Positions 1-64,000 of a DNA stretch of 64,000 bases are shown here, piece by piece. The position numbers and the translations under genes were made by a program. The notes below the pieces were generated by a model. That model did no database searches. It was given only the letters and a program-made list of their open reading frames with translations, and was not told the origin of the DNA. The DNA lies in the NCBI RefSeq assembly GCF_000204055.1, contig NW_006768777.1:1457877-1521876 (forward strand), written 5' to 3'. Each line of letters begins with the position of its first letter. Position 1 is the stretch's first letter. This DNA is from Melampsora larici-populina 98AG31. Taxonomy: Eukaryota > Basidiomycota > Pucciniomycetes > Pucciniales > Melampsoraceae.

Positions 1-355
1 CCTTTACATCAAAGGAGAGATTTCTTTACGTGTGATAAGACTACAAGTCTTCATTGGAATAACAATCAAACTGATTGTTGCTTTTGCTAGTAATTAAAGT
101 TGTGTTTTTGTTGTGTTCAGATTGGAATAACACTACAACAGTGTTGAGATTTCTCTATTTCTAAAAATCACGGGAATAATACTTGAATTGAGTATTGAGA
201 CATATTTCTCTGGTGCCTTATCCCAAAGAATTCAGCAAAACCCCGTGTTGATTCTTTCAAAGAGGCAGTCTTAGGCAACTTCTACTAGTTAGTTATATTA
301 GTAGATTATCCCTCTTTAAGCTCTGTAAAGCTCTTGTTGAGCTTTAAGTTCTACA
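1..355 (+). repeat. Gypsy-A left LTR (3' part only)
   Basis: This stretch is identical base for base to 52116-52470 and ends in ACA at 355. The first 1.4 kb of this LTR are outside the window. Confidence 0.97.
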
Positions 356-358
356 TAT

Positions 359-376
359 TGGTGACTCCACTGGGGC
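359..376 (+). promoter_or_regulatory. Probable primer-binding site of Gypsy-A
   Basis: Three bases after the LTR end comes TGGTGACTCCACTGGGGC. It begins with the TGG expected opposite a tRNA CCA end. The tRNA was not identified. From here to the Gag start at 724 is an AT-rich leader with no other feature seen. Confidence 0.6.
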
Positions 377-723
377 TTTTACTTTCAACGGCTACATATG
401 TCATTTAAAACTTAATAATTTCCCTAGTTATTATCTATAACATCAACAAATTTATTATTAAAATTAACTATTACATTAATAATAAAATTCAAGACTCAAT
501 TTTGAAGAAAAATTATTATCATCAAGTATCAAGAATTAATCAATTCATTCAACTTAAACAATTATCATCTTTAAATCATCAAAGAGTTCAAGCTTTCTTT
601 ATCAGATTTAATTAAATTAACACGCATATATTTACATTTAATTCAAGAAGAATATTCAATATTAAGATTATTTCGAGTTTTTCTTTAATCAAATCATTTT
701 AAATAAATTTACCAGAAGAAAGA

Positions 724-2322
724 ATGTCTTCAGTAATTCAAATTCATGATCAAAATGTGGCGGATGATGGAGATGAAGAATTGGAATTACCACCTACTTT
801 GCATTATAAGAGAACACCACGAGTTTCTGGTAGCAGGATTTATGTCCAGGAGAATCCTGTAAATTATAATGTATTACCACCACCACCACCACCTGCTTCT
901 GGATCAACTATCCGTGGAAAAAAATGTGAAGCAACTGCTTCTGAAGATCCTATTCCACCTACAGCTTTCACGGGATTTAGAGAACAAGAAGCCTTGGTAC
1001 CCTCTGACCACGAGGAAGAAATGGATTGGCAACAACAATTCTTTACTCAACAACAATATTATCTGCAAAGGGAGAAGGAAATGGCGGATATGATTGATTC
1101 AATGAGAAGGATTAAAGAAGAAAATGAGAAGAAGAAGAAGGATAAGGAGGTTATTAAGGTAGTTAAGAAAGAGAAAGGAAAGAAGGTTGTAAAGAAGATT
1201 ATTAAGGAGGAGGATGGTGATGGTGATTCAAGCGTGTCTAGTAGCTCAAGTGAGGAGGAAAGTTCAGTTTCAGAGGATAGTAGTGAGGAGGAGAGAAATG
1301 AGGAAATTAGAAGTCATGTAAAACCACGTAAAATTGATAATTCTGACACTAGTGTAAGATTTGAAGTTGGTGGTAATGTAAAGAAGTTTATTATTAATTA
1401 TCATAGTCAGGCTGAAGCAAATGGCGCCTCAGAATTGGACATGGTGAGGCAGATTACCAGTTTTGTGGTTGGAGAAGAGCTTAAGGAAGAAATACGTGAT
1501 ATGGAAGGATGGGGAACTGGAGAATGGAGCTGGAAGAAGGTGAAGGAACAATTGATTGCAAGGTATCAGACTACCACGGAGCAGCCAAGATACTCAATTG
1601 ATCATTTAAGAACTCTGTCTGAAAGAACTATGAGAGGAGGTGGAGTTACGTGTAAAAGTGAATATCAGACCTTTAGAATTAATTTTGATAAGATTCATCA
1701 ATATTTAGCTAGACATGATTACGTGGATACAAATGATGAAGAGGTGGCACGGTATTTTTATGAAGCTTTCTCTGATGAACTTCAAAAGAAATTTAAGAAG
1801 AGGATGATTAAAAAGAAGATGATGAAGAAGGTGTCAAGTGGTAGGTATAAGCTGCCTAATTTAGAGAAATTAAAGAAAGTGGTGGATCATTATATTGAGG
1901 AGGAGGCGCTTTTGGTCTTTGAGGATATTGGAGAAGAAAGATATACAATTAGGAATGAGATTGCTGGAGTTAAAAGTGAGGTTATTCAGAAGGATACAAG
2001 TAGTAAAGTGGCTAAGATTGGCGGAATGCAAGCTAAGGCAACTCAGCAAATGGAGGTTTTATGTTCAGATTTAAAGAATTTACAAATTAATCATGTGCAG
2101 AATCCTTTACAAATTCCTGCGCCTAATTCTTATAATTTCCAACTTCCTATTTCTAATGCTTTGCAAAATCAAATTCATCAGCAAGTTGGACCTCAACAAA
2201 GACCTGTTAATAATCAATATGCGCCTAATAATAACAGGAATCAACATTATAATAATCAACAACAAAATTCTTTCCAACCTGGAAGAGCGCCTAATCAACA
2301 GAATTTTAATAGGTTTAATAAC
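724..2322 (+). pseudogene. gag: Gypsy-A Gag, 5' part (interrupted)
   Basis: This open frame starts at ATG 724 and runs uninterrupted to the insertion point. The first 100 residues hold a proline run. Residues of about 100-190 are a lysine- and glutamate-rich, probably coiled-coil stretch followed by an acidic serine tract. From about residue 215 comes a retrotransposon Gag capsid-like region with a conserved GWGTGEWSWKKVKEQLIARY stretch. The end is Asn/Gln-rich. At 2323 the giant element begins. The apparent C-terminus YGMREVSR is encoded by transposon DNA. The frame continues at 37204 with the zinc knuckle. Confidence 0.9.
2317..2322 (+). repeat. Target-site duplication of the giant element (left copy)
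   Basis: AATAAC directly precedes the left TIR and recurs at 37198-37203 directly after the right TIR. Six bases is within the range made by retrovirus-type integrases and fits the DDE integrase encoded inside. Confidence 0.9.
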
Positions 2323-2615
2323 TACGGAATGCGAGAGGTGTCAAGGTGACAATGCAAAAATCAAAAAACGAAAATCACAATTCCCGGGTGCGAAATTCAA
2401 AAATCAAAGACAAAACTCGAGAAAATACTCAAATACAGGGATAAAACCCCTGTACTGGAGTAAAAGTCATGGCAGAAACCCCTTTCAGACCAGGTTACGG
2501 CCCAAATTTCAGTAGATTTACAACTTGAAACTCAACATTTGTCACCCCATTGTTGCATTGACACAAAAAGTACCAGGAAACCACAAAAGAGGACATCAAA
2601 ATTCAAAAATCAAAA
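2323..2615 (+). repeat. Left TIR of the giant element
   Basis: Reading inward it matches the reverse complement of about 36930-37197 with scattered mismatches and small gaps. Shared blocks include GTGACAATGC, AATTCCCGGGTGC and a long block reading CCCTGTACTGGAGTAAAAGT. It fades into an A-rich CAAAAATC repeat near 2600. Confidence 0.9.
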
Positions 2616-2865
2616 AATCAAAAAATCAAAAGTCGAAAATCAAAAAACAAATGTTGATAATCAAAAAACAACAATTAACAAACCATAAACAAAGACCCCA
2701 AAAATGAAAACTTCACATTAAATGATGAAAAGTGTACCTCTCTACCTCTCTACCTCTCAACCAATCACACAACCCACACACCATCACCGATCATCTTAGT
2801 CATTCCTCCAACTTTTGTCATAGTCTCCACCCATCCACTTGTTCAACCAAACCTACACTACACTG

Positions 2866-3330
2866 AACCTCTTTGATCGTCTCCACTCTTCTTCATCCTT
2901 ATTTGATCGTCTTCACTCTTCTTCACTCTTCTTCATCCTTATTTGACCATCTTGACTCTTCTTCATCCTTCTTTGATTGTCTTCAATCCTCTTTGATATT
3001 CTTGGATCGGCTTCACCCTTCTTCAATATTCTTGTATCGGCTTCATTGTTCCCTAGTATTCTTCAATTCTCTTCGATCGACTTCAATATTCTTCAATCTT
3101 CTTGAATCCTCTTCAATATTCTTCAATCTTCTTGAATCGGTTTAAATCTTCTTGAATCGGTTTCAATCTTCTTGAATCGGTTTCAATCTTCTTGAATCGG
3201 TTTCAATCTTCTTCAATCTTCTTCAATCTTCTTCGATTGACTTGAATCTTCTCCAATCAACTTCAATCTTCTTCGATCGACCTCAATCTTCTTCAATCAG
3301 CTTCAATCAGCTTCTTCTTCGACTTTGGTT
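2866..3330 (+). repeat. Left subterminal pyrimidine-rich repeat array
   Basis: This is a degenerate array of CTTCAATCTTCTTGAATCGG-like units on the plus strand. A purine-rich array of the mirrored kind lies at 36230-36750 next to the right TIR. The symmetry suggests subterminal binding sites for the mobility machinery, which is an inference. The array also lies just upstream of the alpha-kinase gene. Confidence 0.75.
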
Positions 3331-3357
3331 TCTCTTGGATACTCATATTTCACTATC

Positions 3358-5503
3358 ATGAACTGACCTACTTGTCCCTTATGTCAAAGTACTCTCCGTC
3401 AAGGCGAACACAAAATTTGTGGACCCTGCCTTGAAAACATCAATGCGGATCGAAACAAAAAGGTTCCTTCTCCCCCCCAGCAGGCACCCACCCAAGCTTC
3501 TCAACCCCGCCCTGCCAATCTCAAGGTCATCAATGCCAAAGCAGCTGTTGCAGCCCGTACCTCGACTTCCACTGGTACTCATGTCCACCAACTTCAAAGC
3601 GACAAGTCAAAGCGAGCTGCTGCCAAGAAACAAGCTAGCAGCAACCGCATGTTTAATGGTCACCCAGCAGCACCTAAACCTCCACCTTTCACTACTCACA
3701 CTGGCCGAGTATGCTCTGTAGGATGGATGGTGATATACAAGACCGGCTCTTTCGCTCATGGTCTACTTCGGGGAACTTTCACTGTGGATAGGTCATCGTT
3801 GACACTCTTGGACGACACTAAGGAAGGCATCTTCAACCTGTGGGACCACTCTGTTGACTCTCCTCTTTACCCTCAGGCACCCAAAGTTTACAACTCTGAG
3901 TATTTCAACCTGGCCAAAACCGGCCGTGGCCGGAAAGCACCTGTGGTCTTACACAACAATGAAGTTTTTGCCAGATATCTTGACGACACTAAAGGAGAAC
4001 CTAGCCTTGAGCTAATTTTTCTGGCTGACAAATATGTCAAAAATAATCCTTGGCTTCGACCTTCCACCAGTAAGCCGGTACAACCTCAACAACAAGCTAA
4101 AAGAAAGGCATCTCAACATTTGACTTATGAGGAGATGTTATTAGATGATGGAGATGAAGAAGCGAATTATGGTGATAGTGATCTGCCTTTGAGTGTTGAA
4201 ATATTCCAGCCAAGCAAGAAAGCCAGGTGTACACCTTCAACTTCAACAAAAGTCACCTCACCACGAGTCACTCGAAAGAAGGCTTCTAATTTTAAGACCA
4301 AGAATAGTACATACACACTCCCGCCACCCATCACCCCACAAAAATCTCCCCACCGTGCTCAGATTGATGTGGCTCCTGTAGCTATGACTCATGTGATACC
4401 ACCTCACCAGACAGGTAAGCTGACCGCTCTTGTTCACTACTCATTTTTGGTCTGGCTGACATTCCCTCCTTAGTACCGGCCTTTGATTTCAGAGAGGCTA
4501 TTGATATCTCCGTATTCGGACGAAAGCTTCCCATGGCTCGCCCTGTTCCACCTGCTGAGACTACAGACGGTTTCACCGTTGGGAAAAAATGCATTTTGAC
4601 AGGAAATGCAGAAGGTAAACCGGAATGGGTGGTAACACCGTATCATTTCAAAGTTGATGAAAGTGTGGTGATTGGAAAAGGTTCTTTCAGGACATGTTAC
4701 AATGCCTTTGGAAGAACACCTGGTGGAGAGGTCACTCCAATGGTTGCCAAGAAGCGGAGGGAGCTGCCTCCCAATATGACTCATCTGGCTGTCCATAAAG
4801 AATCCGGTGGAGTGTATGCTGCTGTTTCCATGGTGATTGAAAAGTTTAAGAAAGCCGCTTTGGGTCTGAATGAAATTCAACTTTTCCCTGCAACGGTTGA
4901 AGCTATCCAAAACATTTGTGTGAGTCAAATATATGGATCTCATTTTATTCAAGCTTTCTCGATAACATGTTTTTATTTTCCAGATGGTTCAAAACTTTCC
5001 GGTATATGCAGGAAGCAGTGCTACGACAGAATGTGCTTATTTCTTTGAAGAAGTACTTGATGTTACACAATACCGCAAGTATACCAGCAATCACAACTTT
5101 GAACTCCGGCCTTCAGACAGTCCTTTAGTCAATGAAGTAATGCAAGCTCTCAGTCATTGGTCTCATAAACACTATGACAGAAGAAGAATGGTTGCGGATC
5201 TTCAGGGGGTAGGTTTGGTATTGACAGACCCTTTGATTGTGGATACGAGCAAGTAAGTACTTTTGTGCTTGCATTCCAACATTTTGCCTGACGGTTTGTT
5301 TTGGCCCCAGTATGGCTTGGTGCGACGGAAATACTGGAAGGAAAGGCTTGGAGAACTTCTCTACCCAGCACGAATGCAATAAGATATGCAAGCACCTGGG
5401 GTTGCTACGGCCAAAGGTAGCACAATTAAGTCTACGGGAGGAGATGGAGCTGTTGTATGGAGGTAAGTCTGGGGAACAGACTCATATTCCAGCAAGAGAT
5501 TAG
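3358..5503 (+). pseudogene. Alpha-kinase domain protein, early in-frame stop
   Basis: Four exons: 3358-4414, 4474-4919, 4984-5252 and 5311-5503, giving 655 codons in a single frame. Introns use GTAAGC, GTGAGT and GTAAGT donors. The N-terminus has two CxxC pairs (CPLC, CGPC), perhaps a zinc ribbon, and the middle is low-complexity. The C-terminal half is an alpha-kinase (MHCK/eEF2K/TRPM7 type). It has a VAKK lysine likely to bind ATP, then SHWSH, DLQGVGLVLTDPLI, a D-G-N-T-G glycine/asparagine loop and the HECNKICKHLGL zinc-binding tail. Such enzymes phosphorylate Ser/Thr; the target is unknown. The third codon is TGA (3364-3366), so either this start is wrong or the copy is broken. The next in-frame ATG, at 3649, would lose the CxxC region. 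A later donor-like GTAAGT at 5462 could change the end. Confidence 0.85.
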
Positions 5504-5635
5504 CACAAGGCGGAAATCCAGGAGTAAATTCTTTCTTTTCAATCTGTATTCCAAAATTTGTCGCTCTTATAAAATTCAAAAAATTACAAAAACCCTTTGC
5601 TCACAAAATATCATCATAAAAAAAACATGTATATA

Positions 5636-7267
5636 TCACTTTAAATATCTAAGTGCTGACCCCTTTGTTTCTTTATAAAATTTTATCTTACTTTCAAGTT
5701 GCTCAACATTTGCCCTTTTGCGTTCCAGTTGCTTGTCATAGGTCTCTGCAATGCTAGTGTGCAACTTTTCCCAGCTCTCATCATCCAAGCCAACCCGCTT
5801 GGCCATAATTTCCTCCATTGCAGCCACCACTGTTGTACTGATCTGTGTACTGCAAGCATAAGCTAGTACATGGTCTACAGTCCCCTTGATCTTCTCAAAC
5901 GCTTTGATTGCCTTGTTTTTCTCCCTAGTCACAGCACCCTGCAAGTATGTAGTCTTCTTCTTTTCTTCCTTAGAAAAAAGGTGATGGTCCGTGTAGTGGG
6001 AAACATCTGTTGCCCATAGTAATTCTACCACATCAGCTGCATTGATGTCTATAATAAACTTGAATTTTCCAATCTCAATCACAAACTTGGCGCCTACATG
6101 TGGATGCTTCTTATTGATACGCTTTCCAGTTTCTTGTTCAAGGGCAAGTTCTTTCTTCCTTTCAGCCAACAGTTGCATTCTTCTTTCCGGACTTATGATT
6201 TCAGCTGCAACAGTTGAAATCAGAAAGCTGTGTTAAGGGATTTCAATGAAAAGAAAAAACTCAACAGGTATTGGCATCAATTAAGCAGAATAATCCAGAT
6301 GCAAAACCTGTTGCATCAAAGTCACAATGACTTCCATTGCGGAATCCACCTGTGGTCACTACCACATTTGATCCCACAAAATTCTTTTCCCCAAAAACTT
6401 GTGCATTGGGAGATTTTTCCCACTCTTTGCTTCCAGGAACTGGTGCTTTGGCTGCCCAAGACGGGGCATTTGTCTCCTCTGCAAGTTGCTTATTGGAATC
6501 ATAGACAAAGAGTGACAATGATGAAGTCATTTCAGCGTGAAAGTCTTCAACCCAAGGGAGTTTGTCTTGCCGGGCTTCTTCTTCATCTAGTTTGGCTGGA
6601 GTCTTGCTGGTAGCTGAGTTTTGTGAATAAGTTGCTGAAATCAAACAAGAAACCAAATAAAAATTTGAGAGGAAACACATTCCAGAAGCTGAAAAAACCA
6701 ACCAATAATTGTTCCTCTTTGGTACTTCCCAGCTCGCTTGGATGATCTGTGCCCAAATGCCTTCATAGTACCTTGCCGCTCCTCCTTTGGTAGCATCTTG
6801 ACTGCATGATTCTCCTTGATTACACCTCTGGCTTCTGAGTGTTGATGCATTATTTTGATAGCTCTTCTAAAATCTTTCCAATGTTGCACTTCCTTTGGAT
6901 CTTTGCTGGCTGGGTCCTGAAACAAACCACATTAGCAATGTGTAAAGAACAGAAGAACCCAGTGGAACTTTACCTCTTTGTTGAATCTAGCAACACATAT
7001 CAACTTATTACCTGCTAAGTTTACTAGTACAACAGTCCCAGAACTAACTACTCTCTCTTTACTCTCACCAAACTGAGGCACCCTGAAAACCATACAATCT
7101 TCTGGCAAGCCAAACCTTTCTTTGATCCCAGTCTTGATATTCTGATTTACAAATTCCCATCCCAGATCCCGTACCAGATCCCGTGTAGCATTGTGCTTTT
7201 GAGACCTCTTCTTTGTTTGATACTCTGCCCGCTTTTCTTTCTGGTGGTTGGATAGTGGTCTTTTCAT
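5636..7267 (-). CDS. Probable TET/JBP-like 2-oxoglutarate/Fe(II) dioxygenase
   Basis: Four exons on the minus strand: 7267-6974, 6916-6703, 6634-6266 and 6204-5636, giving 481 aa with no internal stop. The N-terminus is basic (MKRPLSNHQKEKR). The centre has a VTTGGFRNGSHCDFDATG stretch, where H-C-D matches the iron-binding HxD of the double-stranded beta-helix dioxygenases. About 95 residues later comes VVELLWATDVSHYTDHH, a candidate for the distal iron ligand. This pattern resembles the TET/JBP family, which oxidises methylated pyrimidines in DNA and is expanded and transposon-linked in basidiomycetes. The usual downstream arginine is not obvious, so activity is uncertain. It converges on the alpha-kinase gene. 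A GTAAGA near 5690 may be a further donor. Another DNA- or RNA-oxidising dioxygenase is possible. Confidence 0.55.
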
Positions 7268-7536
7268 CTATGTGCAAGCATTTGATTTTTGTCAGTGAAA
7301 GTCAGGTTAATGAAAAAATATTGGATAATTGGGAGAATAATGGAATGCTGGATGGATGAGTGTGAAAGGTATGATGATATTTTACATAGGGAATCAATGA
7401 ATTATTGAAGATTGTGTCAATTGTTTTGGTATGATATGTAGATGTTTGATTGAATATTGTGTTGATGAATGATTGATTTGTTTGATTGCACAGATCATTT
7501 GCATTTCAAGTGATTTCATCAGGAAGCATTGAAATG

Positions 7537-7830
7537 CATTTAGCAAAAGGTTGGGCTGGTAGTTGGGGCACCCCTCTGTCACTTGCCCTGCCTTTCACGA
7601 GATATAAACATCTCTACATGCATCTCAAGCACTGCCATCATTGATGATTCATTTTTGTTTTTTGAGAGTTATGAGTTATTCAAGATGAGTTTAATGAATT
7701 ATTTCTTGAGGAGTGAAATCTGGAAGTACTAAGATACATTTAGCAAAAGGTTAGGCTGGTAGTTGGGGCACCCCTCTGTCACTTGCCCTGCCTTTCGCGA
7801 GACATAAACATCTCTACATGTATCTAAAGC
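7537..7830 (-). repeat. Duplicated 94-bp block upstream of the dioxygenase gene
   Basis: A block starting CATTTAGCAAAAGGTT at 7537 recurs exactly 200 bases on at 7737, with only a few differences over about 94 bases. Each copy has a CACCCCTCTGTCACTTGCCC core and a TATAAA-containing tail. It lies 5' of the minus-strand dioxygenase gene, so it may be a duplicated promoter segment. The rest of 7268-7536 shows nothing. Confidence 0.6.
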
Positions 7831-7909
7831 ATTTTCCTCTTTCATGATATATATTTTGTGAGTTGAGTTATAAATCATCTGAAATATATGTGTTGTATGT
7901 GACTTGATT

Positions 7910-8330
7910 GGGTGCTTCTACTTCTTTCTGCTTCATTCATGTTATATTCTTCTTGACCTTCATCTTCCTGTTCTTTGTTGAGCTATGAATCATTTGAGAT
8001 ATATGGGTATTATTAGACTTGATTGGGTACTTCTGCTTTTTTCTGCTTCATTCATATTATATTCTTCTTGACCTTCATCTTCCTGTTCTTTTTTGAGCTA
8101 TAAATCATTTGAGATATATGGGTATTATTAGACTTGATTGGGTACTTCTGCTTTTTTCTGCTTCATTCACATTATATTCTTCTTGACCTTCATCTTCCTG
8201 TTCTTTTTGAGCTATAAATCATTTGAGATATATGGGTATTATTAGACTTGTTTGGGTACTTCTGCTTTTTTCTGCTTCATTCATATTATATTCTTCTTGA
8301 CCTTCATCTTCCTGTTCTAGGTGCTTCTGT
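7910..8330. repeat. Tandem repeat, about 115-bp unit, four copies
   Basis: Units begin GGGTGCTTCT at 7910 and GGGTACTTCT at 8025, 8140 and 8254; the last is partial. Each includes TTCTTCTTGACCTTCATCTT and a TTTGAGATATATGGGTATT stretch. 8331-8808 is unannotated AT-rich sequence before the end of the next gene. Confidence 0.85.
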
Positions 8331-8808
8331 TTGATTCCTTTTCATTCATTGCATGAATATGATATTGTAAATAGAGCAAGGGAAGGATATGTATATATAG
8401 AGAAAGGGAAGGATAGGGACATTACCTTTTGGATGCCAACCGTTGGTTAAAATAAGTCAAACAATTTTTTTTGTGGGAAGAATGGTCTCAGATATCAAAG
8501 TGAAATGATTAAATACTCCCAAGGATATGTAATGTTACATGTAATGTTACACGTTACCATGTCATGTGACCTATTCAGAAGCATGGCCGGCTTGTGGTCA
8601 GCACTTGGTGAATCAAGAACTCATTACATATAATGTTGATGTCATCCAGTGTAATTTCACAAACTACAATATACTTACTTATGTGGCAGTAGGGTTCAGA
8701 CCTTCAGTATGTACACTTTGGTTCATAGTAATGTAGCTGACAAGATAACCAAACAACTGAGACATGAACAATAACAAAAACAACAAATCATATTGAATTC
8801 TTCACAAT

Positions 8809-10245
8809 CTATTCAGTGTCCATAGCTTCATCTTCTTCTCCGCATATTGCCAACTTAGCATGATTGACCTTGACAAGCTTGGTGTAAGCTTTTGGGAGAA
8901 AAGCACAAGACAATTGTGGCACTTGGACTGACCAGTAGTAACCAATATCATAAGCAATACATACAGCAAGTTGAATCTTGTCCACCCTAACATCACCAAA
9001 ATTATTACCATCTAATTCATTTGAACTTGAAGGCTGAGAAGAATTATTTATTTGAGTGCCAGCCTGAGCTGCTGAATATGCTTTCTTGAGAAGTCCCATA
9101 ATGTAATCATGAGTTCTACACCAAATTGCTTCCTTAATCTGTATGTTGTCCAACTTTTGAATTTCCTCTGCTGATTTGAGTAAACTCATTACATTTTTAA
9201 CTCCCAATATGTTATTGTCTTTTCTGATCATCATTAAACCCCTGACACCTCCAGTCAAGAACCCTGCCAGAGGTCCCCAGTAAAAGTCTACAGCCTTCAA
9301 TGCATCCATATTGTCTGGTAAATTTTTCCGTAATAAATCAAATTCCTGTTTCTTCTTAACCTTTGGTGTTTTAGCATATAAATCAAGCACTGCAATCCCC
9401 AAAATTAAATCATGTACATGAACGGCAAATTCGTTAAGATGTGCTAAGTTGGAAGCTTTGAACATTGCCGATTGAGAAACTGGACCTTGAGAAATTTGAG
9501 TGTTTGATTCATCAGTATCAGTAAGTAGGTCTAAGGTTCCAGTGGAACCAATTTTTGGCCTTGACGATAAGAGGTGTGAGACAAAGATGCAGCTATCTTC
9601 GTAAGGCGTTAAATCTTGATTCAATTGAAAGGTTGTGCGATAAAGGACTTTGTCTCCAGCTACTGCAATTGCATCATGAAATAACCGTGACACCTTGCAC
9701 TGTTTTTCAGATGAGGACCAAGTCATTGTCCTGATTGAACTCCAGGTAAAGTGTTGCCAGGATTTCAGGTCTGTAGGAAGATTGTTCTTATCCCCATACA
9801 TATCCTTTTCCGCAAATAGTGAAGGACTCCAGATATTTGAGCTGAAAAAGATTTCACCCTCCCTAGGTGAGAAAAAATCTAACCCTGTAATATGTAATAC
9901 TGGTAAGTATTGTGCATTTCAATCTATGGATAAATAGACAGCTGACCTTCCTCCTTAACCCGGACTAGCCATTGTTTCACTCTAAGAGAACTGTCAGAGA
10001 AGTAGGTACCAGCTGGTAATGTAAATGAAGGTTTTTCTAGAAGTGGAATGTGATTATTACGTAATTGAATAAGGCGAAATGCTGTATCTCTTCCTTTAGT
10101 GTAATCCTTGGAATTGCAGGGTTTTGCAGCAGTAGGGAAGTTTTTCTCGAATACTTCGTGGTGGCGTAGAATGAATGGACGTGATTCTAGAGCGGTTACG
10201 GGGTTTGGATGGTTGGATGATGGCTCTTACGCAGGGATAGTATTC
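8809..10245 (-). pseudogene. Unknown cargo gene, 3' part (split by the CACTA-like element)
   Basis: This holds the end of exon 3 (10245-9947), an intron, and exon 4 (9884-8809, ending EDEAMDTE). It joins the 5' part at 25312-27345. Counting one copy of the ACT duplication, the four exons sum to exactly 1,083 codons in one frame. An in-frame TAA lies a few codons past the insertion point (10213-10215). No family is recognised. Exon 4 looks globular, with a hydrophobic AVHVHDLILGIAVLDLYAKT helix and a later VAGFLTGG-like loop (actual residues LAGFLTGGVRGLMMIR). In the giant element it sits between the dioxygenase and SNF2 genes. Function unknown. Confidence 0.8.
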
Positions 10246-10248
10246 ACT
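10246..10248 (+). repeat. Target-site duplication ACT of the CACTA-like element
   Basis: ACT at 10246-10248 and again at 25312-25314 flank the element. Removing one copy with the element restores the host reading frame. Confidence 0.8.
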
Positions 10249-10735
10249 CACTGCCAACAATTTTGACTTGGATGATAAAATCCGAGGACTCCTCGGATTT
10301 CGTATCCGAGATATCTACCGACTTATATCAACCGAGACACCACCGATTTGATGCATCCAATCAAAATCTAACCAACTTAATCATCCGACCATTAACCGAG
10401 GCTATCCCAAGCCGATATATCCTCCGACTGAATCTAACCGACTATTCAGTGACCTAATACCGACACAATTGCCTCATCCGAATGAACCTCTCCGAGTCAT
10501 AAACTGACCAAGGATTTCAATTTCCAAGCTCTGGAGGTAAGGATATTTGATATTTAGTCGAATTCCCTAGTCATTACCTCGGAAGCAACAGTTCCAACTG
10601 ACTCAATGCCCTTTTTAACCGAGGTTTTATAGATCCAATGCGACCCAATCCATCTCTCCACTGACTCAACAAGACACCTCACCAAACCAGGATAATCTTG
10701 CTCTGAACCTATCATTCTCATTTTTCTAAAATTCA
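10249..10735 (+). repeat. Left extended TIR of the CACTA-like element
   Basis: It aligns with the reverse complement of about 24830-25311, estimated by eye at 75-80% identity. Both ends carry a short palindrome CCGAGGACTCCTCGG, then a shared stretch around AACCGAGGCTAT and AAGCCGATATAT. Confidence 0.85.
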
Positions 10736-11119
10736 TCGATATCTGTTACGACTCACAGCAAATTGAAGTAACCAAACCTCTCGATCAATTACCAAACTTC
10801 AATTACCAATCTTGCCGAGCTTTCATCAAACTACAAACAAATGAATTCAACACATACAACTCAATCTTATCTTTACCATTCATACCCTTTACCCTGCTCA
10901 AGATCATTAACCAATTGACCAAGAACACTTGAAACGGATAAGACTACCAATCTGAACAATATCATCAATGGCACTCATGCTGCTAAGTGAGGGTATTTGA
11001 CTGTTATCATAGAAACATCACCAAACACTTACCATGATCTTCTTACATCAACAGCTTCGAGAGCAGATTGCAAAACACCAAAACCGATTGCCAATATACA
11101 CGGCACTTTCACAAGTCAA

Positions 11120-11560
11120 CTCAATCAGATACAGCTCTTTTCAATCAATTGTGCCCTGCAATTAAGGTCAAAGAGATCAGCGCCAATCATGCTGAGATGA
11201 TTGGCAAGTTGGGAATCAATACCTCGAATACACCTGAAGAGCTAACTGAAGAAGAACACTCTAAGTTTGCTCGATCCTGAAAAAATCATTGGTGAGTCCT
11301 TTTAAGTCAAGCTTTAGATAGATCTGAGATTGACTATATTCATATCTTCATTTTTATCAGGCACTGTGTTGTTGATAACAATGATCGACTCTTGAGACAA
11401 ATCACAATAGGTAAGGCCCCGCACAGCAGGGTCGAGTGCTCAAGAAAGGCTATGACACTGCAGTAGTAAGCGAGTGTATGGCTGTACTTACCCTCAGCAA
11501 TGATCTCGCTGATATGTGCAAAAGGGTTCTGATTGGGAGTTTCTAATCTACGCGTACAAA
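11120..11560 (+). pseudogene. ADE3: Captured fragment of C1-tetrahydrofolate synthase
   Basis: A first exon-like piece (about 11128-11290) encodes DTALFNQLCP, then GKLGINTSNTPEELTEEEHSKFAR. A GTGAGT donor follows and a TATCAG acceptor at about 11361. The next piece encodes VVDNNDRLLRQITIGKAP and then, after disruption, SECMAVLTLSNDLADMCKRVLIGS. The segments appear in the order found in the formyltetrahydrofolate-synthetase part of trifunctional C1-THF synthases (cytosolic one-carbon metabolism). The fragment has frameshifts and stops, keeps intron signals and covers only a small part of the enzyme. It looks like a DNA-level capture inside the transposon. Symbol by family resemblance only. Confidence 0.7.
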
Positions 11561-11607
11561 AGGGAGTTGGGGTTATGGATATTGATATAGAGAAGAGGTA
11601 TCCTTTC

Positions 11608-11716
11608 ACTGCATCCGCCAGAGTCGTTCTCGACGTCAAGAACGTTGCCGACTACAAAGGTCCCCTTTGTAGTTTATGACCATCTTGACGTCGAGAACGG
11701 CTCTGGCGGATGCAGT
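11608..11716. repeat. Long hairpin inside the CACTA-like element
   Basis: Arms of about 33 bases (11608-11640 and 11683-11716) are almost perfect inverted copies containing TTCTCGACGTCAAG. A smaller palindrome ACTACAAAGG...CCTTTGTAGT lies in the loop. Confidence 0.85.
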
Positions 11717-13720
11717 GTTTGATACTTGCAGAATATAACATGGAAGAACATCAAAAATTAGTTAAATCATGTATATAACCTAGTAAACCCTGATCTTCAT
11801 CTTCATCCCCAATACTTGATAATCTTGAAGGAAAAAAATCACAAAAAGGAAGAAGAATTAGGGAGAAGAAAAGGTGATGGAGAATCATCTGTTGGACAAA
11901 AATGTGCTAACATTGAAAAGCTTTGGATGTGTATTTGGGTTGGAATTAGATCATCTCTTGGACAGGAATCATTCTTAAACAAGTTTTATATTGTGGATTT
12001 TGTACCAATTTTTTGGTTTTTATTCTTGAAGATATTTATGTATACTTAAGCATTTTATATATTGTCATTTCTTTCCTAAATTATAAAGGTCATCATTGTT
12101 TTCCCTTGGATTCTGATATTCAAAAGAATTTTTGACAAAATGAAATGAACATCTTATCATCAATTGAGATTTCTATTGTAAATATGCCACATAAAAAGAA
12201 TCTCACAGGAGTTCTCTTTCTCTTTTGTAGAATTTGATCTGACTGACTTTTGTTGAAAACTGTAAATCTTGAAAAATGGCACCAAAGTTTTGATGGATTG
12301 TATGAAGGTTATTTTACTTTGAGTTTGTTTAATGGTAAAGATAATGATGGCTGACTCACAATACACACATATACCTCATTTATAGTTCAATTTCACGTGA
12401 ATTTTTGTACATCAACTTTCCCTTGTCTCTTGAAAATATTGAGACAAGTAAGTCAGAGATCTCTTCAATATCATCCCTCAAGACATTAATCATTTGAATT
12501 ACACCTATCATAATTCTTATTCTTTTGACTTGGAAGCTTTTGAATCAAAACCTCATTGTTTTGAATTGAATACTTGGTATCAAGCTTGAAGTACTCCTAT
12601 TGATCAAATGAACTGATTTGATTTTTTTAGGGTGATCACTAAATGTGTTTGTGAGACTAGTAGCCACTTCCAGCATTAAAGAGGTTCCCAGATGGGAATA
12701 TGGGTCCTAGTGATCAGATTCCCATTCTGCTACTGTTACACAGTTCCATGAATATTGCCTGAGTAGCCATTGTGATATATGTAGTCAATATTTTGAAATG
12801 TGTGTCTCAATCTGAACAAAGTTACAGCATGTATTACACATGATTTTCTTATCTAGATGAGCAGATAACTGAGCGGAATTACACCTATCATAATTCTTAT
12901 TCTTTTGACTTGGAAGCTTTTGAATCAAAACCTCATTGTTTTGAATTGAATACTTGGTATCAAGCTTGAAGTACTCCTATTGATCAAATGAACTGATTTG
13001 ATTTTTTTAGGGTGATCACTAAATGTGTTTGTGAGACTAGTAGCTACTAGTAGCCCAACATTGAGCTAAATCTTTTTTCCCCATTTTGGTAAACAACCTT
13101 CACTGCATTGAGTTATAACAAGTTGTTCAGGAGCATGACCAAAAGCTCTCCTAAGTCCAAAGATGATTACTAAATATGAAGCAGGAATGAAAAGTCTTGG
13201 AATGAGACACTTAATTTGACTGTTTGATGATTGAGGATGAGTATGACAAGTAGTTGATAGAGAATAAAAACCATGAAAAATTGCTTTTAAAGTAACTTGA
13301 TTATGATCAATATCAATGGATTGAATGGTTTATAAGCAAATCTGGTGAACTTCTGCCTTATCCCGTATAAACAATCAAAAATTGGAACTCAATATGGTGT
13401 CAATGGAAACAAATATGAGGGAGACAAAGGTAAAATGGGATGAATCAAGTTCTTTGTACTTGATTTACACATCAATGATGACTTACAAACTTGAATAAAT
13501 CATAGATTGATTTTATCAAATGGCAAACACACAGTTAAACTGTTTAGCAATTGTATAAATGTGACCTTTGACAAGTTTAGTGAGTGTCTTCACATAAGGA
13601 AGTTTTGATATATATACCAACATGGAGAGAAACTTTCTCACTGTGATGCAAAAGTTGCATATGTAACTTCATGCAACTTTTGTCACCAAAGGGGGTGATA
13701 CATACAACATATACAATTAC
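11717..13720. other. Non-coding part of the CACTA-like element, with a 169-bp duplication
   Basis: No convincing gene is seen. A 169-bp segment at 12496-12664 recurs, apparently identical, at 12876-13044. The 211 bases between the copies include the sequence around 12700-12870. Short ORFs here have no recognisable content. Confidence 0.6.
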
Positions 13721-15493
13721 GGTACTCAAAGCAACTATTTCTATGTATGTAGTTGCTGTATATAGTTTGTTTTTGGCAAGGAAAATACTTTCAAAAGTAC
13801 ATTTTTGTTTTTACCTGTCAAAAAAAAGGATACAGCAAATATACACGTGTACATATATAGCTTTGAGTACCATAAATACATACAATACATACAATACATA
13901 CACAATGTATACAATGTATACCATGTATATAATGCATTCAATACATAAAATACATACAATACATACAATACATACAATACATACAATACATACAATACAT
14001 ACAATACATACAATAAATGCAATATATGCAATATGTTCAATACATACAATAAATGCAATACAATAAGAGTGCTAAAATTGAGATTTTTGGATACTTTTGT
14101 CATAAAGCACCTCACTGGATTCTGTAAAATTCACTGTCAAATTTATGAGATCCAGAAAATGCTTTTGAGACTACCAATTCCTATAGCTGTAGCTTAAGCT
14201 ATAGGTTCTTCAAATAATCACAAACATGTAAAAATCTGTTACTTGACTCATTTGATCTTTTATGAATTAGGCACACTTTTTACAGCTCAAAAAACTATAA
14301 AGTTTACCTGATCCACAAGTGTGAAACTCAAAAGTGTTGAAGCTGACCCCTCTTACTACATCCAATATATCCAATATACCCAATACACACAATACGTACA
14401 GTACATAAAATACATATAATATATACAATATATACAAATTAGTGAGGTGCTATATATTGCATATATTGTATATATTGTATATATTGTATATATTGTATAT
14501 ATTGTATATATTGTATATAATGTATAGATTGTATATATTGTATATTGTATGTATTGTATACGTTGTATATGTTGTATATACATATTATATATGGTGTATA
14601 CACTGTATAATACTGTATATATGGGATATTGTATTTATTAAGGGTACTCAAAGTAAGTATGTACGTGTACGTACTTGTTGCTATATACTTTTTTTGGTGG
14701 GGAAGACAAGGCCAAAAGTATATTTTTTTCTTTGTCCCCGCCAAAAAAAGTATGTAGCAAAAAGTATGTAGTGCTACATACTTTACTTTGAGTACCCTTA
14801 TTGTATATATTTTATATATTGTATATATTGTATGTTGTATATATATTTGAGGTACTGAAAGCTGTGTATACTTTGTTGTACATAGTTTTTTTCTGCCTGC
14901 ACAACTATACACAACCAGGAAATCTATGTTTCTGGCTTAGAAGCAACACTGCCACAATTACTTTACCAGTATCGGTATGGTAGTGGTATTGTAATGTCAA
15001 TATCAGTATTGCAGCAACAATACGTTACTGCCCAATCCTCCTGGCAGTATCTTGTACATATAGTGTTACTTTACTGAGTATTGTATTGCCCCCAAGTATG
15101 ATACCGGAATGGGCCCAGGGAAGTATCAAGTTCACAATCTCTATTGTTTTTGTGTCCGGGAGTGCAATACTATGATACAGTATCAGTATCTGATTGTTAT
15201 TGTGACAAGATACAGTACTAGGTAATGGGCGGCAAGTATTGCCATTGCAATACTTTACTGAGTATCATATTGTGGGTAAAACTATGTCAATGAGGCTCAG
15301 ATTCTCTAGTATTGTATGCCCGTTACTTTACTAAGTATTGTCAATAAGAGACCAGTATCATATTTGTGGCAGCATTGTTAGAAGTACATATTGTTGAGCT
15401 TCAAACAAAAGACATACTTTTTCTGGGTCATGTCTAGCTGCAAAAAAAAAAAAAAAAACTATACACAGGAAAGTATACACAGCTTTGAGTACC
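13721..15493. repeat. Three palindromic MITE-like copies among TA-rich microsatellites
   Basis: Copies at 13721-13871, about 14639-14800 and about 14849-15493 each start GGTACTCAAAG (third copy GGTACTGAAAG) and end CTTTGAGTACC. Their interiors resemble each other (TATACTTTTTTTGG-like). The third carries about 0.5 kb of extra AGTATTG-rich sequence. Between them are TACAATACA and TATATTGTA microsatellites. The long ORFs across these tracts are repeat artefacts. Confidence 0.7.
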
Positions 15494-15910
15494 ATGAGTT
15501 TATACACTGTTTACACTAAATATATTAAATATACTTCATATACTTCATATATGGGATCCCTTTGTATATGTTGCATATATTGTATATATTGTATGTATTG
15601 TATGTATTGTATGTATTGTATGTATTGTATGCATTGTATGTATTGTATGTATTGTATGTATTGTATGTATTGTATGTCTTGTATGTAGTGTATGTAGTGT
15701 ATGTATTGGGTATATTGTATATATTGTATATATTGGATGTAGTAAGAGGGGTCAAGCTTAAAGCTTCAAAGTATGCCAAATTCATAAAACATCAAATGAG
15801 TCAAGCAACAGATTTTTACATGTTTGTGATTATTTGAAGAACCTATAGCTTAAGATCTCAAAGTACCTCACTGGATTCTGTAAGATTTACTGTCAAATTT
15901 ATGAGATCCA
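14105..15910. repeat. Large inverted repeat around the microsatellite block
   Basis: 14190-14355 (AAGCTATAGGTTCTTCAAAT onward) is inverted at about 15742-15855. A piece beginning CTCACTGGATTCTGTAA also occurs in direct orientation at 14111 and 15871. The block reads as a rearranged duplication. Confidence 0.75.
15560..15740. repeat. TGTATGTAT microsatellite
   Basis: Near-uninterrupted copies of TTGTATGTA. Related TA-rich tracts are at 13878-14060 and 14356-14640. Confidence 0.9.
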
Positions 15911-16179
15911 GCAAATGTTTTTATGATGAAAGCAACAAAGTATCCCAATTTGAGTGCTCTGATTGTATTGCATTGATTTCATGTATTGAATATATTGAAT
16001 TTATTGCATACATACTAATGGGTACTGATGGTACTGATAGTACTATCGGAAAGGACCCCCGAGAGCTCCTATTTATGTTTTCTGGATCTGTATCAAGTTC
16101 TCATGAGTTCAAACTCTTGTGAAGGATATGTAGTGTAAGATTTTTTTTACATCGTGTGCCTCAATACAAGCTCTCCAGG

Positions 16180-17615
16180 GCCCTGATGGTACTAATGGTA
16201 CTGATAGTACTAATACTGATAGTACTATATTACTACCGTACTATAGTACTCAAACTGACAGTACTACAGTACTATAGTACTCATACTGATAGTACTATAT
16301 TAATACCGTACTATAATACTTGAACTGATAGTACTATAGTACTATAGTACCATACAGTCGCCTCTGTGAAAAGCAATACCCAATTATTTGGAACAAAAGC
16401 TATTGGTTTTGACCGAGTATCTGTTTTGTCAAATCTCTGTCAAAACCAATAGAAAACAATCTGCACTCAAATTATTGGTTATGACAAAGAAATGTAGCTC
16501 TATGGTGCGTGAGCAACATTACAAATCTCTTTGATTGAATCCACCACCCTCTACTTGTGTCAACAAGGATTGATGCAAGGTGAAGTTGCGCAATGAAACA
16601 TGTAGTATGAACAAAAAAATCCAAACAAATCTGTACCCACAAGTCACATAAATTATTGGTTTTTAACTAATTTTACACTCGGGAACTCAGAAAAACAGTA
16701 TTGGTGAGTTTATTGGTTTTTTGACAAAATTTACCGCAAATAAAATTTATTTGCACAAAAAACTATCAGTTTTGCAAGAGTATTGGTTTTGACGTGTATT
16801 GGTTTTCTGAGAGGCGGCTGTACTAAGACTGATGGTACTATAGTCCTATAGTACAATCAGTATGACTACCATAGTACTATCGTACTATAAATCTTAGTAC
16901 AATAATACTATAGTACTATCAGTATGACTACTTTGTCTTAGTACTATAGTACTATAGTAATATGGTACCATCAGTATTAGTACTATAGCACTATAATACT
17001 ATCAGTATCAGTACTATAGTATACTGTAGTACTATAGTACCATCAGTATTAGTACTATAGTACTATAGTACTATCAGTATGACTATTATGTCTTAATACT
17101 ATAGTACTATAGTACTATATAGTACTATCAGTATTAGTACTCTAGTACTATAGTACTATCAGTATGACTATTATGTCTTAGTACTATAGTACTATCAGTA
17201 TGACTATTATGTCTTAGTACTATAGTACTATCAGTATTAGTACTCTAGTACTATAGTACTATCAGTATGACTATTATGTCTTAGTACTATCAGTATTAGT
17301 ACTCTAGTACTATAGTACTATCAGTATGACTATTATGTCTTAGTACTATAGTACTATAGTACTATATAGTACTATCAGTCTAGTACTATAGTACTACCAG
17401 TATGAGTACTATAGTACTATAGTACTATAGTACTATAGTACCGATAGTACTATAGTACTCATACTGATAGTACTAAGACTGATAGTACTATATAGTACTA
17501 TCAGTCTTAGTACTATACTACTATATAGTACTATCAGTATTAGTACTCTAGTACTATAGTACCCATACTGATAGTAGTACTAATGGTACTGATAGTAGCA
17601 CTACAGTATGTGTTC
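16180..17615. repeat. AGTACT-rich palindromic repeat field
   Basis: About 1.4 kb made largely of AGTACTATAGTACTATCAGT-type units with alternating TATGACTATTATGTCT and TATTAGTACTCT spacers. AGTACT occurs very densely and in both senses. A 466-bp MITE (16355-16820) is embedded in it. Confidence 0.9.
16355..16820. mobile_element. 466-bp mariner/pogo-like MITE
   Basis: It begins CAGTCGCCTCT and ends with the inverted AGAGGCGGCTG, with about 25-bp imperfect TIRs and TA on both sides. There is no ORF. The interior repeats TATTGGTTTT on both strands. A TA duplication and CAG...CTG ends are the Tc1/mariner/pogo signature. Confidence 0.8.
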
Positions 17616-18307
17616 CATATATACTATATGCAGCATAACATCATACATCTCTTACATACTGTAGACACAAAAAAATCAAAAAATCAACAAAAATTAGAAT
17701 ATCCACTGCATACCAGAATTAGAGGACATACCATACTCAGCTTGCTTGTGTGAGAGGGACTACACAAGAAAGCTGCAGTCAATGGGCACTGTCAGATAGA
17801 CATACAAGTAGAAAATAAACACGCTTGAAACCCCTTGATACACACAAAATATACAAAGCAAACAATACATACAATACATACCAAACACAATAGACACATT
17901 ACATACCATAATTAGCATACAGTTAAACCTGCGCAAATGCATACCTGCGCAAATGCACAATCGGCTATCTTGCATAAGGCTTGGGTTCCACCACGAGGGT
18001 GTGGGCCAACTTTAAGATTAATGCATAATATAATAATGCACAGCGTTTTGGCGGAAAAATCTGGATGATGGTGGTCATAATGCATAAAGCCCCGGGGCCG
18101 TACAGCCCTGGGATTCTTTCTTTGACTACCCTTTTTGTATCTATTGTTTGTCCTGTATGGTTTTTTTCTACCAAAGGTGTTCAGGTTTGTTCATCATACT
18201 GACAATAGATACAATGTATACAAGACATACAATGTATACAAGACATGAATGACATATCATACTCAATGTGTTTGTGTGAAATTAAGAGATCCCGCGGTGT
18301 TACACTT

Positions 18308-18512
18308 CACCGCCAACATAGATGCCTCAGATTGAAAAATCCGAGGCATCATCGGATGGAAACCCTCGGACAGGTCTTGTCCGAGATTTGATCCGAGGTA
18401 TTTTTTGACGCAAAATAATACCTCGGATCAAAAACTTGGAAAGATTTTGTCCGAGGATTTGAGTCCGATGCTACCTTGGATTTTTCAATCCGAGGCATCT
18501 TTGTTGGCTGTG
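18308..18512. mobile_element. 205-bp MITE related to the 15-kb CACTA-like element
   Basis: The ends are CACCGCCAACA and its near inverse TGTTGGCTGTG, flanked by CTT at 18305-18307 and 18513-18515. The interior has the CCGAG motif family. End sequence and 3-bp duplication match the host element, so the two are probably mobilised by the same transposase. Confidence 0.8.
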
Positions 18513-19658
18513 CTTCATGGGATATGAGCAGGCCTCATTCTTTCTGCCCGTTTTTGCCATTTGTTCTGGCCATCTTTTCAATTTAATTGTGGCTTTGTGA
18601 GGTTGTGAAAGGTACCAAAGAAGTCTGTGCAAAGATGAAACCAATCAAACTGTTTTGACCGCTGTGGGCAAAGCCAGGGAAGGACGTGAGATGACTTGAT
18701 CAATTTGGAAGGGTTGGGGTTCCGCGGGAGCTCAAAAGGCACATCGAGGCACATTTCCAGATGACACCCTTTGGAGGAGCATACCAGGGACATTCCATGG
18801 GTATTGTAACATGGAAGTATAACTCAAAAATAAAGAAACTTGAACCCCCTTGATAGATAAAAAACACACAGCAGAAACAATACATACACTACATACAATC
18901 TACCCCATATACAGCGTGCATACCAAAAATGCCATAGATACTATACACACTATACTTACAAAAAATACACAACATATATAACAAAAATACAAAACTTACA
19001 CTGAATACAAGACATACATGACATACATGACATGCAAGACATGCAAGACATACATGACATACATGACATATTATACTAAACCCATTTGTGTGAGACAGAC
19101 CGCACAAGAGATGTGGTCTCAATTTCAAGTTTGCATTCAAAGGGCACTGTGGAATAGGGGTATACAACAAAGGTAGACAAAATTGAACCCCCTTGATAGA
19201 TACAAAGATCATAGAGGAAACAAAAATCCCAGACATACCAAACATACCATACATACCAAGCATACCATATACACCATATACACTATATATACCATGTAAT
19301 AGATACATACCATATACACTGTATACACCATACATATCATATGCACCATACATACCATATACACCATGCATATACCATGCATATCATATACCCCTTACCT
19401 GTCTACACCATATATACACAAATGCAAAGAATGTACTACGCCACACTGACAGACATACAAGAAATACAACACTCATATCACTTTGAGGAACTACACAAGA
19501 AATGTGACCTAAACTTCAAGGTTGCAATCAACGGACACTGTGGGATAGAAGTAGACATGAAACGTAAATAAGCTTGGAATCTCTTGATTCAAACTAAACA
19601 TACAACACCAACAATATATACAATACATACAATACATACAAATGAAACAAATGAAACA

Positions 19659-19870
19659 ATAGGGGGTTTCAAGTTAACTTTTTTTTTACAAATTTTTACG
19701 CTACAACAACTTGCTCATTGTTGTAATATATGTGTTAGTTTTTCAAAGCAGGACACCTTTTTAGGTGTCCCAAATTAAAGACATGTTGTTTTTACAAAAA
19801 AAGGATACAAAAACCTTACCCAAATTTATAAAAATTATGTAAAAATTGATTGAACTTGAAACACCCTAAT
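19659..19870. mobile_element. MITE with TAGGGGGTTTCAAGTT ends
   Basis: The left end AATAGGGGGTTTCAAGTTA is inverted at 19852-19870. A partial related sequence starts at about 21328 (TTAGGGGGTTTCAGC, then CTACAACAACTTGCT). No ORF. Confidence 0.6.
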
Positions 19871-19993
19871 ACATACAAAACATAATACACACAATATAAA
19901 CATACAATACATACAATACACAATACATAGCCTACATGCCATACATTCCATGCATACAATGCATAACATAAACACTGTAAATTTCATATATAC

Positions 19994-20625
19994 CAAGGCC
20001 GCCACAGATATGATCCTGGTATTGTACCAGCGATACCAGTACCGTATCTGTGGTTACAATACCCATGAACTTGGTATCTGATATTGTACCTGACCTATGG
20101 TACGGTACTGAGTACTGTACCGTAGTCCACAATACTATTTCTACTCAGAGGGGATGCTGTATCTTCCCATACAGCGAGGATACAGTACTATACTGTATTG
20201 TGAGACACAACGGCAGTATGGTACCGTACCGTATCTTGCACCAACGGTATGGCACCGTACTGTAGTACCTTAACATTAGTTGGATGAGTTGGGTGACTTT
20301 AGCCCAATGCAGGTATATTGAGGGGGATGACAAGGGAATGGACTTATAAATGTGTATAGATATGAAGGCATGGCCCAGAGGGCCGCCACTAGGGTACAGT
20401 ACTGATACTGTACCTGTTTTGTGATACTGGAAAACCGGGTATCTGGTATCGTACCAGAAATTGATTACGGTACGCAATACCGTACTGGGTCCTCCGCTAC
20501 CGCTCAACAGGGGGGCATGGTGCCGTACCCCTCATCCGGTTACAATAACCGCAAATACAATTACAAGGAGACCAGGTACGGTACAGTACAGTACCGGTAC
20601 TGGCACCCTATATGTGGCGGCCTTG
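19994..20625. mobile_element. 632-bp MITE with CAAGGCCGCCACA ends
   Basis: It starts CAAGGCCGCCACAGATAT and ends with the inverted ATATGTGGCGGCCTTG. Both sides are TATATAC-like. The interior is rich in GGTACCGTAC/GTACCAG words. It is non-coding. Confidence 0.7.
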
Positions 20626-21193
20626 TATATACCATATGCCACATATGCCCCATACATATAATGAATACAATAAATGCCTTACATGTACGCACCATACATA
20701 TAATGCATACATACAATAAATGCCTTACATGTCATACACACCATACATACTCTACGCACCAAAGACACAAAACATTCAGAAATTTGAAAAGTTCAAAACA
20801 TTCACTATATACCAGACATACAGGACATATAGCACTTGGCTTGCTTGTGTGAGAGGAACTACACAAGAAATGTGTCCTGAATGTCAATGCATTCCATGGG
20901 TAATGTGAAATAGAGGTCTACATAGAAAACAAATAAACTTCAAACCCCTTGATACATACAAAAAAACATACAAAACATACAATACATACAATACATACAC
21001 AGCATACACAACACAACAGAGAGAAACTCATCAGTTTACTTATCAAAAGAATAAAATGTTCCCAAAGTTATCCCTAACTGGAAAGAGAACTGAAGTCTAC
21101 AATGGAACTCAGAGGAAATCTTAACAAAACTTCCTAATGACACTTTTTATAGTTGACAGTTCTCCTGAGGAACTTATAAGCTTTTGACCAGTG

Positions 21194-21286
21194 GGTATTG
21201 TATTGTATTGTATTGTATTGTATTGTATTGTATTGTATTGTATTGTATTGTATTGTATTGTATTGTATTGTATTGTATTGTATTGT
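21194..21286 (+). repeat. (GTATT)n pentanucleotide microsatellite
   Basis: About 18 pure copies of TTGTA. Confidence 0.95.
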
Positions 21287-21499
21287 AAATGTAATGCATG
21301 TCATTGATTGAATGTCAGTGTATGTTAGGGGGTTTCAGCTTTTACATAATTTTACTCTACAACAACTTGCTTGTTCTTGAAATATATTGTATATATTGTA
21401 TGTCTGTTATGTCTGGAATTTTTTGTATATTGTATACATAATATATTGTATGTCTGGCATGGCTTGCATCTATTGTGTGTATTGCATGTCATGAAAGTT

Positions 21500-23090
21500 T
21501 TTTATGTATTATCATCAGCTTTCCTGGTGTAGAATGACCGCATTTTACATTTGATACCTTTGAAGCACATACTTTCTTGCGTTTGTTGTCCAAATCTTGC
21601 AGTGCAGTTATTTTTCTGTTCGTTTATGAATTTTTATATTTGTGTACTCCTGTGATGTTTGAAGTCCTGCTGCTGTCGTAGAGGGATTCACTCCGGATTA
21701 CTACTTTTTCTGCTGTGCAAAGCATTTGTTTCACTGGTATGTAGTTTGTGTCTGAGCAGCTCAAGGAGGTTTTATTGGTTGGGGACAAAAATTATGTTCA
21801 GGGCCATCTGCCTTTTCCAGAAAGCTTATTGGATCCGTCCTCCATTCGCATAGACGTGATGGCAGAAATCATTGCTCTTTGTGGTCAGCACTTCAAAGAT
21901 CTTAATTGTTCATTTGTGCAGTTTGTTTCTCTTGTGTTCTGTGTGACAGAATTGGTTGTATCAAATGCCTCAAGGTCTTGGGGATTGTTGGCAGAAAATA
22001 TTGCAATACTCAAATAATTCAAAATCTTTAATGCATCTACTCAACTCAAAAACTAATTTGGAATCCCTACCAATCCACTGTGCATCATCATCATCCTTGA
22101 ATGTGGAGTGTGGTGCCTCCACCCAACTGGCTTCACCTCTGGTTAGTTTTATACAGCAGCAATGTTTGGGATTTTGTCAATCTTTGTGCAACTGAGGTCA
22201 GAAACATCATATTACTTGAACTGATAATCACTGGTGGTTGGATCTAGCTGGACATATTTTGCAGACTTTAAAGCATTCCCTACAAGCAGGCTTTGTTGAT
22301 CCTGTCCCAGCTAGACTTTCTGTTGATGTCCTCAATTACAACTTTGCTGATTTGCAAGTGAGACATTGCCTGGTGTGCAATTCTACACCTGAAAGATACA
22401 CTTGGTTGCAAATGCCAATTTTTCAAACTATGGTAGTCCTCATCACTATCTATTGTCATGTTGATCCTTATTGGAAAAGACTTTTGGGATTGTTTGAATA
22501 TGTAACAGTAAGTTAACCACCCAATTTGAAAGCTATAGCATTTTCATCTTGAAATGTCTATGCAGGATGATGAATTAGTGGAGGCTTTCAGGACTTTGAC
22601 ATAAAATATGTTTCTTTGGATGTATGAAAGATTTCTTGTTATGTGTACAGTGTTGAAGTGGCACATTTGCCTATTTTATTTTGTAGGAGGCTTCTTTTGT
22701 TGTTCAGATATTGAACATTGGTCTGGTGTTGTGGTTATGTCTCTTGTTCTTCAGTGTGTGTCATGGGCTTAGTGTTAAATCTGCTGATTGATATATTTTT
22801 CTTTTGCACTACACTATCTGTGCTTTTGTTTTTACTATATTGTGGTCTGTGTTGTTGTGGTTGTCTTTGATTGTGATTTGCTTGCTTTTATTGACTTGAC
22901 CCTTCAATGGTTTTTGTCTTTTTATGCTTTGGTGCACGGGTTTTTGGACGATTATAGGTCGCACTACGCACTAAAAGTTATTTTATTTGATCATTCAATT
23001 TGTAGTTATTGTAGTCAGATCAATTGATGAGCGCGCGCCGCTGGCATGCTAGTGTCAGTTGAATTTTGATAAGATCCTTTATCTTCAATA
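21500..23090 (+). other. Possible decayed coding region, unrecognised
   Basis: Several short open frames (21748-22017, 21956-22195, 22238-22516) have plausible composition, for example GDKNYVQGHLPFPESLLDPS, but no continuous model or family is recognised. It may be a third captured fragment. Confidence 0.3.
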
Positions 23091-23094
23091 GTAG

Positions 23095-23200
23095 CTGTTG
23101 TACTGTCGTTCTCAAAAAGCTTGTCCGAGTTTTCCCGCAAAACTCGAGCAATTTGGCGGGAAAACTTGGACAAGCTTTTCAAGAACGACAGTATCAATAA
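23095..23200. repeat. Hairpin inside the CACTA-like element
   Basis: Arms GTACTGTCGTTCTCAAAAAG and its inverted near-copy surround AACTCGAGCAATTTGG. It resembles the hairpin at 11608 in layout but not in sequence. Confidence 0.8.
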
Positions 23201-23399
23201 ATTGAACCAGAGTGGTAAGATCAAACCAGATCACAAATCAACCATGGACATCATCTGAGATTTTATTGACATGAGAATACAATTGTTGTTTGGGCAAATT
23301 GCAAGTTTTGATAGGAGTAAGTGACTATAGTAATAAGATCATTGAGAAAATTGTTTGAGAAAAAGATCACACCTCACAACATAATACTACACAACTCAA

Positions 23400-23650
23400 T
23401 TCTTCACAGGTGACACTCTTAATACCAACAACCCTTTGTTCCCAGTGCCACTGATAGTACCAATAGTACTACCATTACTACAATAGTACAGACAATACCA
23501 ATGTCACTGAGGTTACTGGTGCCACTGCGAGTGCCAATAGTACTATGAAATATGATAGTACTACTACTGGTAGTACTGCAGTAGTACTACTCAATAAGTA
23601 CTATGATAGTACTACTAAATATGTACCATGATAGCACTACAAGTATTCAA
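23400..23650. repeat. AGTACTA-rich patch
   Basis: A short patch of AGTACTAC/TAGTACTA repeats, similar to the field at 16180-17615. Confidence 0.7.
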
Positions 23651-23829
23651 AAACCAGCACGCTACTTTGTGGCACTTGAACATTGTTAGTAAACCAATCT
23701 TTGCAAGCCTTGACCACTAAATCTTGACCTGGGAATCAAGATTTAGCGTAATAGTCAAGATGTTCATACAATTCGGAACTGGCCAATTCGGAAACTATTT
23801 CAAACTTGACCTATAATTATCTGAGAGAA

Positions 23830-24525
23830 TGAGAGAAATTATCAAGCAATGTAAAAGTACTTATTATTTGGGATGATACTGACGTCTAATATATCCAAAT
23901 TACTGGGTTTGTTCCAATATGGATTCAGCTAAGACCGAGAAAAGATGAAATGAATGAACCAGCTAATTCAATGAATGTTCCTTGATTCCAAAAATGGAAA
24001 TCTACTAAACCAAGAGATCCAATTGCTCAAGCTTGTACTGCCCCTATACTTCTTTCAAACTTTAACTTCAGCAGGTTTACCACCCGGATTAACAGCTTCA
24101 TACTGAGTGATTCCCTACAATTGGATCAGCGAGTTGGGTTTTTATTAAATATAAATTACAATTCCAGTCAATTGGATATCTGGCGTCAAAACTAACATTG
24201 TCAACCCCATCAATAGCTTCTACAAAATCATCATACATTTCGGCCATCAAAATGGGTAATGATTTGTCATCTGATTCAAGTTTCAAATGCGTAGCAATAA
24301 TTTGTTTGCCAGAGTATCTAAAAACACATACCTATCAATACTATGTAAGGTCACATCAAATTTTAAGTAAATAGCTTTTAGAATCTGAAGACTTACTTAT
24401 AAATCAATCCAGTAGAAGACAATTTAGTAAAATGAGAAGTCGGATAAGTTTCATCGAAACCAAGTTGATGGTGATCATGCCTATGTGCATCGGTTTTGTA
24501 TTCCGCTCCCACATCAACTCAAGGT
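23830..24525 (-). pseudogene. MYG1: Captured fragment of MYG1 (DHH-type exonuclease family)
   Basis: Minus-strand exon-like pieces read in MYG1 order. First comes DVGAEYKTDAHRHDHHQLGF with DETYPTSHFTKLSSTGLIYK (metal-binding DHH region). After a GTAAGT intron follow YSGKQIIATHL and MYDDFVEAIDGVDN. After a second intron come GITQYEAVNPGGKPAEVKV, then a stop, then KKYRGSTSLS and LNPYWNKPSN. MYG1 proteins are conserved mitochondrial/nuclear RNA exonucleases. The N- and C-terminal parts are absent, stops are present and introns are retained. It is therefore a DNA-level capture within the CACTA-like element. Symbol by family resemblance. Confidence 0.75.
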
Positions 24526-24829
24526 GTTGAGAACTCCTTCAGACGCATCTTTCCCATTGGAAGCTCTGACAGGAATACCATTTAAATGTATTGAGATGAG
24601 TTTGGTAAATTCTCTGCATAGATTCTCGTGGTCGAGGCATTAGATTGTGCTCTTGAGAAACGGGTGAACGGGTAACATCGGCGAATTGGATGCTATCCAC
24701 ATGATCAGTGTGTAGTACCTGGTACAATCGTGAAATGTTTTTCAATGCTTCCTTTCAGGTGTTAAGGATGAGGTCTGGCAATTGAAAGTCAGTTTGTAAG
24801 ATACTCAGCAAAGTGATTAAATACAAGGC

Positions 24830-25311
24830 TTACTTTAGTCTGATAATTCTGTTTGTTTTGACTCGGACGAAGATGATCTTGGGTCGGTGAGGTGTATAGT
24901 TGGGTCGGTGGAAAGATTGATTAGGTCGGATTTGAGCTACAAAACCTCGGTTAAAGAGAGCATTAAGTCGATTAGAACTATTGCTGCCGAGATAACTAAC
25001 CATGGGATTCGAATTATCCTTACCTTCATGACTTGGAGATCGAAATTCTCGGCCAGTTGATAACTCGGTGGGGTTGATTTGGATGAGGGAATTGATCCGG
25101 TGATTAGGTCGCAGAATGGTTGGTTAGATTTAGTCGGAGTATATATCGGCTTGGAATAGCCTCGGTTAATCGTCGGATGATTAAGTTGGGCTGGTTAAGT
25201 CGGTCTGATCAAGTCGGTGCTATGTCGGTTGACATAAGTTGGTGGAAATCTCGGACACATGATCCGAGGACTCCTCGGATTCAAGTATCCGAGCCAAATA
25301 TGTTGGCAGTG
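24830..25311 (-). repeat. Right extended TIR of the CACTA-like element
   Basis: Inverted counterpart of 10249-10735, ending TGTTGGCAGTG. Dense CTCGG/GTCGG motifs. Confidence 0.85.
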
Positions 25312-27345
25312 ACTGCAGGGACATCCTGATTATTCAGGGAAGAATTGTTTGTGATACTCAAATCTGTGGTTGATGATATAGGTAGAGAAAGTGAAGAAAC
25401 TGAAATTTGTTGAGCTTGAGTAGGCTGAGATTCCAAAATCAAATTTTCTACTTCCATAGTATTGACCAAGAGAGCTGTTTGAATTTTGTTAGTCTGAGAG
25501 GCTGGATTATCAACTTCCTTAGTATCACCTGATTTGAATGGTTGAGCTTGAGAATTCGATTCTTCAGGAATAATTTGAAGAGGGTGAGAAATCGATTCAT
25601 TAATAGAGTTTGGAGGAGACTTATAAATAGATTCAGCAACATTATTTCGAAGAGACTGAGAGGTTTCTTTGGCTGGAGTATTTTGAGGTTCAGTGGACTG
25701 AGACACTGGATTTTCTACTTCTGTACTATTATCTGAATTTAATAATACAGTCTGAGAAATTGAGTCTTGCCCCGTTTTTTGATTTTCACTTGGATGAGAA
25801 TGATCACTTTGTTGGATTTCAGGAGTAGGAGATTTTTCATTATCTAACTCCAGAGAATTAACTGATTTCAATAACTGAGCATGAGAAATTGAATGATCGG
25901 GGTTGTTGTTGGCTTCGGTTATGTTATTAACATTATTCAATACCTGTGTAGTATCAGCTGAAATAGTGTGTGAAGACGGAGGAATGGTAAGATTGGCAGA
26001 TGGTGAAACTCCAGTCGACTGAGTGGTTTGATCATCCACGGCCATAGTGGATGTAACACATCCAGTTGAAGGTCCTGAAGGCTCAGCTGTAATAATTGTA
26101 TATAATCAATGTGGGAACAAAACATGTTAGCACCAATACAGTCATCATTTCGATTATTGAAAATGTCTTGACCTACTTGAAGGATAAGGATAGTATTCAA
26201 CTCCACCCTCACTATGTTTGATCATTTTTTCCACTGGTAAAAGACTTTCATTTACTTGATCAATTACTTCAGTTTCATTCGATATATCCATTGGAATACC
26301 ATCTAAATTAGTATCAAAGTCTTCTTGATTTTGTTGAGGGTGTGATTTATCAGTTTCAAGAAGTTCATTGCCGTCTTCTTCCTCTTCTCCACTTGAATCA
26401 GATTCCTTGGATTTTTGTTGTTGATTGCCTTCCTCCTCCTCTTCATCTTCTTCCTCTTCTCCACTTGAATCAGATTTCTTGGATTTTTGTTGTTGATTGC
26501 TTTCCTCCTCCTCTTCATCTTCTTCCTCTTCTCCACTTGATTCAGATTTCTTGAATTTTTTTTGTTGATTGCCTTAGTCCTCCTCTTCGACTTTGTCTTC
26601 AGTATCCTTGACATTGTTTTTACTTGATTGATTTAAGTTATCTATCTGATCATCCTCTTTTTCTTCGTCTTCCTCATCAGATCCTTCTGCATCATCTTCT
26701 GAATCATTTTGGTTGTCTGAAGGTGGTTTGGACCTCAGAGCCAACCGTGGTCTTTTGGTTCGAACTTGAGTACTAGTATAATTCGCAGAGCCTTTTCGGA
26801 TTCGATCTGAGCGCCTTTGATTTGGAGGTGGTTCACTCTTGCCTTTTTCAATGAATTTGACATTTGGAAGAGTAGGAGGAGTGATACCGTTTTGCATATC
26901 TAGAAACAAGAAATACAATCCGAAGTCAGCACTACGATAATATCAACCCTCAGCTTGTTCAGAACACACCTTCATATGCCCTATCACATATTTCCTCAAG
27001 CTCCTTGATTATATCATAGGCGCGAGGAGGGAGTCCTGGGATGCTCTTTTGGCTATGACACATAGCTATAGTTTTTGATACATTGTGATAGAACTCTTCT
27101 TCAGTCAACTCTACTATTTCATTGTCAAAGAGACCGACACTTTGGACTCCATCCAGAGGACCATGAGTAGAAGGGGCTTGAGGAAAAGCCTTGAATGAAG
27201 GAGGCTCCACCTTTGGTACTGCTCTCTCGTCATCGGAAGAATTATCTTCATTGCTAGATCTGGCATAATCATCAGATGTGGACCCACTTGTTGGATCAAA
27301 GAAGGTCTTTGGTGGTGTAGGACGGTTGTCTAACTCAGATGACAT
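25312..27345 (-). pseudogene. Unknown cargo gene, 5' part: acidic, disordered protein
   Basis: Exon 1 is 27345-26970 (starts MSSELDNRPTPPK), exon 2 is 26899-26177, and exon 3 runs 26086-25312 to the CACTA-like insertion, continuing at 10245. Exon 2 holds an SDRIRKGSANYTS basic patch. It then has three 72-bp tandem repeats coding for an SSGEEEED...NQQQKSKKSD unit (26389, 26461, 26533). An in-frame TAA (26574-26576) sits where sister repeats have GAA, so this copy is broken. Exon 3 is Ser/Thr/Gln/Asn-rich. Composition suggests a nuclear, largely disordered protein. No family is recognised. Confidence 0.75.
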
Positions 27346-27904
27346 TGTTCAAAACTAATCTTTGAAAGGTTTTTGATTTGATGAAGACCCGTATATAAAA
27401 AGTTATGAAAGAGTTACTAATTTGACCCTGAAATTAATCAATAATTTAAAATTATATTTCAATCTGATCAAATTCTACTACTTCAATCGCTGATGTTTCA
27501 ATAAGATCACTATTTTGAGAGTATTTCAATGATTTGAATTTCAGATTGACAAGATTTGATTGTTGAGATATATATATAAAATGATATCAATGTATAATTG
27601 ATTGATTTAATGATTGAATTAAATTATTAGGATGTAAATCGATTCAAATCTTGATATTTGATTATATTTGATATTGGATGGAGTAGTTGAGAAAAGGTTG
27701 TGAATGTAATGATATTAACTAGACTGTTTCAATATTCCAGAATGAATTTCATTTCAGCTTATGTGAGCTCATTGTGATTGATATGGATATTTAAAGGCTT
27801 ACCAGTTTTCAAAGAGGTTGTGGTTTTGGATTGGTGTTGAAGTTTGTGTTGAAGTTGTGAAAAAGTGGGAGTTGAGTTGGAAAAGTTGGTTGAGGAGAAG
27901 GGAA
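27346..27904. other. AT-rich intergenic region upstream of the unknown gene
   Basis: No ORF or repeat of note. It presumably holds the promoter of the minus-strand gene that starts at 27345. Confidence 0.4.
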
Positions 27905-28093
27905 ATCGATCGTTCACAACGATCGATTGAAGAAAGGGAATCATTTACTAGGGTTTTGACTTAGGCCAAAACCCTAGTAACCCAGGTAAGTGGTCAGCCA
28001 CATATGTACAGGCCCATTTTCCACTCGATCACTCGGTGATCGAGTGGAAAAGGCCCTGTAGGCCTGTCACAGTGATGACAGGCCTACAGATGC

Positions 28094-28101
28094 TCTAGAC
28101 C
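28094..28101 (+). repeat. 8-bp target duplication TCTAGACC
   Basis: TCTAGACC precedes the element at 28102 and follows it at 30129-30136. Confidence 0.85.
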
Positions 28102-30128
28102 AGGACCCTGGAAAGCCCCTATATACCCGCCTAATTGGGTATGTAGGAATTGGCCTTTTTGGGTAAAAATGGTCCTTATGTTCTGTGTAGGAATTCTAAA
28201 AATTTGAAAAAAAAAGTCACACAGGAGCCTTATTTTGTATGTAGGAATATGTCAAAAAGTGTGGAAAAAAAAATTAGGTTTCTTACACATTAGGTAGGAA
28301 AGAGGGTTCTCAGGGCCACCAGGCTACCCACTTCAATACATAAGGTGAGTAGCAATGATCATCGAGTCACAATGAAACCCGATGTTATTGTGTATAGATA
28401 CCAATCATGATAGTATTGAGTTTGAAGCTCAGGTAAGACAATTTTTTGCACATTTTTATGTAAAAGGGTGTGGAAAAATGTCATATTATGACAGTTGATG
28501 GTCATTGAAATCGAGATGTCTGACAGTCTGGCATGGGTCAGCAAGAAGGTTGTTTCAACCAGTTTCAACCGAGTCCAAACATTTGAAATGGCCTGAAAGT
28601 TGCTGAAACAGCTTGATTCTGCTCGATCACAACATTTTTTTTGTTTGATCTTGATAGTTTTCGTTGATATTAGACACAATTACTATATCTCGCGTAGCAA
28701 AAGAAAAAAAACAACCACCAGGATCCTGTGGCTTCTGATCACGCCAATGCAAATGGAGCCACCAAATTGGACCCTCGGACATGTAGTAAATTGGTAGCCA
28801 TCATGCTGAAAAACTCTGAGCAGATGGACAAGGCTCTGGATCGCTTACATCGATGGAACATTCATGTAAAGCTTGACCTCAATTGGATTGCAAAAAATAC
28901 ATCAACAACTCTCGACATCGCAACACAAACACTTTATACAAGTGGCAATGTATCAGAAGACAATCCACTTGAAGTAAACAAGTTTGTTGTGGTTATAAAA
29001 AACAATGTATGTCATCCCCTGTTTCAAATATGAAGCTGCCGACTCTGATCATTTAATGTACTCTTGATTCGTTTTAGATGCTTTTTTTGGGTAAGATCTG
29101 TGCTCTCTACATTTACCAGAATGGTAAGCACGAGTGGATCACCAAATCGTCCACTCGATCTAAGCTCTCATATGCATCTACCCAGCTTTACATGTATAAA
29201 GGGAATCCTGGAGCGTGTAGTTTTGAAGAAAACTTTCCAAATCGCCTCATATTCTCGCATCTTGATATAGCAGATATTCACTATGTGTTTCCCCCCACCT
29301 CATCAATGAATATTACTGAACCCAAGGCTAACACCATATGGATTCCTCAAGCTTATCGTGCTATGTTAAAGGCTATGAGCCAGAAACAGTACATCAAGGC
29401 AATTCTCGAACAACTTGCTGTTGAACACGCTAAAGCTAGAAAAAAATAAGCTATACTTGAATTGTAATATCTAACTTGGTTTTTATTTCTCTCCACCTTA
29501 TCTAGAGATTTGATTTTGTGTTATTTCTTCAAGTTGTTTCGCTTCATCTCTCCCAAATTCAAAAAAATACCAGTCTCTTTAGTCCCTTTTCTGAAACGTT
29601 TGACTGCTCTTTTTCTACTTCTTGATATTGAATTCTCAGACCCTGATCTCCCTCATGTGTAGAGATTCACTTTGATGTTTTTACCTGTTACAGCAGTGGA
29701 CCGACTGCAGTGGCTGGCCAGGAACTGGAAACACAGTCCCTCCAGTGGCTGGCCAGGAATTGAATTACTCGTTTTTTTTAAAACTCAACTACATAACACT
29801 ACATAGCTATACTACTCACTAGTCTATTTCTCTCTCAACAACTTCAACTCTTGTGATTCTTCTACCAAATTCCCAAAAAAATATACAAGTTTTTCCGGAA
29901 AAAAAATCAAGATGTCTAATTGCTCTGAAACGCCCAAAAACACAGATTTTGAGGGTCCTTATGCAGATGGAAGGAATATTGGGACCTTTCTCCAAAAAAA
30001 AAAATGGTCCTTTGTCAACAGGTAGGAATCCGAGTTTTTTTTGTGAAAACCGGCGAAATTTGTGTAGGTAGGAGGGGAAAATTTCGGGATTTCCATTAGG
30101 AGGGTATATCGGGGCTTTCCAGGGTCCT
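28102..30128. mobile_element. 2-kb hAT-like element with one gene
   Basis: The TIRs of about 33 bp begin AGGACCCTGGAAAGCCCC and are imperfect inverse copies. The 8-bp duplication is typical of hAT elements. There is no room for a full hAT transposase, so the element is non-autonomous. It contains one spliced gene (28728-29449) of unknown type. The TIR-proximal sequence on both sides has TGTAGGAA-like words and poly-A runs. Confidence 0.8.
28728..29449 (+). CDS. Unknown protein in the 2-kb hAT-like element
   Basis: Two exons, 28728-29006 and 29078-29449, joined by a GTATGT...TTTTAG intron. They give 217 codons in one frame, the last codon being the stop. The first visible codon is GTG and an in-frame TAG lies about 33 bases upstream, so the true 5' exon is either missing or joined through an acceptor near 28727. 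Exon 2 begins FLGKICALYIYQNGKHEWI and ends with a helical KKxx-like, lysine-rich tail (AKARKK). No known domain is recognised. It may be cargo or an accessory mobility gene. Confidence 0.5.
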
Positions 30129-30535
30129 TCTAGACCACTCGATCACTCAGTGATCGAGTGGTCTAGAGTCTGTCAGCACTGTGACAGTGCTGACAGGCCC
30201 ATTTTCCACTCGATCACTCGGTGATTGAGTGGAAAAGGCTCTGTAGGCCTGTCGCAGTGCTGAAAGGCCTACAGATGCTCTAGACCACTCGATCACTCGG
30301 TGATCAAGTGGTTTAGAGTCTGTGAGGCCTGTCACAGGGCTCCTCGATCACTGGGTGACCGAGTGGTTTCCAAGTACCTGGGACCGTTAAGGTCCCAGGT
30401 ACTATACCTTTTAAAGTTAAGTGCATCAAACTTTAAAAGGTACAGTATCTGGGACCTTGACGGTCCCAGTCCCAGGGACTTGGATTCCACTCGATCACTG
30501 AGTGATCGAGTGGAAGATGGGGCTTTCAGTGATAC

Positions 30536-31610
30536 ACAGAGGTACCAGATCTTACCACCGGTGGATCTTACAAATCCGGGTCATTATGTGTGTAGTAAAA
30601 ATCATCATCAGAAACTCTGAAAGAATTTCATATTTTCTTTGATTATTTTCGACACATGATGAATACCTATTTTAATATATGATTTCAATTAATAAGCTTA
30701 TAAAAGGGAAAAATCTTTAAAATGATGGGTTCATTACTCTTTCTTAAAACAAAAAGAAACCATCATTTTAAAGAATCTTTCAATTTTAAACTAGATTCAA
30801 TCTTAGCACTTTTCCTTTCCCGCACTTGAATACAATTCACCTAAGCAGGCCATCTGTCTATTGATTTCTTCTACTTTTGAATCTTGAATTTGAAATCATT
30901 TCTCTTAATTTGGTTTTGATGAATTTTACTTTAATTCCTCTTCTTGTTTCTCCTTCACACTTCTAGTATTAACTTGTACTTTCCCTTGTGAATGTTCTTT
31001 ATCTGTTCTGGCTTACAATGAAGATTAGGTACCTCCTAATGTACAACTGATTTTCTGGAACTTTGTTTTTCAGAATTGTAACATTGAAAAGAATATTTTG
31101 TAATTGGTTTTTTCTTCTTTTAATTTTTCTTACATCGGGTAATAACTTTGCAAATGTTTGTCAAGGTTTTGGATACCTTTTTTTTGAGCTGATTGTATCT
31201 GGTGTCTTTGCTCTTGATTATTTCATTCTTTTTACTTTTTATTCATTTCTGAAAAGATAGTTTTATGTGTTCATGACTTGAAAATACATCATGTTAGGCA
31301 AACAAGTTTATGATCAGACCCTGTACATCTGGGATGTTCCAGTCTTATCTCCTATGTGCATGTGCATGGATCTTCATATGCACGCATGGATCTGCAAGTG
31401 GCAGCAGGTATGTGAAAGTATGCACATGAATATGCGGGAAACCACAAGAACACTGCAGATTCACGCAATATGGGGATCCATACTCAAAAGCATGCAAATC
31501 TGGAGTCTAGGGTGATGCACAATGTGTGATATAAAGACTGCCTCTCTGAGGAAGTCCTTTCCCCTCCAAAGATCAAATTATTTCATCCTGTTTTCTTCAC
31601 ATTTATAGAT
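30536..31610. other. AT-rich region before the SNF2 gene
   Basis: It contains a hairpin (ATGATGG...CCATCAT, about 30721-30772) and T-rich tracts. A short open frame from 31291 to 31515 could be a 5' exon of the SNF2 gene, but no splice pair was confirmed. Confidence 0.4.
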
Positions 31611-31626
31611 CTACAACTCAACCCAC

Positions 31627-34279
31627 ATGTTACCCACACATCACATTAAAGAACCAGTATGTGCTGGGGGTATCAACTTCAAAGTAGCTTCAATAACTTC
31701 ATCTGCTATTGAAATCACTCATCCATTCCATTCACCTTTGCACATGATTGCAAAGGTTTCTGATGAACCTGATGTCAGTCACGAGATTCAACTTTATCTC
31801 CCAAATGGCAACTCTGTAGGCTATGTTCCCAGAGGTGTAGACCACTGTATTTTAGATCTCATCCACTATAAAGCAGGAAAGCATTACTCACTCCCAGCTG
31901 GTGGATGGACACCAAAGAAGGATATCCAACACTTACACACACCACTTATCAGTTGTTACCTCAACACATCAGACAAGGGTAATGGAACAACACAATTCTT
32001 AGTTACTGCATTAGTCTTTATCAAGTATTCTGATCAATCACAAGTCATCAAGACAATGTGTGAACATGAAATTTCACTGGATCAACCTCCAAGCTACAAT
32101 CCTAGCTTTCATCATCATGTAGATCTTATCAACATTACAGGACTGACCACCCCTGACTGGAAATCTGCATTCCCGGAAACTCACCTTCTTTCGGCTACGC
32201 AGGCTGCCCAACTTGCATCAATCCAGTGTGGAGAAGATCTTCAGCCATCAGAACCATCAGATATCATTAAATCTCAGCTGAAACCTCATCAGAAACAGGG
32301 CCTGGCATTTTTATTAGATAGAGAAAACCCATTATCCACCAGCTATAGATCACTGTGGCAATGTGTTAACAAAGGCTCCTTTAACAAGTGGACACACCGT
32401 TTGTGTGGCGAGGAATTCATTTCAACAGCAGATAACCCGGCCCCAATTAGTCCACGGGCATCTATACTGGCTGATGACATGGGACTTGGGAAAACTTTAC
32501 AAACAATCACTTTAATTGCTACCACCTTATCAGCTGCAATACAATTTGAGATTGATAATCCAGAATCAGATCTCATCACCAATCTCCGCTCTTCACACAC
32601 CACTCTACTGATATGTCCTACAGGGCTTATGGACACCTGGCAACAGGAGATTATAAAACACACAAAAAGAGGTGGTTTGAAATTTATGCGCTGGCATGGT
32701 GCAAGTAGGATGAAAGTTGACTTGAAGGAATGGAAATCTGCTGATATCATATTCACCACCCCAATGACACTTGTGTTTGATGTACGGCACTCGGGAAAAC
32801 CCCGGCTCCCTTTTACAACAAGGTGGTATAGGGTGGTATTTGATGAGGCTCAGTAAGTCTCATCCTTTTCTGAATCCTTGTTAGTCCCATGAATTGGGAC
32901 CCAGGCTAATTAATGACTTTAACCAGTGTTATTCAAAATGAAACTTGTACACAATCCATTGCGACATCTTTGAGCTCAGTCAACAGGCTCTGTCTCACTG
33001 GTACTCCGCTCCACAACAGAATTTGTGACCTTCACATGCTGCTCAAATTCTTACACATCAAGCCTTTTCAGCAAGATTCAGTATGGTACCATCAAATTGT
33101 ACGACCAGTTCATAATGGTGACCTCCGGAAACTTTTACAACTATTGAGATATTTCATGCTCAGACGGACCAAAGCAAGCCATCTACCAGATTTACCTCCA
33201 ATCCACCATCAGACCATATTGTTAGGTTTGCATCCACAAGTGAAGATTATACATCAGCAGCATTATCACAAATTTCTAACCCAATATGGTGTTGCTCGTC
33301 AAGGGACATTCAAACCAGGGGAGTACTTTAAACAATTGAGCAATCTCAGAATGACATGTGATCACCCACTTTTGTTTAAACTGGAAAACAAGTCAGAGGA
33401 AAGGAGAATCACTGAGATGGAGGAGGAACTCGGAATAATGGTACCTGATGAGAGGAAGCTTGAGGGGAATGCAAGGCCAGCTTATACACAGGACTGGTTA
33501 CTCAGCACTAAACTAAATTACTTGGTCAGCAAGCTTATTGAAAAGAAAAATCTTAGACTTAGAAATTCAAACAAAGACATCAAGAAGACTGTGATCTACA
33601 CCCAGTGGAGGTGCTTCATTGACTGGTAAGTATAGTCCCAGTCTTCTTCATTGAGACAGTTCTGGCCTATTTAATCTTACTCAACTTTACTACAGGATAA
33701 TGGTGGCTCTGGATAATAATCACATTCAAACCTGCTCCTTACACGGTGGAATGACCAATACTCAGAGAACATTCCAACTCAAAAAATTCAATCAGGACCC
33801 AGAAGTTGATGCTTTTGTGGTCTCTATAGAGGCTGGAGGGGTTGGTTTAGATATGACTTGTGCAGACGAGGTCTACATAATGGTATGATATAATCCACAA
33901 ACCTCGATTTCTCTGATGCATACACTAATTGCCAGTGCCCTTGCTTTAGGATGCCCATTGGAACCCCCAAATAGTACAGCAAGCAGTTGACCGGGTTCAA
34001 CGAATGGGTCAGACTCATCCAGTCAATGTTTTTCATGTAGTTGTTCAGGATTCTGTTGAACAGCACCTCTTCAATGTGAGTTTCCTCTCAAGTGTGAAAA
34101 ATTTGTGATGTCTGACAAACCCCATCATACTTCAGGTTCAGAAGAAAAAGGCTTCTTTAGCAAGTAAAGTAATTACTTTATCGGTTCCCAAGGATCAACT
34201 AGAACAATGTGTCAGGGCTGGTGATACTATGGGTGATGAAGTTGAAGATTTTGATGTCAATATGTGCTATAAGATGTAG
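31627..34279 (+). CDS. SNF2-family ATPase (Rad5/Rad16/HLTF-like)
   Basis: Five exons: 31627-32852, 32927-33625, 33696-33882, 33950-34075 and 34136-34279, giving 793 aa with no internal stop. The N-terminal 200 residues are unassigned. The helicase core begins at LKPHQKQGLAFLLDRENP (Q-region). It continues with DDMGLGKT (Walker A), LLICPTGLMDTW, DEAH formed across the first intron, and RLCLTGTP (motif III). The second lobe has SLHGGMTNTQRT, SIEAGGVGLDMTCAD (motif V) and VDRVQRMGQTHPV (motif VI, Gln for the usual Arg). Such proteins translocate on DNA and remodel chromatin or repair intermediates in the nucleus. No RING finger is seen between the lobes. An ATG-less extension back to 31612 follows a TATAG acceptor, so an upstream exon is possible. 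It is the best-preserved gene of the giant element and lies 372 bp from the convergent integrase gene. Confidence 0.93.
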
Positions 34280-34651
34280 AAGGTATAGACAGATTTGAAT
34301 CCATCAAAATGTTGCTCATTGTTGTGATCTTATATCTTTTCCCTCTGTACATGTGAAGGGACACCAAATCAAAGCCCTCTTCTGTCATACAAATATACAT
34401 GTGTATTGACTTTGACACAAGTCTTTCAATTTTCTCTTTCCCCACATGTGCATAGATGAAGCCACCTGGATACCATGTGGGAACAATCCTGCAGCCGTAA
34501 TTACTTGACAGGAACTGGAGATCACAATATTCCAAGTCACAAGTAACAAAGATCAATACAAGATTTTTTAAAATGATTTGATGGTAAATGGAACAAAGAC
34601 TTGTTTGAAATGACAATCATGTTTCAATGCAACAGTTTTAAAAATCCACCA

Positions 34652-36217
34652 TCAAACAAATACCATAGAGTCATCACCTTCAACACGGGCAAAGGGAGTG
34701 TTACTCCAAGACAAATCTTTCAATCTTGCTAATACAACATCAAAAGAACCCCAAAAATTTCCAATGTCCAAATCCCTGCTCACAATTCCAACTTCTTCCA
34801 TGACTCGTTCAACAACCGGGGAAAACCACTCAGGGGTTGTGCTCCACAAGTTTTCTTGCTCCGGGTATTCATCAGAAATGATAGCATCCACCGCTTCACC
34901 TGGGACTGGTATGAGGTAATCAATCCCACCAAATTCTTCCACGGGGTTTTTGTAGCAGTAGTCTGCAGAACACCCTGTAGGTAATTTAGACCGCTTGTCG
35001 TATCGTCTGCAGAAACCATTGTAAAACTTGACCCATTTGTCCAGAGCTCGTTGAAAGACGGGAATAAACAGGTGGAGAAACAAGGCCCTGAAAAGCAATA
35101 ATCAAGATTTCAGCATGGAATCACCAAAGAAAATGAAAAGCAGCTTCACCTAGCCATTGGATCATATTGATCATATAAATCTTGATCAATGCGCTCTTGA
35201 ATTTTAGCTTTGATATTTCCAGTCAGTCCACAAGTCATTTTGTCCCAGAAGCACTCAATCTTTTGGTTACGAGGGGATGGAACATATTGATGATACGGCC
35301 AGTTTGGAGCTCTGGAACTGTAAGTTTCTCCGAAATAAAGTTGATGTCCCGCAAGAGGAACAGTCTCAGTTCCTCGATCTGTGGTGAGCTTTTTGGGAAT
35401 GCCACCTTGCTTTTTTACAAGCCCCAGATACCACAAGTCAACATGGCGGGGGTCGCTGTTGGTGACATGAGCATGAAGTCCCAAGATCTTTCGAGACCAG
35501 CAATCAATGAAACCATATATACCAATTCCAAAGTTCATCAACTTGTCGTGTCCATCGGAAGCCCAAACCTCATTGGGACCGCCCGCATAGTATTCCCGTT
35601 GCTTGAGTTTATGAGCAGCTCGCATTCTGACAGCATCTGGGTCCATTGCCTTCATCATAGCCGCAATAACATCACTATATAAAAGAGGATTTGGAATGTA
35701 ATTAGCATCAGAGCAAAATGAATCAAGAAGGGCCAAACACTTGCCGGTGGATGTGAAGCTCGTGTTCCTGAGCTAGCATCTTCTTGATACTCTTGATTCC
35801 AAGTACATTTCCATATTCAATCTGAAGTTCTTCAATCTTGTTACATACGGTGGCATATGTTACTACACCCATGTCAAGATCATCCTTTTGGCGGTGAAGA
35901 TTGAGTTGCTTCTCAACTTGAGCTAAAGTTGACCGGCTGATGATGATGTTATGTTCGTTTTTGAGGGCAATGAGAGCTCGCTTTTGGTTCAGAGATTGTT
36001 TGTAATTATCTAATACTGCATCCTTTACAACCTCCACATCATAATTTCCTTGTTGTTTCAAGTCCCATTCTTTGATCCGTCTTCTAACAGTTCTTACACA
36101 TACTCGGATGTTGTGCCGTTGCCAAACAGTGTTGCATACTGTTTGTGCTGGCTAGTTGTTAGCCACAGCTTCTTCCACAAGCGGTCGCAAGATTTCATCA
36201 GATATTTTTGCTGGCAT
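34652..36217 (-). pseudogene. DDE integrase (rve fold), probable transposase of the giant element; early stop
   Basis: Three exons: 36217-35745, 35674-35150 and 35087-34652, giving 478 codons in frame. Intron 1 uses a GC donor (GCAAGT). The catalytic core has Asp in VWASDGHDK, GIYGFIDCWSRKILGLHAH, the second Asp in KLTTDRGTET, and Glu in NQKIECFWDK, which is a complete D-D-E set. The N-terminal half is helical with helix-turn-helix-like segments (RTVRRRIKEW; IIISRSTLAQVEKQL). Codon 22 is TAG (36152-36154), with the open frame continuing after it, so a CAG-to-TAG change is likely. It is the only DNA-joining enzyme found inside the TIRs, and the 6-bp duplication suits it. Similar 'integrase core domain' proteins occur in basidiomycetes; their exact family name is not assigned here. 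Confidence 0.88.
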
Positions 36218-36229
36218 GTTGGTGTGTAG

Positions 36230-36750
36230 TTGGTGATGGAGACTGAAGGTGTTTGGATGAGGATTGCAGAAGATTGAGGACAGTCGAAGAATATTCAGGA
36301 TAATCAAAGAAGATCGAGGATGGTCTAAGAAGATTGAGGACGGTTGACGAAGATTGAGGAAGATCAAGGACAGTCGACGAAGAAAGAAGAAGGTTGAGGA
36401 CGGTCGACAAAGATTGAAGAAGATTGAGGAAGATCGAGGACGGTTGACGAAGAAAGAAGAAGATTGAGGACAGTCGACAAAGATTGAAGAAGATTGAGGA
36501 CGGTTGTTGAAGATTGAGGAAGATCGAGGACGGTTGACGAAGAAAGAAGAAGATCAAGGACGGTTGACAAAGATCAAGGAAGATCAAGGACGGTCGACGA
36601 AGAAAGAAGAAGATATGAGACGGTTGACAAAGAAAGAAGAAGATCGAGGACGGTTGACAAAGATTGAGGAAGATCAAGGACGGTCGACGAAGAAAGAAGA
36701 AGATCAAGGACGGTTGACAAAGATTGATGATGATGAAAGAGGTTTTGGAG
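36230..36750 (-). repeat. Right subterminal repeat array
   Basis: Repeats of GAAGATCGAGGACGGTTGAC and GAAGAAAGAAGAAGAT units, purine-rich on plus. Mirror of the array at 2866-3330. The open frames through it are repeat artefacts. Confidence 0.85.
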
Positions 36751-36929
36751 GAGAGCGAGACAGGAAGCAGGTACTTTGAAGCTCTTGAGACAGATGGTAG
36801 AATGTCTCCGGTCGGAGGTGTTGAGACCTGTGAGACCGAGCTTGTAGCTAGTTGGCCAACATGTGGTTTTTGGCTGCAGTAGAATCTAACATTGGTGTTT
36901 GAATTGTACAGTTTGAGAAATGTATTTTT

Positions 36930-37197
36930 TGGTTTTTGGTTTTTTGATTTTTTGATTTTTGGTGTTGCTGGTACTTTTTGTCGAAAGGTGACAATGCAAT
37001 GAAAACGGTGTCGACCACTGGAAATTTGGGCAAAAAGGGGTTGCTGCCATGACTTTTACTCCAGTACAGGGGTTTTATCCCTGTATTTGAGTATTTTCTG
37101 GAGTTTTGTCTTTGATTTTTGAATTTTGCACCCGGGAATTGTGATTTTTGATTTTTGAAATTTCGCATTGTCACTTTGGAACGTCTCGCATTCCGTA
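36930..37197 (-). repeat. Right TIR of the giant element
   Basis: Inverted counterpart of 2323-2615, ending TCTCGCATTCCGTA, followed by the AATAAC duplication at 37198-37203. Confidence 0.9.
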
Positions 37198-37203
37198 AAT
37201 AAC

Positions 37204-37918
37204 AATGTTAATAAGCCTTATAATCCCAATAATCCTAATACCAATAATCAATTACCAGCTGTTAATAATAATAATAATTTTAATAATCAGCCTATAACTT
37301 TGTTTTGTGTGTATTGTAGCACTGAAGGTCATACAGTTGGTAGGTGTAGATGGGTTATTCAAGATAAGCAGGCTGGGTTACTTCAAGATAGAATGGATGG
37401 ATTCTTTTTACCAAGAAGTGACGCAAGATTGACTAAGAAGGGTGAAGATGGAATTAGGCAACAAGTAATTAAGTATTCTGAGGAGCAAGCAAATGCTGTT
37501 GCACGTGGTAATATTCAACAACAACAACAGAATCCTGTTCCACCACCAGCTACCAATACAGTTGTGGTACCACCACCAGTTATTCCTACGAGTGTTATAA
37601 CTAAAAATGATGGAAAGGATAGAGTACATGAATTGAAGGCTAGTTGTGGAACTTTAGAAGAATGGTGCATGCCTGAGGTTAATAAGAAGCAAGTAGAAGT
37701 TAAGGCAGGAGCTGGAACAAAATTATATGGAGTAGAAATGAAGACTAGAAGTGGAAAGGACGTGGAAGAAGGTTCAGGATTTAAATTGAAGAAAAAGAAG
37801 AAGGTGGCAATTAATGACGTGGTAGAAGAGATTGATGCTATGGATGTTGATGAAGAAGATGTTGAAGATCAAAGACGTGGAATTCTTGAAGATACTTTAA
37901 GAAGAATTAATAAGGATA
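37204..37918 (+). pseudogene. gag: Gypsy-A Gag, 3' part: nucleocapsid zinc knuckle
   Basis: It continues the frame of 724-2322 exactly once the giant element and one AATAAC copy are removed. It carries CVYCSTEGHTVGRC, a C-x2-C-x4-H-x4-C knuckle that binds nucleic acid, followed by a Gln/Pro-rich linker and a basic KLKKKKK stretch. The frame is cut again at 37918 by the foldback element and resumes in phase at 45448. Confidence 0.93.
37911..37918 (+). repeat. 8-bp target duplication TAAGGATA of the foldback element
   Basis: It is repeated at 45440-45447, directly flanking the foldback ends. Confidence 0.92.
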
Positions 37919-38124
37919 GGCCGTTGCTATTTGCAGCCCACAAGAAAACCACGTAGGCGCTGGCCAAATTACGCCTACATGGGTGTTTCCCACGAAGAAG
38001 CGCCTACATTTATGATGTAGGCGCTGGAAACCATCCAAAATGACGCCTACATGTCAAAAAACCCATGTAGGCGTCATTTGGTTACGCCTACATTCAAAAA
38101 ATGAAATGTAGGCGTAATTTTCAA

Positions 38125-38129
38125 GCACC
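38125..38129 (+). repeat. 5-bp target duplication GCACC of Gypsy-B
   Basis: It is repeated at 44477-44481. Confidence 0.93.
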
Positions 38130-38437
38130 TGTAAGGTTCTCGATAGAGAAACCTTCACTGGGACTCTGGGAACTCTCACGGTGGCCGTTAACCACTGAAA
38201 ACTATTCTAGAACTCTTGTTTGCATTACAAGCACGCTAGCCTAGCTCCAGTCGGGGTTTGTCAAGAAGGAAGAAACAATCAGAACTGATATAAAGAGAAA
38301 TGAGATAACTAGATGATGACTCTTACCTAGCTCCAGTCGGGGTTCGTGAAGAAGAAGAACCCAACGTGGAGCCAGGGTTAATAGAGAGTATGCTGAAAGG
38401 TGACCTCTGTAAACCCATGCTGTACATAACCCTTACA
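38130..38437 (-). repeat. Gypsy-B 3' LTR
   Basis: 308 bp. It matches 44169-44476 except for two C/T or G/A differences. It contains an internal near-duplication of TAGCTCCAGTCGGGGTT. Confidence 0.97.
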
Positions 38438-38450
38438 TCCCTCCCCTTCT
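38438..38450 (-). promoter_or_regulatory. Gypsy-B polypurine tract
   Basis: On the minus strand AGAAGGGGAGGGA abuts the 3' LTR, as expected for the plus-strand primer. The stretch 38451-38914 downstream of the integrase ORF is non-coding. Confidence 0.9.
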
Positions 38451-38914
38451 AAAAAAAATTCCTAAATCATGTATACTAAGTAATAAACCTCCACGCCGTT
38501 GTACCCTTGAATGATTTTGATAAAAAGGAAAAGAAAATTGAAAAAAGTAACTAAGTCTGAAAGAAGAAAAAAAAGAAAAAATTGGCATAACTCGCCCTTA
38601 AAATAATATCATTTAGAAGCAGAAAAAAAATCCACACTTAAGATGTTTATATAAAAAAAGAAAAGAGAACTAAAGAAAAATGAGAAACTGAAAACCACAT
38701 AATTTGTTGAATGCTTGAAGTAACTTGAGTCTTGCTGCGCCAACTACCGTCCCTCCTTGTTTGTCCGTGTCGTTTGAACTGAAGTGAAGCAAAGCAAAAA
38801 AATTGTGCGGTGCTCACGGGCGTGGCCAAGGAGTTGTTTTTGAAAAGGTTTTTGGGGGGGGTAGCCTTCGGCGGTGCATACTAAGAAAGGTGGGAACTTA
38901 CTTTGACACTCAGG

Positions 38915-40312
38915 TCAATTGCCTGTCCCTTCCTGCTCAATCACGGGTCCTTCACCTCGGTATTTCTTCAGCTTTGAGATATGAAACACGGGGTGTGACT
39001 GATCCTCGTCGTCGAGTCTTAACCTGAAATTACGGCCGTCTTTGAAACATTCGATCACTTGATATGGCCCATCGTATCGTGGTCGAAGCTTTGAAGTTGG
39101 TCTGCCGGAACCACCTACGATCTGCTGACGGTCTTTACTGTCAATCAAGACCCAGTCGTTTACCGCCACGGTGTCTCCGTCTCTACGTCGGCTGTTGTAC
39201 TGCACTGCCTGTGAGATTCGGTTCGTCCAGAGGCGGTCTCGAGTTTTGGCCCAAGCAGATTGTCGCTTCTCAAACCACTTCTTGACGTCGGCGTTGACTT
39301 CTGTTGCCGGTAATTCAATAGGGAAAAGTCGTGGTTTTCGTCCGTATACAAACTCAAACGGCGAAACCCCTGTCGCGACATTGACCGCCGTGTTGATCGC
39401 AAACTCGACAGCTGGTAGGGACTCAAGCCACTTGCCATGCTTTGCTGACACCAATTGGCGGAGAATCTGGACAATGGTCTTGTTCGATTTCTCACTGCGG
39501 CCATCACTTTGAGGGTGATACGCTGTGGTGAGGTGCACCTCGATACGTAGCAGTCGGTGGAGTTCTTGCCAAAAGGTGGAAGTCCAAAGTTTATCTCGAT
39601 CGCCTATCATGGTACGTGGTACACCAAATATCGATAGCCAAGCGCCAAATAGTCGCTGAGCTGTTCTCTCGGCGGTGTCGGTTTGGCAGGCTGGGATTGT
39701 TCGAACAAAACCTGAGATTTGGCAGGTAACAGACAGTAACATGTCATAGTTCTTCACCTTAGGAAATGGCCCGATGAAATCCAGCGCGATGTGTTCCATT
39801 GGAATTTTCGGCACTTTGCTTGTCTGCATTCGTCCTGAGGTAAGAGTTGTCCGGGCTTTCGTTCGTTGGCACGTGTCGCAGTTTTCGACGAATTTCTTGA
39901 CGTCCGCGGTAAGATTCGGCCAGAAAAACTCGTTCCGTAGGTGTGAAAGGGTCTTCAATGCTCCTAGGTGTCCAATTGAGTTATGGACTTGCTCAATCAG
40001 GTTACGTCTCAGGTCGAGCGTGTCAGGTATCACCAATTGGTTGTCCAGGAAAATGAGGCCATCCTTGACTTCTGTTCCTTTTTGTAATGGTAGGGTCGAG
40101 TGAAGTCGTGTACAGAAATGGTCTGATTTATACCCAGCTTTGATGTTATCTAGGACTGGCTTTTCGAATACCTGTTTGACTTCGCAACATGCTACATCCT
40201 CGATCCTGGATAGGGCATCCGCAACGGTGTTGTATTCACCCTTCAAGGACTTGAAGTTGAGGTCGAATTGGGAGAGTGTTTCTAACCATCGTGCCTGTCG
40301 ACGGCTTAAATG
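38915..40312 (-). CDS. pol: Gypsy-B Pol, 3' part: RNase H end and integrase
   Basis: It begins in the RNase H tail (LSRRQARWLETLSQFDLNF, then YNTVADALSR). The integrase has an HHCC finger (HNSIGHLGALKTLSHLRNEF...CDTCQRTK). The DDE core has Asp in HIALDFIGPF, Asp in MIGDRDKLW and Glu in SDGRSEKSNKT. The end has a typical PVFHISKLKKY stretch. No chromodomain follows. It is out of frame by one base with the upstream ORF at about 40309-40316. Confidence 0.92.
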   Translation of the reverse strand, partial: HLSRRQARWLETLSQFDLNFKSLKGEYNTVADALSRIEDVACCEVKQVFEKPVLDNIKAGYKSDHFCTRLHSTLPLQKGTEVKDGLIFLDNQLVIPDTLDLRRNLIEQVHNSIGHLGALKTLSHLRNEFFWPNLTADVKKFVENCDTCQRTKARTTLTSGRMQTSKVPKIPMEHIALDFIGPFPKVKNYDMLLSVTCQISGFVRTIPACQTDTAERTAQRLFGAWLSIFGVPRTMIGDRDKLWTSTFWQELHRLLRIEVHLTTAYHPQSDGRSEKSNKTIVQILRQLVSAKHGKWLESLPAVEFAINTAVNVATGVSPFEFVYGRKPRLFPIELPATEVNADVKKWFEKRQSAWAKTRDRLWTNRISQAVQYNSRRRDGDTVAVNDWVLIDSKDRQQIVGGSGRPTSKLRPRYDGPYQVIECFKDGRNFRLRLDDEDQSHPVFHISKLKKYRGEGPVIEQEGTGN

Positions 40313-43300
40313 CGTTGTGTCAGCAGGTGTGTGAGCAAGTGATGGTCTGAAATCACGTTCACTTTCAACCCTAAAAGCAATAGTCTCCATTTCTGAAGGG
40401 CGTTGATGACGGCCAAAAGTTCTTGCTCGTGGACGGGGTAATTTCTTTTGGCCGGTGTCATCGTTCGACTCTCATATGAAATTGACGACGATTTGTCCCA
40501 ATCCGCGCCCTGAAATAGCGCCGCACCTAAACCATGTCCACTGGCGTCCGTAAAGAGCCAGACTGGGTCATCTGAGTTATAGTCTAAGGTTTTCAACACT
40601 GGAAGGGTGGTCATGATTCTCTTAATGTTCTCAAATGCTTGATCTTCTGCTTCCCCCCACTTGAAAGGTTGGTTCTTGCGTTTAGAACTAGTCAATGGCG
40701 ATAGTGTTCCGACATAATGAGCCAATCCGTCTACGAACTTCTTCATGAATTGAACTGTTCCTAAGAAGCGAAGCAGTTGCTTTTGTGACTTAGGTGTTGT
40801 CCATTTGGTGACTTTGTCGACTTTCTGTTCGTCTGGGCAGATTCCGTTTGCACTTATTTCATGCCCCAGAAAGTTGATCTTCTTTCGAAATAGCTTGCTT
40901 TTCGACGGTGAGCAGTAGAGTTTTGCTGCCTGTAGTCGTCGTAAGATTTCTCTTACATGAGCTTCGTTTTCCTCAACTGAATCTGAGAAAACGACAACAT
41001 CATCAATGTAAACAACGCAGATCACTCCAATTAAGTCACCTAATGCCTCTTCCACCCATGCTTGATGTGTTGCCAGCCCATTGGTGACACCCATTGGCAT
41101 CACCACCCACTCGTAGAGGCCTAAAGGTGTCTTGACTGCTGTGAGTGGGATGTCTTCCTCTCTCATCTTTGTCTGGAAGAAAGAATTGATTTGGTCAATT
41201 ACAGAAAAGATCTTTCCTTTCCCCACGAGTCGTACTGCTTCATCAATATTGGGCAGAGGGGAGCGGTCTTTCACCGTATACTTGTTCAGTGTACGGTAGT
41301 CACATACCCAACGCGGCAGGGCATTGGGGTCCTTCTTTGGTATGATCATTGAAGGCGACGCGTATTGGCTTGTAGATCGTCGAATTCGGCCTGCAGCTAA
41401 GTGCTGGTCTACTAGCTTTCGCCAGGGGCCCCAGTACTTCTGTGGATAGGCATACTGTTTTTCATTTATGACCACATTGGGGTCCGTTAGAATGATCTTG
41501 TGACGGACTTTGGAAGAATCACTTTGGCCTTCTGGAGGGAAGAAATCATCCTCATCATCAGAGTCTACCGGGGGTAGTTCCTCTGGAAACAACGCAGCAA
41601 ACTCTTTAAAAACTCGCTCCTCTCTAGCTGTCAACTCTCTGGACTCCTGCACTTTCTTCAAATTTTCCACAACACATGATATCATTTCATTCCTTGTTTC
41701 ATTAATCTTTTCAATCATTTTTTCTGATTCCATAAGAATAGTCTTTGATGGTACATGTTTCACGGTCCAGTCATGCAGGGATACATCAAGGTGATTTTTT
41801 TCCAAGAATGGGGTACCCAAGATTACATTGAATTTTTCTCCCAACGGCGCAAGTTTGAAAAATGTCAATCCAAAGCGTAATGACGGTTCCGCTGACGAGA
41901 CGTTGGCAAAACAGAATTCAGTAAAGTAAAAGGGTTCAGCTTCTTTATTGTCAATTGCTAACCAAGCTTCAATTGGTGCGACCAGGCGACATCGAGGAAT
42001 TTTGGCTTGCTTTGATAGTCGATCCACCATCAGATTCGTTTCCGCTGCACAGTCAATAAGTGCGCGGACGTCAACACCGTTGATTCTCAGATTCAGGATG
42101 ATTGATTTGGTATGTGAGACAGAGGGCTTGACACACCTTGTGTCCTCTTTCTCGCTTGCCAAATGTGCCACTAAAACATGATCCGCTTCTTCATATCGTG
42201 CCAGATCTTGAGCAAATAGATCAGGTGTCTCGTTGATGCTCGCAATCAATGGTGCCTGAGTTGAATGACGGCCCGCCGGTTTTGAAATTGGGGCTCCAGG
42301 GGCTGATGCTGGTCGGTTCACGTTCTGCGGTCGCACGTTGTTGGCTGCAGGTGCATCTTGACGACGGGTAGGTCGAGGACCGGGGTTGAAGACGTCCAAA
42401 CTAGGAAGTTGTACGTAGGGTCCTTTGGCGGGTCCGCGGCAATCAGATTTGCCACATGCAGTTCGACAAACTCCGCATAAACCCAAGTGCCTCATGTATG
42501 AGTGGTACCTCCATGCCTGATCGGCGCGCTGCTCCGTGGTTTGATTATCCGGTGTGCTGGTGTTATTCAAGGCACGTGGCGGTGGGGCGTGATTATTGGA
42601 AGATTGACGAGGCTGAATCCATGGTAGTAGATTGCTGGACAAGACCAAATCCCATATGTTATTCGCTTTCGAAATGAACGGCAAGAGTTTAAAGTCGGTG
42701 GCTTGTAATAACCCGCGGTCTTTGACCCATCGTTGGAAGATGTCTGGTGTCCCCCATACGATGTATTCCGCGAGGTTTCTTGGGGTAAGTGACGATTTGA
42801 TTTGGACAAGGTTGTACAAATCGCGCGCTCTACCAACATAGCTCTTGAAGTCTTCATTCGGTCCCATACGTAGTTGTCTGATATTTCGCTCCGTGTCTTC
42901 CAGCCAACCCGTTGGTAAGGTCTCAGATGCCAGCTCGTGCATAAGTTCGTCCCAGGTCAAGTGCTCCAGTTCGACACGCGAGTTCACGTACCACGTTCCT
43001 GCTCTCGGTTCAACCATGACAGATCCTAGGATAATGAAACGTTGGCGATGATCGGAGAGGTTTTTCAACTCGAAGTATTGCTCGATTAGCCTTCGCCAAT
43101 TGAACAGTGCTGCCGGGTTTTCAGATGGTCCAGTAAATTTCGGTACCTCCGAAAGTTTCAGATCGCTCGCATAGACCTTGGACACTTTCGGTTCAGCCAC
43201 TGATGGACGATTTTGGAAGGGTGGTACGTCTATCTCTTCAACTTTTCTATGCATGACCTGGTCGGCTCGATCCACTGATGCTTGGCGCTCTAGTTCGGGG

Positions 43301-44070
43301 TCTACGAGTTGGGTGAACGAGACTCGTCGTGATTCCCTTTGGACACTGTCTGTGGGTCGTATAAAGGCCTGCCGGATGGGTGAATCCTGTTGAGCTAGCA
43401 CTGGGGACGATTGAGTTAAAGCTTGGGCAATCTCCGTATTGACAGTACGCTGCTCTCGTGGTCCTGCTGGAGTTGGCGTCGTAAGTTGGTTTCGAAACGC
43501 AGCAAAAGGGTTGTTGGATCCGGTACTTCGAGCTGTCTCGGGCGATTTTCCAGTGAGCAGTCGCGATATGGTCAGTTCGAGTGCATCGATTCGAGCTCGA
43601 TCAGCGGCTGCTACTTCCAGCTTGGTCTTCCATTCCTGCTTCTCGTGTTCTAACCGTTCAACCTTCTCCTGCAACGTCTCAATAATTTCGTCTCGAGACA
43701 TGGCTTCCGTGTTCGGAATCTCCCCAATACGTGGCAAGGATCCTGTTGGTGGCTGTGCCATTGGTGTGAAGATAAAACTTCCAGGTACCAACGGTGTCGA
43801 TAAATTGGCTCGATCAAAAAAATTTCGGACTATGTGAGTGTCAGGTGTCAAGGTTGGTTCTGGTTCGGTCGAGGTGACGAGCGTATGTGATGACGAAGGA
43901 TAGATTGTCCTTAGGGTCCGATTGGGCGTGTTGACGTCTTCTCCTTCAATCGGCCAGTTGTACCGAGGAGGAGCAGGCGCTGGTGGTGAATCGACAAGTT
44001 GGGATGGTCTAGGTTTTCTCAAGAAGGCTTCAGGGTTTGTCGCGAAATTGGCAGGTAAGTTAAATGGCAT
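40306..44070 (-). CDS. gag-pol: Gypsy-B Gag-protease-RT-RNase H polyprotein
   Basis: A 1,254-aa frame starting MPFNLPANFATNPEAFL. The order is a disordered Pro-rich N-terminus, a coiled coil (EKVERLEHEKQEWKTKLEV), a Gag capsid region near residues 340-470, and a Cys-rich patch (CGVCRTACGKSDC). Next comes a protease-like region with LIDCAAETNLM, where Cys-Ala replaces the usual Ser-Gly after the catalytic Asp. The RT has the YIDDVVVFSDS active site, and RNase H begins at LFTDASGHGLGAALF. The frame ends at HHLLTHLLTQRI where one base appears to be missing relative to the continuing RNase H, so this copy needs a frameshift or is defective. Confidence 0.93.
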   Translation of the reverse strand: MPFNLPANFATNPEAFLRKPRPSQLVDSPPAPAPPRYNWPIEGEDVNTPNRTLRTIYPSSSHTLVTSTEPEPTLTPDTHIVRNFFDRANLSTPLVPGSFIFTPMAQPPTGSLPRIGEIPNTEAMSRDEIIETLQEKVERLEHEKQEWKTKLEVAAADRARIDALELTISRLLTGKSPETARSTGSNNPFAAFRNQLTTPTPAGPREQRTVNTEIAQALTQSSPVLAQQDSPIRQAFIRPTDSVQRESRRVSFTQLVDPELERQASVDRADQVMHRKVEEIDVPPFQNRPSVAEPKVSKVYASDLKLSEVPKFTGPSENPAALFNWRRLIEQYFELKNLSDHRQRFIILGSVMVEPRAGTWYVNSRVELEHLTWDELMHELASETLPTGWLEDTERNIRQLRMGPNEDFKSYVGRARDLYNLVQIKSSLTPRNLAEYIVWGTPDIFQRWVKDRGLLQATDFKLLPFISKANNIWDLVLSSNLLPWIQPRQSSNNHAPPPRALNNTSTPDNQTTEQRADQAWRYHSYMRHLGLCGVCRTACGKSDCRGPAKGPYVQLPSLDVFNPGPRPTRRQDAPAANNVRPQNVNRPASAPGAPISKPAGRHSTQAPLIASINETPDLFAQDLARYEEADHVLVAHLASEKEDTRCVKPSVSHTKSIILNLRINGVDVRALIDCAAETNLMVDRLSKQAKIPRCRLVAPIEAWLAIDNKEAEPFYFTEFCFANVSSAEPSLRFGLTFFKLAPLGEKFNVILGTPFLEKNHLDVSLHDWTVKHVPSKTILMESEKMIEKINETRNEMISCVVENLKKVQESRELTAREERVFKEFAALFPEELPPVDSDDEDDFFPPEGQSDSSKVRHKIILTDPNVVINEKQYAYPQKYWGPWRKLVDQHLAAGRIRRSTSQYASPSMIIPKKDPNALPRWVCDYRTLNKYTVKDRSPLPNIDEAVRLVGKGKIFSVIDQINSFFQTKMREEDIPLTAVKTPLGLYEWVVMPMGVTNGLATHQAWVEEALGDLIGVICVVYIDDVVVFSDSVEENEAHVREILRRLQAAKLYCSPSKSKLFRKKINFLGHEISANGICPDEQKVDKVTKWTTPKSQKQLLRFLGTVQFMKKFVDGLAHYVGTLSPLTSSKRKNQPFKWGEAEDQAFENIKRIMTTLPVLKTLDYNSDDPVWLFTDASGHGLGAALFQGADWDKSSSISYESRTMTPAKRNYPVHEQELLAVINALQKWRLLLLGLKVNVISDHHLLTHLLTQRI

Positions 44071-44168
44071 ATGATCGGCGTCGGAGTTGCAAGGATGTCA
44101 GGATGTGGGTATGGAAATCCCACGATGGTCAAGAAGGAAAATTAAGATTGAGAAATAGAATAAAAAAG

Positions 44169-44476
44169 TGTAAGGTTCTCGATAGAGAAACCTTCACTGG
44201 GACTCTGGGAACTCTCACGGTGGCCGTTAACCACTGAAAACTATTCTAGAACTCTTGTTTGCATTACAAGCACACTAGCCTAGCTCCAGTCGGGGTTCGT
44301 CAAGAAGGAAGAAACAATCAGAACTGATATAAAGAGAAATGAGATAACTAGATGATGACTCTTACCTAGCTCCAGTCGGGGTTCGTGAAGAAGAAGAACC
44401 CAACGTGGAGCCAGGGTTAATAGAGAGTATGCTGAAAGGTGACCTCTGTAAACCCATGCTGTACATAACCCTTACA
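44169..44476 (-). repeat. Gypsy-B 5' LTR
   Basis: 308 bp, TGT...ACA, two mismatches to 38130-38437. Confidence 0.97.
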
Positions 44477-45447
44477 GCACCTACATATCTCATTTGAAAT
44501 GTAGGCGCTATTTTTGAGCGCCTACATTCAATTTTCAGCTCAAATAAGCGCCTACATGCAGTCCTGCATATGTAGGCGCTACAAATCCGGCAACTGCAAC
44601 TCCAGACTGGTCTGAAGGGTAATGAAGAACAATTTTCAAGTCAAAATGAGAGTATTGGAAGACGGAAAAAGCAGTTTGGACTCAAAATGAGTGTATCGGA
44701 AGACGGATAAAGCAGTTTGGAGTTGAAATCAGTGTATTGGAAGACGGAAAAGTAACTCCGGAGTCAAAATGAGTGTATCAGAAGACGGAAAAAGTAGTAA
44801 ATTATTTCAACTCTGAACTCAGTTTGGAGTCAAAATGAGTGTATCAGAAGCGGAAAAAGAAGTAGATTATTTCAACTCTGAACTGCTATTTACGTCTTCT
44901 GATACACTCACTTCAGAGTTGAAAAGAGCATATTCATCTTCCAATATGCTTAACTGCTTTTTCCGTCTTCCAAAACACTCATTTAAACTCCAAGCTGGGT
45001 TTTCCATCTTCCGATACACTCATTTCAACTCCGAACTGCTTTTTCTGTCTTCCAATACTCTCATTTTAACTTGAAACTTCTTCTTCATTAGCCTTCAGAC
45101 CAGTCTGGAGTTGTAGGTGTTGGATTTGGAGCGCCTACATATGCAAGACTGCATGTAGGCGCTTATTTGAGCTGAAAATTGAATGTAGGCGCTCAAAAAT
45201 AGCGCCTACATTTCAAATTAGATATGTAGGTGCTTGAAAATTACGCCTACATTTCATTTTTTGAATGTAGGCGTAACCAAATGACGCCTACATGGGTTGT
45301 TTATCATGTAGGCGTCATTTTAGATGGTTTTCAGCGCCTACATCATAAATGTAGGTGATTTTTCGTGGGAAACACCCATGTAGGCGCTGTTTTGGCAGCG
45401 CCTACATGGTTCTCTTGTGGGCTGCAAATAGCAATGGCCTAAGGATA

Positions 45448-48400
45448 ATGGAAGTGAGAAGAGTGAAGAAGGAAGTCAGCAAACAAAGAAGCCTTCTTAT
45501 ATTATTCCAAATGACGGGGATTTTGTTAGAAGCAGATCAGAAAGAGGTTTACCAGCCTTTGCTGATAAAACAAAAGTAGTGTCAGAGGTTGTGGAAAAGA
45601 TAATGAAAGGTGCTATAGAGCTTCAAATCAAGGAGTTATGTGCTATTTCACCCGTGATATCTGATGAAGTTAAGAAGTGGGTATCAAAAAGAAGATTGAA
45701 TCTTAATCAGAATACTATGGTGTCAGTTGTTCAAAGTACTGCTGTTTCTGACTTTGAATATGAATCAGATTCAGATTCTTCATTGGAGGTAAATGTTCCT
45801 CAGGCTACTCTTTATTCTACACCTCTAGGATTCGTGGAAATTACTATTGGAAAGAAGAAGATCAAAGCTCTTATTGATTCTGAATCTCAAATTAATATTA
45901 TTCCTTTGAAGATTATGCAATTACTTCCTGTTCAGACTTTGGTAAATTTAAAAAGTGGCGTGAAGGGGATAAGTGGACATAGGACTCCTCTTTGTGGAAT
46001 TGCTGAGAATGTTAAAGTTAGTATCAGAACAAATATTAGTGGGTTGGTTCATTTCTTTGTTGCAGAAGATGAAGACACGCCAATTCTTTTAGGAAGACCT
46101 TTTCTTTTTGACTTTGAGGCTCAGCTTAATTTTGAGGAAGATGTAGGAGAAAGAATGACGGTGAAAGATAATAGAGGTGTTTGGATGAAAATTAGATTGT
46201 GTGAACCTGATAGAGGTACGTGGGAAAGGAAATTAAATGTGTCAATTGAAGAGAGGCAAGGCTTTATGGTTGAGGAATTTAAACAAGAAGAATTATTTGA
46301 GGAATTACGTGAGGAATTAAATGAAGATGAGGTATATGGATTCAAGTTTGAAGATGAAGTTAAATTAGATGAAGGATTGGTAAATGAATTGAATTTAATT
46401 ATGAATATGGAAGATGAAGATATGTTGAGTAGGGATTATGAAGGAAGGAATTATAGGAGTTTTAGTACAAAATATAAGCCATCTGATAAGAAAGTTAAAC
46501 CTGTGAATGCGCCTATGCCACAGTATTTAAATTATCCACTTCAAAGGCCTCCATTATCTAGAGACCCTTATGTTACTCCTTTAATTCAAAACCCTCCTGA
46601 ATTTATTGAAACTGAAAAGACCACGGTGGAAAGATTGAAGCAGTGTAATTTTGGACCTGAAGGATGGCTTTCTGAAGAAGAATGGAAGTTGTTTTTGTTT
46701 ATTATGGTGTTAAGAGAGGCAGCAATAGCGTATTGTGAGGAGGAAAGAGGTTTATTGAAGCATAGTTATGGTTTACCTTATGCAATTCCAGTTGTGGAAC
46801 ACGTGCCTTGGCAAATAAGACCTATACCTATACCAACTGCAATTAGAAATGATTATATTGAATTGGTTAGACAAAGAATTAGGACAGGTCTTTATGAACA
46901 ATCTTCCTCAAGTTATTCTAGTCCAGTGTTTTGCGTGCTTAAAGGTGATGGAAAGTTGAGGATAGTTCATGATCTTCAAGTATTAAATAAAGTTACTATT
47001 AAGGATTCTGGAGTACCACCTTCACCTGAGGAATTCGTGGAATCTTTCTCTGGTAGAGCTTGTTATGGAATGGGAGATATAATGGGAGGTTATGATGAGA
47101 GAGAGTTGGCGGAATTCTCAAGGCCTTTAACAACATTTGAGACTCCTTTAGGAAGATTACAATTGACCAGATTACCTCAAGGAGCAACAAACTCTGTAGC
47201 AGTATATCAGGCGCAGATGATGTGGATTTTACAAGAAGAACTTCCTCAACACGTGGGAATTTTTATTGATGATGGTGGTATTAAAGGACCTGAAAGTGAT
47301 TATAACAATGAAGTATTGAAGGAAAATAATTGAATAAGAAAGTTTATTTGGGAATATGCCGTGGTTTTAGAGAGGGTATTATTCAGGATTGAGGAAGCAG
47401 GTTTAACAGTTAGTGGAAAGAAATTTGCTGTGTGTGTACCAGCTTTAGAAATAGTTGGACATATAGTGAGTAAGAATGGAAGAAGTGTGGCCCAAAAGAA
47501 GAAGAATAAGATTCAGACTTGGCCAACTCCAACTAATAAAACTGAAGTATTAAGCTTTTTGGGTACGTGTATTTATGTAAGGATGTTTATTCCTAATTTT
47601 GGACATTTAGCAGCACCTTTGAGAAGGTTGACACGGATGAAAGTGGACTGGGAATGGACTCAAGATTGTGAGGATGCTTTTAATAAATTCAAGAAAATTA
47701 TAGGAGAAGATATAGTATTGGGAGCTTTAAATTATAGTGAAGGTGCGCCTAAAATTATATTGGCTGTTGATTCAAGTTACATTGCTGCTGGTGGAGTATT
47801 GATGCAAGGAGATGAACATGGCGTGGTAAGACCAGTATTTTATGAATCTGAAGTCTTTTCTGAGGTGGAATCAAGGTACTCTCAACCTAAATTAGAATTA
47901 TGTGGCGTGGCTAAAATGATGAGAAAGTTTAAAACTAAATTATGGGGACAGCATTTTGAATTGCAAGTGGATGCTAAGGCTTTAATTCAAATGATAAACA
48001 CGCCTAGTTTACCTAATGCTGCTATGACAAGGTGGGTAGCTTATATTCAATTATTTTCATTTGATTTGGTTCATAAACACGGGAAGGGGTTTGGAATGCC
48101 TGATGGTTTATCAAGAAGAGTTTTAGGAAGTGAATCAGAAGAAGCTGAGAGTTTTGATGAAGAATTAAAAGAGATTAAAGTATATGAAAGTTTTTCATTA
48201 GAGGATATGGAAATAAGATCAGAAGAAGAGGAGAAAATTGAAGATGATATGTGGGATCAAGAAGGTATTTGGCGTAATTTACAAGAGTATTTATTGAAGA
48301 TGAGAAGGCCTGAAGGTTGTATGGATGCTGAGTTTCAAAGTATCAAGAGTAAGGCGCCTTTATTTTATGTTGAAAGAGATAGGTTAAAGAAAAGAGGTGT

Positions 48401-49562
48401 ACCTCAAGGAAGGTTGGTAATTTCGAAATTAATTGGTCAAAATTTTATATTAAAGAAATTACATGAAGAACTTGGTCATAGAGGAGTTGAAGAGACCTAC
48501 AAGAGGTGTTTAATTAGATTTTGGTGGCCTGAAATGAAAGAGTCAGTTAGAAGGTGGGTAATGACGTGTGAAATTTGTCAAAAGAAAGGTGGAAAGAAGC
48601 AAAAAGAGGTGGGAAGAGCTACTGGAGAAAGTACTATATTTGGAAGAGTAAGTTTGGATGCTGTTCATATAAAGGCGGGTAGTTATGATTATGCAATTAT
48701 TGCTAGAGATGATTTGTCTGGTTGGGTTGAAGCAGCTCCTTTAAAGAAATTAACTTCAACTGCTGTGGCTAAATTTATTGTTAAAGAATGGATTATGAGG
48801 TATGGGTCCGTGAAATGCTTTACTGTTGATGGTGGATCTGAATTTGAAGGAATCTTTATAGAAGCTGTAATTATGGCAGGATCAAAGGTAGTTGAAGCCA
48901 CGCCTTATTGGCCACAAGCTGAAGGTATGGTTGAAAGAGGTCATAAAGATATTAAAGGCGCTGTTGTAAAATTAAGTGATGAAACTGGTACATCTTGGGA
49001 GGCTTTCTTACCTCAAGCTTTATTTGCTGATAGGATTTCCACGAAGAGAACTGCTGGAATGTCACCTTATGAAATGCTTTTCTCTCAAATGGCTGTTTTA
49101 CCTGTGGACTTAGAAGCTGGAACTTTCTTGGGAATTGATTGGGAAGATGTTTACACGGGAGAAGAATTAATTAAAGCAAGAATGGAACAATTGTTATGTA
49201 GAGAAGAAATTATTGAGAAAGCTTATAAGAAGATGATGAAAGCAAGAGTTGAAGGAATAATTTATTGGGATAAAAGAAATGCGCATAGAATGAGGAAACC
49301 TTTACAAGAAGGTGATTTGGTTTTAACTTATAATAAAAGCTTAGAGTTTCAATGGGGTAAGTTATTTAATAACAGATGGAATGGACCTTTTAGAATTGTT
49401 AGGCAACATGTAGGTGGATCTTATATATTGGCAGAATTAAATGGAGTGGAATTGTCACGAAGATATGCAGCTGAACATATTAAAAGATTTTATCCACGTG
49501 GTGTGATTCCAACAGCAGAAGAAGAAGAGGTGGTCAGTGTTGAAGAAGAGGCGCAAATTTAA
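45448..49562 (+). pseudogene. pol: Gypsy-A protease, RT, RNase H and integrase; one in-frame stop
   Basis: The frame continues from Gag after the foldback is removed. The protease region has KKKIKALIDSESQINIIPL. Glu stands where the catalytic motif normally has Gly (D-S/T-G). RT has LPQGATNSVAVYQAQM and the active site GIFIDDGGIKG. A TGA at 47331-47333 breaks the frame just after this, and the same frame then runs 47334-49562. RNase H follows (IILAVDSSYIAAGGVLM). The integrase finger is HEELGHRGVEETYKRC...CEICQKK. The DDE core has Asp in VSLDAVHIK, Asp in FTVDGGSEFEG and Glu in AEGMVERGHKDIK. With both a protease change and a stop, this copy looks non-autonomous although its LTRs are identical. 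Confidence 0.95.
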
Positions 49563-49736
49563 AATTACTTAAAGATATATAATAATATTAATTTCAAAGT
49601 TTAAAAGAATAAAAAAGATTAAAAGATAAGAATATAAATTTATTAAGATATGTTTCATTTTTTTTTTATTATTATTATAATGTTATGTTAAATAAAATAT
49701 AAAAGCAAATAAAAGAACAAGTTAAAGTATTTAAAA
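49563..49736. other. AT-rich spacer between Gypsy-A pol and the antisense gene
   Basis: Poly-T and TTATTATTATTATAA tracts; convergent 3' ends of pol and the antisense gene. Confidence 0.5.
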
Positions 49737-50582
49737 TTAATTGAGTAAGCGTGGGTCAAGATGGTTAGGAGTAGAAGGAACATCAGAGTTATCAGGACTT
49801 GGATAATTGAAAGTTACATTGTTGATATTATTAAAATCAGGAGGAGAATGAGAAGGAGGACCAGTATTAGGCGGATTTGTAAGAGGAGAATCAGGAGCAT
49901 GAGTGTTGTTATTATGAAGTCTGTTGGCATTTTCAGTGTGGTGGATCCAGGGAATAAAAGTATTCATATTTGGAGCTCCATCAAGACCTTTTCTAACAAG
50001 ATATTCATCAATATCAGCTTCACGTAAAAAATGATAATTATTATTAACTATGTTTGGAATGGTATGACCATTATCTTTAAATTGTCTTATAACATCATCA
50101 AGAATACGCCAAAATTCCAATTTTGAGAAGTAATATAATCAGTTTTCCATGGTAAATTGTGATCATAAAGAGAAAGAAATAATGGATCTGTAGTAGGAAA
50201 AGTAGTTTCAACAGAAGAAGAAATTGAAGGAACTGGAGATGGAGGTAAATCTACGTGTTGTAAATCAAGATCAAATATATTATTAAAGGGTGTTGAAGAG
50301 CCTTCACGGAAATATTGATGGGTGGTTTGGTGGTTGAAATGAGCAACTGAATAAAGAATTAAATAAAAGAAAGAAAGAATAAAAAACATTAGTAAAAATT
50401 AAAGAATTAAAGAAATAGTAAGAAATTCAAAATTATGACTTACCACACATAGAATTTAATATTACACATCTTTGACATCTTAAAGGTTGAGTAATGCTGA
50501 GAGGACTTAATTCATAAAAACAATCTACTTCTTCAAGGCGGCATTGTTCACATGGAGCTCTTATAGTTGGATGAGAAGTCAT
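49737..50582 (-). pseudogene. Antisense spliced gene in the 3' region of Gypsy-A
   Basis: Minus-strand exon 1 (50582-50444) starts MTSHPTIRAPCEQC. It encodes two cysteine clusters, CEQCRLEEVDC and CQRCVILNSMC, like a small zinc-binding module. A clear intron (50443-50347, GTAAGTC to TTTATTCAG) keeps the frame into exon 2, which reads VAHFNHQTTHQYF and onward. Near 50110-50120 the frame changes by two bases in a TATAT tract and continues as LEFWRILDDVIRQFKDNGH to DPRLLN at 49737. The C-terminus is Asn/Pro-rich. Intron and splice polarity show it is a gene on the strand opposite to gag-pol. Function unknown; regulatory antisense proteins are known in some LTR elements, which is only an analogy. 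Confidence 0.65.
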
Positions 50583-50688
50583 TTTTAGGTATTTTTGTCG
50601 AAATTTATTATAAAAGTTAAAAGAAAAGTTTTAGTATTGAAGGATATGTTATTTTTAAATTGTTTTGACGGTAAACTGGGGACAGTTT

Positions 50689-50704
50689 GAGAAGAAGAGG
50701 AGGA
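50689..50704 (+). promoter_or_regulatory. Gypsy-A polypurine tract
   Basis: GAGAAGAAGAGGAGGA directly precedes the right LTR, which starts TGTGGTGAGC at 50705. Confidence 0.9.
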
Positions 50705-52470
50705 TGTGGTGAGCAAGATCTCTACTTAACCAAAAAATTTAAAAATTATGTGAAAATTCGAGTTTTTGGTCAAAGGCAATATTATTATTGAATTTATTAG
50801 TCATCAAGGCTATCAAAGTTGATTCATTATCTTCATTTCGTTATCTTTCAAATCATATATTTACATAAGCAATTGATAAGGACATTTAAGAGTAAAGAAA
50901 AATTCGAAAAGATCAATAAAAATAGTATAAGAGTGAAAATTAAATTAAGAGAATTAGTAAGAAGAGATTGGAGGAAGAAGAACATTTAGTTTGGATCTTT
51001 GGGAATGGAAACTGTTATGAAAAGAATGAAAGAAGAAGAAGAATATTAAGAAAGTTGGAGAAAAATTCGAAAATATGGGTATGAAAGCTTGGAAAGTGGT
51101 TTTTAGCTTATTATTAGAAGAGATATTGGTTCAGGAAGGTTTTATTGTGAAAGAGAAACATTGTTTTAGTCAGCAGCAACTTTGATCATGAGGATTGATA
51201 AGGGAGGTGTGAAGTTATTCAAGAAAAAGGAAATTTCGAAGAAGGGTACTATGGTATTAATTCCTGTGTAGTGATGTCATTGATGGATTGATTGCGCCAA
51301 GAGTTTTTCAGAATGATTCCAATGCTGTGTGATTGATTGGAGTGCTGTGGAATGATCTTTTGATAGAAGGAAAATCATTATTAGACGTGAAAATAGTCAA
51401 AATTCATCAGAAATGGGAGTTTTCAGTTAATTACATATGGTAAAACTTGTCAGAATTGGGTGTGTGATAGTTCATTCGACGCAAAATCATTGGTTTCATA
51501 ATGTACAACCTTTAAATCATTAGTAGCGGAGGAGTAGTAAAAAAGTTATAAGGCAACAAAGAAACTGGAGTGAATTTCGAATTTGGAGGTTACATGTGAC
51601 ATTTACATGACAAAACTTTATTTTTGCAATCTTTACAACTCAATAACTTATTCATCACACATCAGAAATAGGTGATATAGGGGTGATAAATGATCAGAAT
51701 CACGAGGGCTATCAAATGAGCTATAGTAATCCAAAATTGAACAACTTTACAAAAAATTCGTAATCCCAAAAATTGATTTCAGCTATGAATATTAGGAAAA
51801 AATCACCTGTATTCATCATAAGAAGATCTGTTCATCATTTATTCACATCAATTGATTGAATTCACGCCTTAAATCATTACAAATAATACTATTCATGACA
51901 TCATATGATTACATTGGAGGAAATTCTGTTGATTTTGACGGTCTTTGAGGTTTTTTGGAGGTTGTTGACCATTGTTGAAGGGTGTTGGAAGGTTATATAC
52001 TATTGTTAAGGATTTTACGGGCTTTTGTTCCCCTTTTTACTCATCTTATACTTTTGTTAGAGTGTTTTTAATCATCATTAAATTACTTTAGCAGTACTAA
52101 GTTCACTAAATTGCCCCTTTACATCAAAGGAGAGATTTCTTTACGTGTGATAAGACTACAAGTCTTCATTGGAATAACAATCAAACTGATTGTTGCTTTT
52201 GCTAGTAATTAAAGTTGTGTTTTTGTTGTGTTCAGATTGGAATAACACTACAACAGTGTTGAGATTTCTCTATTTCTAAAAATCACGGGAATAATACTTG
52301 AATTGAGTATTGAGACATATTTCTCTGGTGCCTTATCCCAAAGAATTCAGCAAAACCCCGTGTTGATTCTTTCAAAGAGGCAGTCTTAGGCAACTTCTAC
52401 TAGTTAGTTATATTAGTAGATTATCCCTCTTTAAGCTCTGTAAAGCTCTTGTTGAGCTTTAAGTTCTACA
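50705..52470 (+). repeat. Gypsy-A right LTR
   Basis: 1,766 bp, TGT...ACA. The last 355 bp are identical to 1-355. It holds the element's promoter and polyadenylation signals by analogy; no ORF is present. Confidence 0.93.
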
Positions 52471-52475
52471 ACGTC

Positions 52476-54690
52476 CAGCACGGAGTCGATGATCCGTCAC
52501 CTCTCACATGCTCACCGCATTGAGGCTCCAGTTGACACATCTCAACAAACCCTTACAACCTTTCCTGAAACTGGGAAAGCATCTAATGTAAGTTTTATTT
52601 CTTTTTATTCTTCTTATCGTAACTCTGGCTGATATTCACTTGATCTTTAATTTCCAGTTAGGAAATATCAACTGAAGAAATCTCACGAATGCTGTTATCT
52701 GCCTTATAGTCAAGCAAGAACTACCTGTCTCTGTAGTCAATGCCCCAGCCTTCCGTGAGCTCTTGTGTTGGATCAAACCTGCCGTTGCTCCTCTCCTGTC
52801 CAAACAAACCGCCATCACCGATGGTATTGTAGCTCAATTTCAACTCGGTCGCAATCGTCTCACTTCCCTTTTCTCTTCAATTGATTATATCAGTATCACC
52901 TGTGATGCTTGAACATCACCCAGCAGTGTACCAATGCTTGGAGTTACCGCACACTGGATGACCGAAGATTTTCAAATGAGATCAGTAGTTTTAGCATTGA
53001 AAGAGATTGATGGATCTCATACCAGTAAGAACATGGCTGCCCTCCTCAAGCATACCTTAGATCAATTTTCTATCACCGAAAAACTTTACTGCATCACTGC
53101 AGACAATGCATCAAACAATATCACCATGGGAAGCGAGCTCAAGAATCTTGTACCTCATTTTGATCCTGAGAAGAACCTTCATGGGTGTGTTGGCCACATT
53201 ATCAATCTTGTTGCCAAAGCTGGAGTCTTGATTTTCGACAGCAAGACCCCACCAGATCCTCTCAGTGCTTTAGATCCTCAGCTACCTCAAGATCAAAACA
53301 ATGATCTCCCTGATGGTACTGCTTCATTAATCGAACCTACCCCCCATCTCCAAGTCCATTCTATCTTAACTCAAATTTGTGGGTTTCATAAGCGAGTCCG
53401 TTTGAGCACTCAGCTCAAACAGGCGCTTGACCAATGTATCACATTCTCCTCTCAGCCTCAAAAGGTTGAACTGATCCACGAGGTCTCAACTCAATGGTCT
53501 TCAACATTTTAGGCCCTTGAGCAATTCTTTGAGCTCAAGAAAGTCCTTCAATATTATTGCAACATCAATGATTCCTTAGAACCTTACCTCCTAACCGAAG
53601 ATGAATGGGTATTGGTTGGCACCTTGGTCAAATTCCTACGACCTCTTGCAATTGTCATCAAGGAGATTGAAGGTGATGACTATCCCACCTTCTCACGAGC
53701 AATGCCTGACTATCAATGGCTTGTTGAGAAACTTAAAAAAGTAAGTTTTTTCATGTTAACTTTTTCATATTTATTCAATTTCTAACTCATCCTTTTACCA
53801 ATCATAGGCTTGGAGCACATCTGATTGTACAAATTTGAAGGCTGCAATTCGTCCTGTGGTCAAGAAGCTAGTCAGATATTCCACATTAGCTTTGAAGAAA
53901 TTGGTCTACATATGTTCTCCAATACTCGACCCTGGCCGAAAGCTCAACACTGTGACGGATTTTACTTTGGAAGAGCTTGGTTTTGGCAAGGATCAACTTA
54001 TAGCATACTTTACCGAGCAAGCTCGTCATTTCAAACGGGCTCAAGATCCTGATATCAAAGTTGTCAAACCGGACCCCGTGCTCAAAAGTGACGACAACAG
54101 ACCACACCATTTTATTAAACGACACAAATTTATCCAACTTGAAGCGAGATGAGGGAGTATCTTCTTGCCCCGCTTGTGGATGAACGCACCAATATATTAG
54201 TCTTCTGGAAAACTAATCAGTCAAACTGGCCAATACTTGCTCGCATGGCTCTGTTCATGCTAGCCATCCTTGCTTTGGGTGGCCCTTCAGAAAGGATCTT
54301 TTCTGCTGGATTGAGGGTGATGTCTGATTATTGTTCAAGTATGACCAATCAAAACTTTGAAGCTCAGATTTGTCTCAAGTCATGGGGGTTTGTTTTGAGC
54401 TTGTAGTTTCTTTTTATTTCTCTACTCTGGTTAATTTTTTTTTCTTGTTGTTTCTTATTTCAATTTTCTACGCGCTCCTTTGTTTAACTTGTTTTTTTTT
54501 TGTTTTTCCTTTACATACATGCTGAAATTGATCATTCTGGTGCCCTTGAATTAGCTCACAAAAGGCTGGGCCGAGCCAGGGCCATCCCGAGCTCCCCGGT
54601 GGCCATCTTGAGTGCCTCGCGGCCGAGGCCTGATCCTACCTGGCCCCGGGGCCGGCCACGCAGCGCCGGGGCCGGGTCATAGCCCTAGGT
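52476..54690 (+). pseudogene. hAT transposase remnant, split by Gypsy-A
   Basis: Immediately right of the LTR, SMIRHLSHAHRIEAP is the C-terminal half of a BED zinc finger. The rest lies beyond the window. Then come an intron (GTAAGT...TTTCCAG) and the RNase H-like core: GVTAHWMTEDF, SHTSKNMAALL and ITADNASNNITM. An in-frame TAG (53510-53512) and a frameshift near 54150 break the gene. After a second intron (53742-53808) the C-terminal dimerisation region is clear: DERTNILVFWKTNQSNWPIL, then GGPSERIFSAGLRVMSDYCS. A GC-rich tail (54565-54690) with GGCCGGG words ending near CATAGCCCTA is the likely element terminus. The gene is dead. Confidence 0.93.
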
Positions 54691-55236
54691 TTTGGGTTTG
54701 CATAGGACAAACCGTAAAACACATGTAATGAATGTATACATTCATTGTACGAAAAGCTTCTCGCACTTTAGTAAATTTTTTGTTATCCCAATCAAGTTAA
54801 TTTGCTAACGAACCATTGAAATCTATAGACAATAATCTATGTGTTTTTTCTTTATAAGCACTCGAGTACCTAGGGGCAGGTGTGTTGGCTGTGATAGAGG
54901 CATATTGGACATTTACATCAGATTCGAGCCCAAGCAGCGATAAGTTCAAAGAGATGAACACTTATTCAAATGTCAGGATTTTCCCACTTGTGTATACTTT
55001 AACGAGGCTTTACGAATATACAAAAAGGAAAAACGCCTCGCATCCACCTCGCGACGCGGGCGAGGAGAAAAAACTAAGTTTGTTCATTCTATATAGAGAT
55101 TCTGTATGAAGATGATATGTTGTTAAGTCAAGGGAACGTGACCAGAACCAAGACAAGCTTTCAAAACAAGGTTGTGAATTGAAGGACGATCTGTTTGATT
55201 TACACTATGTTATTAATACGTTTTTTCTTGAGCTCG
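54691..55236. other. Spacer between the hAT remnant and ERV14
   Basis: It contains the palindrome GGTTTGCATAGGACAAACC (54695-54713) and a TGTATACATTCATTGTAC repeat. No gene is seen. It presumably holds the 3' UTR of the minus-strand ERV14 gene. Confidence 0.4.
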
Positions 55237-56283
55237 TTATACTTCGTCTGCCACTAAAGCCACGATCATCCTGTTTACATATAATTCACAGTATAATTTG
55301 TGTTGATTGTCGATAACCAATGTGGAATGGAGATCCGATGATGTGGAAATGTCGTGCATATGTAGGGTATTGTTCATAACCGTGGAATACCGAGTAGATC
55401 ATATATCATGAGATCAGTTCATGATGACGACGAGGAGGCAGGCAAACATTGAAAAAATGACGCACCGATAAAGGTAATAGAAAAAGGTGATCAGATAAAA
55501 CCCCAGTTTGAAAAAAGTCTCTTTCTTATGCTGTCCCAATGTCCGAAAGATCTCTGTAGCATCATACATGTGATTTTTATTGAGTACTCTACAACAGAAG
55601 AAGGAATTATGATAATTGTAAGTCGCGTAGTCTAGTGGAACGGGTTCTGCGGATGGGAGAAAAATGAAGAGTATAATTGACTAAACTTATTGACGTTCCA
55701 CGCAACCAGAGGCGCATTGATGATTGTAGCAATTAACTGAAAGCCCATTACAAAGCAGACTACTAAGAACATATGTGCCCCCATTTCCGGTAGTACAAAC
55801 TGTTAAATTTGAATGTATCATCAGCTAAATGATAACCGATCCAGTGATTCAGGCGGTCAAAAGGGTCTGGGAGAAAATCCACACCTGATTCAACTTGTTA
55901 CATAGGTCGATCGGATTCAAGTAATCGCCTGATGAGAATGAAGGCAAGTGCATTCGGAAATGATCAAACAACATCAGCATTTGAATGGCCGTGGATTCAA
56001 AATAGATCAGTGAGCATACTGACATTCTAGATCTGAAAACATGATAATCTAAATTGAAGAACATGTTCAACCTGGTCAGTTGGATGATCGATGGTGATTG
56101 ATAGTATTGTCTGAAAAGAAGACCGACGTAGAATACCGCTGTAAAGAGTAAAACTGCGGCCACGATGACTCCTAAAAGAAAAAGCCATGCTTCCTGTAAT
56201 ATCAAGACATTGAGAACATTAGCTCAAGCTGAAAAGTGGTATCTATGTAGTCCAACAAAGGAAAATGAACTTACATTACTCAT
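55237..56283 (-). CDS. ERV14: ERV14/cornichon COPII cargo receptor
   Basis: Seven exons on the minus strand: 56283-56275, 56193-56128, 56048-56024, 55928-55885, 55799-55687, 55588-55466 and 55270-55237. The spliced frame is exactly 414 nt, giving 137 aa, the usual family length. It starts [20 protein letters not shown] (first membrane helix), then FSDLEC and [14 protein letters not shown] across exon joins. Next come [42 protein letters not shown] and [16 protein letters not shown]. Cornichon proteins cycle between ER and Golgi and load transmembrane cargo into COPII vesicles. Introns are 60-210 nt. No stop or frameshift is seen, so it is probably a working host gene beside the transposon stack. 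The start is set by the three-codon first exon. Confidence 0.97.
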
Positions 56284-57133
56284 TTTAAATTTCAAACCTT
56301 GGAGAAAGTGTGATTTGTTTCTTTCTTGTTTTCCTTGAATGTAGGTAGAATGAGAATGTTGAGTTTCCTTCTTTCCGCTTTATTGTCTTGATTGGAGTGT
56401 TGATGATGATGACTGGTGAAGTAGAACTTGAGTTGTTGTCTTGATCAGTATCACTGCTGAGTCTTTGGCTGATGAAGCTTCTTGATCGGTTTGGGTGACA
56501 TGTCAGTAAGTTCTGTATCTTCAACTGTTCGATCAGCTTACATTTCACTCGTCACGTGATCAACACAATCCACCGACTTCAACTTTCCTCACTCTGACTG
56601 ATAATGACATCTCACAGATAATTATAGCAGGTATTAAAACCTGGCTGCTCCGTGCTGGTGTTGCTCAAGAGGGTGACCTTGGAATGCAATCAGTCTCGTT
56701 CCTTCCACAATGGTTCGAGATCCTAGTACTGGGTATATGCTTATACTGTGTCACCCACTTTATACTTACTCTAGTTGCTTCGACTAGAGCCTTTTACATT
56801 TTCCTCTTCTTTACATTTCAATATCCTAGTCAAGCAACTAGCATCTTGGCTATACTCTTGATACCTAGTCTTAAGATATATAAAGAATTCCAGTACTCCA
56901 GGAAAACACTCTTCTTCCACAACCCTTTGGATAGTTGAATACTCACAATTTGCAATTCCCTAGACATTAATCCAACTGGAGAAGCTGCAGGGGGGAGGTC
57001 CTCTTCCCTTCACCTTGTCAGTCTCTTTCTTGTCTATCCTCTCAAGAATCTAAGACTTTCTTCCACTACAATTGAACAGAAGAGTCAATCCCTAATTATC
57101 AGCATTGAACACCTCTCTTCAACCACTACAATA
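56284..57133. other. Region upstream of ERV14
   Basis: The first part is the ERV14 5' region. An open frame at 56684-56938 has hydrophobic stretches but no recognisable family and is given no function. Confidence 0.35.
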
Positions 57134-57265
57134 ATGAAGAACTTCACAATCTTCATCCTAGTAATCAGCCTGACCCATGTGTTTTCCAATTCAAGACTAA
57201 CTACCGTGAAAATATATCATAAGCCAAATGACAGTTGGAATGAGAGTGGCAAAAACAATACATAA
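57134..57265 (+). CDS. Possible small secreted peptide, 43 aa
   Basis: ATG 57134 opens MKNFTIFILVISLTHVFSNS, a credible signal peptide, followed by a short polar tail and TAA. It has no cysteines. Its length makes chance likely. Small secreted proteins are common in rusts, but nothing here shows expression. Confidence 0.25.
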   Translation: MKNFTIFILVISLTHVFSNSRLTTVKIYHKPNDSWNESGKNNT

Positions 57266-58195
57266 TTTATTTGTTGAAAGAAGAAGTAGTGAGTTCAATC
57301 TTGGCATGTCATCACAACCACCTTCTCACCAGGTATTTGGGTGTTGGAATCTAGTCAAGGGGAAATTTTGGTAGGAATTTGTACTTGGATTTGCTGTGTT
57401 GGGCAGATCATCTTATATAATAATTCAAGGCCTGAAGGATGGCTCTCTGCTTCCGCAAGCTGTTTGACACTGCCAATGTGCCATTCACATTTGATAAATT
57501 CAACTGGAGAAGCTTTGGGGCAGGTTGTCTTCTCTTGCCCTATACTGTCTCTTCTGTAAGGATTTGAGATATTTAAGCCTTGATTGTAGCAACAAAACAC
57601 AAAAATAGAGTTTCAAACAACTGAACAAGCAAATTCAGTAACAGAACAACACACAAAATATACGTGTAAGAAACCTGCGCCATGTCCGTGTGGTGCTTGC
57701 TCGTCAACAAGCACACACTAGTTGCCTTTGTGTCTCAAAGGCAGTCTGTGTGCGCTTGTTGACGGGCGACTGCCACCAGGACACAGTGCTGAATAAGATC
57801 AACATGGATAGGAACTCCCACAGCCCCCAGCTTCTAGTCACTGGTAGGCCAGAGACTACCACAACTTCACCAGGACTTCATAATGATTTAAACATGGTAC
57901 TTATCACTGTGTGGGTCATTCACAGCCCCCAATCACGACTGAGTGGAAGCCCAGTGCAGCCCATGGCTTGAAACCTTTTTTCAATTTTTTCTTAATTTTG
58001 TTTAAAGATGTTTTCAATATGCTGTGTGGCATATCTCTACCAGTTATCACAAAGATATTGTGCAGTCATCAGAAAGATCCTGATCAGTCATTGGTAAGAT
58101 CCCAACTGAGTGTTGAACAAGTGTTTGACAGCTATGGAGGCTCCATATCAATAAGTATCACATTCCTTTTGCACGCAATCCAATTATTGCACTAA
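57266..58195. other. Unassigned region with a foldback palindrome
   Basis: An imperfect palindrome spans about 57681-57784: GCTTGCTCGTCAACAAGC... pairs with ...GCGCTTGTTGACGGGC around a small GCCTTTGTG/CAAAGGC stem. Otherwise there are only short frames without content. It may include decayed 5' parts of the retroelement that follows. Confidence 0.5.
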
Positions 58196-61100
58196 CTCTG
58201 AGATGTCAGGACAAGGTGGCACCCTCACACAATGGAAAATCCAAGTTTCCTTTTGCTGAGAACATAGACTCCATTTCAACACTTTCCCTGGCAGCCAAGT
58301 GGCTGCACATACAAATGGAAATCAGTGTATGTCTCCATCCAAATATCAGTCCTATAAAGGACGGCAGGGCAAGTCGTTACATGTAGCTTCTTCCAAGTCA
58401 GCTCCTAAAGCGGAGGACTGGCAATATCAGTTCAAAGTCTATATAGTCCTTGCTTTGTTACCTCATTTCAGCTCTGGAGAGGCTGGAGACACCTCTGCCA
58501 AAATACTTGACTGACTCTTGCAACTCATTCAAATTGGTAACATATGTGTTTTGGGATCTTTCAACCGTGGTGATGGAGAAAAGCTCACGTAGTTGGTTGA
58601 ACAGCACCACACCAAGCAAGCCTTGGAGATGGGTGGCCCCATATGATGAAAAAGCCCAATTTGCATTTTGCTTTGGTATCACAGATTCCATGTCCATCTC
58701 AACTATACGTTTAGGAATTTGTCTATGGATTTGGGTTTAATCCTCTCAAGCATCTTATCTTCTGGTGGGAAAAGCTTCAAGGGTAAGGTGTTAATTGATT
58801 CAGGTGCATTGGGTAGTTTTTTGGATGAAACCTTTGTTTCAAAGCATGGATTGGCTGTGAAGTTGCGACCTTTTCCAATTTTGTGTGTAACTTTTGATGG
58901 TTTTTCTGGGAAGGATGGTCTGGTGACTCACTCTTGGACTGGTTGTCTTTCTATTGAAGATGATTCCAACAAATTATTCAATTCTGAATGATCATTAGAT
59001 GTAACTGTCTTGGGAGCAGCAAGGATATGATGTGATCTTAGGCATGAACTTGCTTAGAAGGCATGATGGATGGTTGGTTGGTTGCTCTCCATCCTTGCAA
59101 AGCTCCTTCTTTATCAGAGAGTTTTAACTCTTTTGGTGAATATTCAACACATTCTCTTGTTCCATCTTCTTCAAAATCTTCAATTTTTTCTGCAAAGCTT
59201 TCAACTTTTGTCACTTTACCTGCAATTCTGTTTGAATTCACCAGATTTGCTGATGTATTTAAACCACAGAGTGTTTTTTTACCTCCACATTGACCGGGTT
59301 TTGATATGAAGATAGGTCTGAAGGATGGTGCAGTTCCAACGTATGGTGCAGCTCCAACATATGGTGGGTTGTATTTGTTGTCTCAAGTTGAAGAATGTCA
59401 GTTGAAGGAGTGGATTGATCAACAGTTAGCAAAAGGCAAAATTTGACCATCATTGTCACCAGCTTCTTCTTTTGTTTTCTTTGTCAAATGTCCAGGCAAA
59501 AAGAATTGACCTTGCGTGGATTATCAATCTTGAAATTCTATTTCTATTCATGACAGTTTCCTGATTCCGCTGTTGGGAGATCTCTTAACTACAGTGTCAG
59601 GATGTATTTTTTTCCTAAATTAGACTTGAAATTGGTGTTCAATTTTATTAGGATCAAGTAGGGAGATGAGTGGAAAACTGTGTTTCACACTCTGTGGGGT
59701 TTATTTGAATGCTTGGTTATGCCATTTGGGTTGGCCAATGGACCAGCTTGTTTTCAGTGCTTTATTCATTCTGTTTTGTCTGAATATTTAGGTATCTCTT
59801 GTTTTTTGTTCATCAATGATATTCTTGTTTTTCTAAAACTTGTGAAGAACATCAAATTCATGGAGCTCAAATGTTGGACAAATTGCAACAGCATAATCTC
59901 AGTGTATCACAAGATAAATGTCAATTTTTCAAGTCTAAGGTTGCATTCCTAGGGTTTGTAATTTCAAATGATGGTTTGAGAATGGATCCAGCTAAATTGA
60001 AAACTATTTCTGAATGTCCTTACCCTGTTAACTCCAAGCAACTTCACTTTTTTAGAATTTACCAATTTTTATTGACGCTTGACTTCTTTAACTTAGAAAA
60101 ATGTGGATGTAGTGGCAGGGTTGGTTTGATCAGCCTGAGTAGTTTGCTTCTTTCTTGACAGACGGTGCCCAAAGGCACAACGGTACCGTCTATTTCCACG
60201 AGACAGGATGGATGTTGGACTATGGGTCATACAGGGAAATATCCCTATACTGGGGGAGGGGAAATTTCCCGTGACGAGTACCTTGGAATAATCAAGGTTG
60301 AAAATTTTCTCACTCTCTGAAAATTTTCCGTTATCCCTGCTCGTTCTGGGAAATCATCACATCAACTCTTTTCTCTCTCTCACATTACAAGCTCTGCAGC
60401 TTGTCTTTCCTTTTCAAACCCACCCACCGCCCTCAATAGGAAACAGGGAAGTGTAATAAAGGGTAACCTTGGTATAATTAGAGATATGATGGTATGTGTA
60501 GAAAATGTTGTATGTAAGTTGTAGAGGGAGTGCCTAGCCCACCGTTCAGCGCTCTCCCTCCTACTGTTACTGGTGGTCTTATCTCCCTCAGCCCTTGTCA
60601 GGGTTGGCCCCCCCCAAGAAACCAAGAATATTCATTACAAATACTTTAGGTTTGCATAGGACAAACCAAAGACAAACTTATATATTATATTACATTATTA
60701 AGTCTTATGTTAGTATACAAAATGAATAATAAGAAAAAAATAAGTATACACACTTAGACATCGTTGAGTAAAGTGTGGATGCATCTTTTAAAAGTTTTCA
60801 CTACTGCTCCTCTTCCTTCCTCTTTCAATAAACCTAGGGCTTTACAAGTCTGATCATGCTAACCCGTGTTATTTCATGCCTTGGCAGACGTTGAAGCCAT
60901 GGCAAGCACAATGGGCCTCTTATTGTAGCTCATTCCATTTTCAAATTTTACATACTCCTGGGGAAGCAAATTTGGTGGACCCTGTATCAAGGCAACCAGA
61001 TTATGAGATTCCTTTGGGTGAGCAGAATAGTATGACACTCTCAAAACCTTCTATGATAAAGGATGATGTATTGGTATGTTCTGTGGACTAGCAAATTAGG

Positions 61101-61709
61101 CAGCGGGCACCACCCTCTGGTGTTCTATGCAGGGTTTCAGGGGCTCTCATGATTATGAAAAGCCATAAACATCACCAAATTTCAGTCTATACATAGAGAC
61201 AAGTACATACTTTCAAAAAGCAAAGCCTGCTATTGAAAAGCATGTCATGAAAGATTTCTCAATCCACATATAAGCTGAAATTACCTGCTTCAATGAGGGG
61301 AGTACATGATCTGGTATTTCATGTTTATCTCCTTAGGAAACACAAACCAGATTCTACTCAACAATGCCAACAAAAAGAACCAAGACCAGCTTTTATTGAA
61401 GACAATGAAGAATTAGAAGTATTATAAATATTAGATTGCCACAAGAGATACAATAAGGTGGAATATCTAGTTAGTTGGAAATGTTTCAGCTCAGAGCATA
61501 ATTCATGGGAGCCTGAAATCAATTTAAAAAAAAAGTAGTGAATTATGCAATGAATTAAACAGCAAGTTTCCAAATGCAATAAGAAATTACCAAAGGACAC
61601 GGAGTAAGTGATAGGGCAAGCTTCTTCCCACTGGGTTTTTTAATGCTGCCTGTGGAATTCAGGAACACAGAACTTACAAGAGAGAGTTTGGACGTAAAAG
61701 GGGGGATAA
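58196..61709 (+). pseudogene. Gypsy-C: decayed chromodomain-type Ty3/Gypsy remnant
   Basis: Ordered but broken pieces. A protease has VLIDSGALGSFLDETF (58780s). RT pieces include KLDLKLVFNF, FHTLWGLFECLVMPFGLANG and FINDILVFL (59680-59850), then VAFLGFVISNDGLRMDPAK. The RNase H end has MPWQTLKPWQAQWASYC and HTPGEANLVDPVSRQ (about 60876-61000). A chromodomain-like VEYLVSWKCFSSEHNSWEPE lies near 61450. Many stops and frameshifts. The integrase is missing and the RNase H middle is replaced by about 0.7 kb of unrelated sequence (60157-60838). This is an old insertion compared with Gypsy-A and Gypsy-B. Confidence 0.9.
61696..61709 (+). promoter_or_regulatory. Gypsy-C polypurine tract and LTR start
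   Basis: AAAAGGGGGGATAA is followed by TGTTATGATCTCAGG, a likely LTR start at 61710. The LTR end was not located. Confidence 0.65.
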
Positions 61710-61924
61710 TGTTATGATCTCAGGATGCATGTAAAGGCCTGTGAAAGACTTGTATTATATGTCACAAGACAGACTACTCTATTTGTATACGTCACATCTG
61801 TATGATTGCTCTCCTTTTCCTCATCCAACAATCAACTCATTAGGTGTAGTTTTGCTCCTTGAACCTTGTTGGCAAACCCTTTTCTGAGCCTTAACACCAA
61901 GGTGACGCCAGGCAACACAGGAGG

Positions 61925-62340
61925 TTACACCAACACCAAAGAAGAGACAACCAAAGTCAAAGGTAAAGTTTGTTTTAAAGCTTGAAATTCTTCATCCATA
62001 GCATTCATACAGTCCTTGTTTACCGTAGCAAAAGCATCATGTAATCCATCATTAATCTTGACTTCCAAACCTTTAACAGAAACATTCTCTTCAAATTCAG
62101 TCTGCAAGACATCCATTACCTCAGCCTGAGCCTGAGCAATGGAAGTGGCAATAATGGTACCAATGGCATTAGAAGCCGTGTTGTTTCAAGCATTGATAAC
62201 AAACAGCGTTGACAGAATTGTTGAAAGATTCAAATCGTGGTTCCAAGTATTGCTAGATAAGTTGTTGTTCTGAGGACAATAAAACATAGAGTGGTACCAC
62301 CTGCTTTGGTGACAATTCAGTTGGTGTTTGAGACATCATC
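61925..62340 (-). pseudogene. Decayed Gag-like fragment, minus strand
   Basis: The minus strand reads MSQTPTELSPKQVVPLYVLL, a stop, then EPRFESFNNSVNAV and later MDVLQTEFEENVSVKGLEVK. It is helical with no known domain. Resemblance to a chromovirus Gag N-terminus is weak and based on context. Confidence 0.3.
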
Positions 62341-64000
62341 AACCAATGTAACAGAAAGATAGACAAAAAAGTGATTGAAGACTAGAGATCAAACAAAGTA
62401 GTAGCAGTTTAAAATCTCCAGATGTTTCCCTTATAGATAGATCAATGGCCCAGAAAAGGAAAGATAACAAAATATCCAAAATTGAGAGAAACTCTAATAT
62501 GCACAAAGATAAGAAAATGATGTGATAACATATCCGTAAACAGAAACAAATCACAGAGTTCAACAACTGTAAGATAAACCTCCTAAAAGACTGAAAAGAC
62601 AGATTATGCACAAATATCAACAGCCTAACTATACAAAAGAACCAAAAAATATCATATACAGTGATATTGGAACGAGATGTAAACAAAATTAACAAACTGG
62701 CAAAAAAAACTAAAAAGAAGAAAAAACACAAAACAAATTAAGAAAGAGATTTTTTTCAATGATCAAATTATACTGTAAGGGCCTTGGTCTAGGGTCTCAA
62801 AGAGCATAGCTCTAATCAAGATTTTACTCAGATTTTCAAAGGTGACAAATACTTTAATAATTTGAAAAAGAAAACATAAGAAATCACAACTTAAGACACT
62901 ATGTATACATATCCTATTATCTAACATGTTTTCCCTTAACAATGCAATTCCAATTTTTGTCTAACAACTGTTTCTTATCAACAAGTCTTATCTATCTTAA
63001 TACATTCTCACAGTTCCTTACTTCTTGGGTAAGGTATATGTAAGAAAGGTTGTTGTTCCTCCTACCAAATCTTATCTTTGGTTTAAACTTTCTTACTTAG
63101 GTTGTATTACTAAGTTTGTTACTTATAATACAAATTTTTCTCAACCTTGGCACTATTTTCTGCTGAGGTTGAGGTGTGTTTGGGGGAGCCCGGGCGCGGG
63201 ATCGGCAGGCTTTGCGTCACGGTGTAATTGCCGCTGACGCCTGTTGATCTCTCGCCCAGCTGGGTGGGTGGGTGGAATTTTAAAACTTAAGTTGAATCAA
63301 AATGAAATATTCAGTTATTTCCACCTTGAGAATGGATGAAGTTTTGGTGACGTGTTGAGAGAGTGAGGAATTCGGTTTGCTTATGCAACTCCCAAATTCA
63401 CTATGTGAAAACTTTGCCTATGGTTATGGGTTTTCCCTCTCTCCGCAAAACTGTATCATGGAACTAAGTCGTAAGTCGTTCCTTTGGTAAGACCATCAAT
63501 CTGTAGTTTTGTTTTATCCTTTTAAGTCATTTGAAAAGTGTTTTACATATATTATACATCTACATATTTGAATTTGTTACATCCTTCCCACCTCGGTCAG
63601 AGAATTCCAAGCGGAGGCAAACTGGCAAGTGCGGAGAGTCAAGCGAATGTGAGCGCACCATTCCCAAGCTAGTTGATGGTGTATCAAATGTATCAGATAT
63701 AACTAGAAAAAGATTGTACATATTTCCTTTTTTATCACATTGTTTTATAATAATTAGTGTGCCGTGTCATTGTAGCAATCACACTTTAAAAAAATCCCAG
63801 GCAGCTGATTATTGAGCTACCACAATTTCACATGACTGCATACATACTGCTGCTGGTGAGACAAACCCTGACAAACCTGGCAGCTGACGTGTGAAATCTA
63901 TGCATATCCCAATATGTGGTACCGTGCTTCAAAGTTCACCCCCTTCTTCATCTAACCCCATAGGTTAAAACCATACTTGACCCAGAATCCGCCAAAGCTC
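62341..64000. other. Tail of the window, nothing recognised
   Basis: AT-rich sequence with short frames only. A small GC-rich patch (63175-63265) and a GGTGGGTGGGTGG tract stand out. The hydrophobic minus-strand frame 62339-62731 is a composition artefact of AT-rich DNA. Confidence 0.4.

What the first reader, a model, noticed from the sequence alone, without database searches (positions are those of the whole stretch)
2323..37197. A 34.9-kb giant transposon carrying integrase, SNF2 ATPase, TET/JBP-like dioxygenase and alpha-kinase
Seen: long TIRs, 6-bp AATAAC duplication, exact restoration of the Gag frame on removal, and a DDE integrase inside. Known: Mavericks have integrase, TIRs and 6-bp duplications but also a protein-primed polymerase and capsid genes, which are absent here. 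TET/JBP genes in basidiomycetes have been linked to KDZ transposons, but no KDZ transposase is seen. Inferred: a distinct class of cargo-carrying rust transposon that may modify chromatin or DNA methylation around itself.
Basis: partly seen in the sequence, partly recalled or inferred. Interest (0 to 1): 0.92.

Follow-up and report, generated by a model that had tools for sequence, protein, structure and literature searches.

The report
Rust transposon with TET and SNF2
A jumping gene of a poplar rust fungus carries genes for a DNA-demethylation-type enzyme, a chromatin-remodelling motor and a kinase; it belongs to an already named transposon family and owes much of its length to a second jumping gene lodged inside it.

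Summary
In detail: 2323-37197 has ~300-bp inverted repeats, an AATAAC duplication, a Gag frame that reads on when the flanks are joined, and kinase, TET/JBP-type, SNF2 and DDE-integrase exons. The interpretation needs two corrections. (1) Not a new class: 6-bp duplications, TAYGG..CCRTA ends and TET/JBP between transposase and oppositely oriented alpha-kinase are the published marks of TET+ IS3EU transposons of rusts, Melampsora larici-populina included (Kojima 2025, PMC12730594); contig lengths place the window in that species. (2) Not one 34.9-kb unit: a 15,063-bp CACTG..CAGTG element with a 3-bp duplication sits inside and splits an unknown gene (X) of a ~19.8-kb IS3EU. New as far as my searches reach: SNF2 lies within 25 kb of 19 of 24 related integrase hits but 1 of 66 distant ones, and kinase-TET-X-SNF2-transposase are collinear in four other copies. 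The central TET-X-SNF2 block is far diverged from those copies (dS 0.8-2.0) while the flanking kinase and transposase are not (0.035-0.10), so cassettes appear to have been exchanged. Likely role: escape from methylation and chromatin silencing (inferred, not shown). New variant of a known kind.

The parts
1..355 (+). 3' part of the 5' LTR of the host Gypsy-type retrotransposon (the LTR begins 1,391 bases before the window; partner LTR 50705-52470)
   Evidence: 98.1% over 1,766 columns, TG..CA ends, ACGT on both sides; RT, RNase H and integrase zinc-binding domains in ORFs 45432-49559
2317..2322 (.). left copy of the 6-bp target site duplication AATAAC
2323..2626 (+). left TIR of the IS3EU element
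   Evidence: own-genome search scored 40 of 142 candidates, all 40 (this one included) at >=95% identity
3367..5500 (+). alpha-kinase gene (exon ORFs 3367-4470, 4419-5045, 4966-5253, 5237-5500; splice sites not determined)
   Evidence: PF02816 1.1e-19 for 4966-5253; 94-97% aa identity of ORFs 3367-4470 and 4966-5253 in the long copies
5600..5650 (.). left boundary of the diverged central cassette (identity to five other copies falls from 96-100% before 5500 to 76-78% at 5650)
   Evidence: the stretch 5234-6275 across it is 99% identical in an independent copy on C18
5639..7267 (-). TET/JBP-type 2OG-Fe(II) dioxygenase gene (exon ORFs 5639-6232, 6264-6866, 6644-6931, 6935-7267; splice sites not determined)
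   Evidence: PF20515 5.9e-12 for 6264-6866; dN/dS 0.15-0.18 against 5 copies
8812..10226 (-). C-terminal part of gene X (no Pfam family), cut off by the nested element
   Evidence: 47-59% aa identity to 5 other copies
10246..10248 (.). left ACT duplication of the nested element
10249..25311 (.). nested 15,063-bp CACTA/EnSpm-type element, CACTG..CAGTG termini, ~450-bp TIRs 78% identical; no recognisable transposase; rich in tandem repeats
   Evidence: TIR relatives elsewhere in the genome; in the 12 other IS3EU copies only short matches around 18.2-18.5 kb in one
25312..25314 (.). right ACT duplication of the nested element
25315..27348 (-). N-terminal part of gene X (acidic, repeat-bearing; ORF pieces 26962-27348, 26577-26942, 26157-26573, 25284-26105)
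   Evidence: 26577-27348: 40-56% aa identity to 5 other copies, where it lies 0.9-1.0 kb from the C-terminal part; the two other pieces had no match there
28698..29446 (+). two ORFs of unknown nature, not found in the other fetched copies
31609..34276 (+). SNF2-family ATPase gene (exon ORFs 31609-32853, 32910-33626, 33655-33885, 33950-34105, 34109-34276)
   Evidence: PF00176 1.2e-21 and 2.2e-22, PF00271 2.6e-9; first two exons matched in 5 other copies, later ones in 4
34650..34700 (.). right boundary of the diverged cassette (identity to four other copies rises from 42-45% to 84% and then 100%)
34655..36151 (-). DDE transposase/integrase (exon ORFs 35726-36151 HTH-like, 35149-35772 catalytic core, 34655-35101)
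   Evidence: PF24764 6.9e-10 against rve 6.6e-4; D73, D132 and E173 of the core ORF nearly invariant in 15 sequences
36924..37197 (-). right TIR
   Evidence: own-genome search scored 40 of 156 candidates, all 40 (this one included) at >=95%
37198..37203 (.). right copy of AATAAC

Best explanation
A TET+ IS3EU DNA transposon of Melampsora larici-populina (~19.8 kb), inserted in the Gag gene of a Gypsy-type element and itself hosting a nested 15.1-kb CACTA-type element. SHOWN by sequence: a DDE integrase-type gene inside TIRs with 6-bp duplications, many related copies, and kinase, TET/JBP, X and SNF2 genes that stay collinear and mostly open over large divergence. INFERRED: the transposase binds the TIRs and moves the element by cut-and-paste; the TET enzyme oxidises 5-methylcytosine and the SNF2 motor opens nucleosomes on the element, together lifting silencing so that the transposase can be expressed; the kinase and X are accessory. 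Recombination between resident copies that share nearly identical ends swaps the central TET-X-SNF2 block as a cassette.
For: Exact 6-bp duplications in 10 of 12 other two-ended copies plus this one (the one of C10 is TTTTTT and so weak). Ends, gene order and orientation as in Kojima 2025. All five genes in 4 of 12 other copies (C12, with part of the first SNF2 exon missing, C86, C75, C28), four plus a transposase fragment in C43. SNF2 within 25 kb of 19 of 24 integrase hits at >=61% identity versus 1 of 66 at <=54% (copies of one family are not independent, and the cases C86:48986 and C75:360202 are owed to a neighbouring element). dN/dS 0.15-0.18 for TET (5 copies), 0.17-0.20 for SNF2 (5 copies, dS near saturation), 0.20-0.56 for the kinase (6 copies), 0.23-0.32 for the transposase in the 5 copies with over 400 codons (C43 with 35 and C105 with 43 codons left aside, the latter 0.81). 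Of the 14 longest other SNF2 exon hits 9 have no stop, of the 11 longest other X hits 9. Mosaic: kinase dS 0.035-0.052, transposase 0.046-0.103, TET 0.80-0.88, SNF2 1.5-2.0, X saturated; sharp boundaries; left junction repeated at 99% in a copy on another contig.
Against: No activity of any of the five proteins has been tested. The copies C18:1317015 and C49 have unmatched flanks. Gene X is broken here, so this copy may not work if X is needed. The right cassette junction was seen in this copy only. Five of 14 other SNF2 hits, and the aligned TET pieces of all 5 copies (2 each) and transposase pieces of 5 copies (1-4 each), hold stops; those of TET and transposase may lie in introns read through, which was not settled. 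The AlphaFold models of the integrase core and of X were too poor to use (mean pLDDT 47.8 and 31.8). Cytosine methylation of this element is unknown.
Confidence: 0.8

Rival explanations
1. A distinct new class of giant (34.9-kb) transposon.
For: Length between matching TIRs is 34,875 bp; SNF2 and gene X are not in the published IS3EU description as far as I could read it.
Against: The tested IS3EU features are met; 15,063 bp are a separate nested element with its own TIRs and 3-bp duplication; the five gene-rich relatives fetched are 16.7-19.9 kb.
Confidence: 0.05
2. A Maverick/Polinton relative that has lost its polymerase and capsid genes.
For: 6-bp duplications, long TIRs and an integrase are shared with Polintons (for the 6 bp).
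Against: Of 117 ORFs >=70 aa inside the element none matched a DNA polymerase, capsid, packaging ATPase or protease family at E<=0.01 (exons under 70 aa not scanned); the integrase core fits rva_4 far better than rve; termini and gene order are those of IS3EU.
Confidence: 0.04
3. SNF2 and X are passive passengers with no role in the element's life; only transposase and TET matter.
For: They go with only one clade of this genome's IS3EU integrases; 31 of the 66 distant integrase hits have a TET or kinase hit within 12 kb, none of those in that list depending on SNF2.
Against: dN well below dS over dS of 1.5-2 in five copies, collinearity in the long copies, and a well-supported SNF2 clade whose named members are all rust proteins (it also holds unnamed ones).
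Confidence: 0.25
4. The mosaic pattern is gene conversion homogenising the ends of two old subfamilies, not cassette exchange.
For: Only the terminal parts with TIR, kinase and transposase are near-identical; conversion would do the same.
Against: Boundaries fall at gene ends, the left junction is shared by two copies, and C28 versus C75 changes identity between X and SNF2; but conversion and exchange are hard to tell apart.
Confidence: 0.4

Closest known systems
TET+ IS3EU DNA transposons of Pucciniales (Kojima 2025, PMC12730594; seen: abstract, part 1 of 2 of the Discussion, figure legends, find-passages; supplements not readable here)
   Same: 6-bp duplication, TAYGG..CCRTA termini, TIR >30 bp, TET/JBP between transposase and alpha-kinase, kinase opposite to transposase, TET in transposase orientation (as in IS3EU-7_PSt, IS3EU-3_PCor, IS3EU-6_PSt), M. 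larici-populina among the hosts
   Different: adds an SNF2 ATPase and gene X between TET and transposase (SNF2 has 0 occurrences in that main text); nested CACTA-type element; mosaic cassette
IS3EU/GingerRoot superfamily (Kojima 2023, PMC10045372; passages only)
   Same: TA..TA termini, usually 6-bp duplications, DDE core without HHCC motif
   Different: phylogenetic placement not tested here
Polinton/Maverick
   Same: integrase, TIRs, 6-bp duplications
   Different: no polymerase, capsid, ATPase or protease found; different integrase family and termini
KDZ (Kyakuja-Dileera-Zisupton) TET+ transposons
   Same: carry fungal TET/JBP genes
   Different: 8-bp duplications in Zisupton-1_PGr and another transposase; none found here
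CACTA/EnSpm (for the nested element; hallmarks recalled)
   Same: CACTR-type termini, 3-bp duplication, long TIRs
   Different: no recognisable transposase, so the name rests on ends and duplication alone

Membership tests
IS3EU (TET+ subgroup) | 6-bp TSD | tested here: met
   AATAAC here; exact in 10 of 12 other copies
IS3EU (TET+ subgroup) | termini TAYGG..CCRTA, TIR >30 bp | tested here: met
   TACGG..CCGTA in this copy and in 12 of 12 others, which were chosen by TIR matches; ~300-bp TIR
IS3EU (TET+ subgroup) | TET/JBP gene between transposase and oppositely oriented alpha-kinase | tested here: met
   kinase +, TET -, transposase -; rule
IS3EU (TET+ subgroup) | DDE core without upstream HHCC zinc motif | tested here: met
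   D73/D132/E173; no HHCC seen by eye in ORF 35726-36151, where Pfam gave only weak hits, HTH-like ones best; absence of HHCC in IS3EU
IS3EU (TET+ subgroup) | transposase groups with Repbase IS3EU in a tree | not tested
   no Repbase IS3EU sequences on hand; only rva_4 versus rve scores
Polinton/Maverick | protein-primed DNA polymerase B, capsid, ATPase, protease | tested here: not met
   none among 117 ORFs >=70 aa at E<=0.01
KDZ | KDZ transposase, 8-bp TSD | tested here: not met
   6-bp duplication; no such family among the 15 Pfam families matched
CACTA/EnSpm (nested element) | CACTR termini and 3-bp TSD | tested here: met
   CACTG..CAGTG, ACT; other copies' duplications could not be fetched
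CACTA/EnSpm (nested element) | EnSpm-type transposase | tested here: not met
   none among its ORFs >=70 aa; it could be non-autonomous

The most novel reading that the evidence does not exclude
One clade of rust IS3EU transposons has assembled a two-enzyme anti-silencing module - a TET/JBP dioxygenase plus an SNF2 remodeller, with a co-inherited protein X - which is exchanged as a cassette between elements that keep the same ends, kinase and transposase, much as phages swap modules.
Probability: 0.35. Interest if true: 0.75.

Novelty: new variant of a known kind. Interest (0 to 1): 0.5.

Why it matters
If true, DNA demethylation and nucleosome remodelling are joined in one mobile element, a directly testable case of a transposon that carries its own kit against host silencing. 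It may also contribute to the SNF2 (2.56) and alpha-kinase (2.34) entries in a domain-enrichment table of a wheat-rust genome comparison (PMC5295586, passages only; the link to transposons is my inference). Cassette exchange between elements would be an unusual mode of evolution for a eukaryotic DNA transposon.

Tried and rejected
Maverick/Polinton and KDZ readings were tested and dropped. Structure prediction of gene X (2 rows) and of the integrase core (15 rows) gave unusable models, so no fold search was made. PDB sequence search: the integrase core gave 12 hits, oxalate decarboxylase-type at E 0.22-0.29, taken as chance; the TET exon none at E<=1; the second SNF2 exon matched SNF2-family remodellers generally. 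Gene X had one unnamed relative (41%) and no Pfam family. Some Pfam hits (MYG1_exonuc 2.1e-7, RHS_repeat, MNHE, TPR_DOP1_M, CRT10) were not located in the ORFs rescanned singly and are unexplained; low-complexity noise is my guess.

Limits of the counts. Own-genome DNA searches score only the best 40 candidates, so copy numbers are lower bounds. From those two lists I paired ends by hand into 23 two-ended copies and fetched 12 of the 23, the longer ones preferred. In one search codons with stops were left out, two TET ORFs overlap in different frames (6264-6866 and 6644-6931), and the copies are not independent of each other. The tree is rooted at the midpoint only, with several weak forks. 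A Repbase-based integrase tree was not possible.

Papers. IS3EU with SNF2: 0 papers. A wider search (DNA transposon, SNF2, passenger gene, fungi, alpha-kinase) found 38, 20 listed, none with a title on this; rust-fungi searches listed 20 of 39 and 20 of 59. PMC12210899 (passages) has no 'IS3EU' and no 'TET'.
Full report
WHERE IT LIES. The window is G000:C13:1457877-1521876 of a 98.3-Mb, 243-contig assembly. Two Melampsora larici-populina 98AG31 proteins found by homology sit on contigs of 1,894,030 and 153,096 bases, exactly the lengths of G000 contigs C10 and C105, so the fungus is taken to be the poplar rust M. larici-populina (inference). The element lies in the Gag-like gene of a Gypsy-type retrotransposon whose LTRs (window -1391..355 and 50705..52470) are 98.1% identical, with ACGT on both sides. 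It is therefore younger than that insertion.

THE OBSERVATION. Ends, AATAAC duplication and TIRs are as reported, and the joined flanks give 790 open codons. The kinase, TET-like dioxygenase, SNF2 (both lobes) and integrase-core domains are significant in Pfam.

NOT ONE UNIT. An inverted repeat of about 450 bp near 10249-10699 and 24870-25311 (77.7%) has CACTG..CAGTG termini and is flanked by ACT on both sides. Its 15,063 bp are missing from the 12 other copies fetched, except for short matches around 18.2-18.5 kb in one. Its TIR has relatives elsewhere in the genome, one at 97%. On either side of it lie parts of one minus-strand gene, X; in five other copies the same two parts are only 0.9-1.0 kb apart. 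Without the insert the element is about 19.8 kb, in line with the 16.7-19.9 kb of the five gene-rich relatives.

WHAT IT IS. Kojima (2025) describes TET+ IS3EU transposons in seven rust species including M. larici-populina: 6-bp duplications, ends TAYGG..CCRTA, TIR over 30 bp, TET between transposase and alpha-kinase, kinase and transposase in opposite orientation, TET in three families oriented like the transposase. All of this holds here. Of 12 other copies, chosen by TIR matches, 12 share the TACGG..CCGTA ends and 10 have exact 6-bp duplications. The integrase core carries D73, D132 and E173 as nearly invariant residues among 15 sequences, fits rva_4 rather than rve, and is one of 74 rva_4 hits in this genome, 72 over the cut-off. 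No Polinton gene family was matched by 117 ORFs of 70 aa or more.

WHAT IS NEW. SNF2 is not in the published main text and no held paper has both IS3EU and SNF2; the supplements could not be read. Here SNF2 goes with one transposase clade: 19 of 24 integrase hits at 61% identity or more have SNF2 within 25 kb, against 1 of 66 at 54% or less; copies are not independent, and one case on each side (C86:48986, C75:360202) is owed to a neighbouring element. In four other copies the order kinase-TET-X-SNF2-transposase is complete, in a fifth the transposase is a fragment. SNF2 exons of the window and four copies fall in a clade with Melampsora, Puccinia graminis, Austropuccinia and unnamed proteins, apart from HLTF, RIS1 and TTF2 rows (midpoint root, some forks weak). 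dN/dS is 0.15-0.18 for TET and 0.17-0.20 for SNF2 (NG86, dS near saturation for SNF2, stops left out). Of the 14 longest other SNF2 hits 5 hold stops, so many copies are decayed.

MOSAIC. Against other copies, synonymous divergence is 0.035-0.052 in the kinase and 0.046-0.103 in the transposase, but 0.80-0.88 in TET, 1.5-2.0 in SNF2 and saturated in X. Identity drops at about 5.6 kb and recovers at about 34.66 kb. The left junction is present at 99% in an independent copy on C18, whose TET and kinase exons are 98-99% identical, so it is not a local assembly error; the right junction was seen here only. C28 and C75 show a milder change of the same kind: 500-base blocks over TET and X are mostly 91-99% identical (one at 78%), over SNF2 80-90%. 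Exchange of cassettes, or strong gene conversion of the ends, explains this.

MECHANISM. Most likely cut-and-paste transposition by the DDE enzyme. Relief of silencing by TET-mediated oxidation of 5-methylcytosine is Kojima's proposal for such genes, not experimentally validated; a remodelling ATPase would be a natural partner, which is my inference. The kinase and X are unassigned.

VERDICT. A real member of a known transposon superfamily, inserted after its host retrotransposon, with an SNF2-bearing gene set and cassette mosaicism that I found undescribed in the texts searched; nearly half of the 34.9-kb length is a nested element.

Noticed in passing
own genome C27:925195-1027889, C86:87056-132450, C59:120638-151658: TIRs like those of the nested element lie in opposite orientation 102.7, 45.4 and 31.0 kb apart; they may mark very large CACTA-type elements or unrelated insertions. 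The ends could not be fetched.
   Followed up: partly
window 38130-45234: Within the host retrotransposon a 308-bp direct repeat (99.4%) brackets opposite-strand RT, RNase H and integrase-type ORFs, next to a 0.76-kb self-inverted stretch; probably another nested retrotransposon.
   Followed up: partly
window 13871-21287: The nested element is rich in tandem repeats: 9-bp units such as TTGTATGTA, GTACTATA-type arrays and 18.6 perfect copies of GTATT.
   Followed up: no
own genome C10:793428-808398: A short-type IS3EU copy is lengthened by about 6.6 kb between two stretches that are close together in the C49 copy.
   Followed up: no
window 2323-37197: One ORF of 70 aa or more matches MYG1_exonuc at 2.1e-7; it was not located among the ORFs rescanned singly.
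   Followed up: partly
own genome C7:304613-309606, C3:3212946-3217686, C32:390848-395665: Compact sets of kinase, TET-like and integrase hits (integrase 44% identical to this one) within about 5 kb and without SNF2 look like ordinary TET+ IS3EU families.
   Followed up: no
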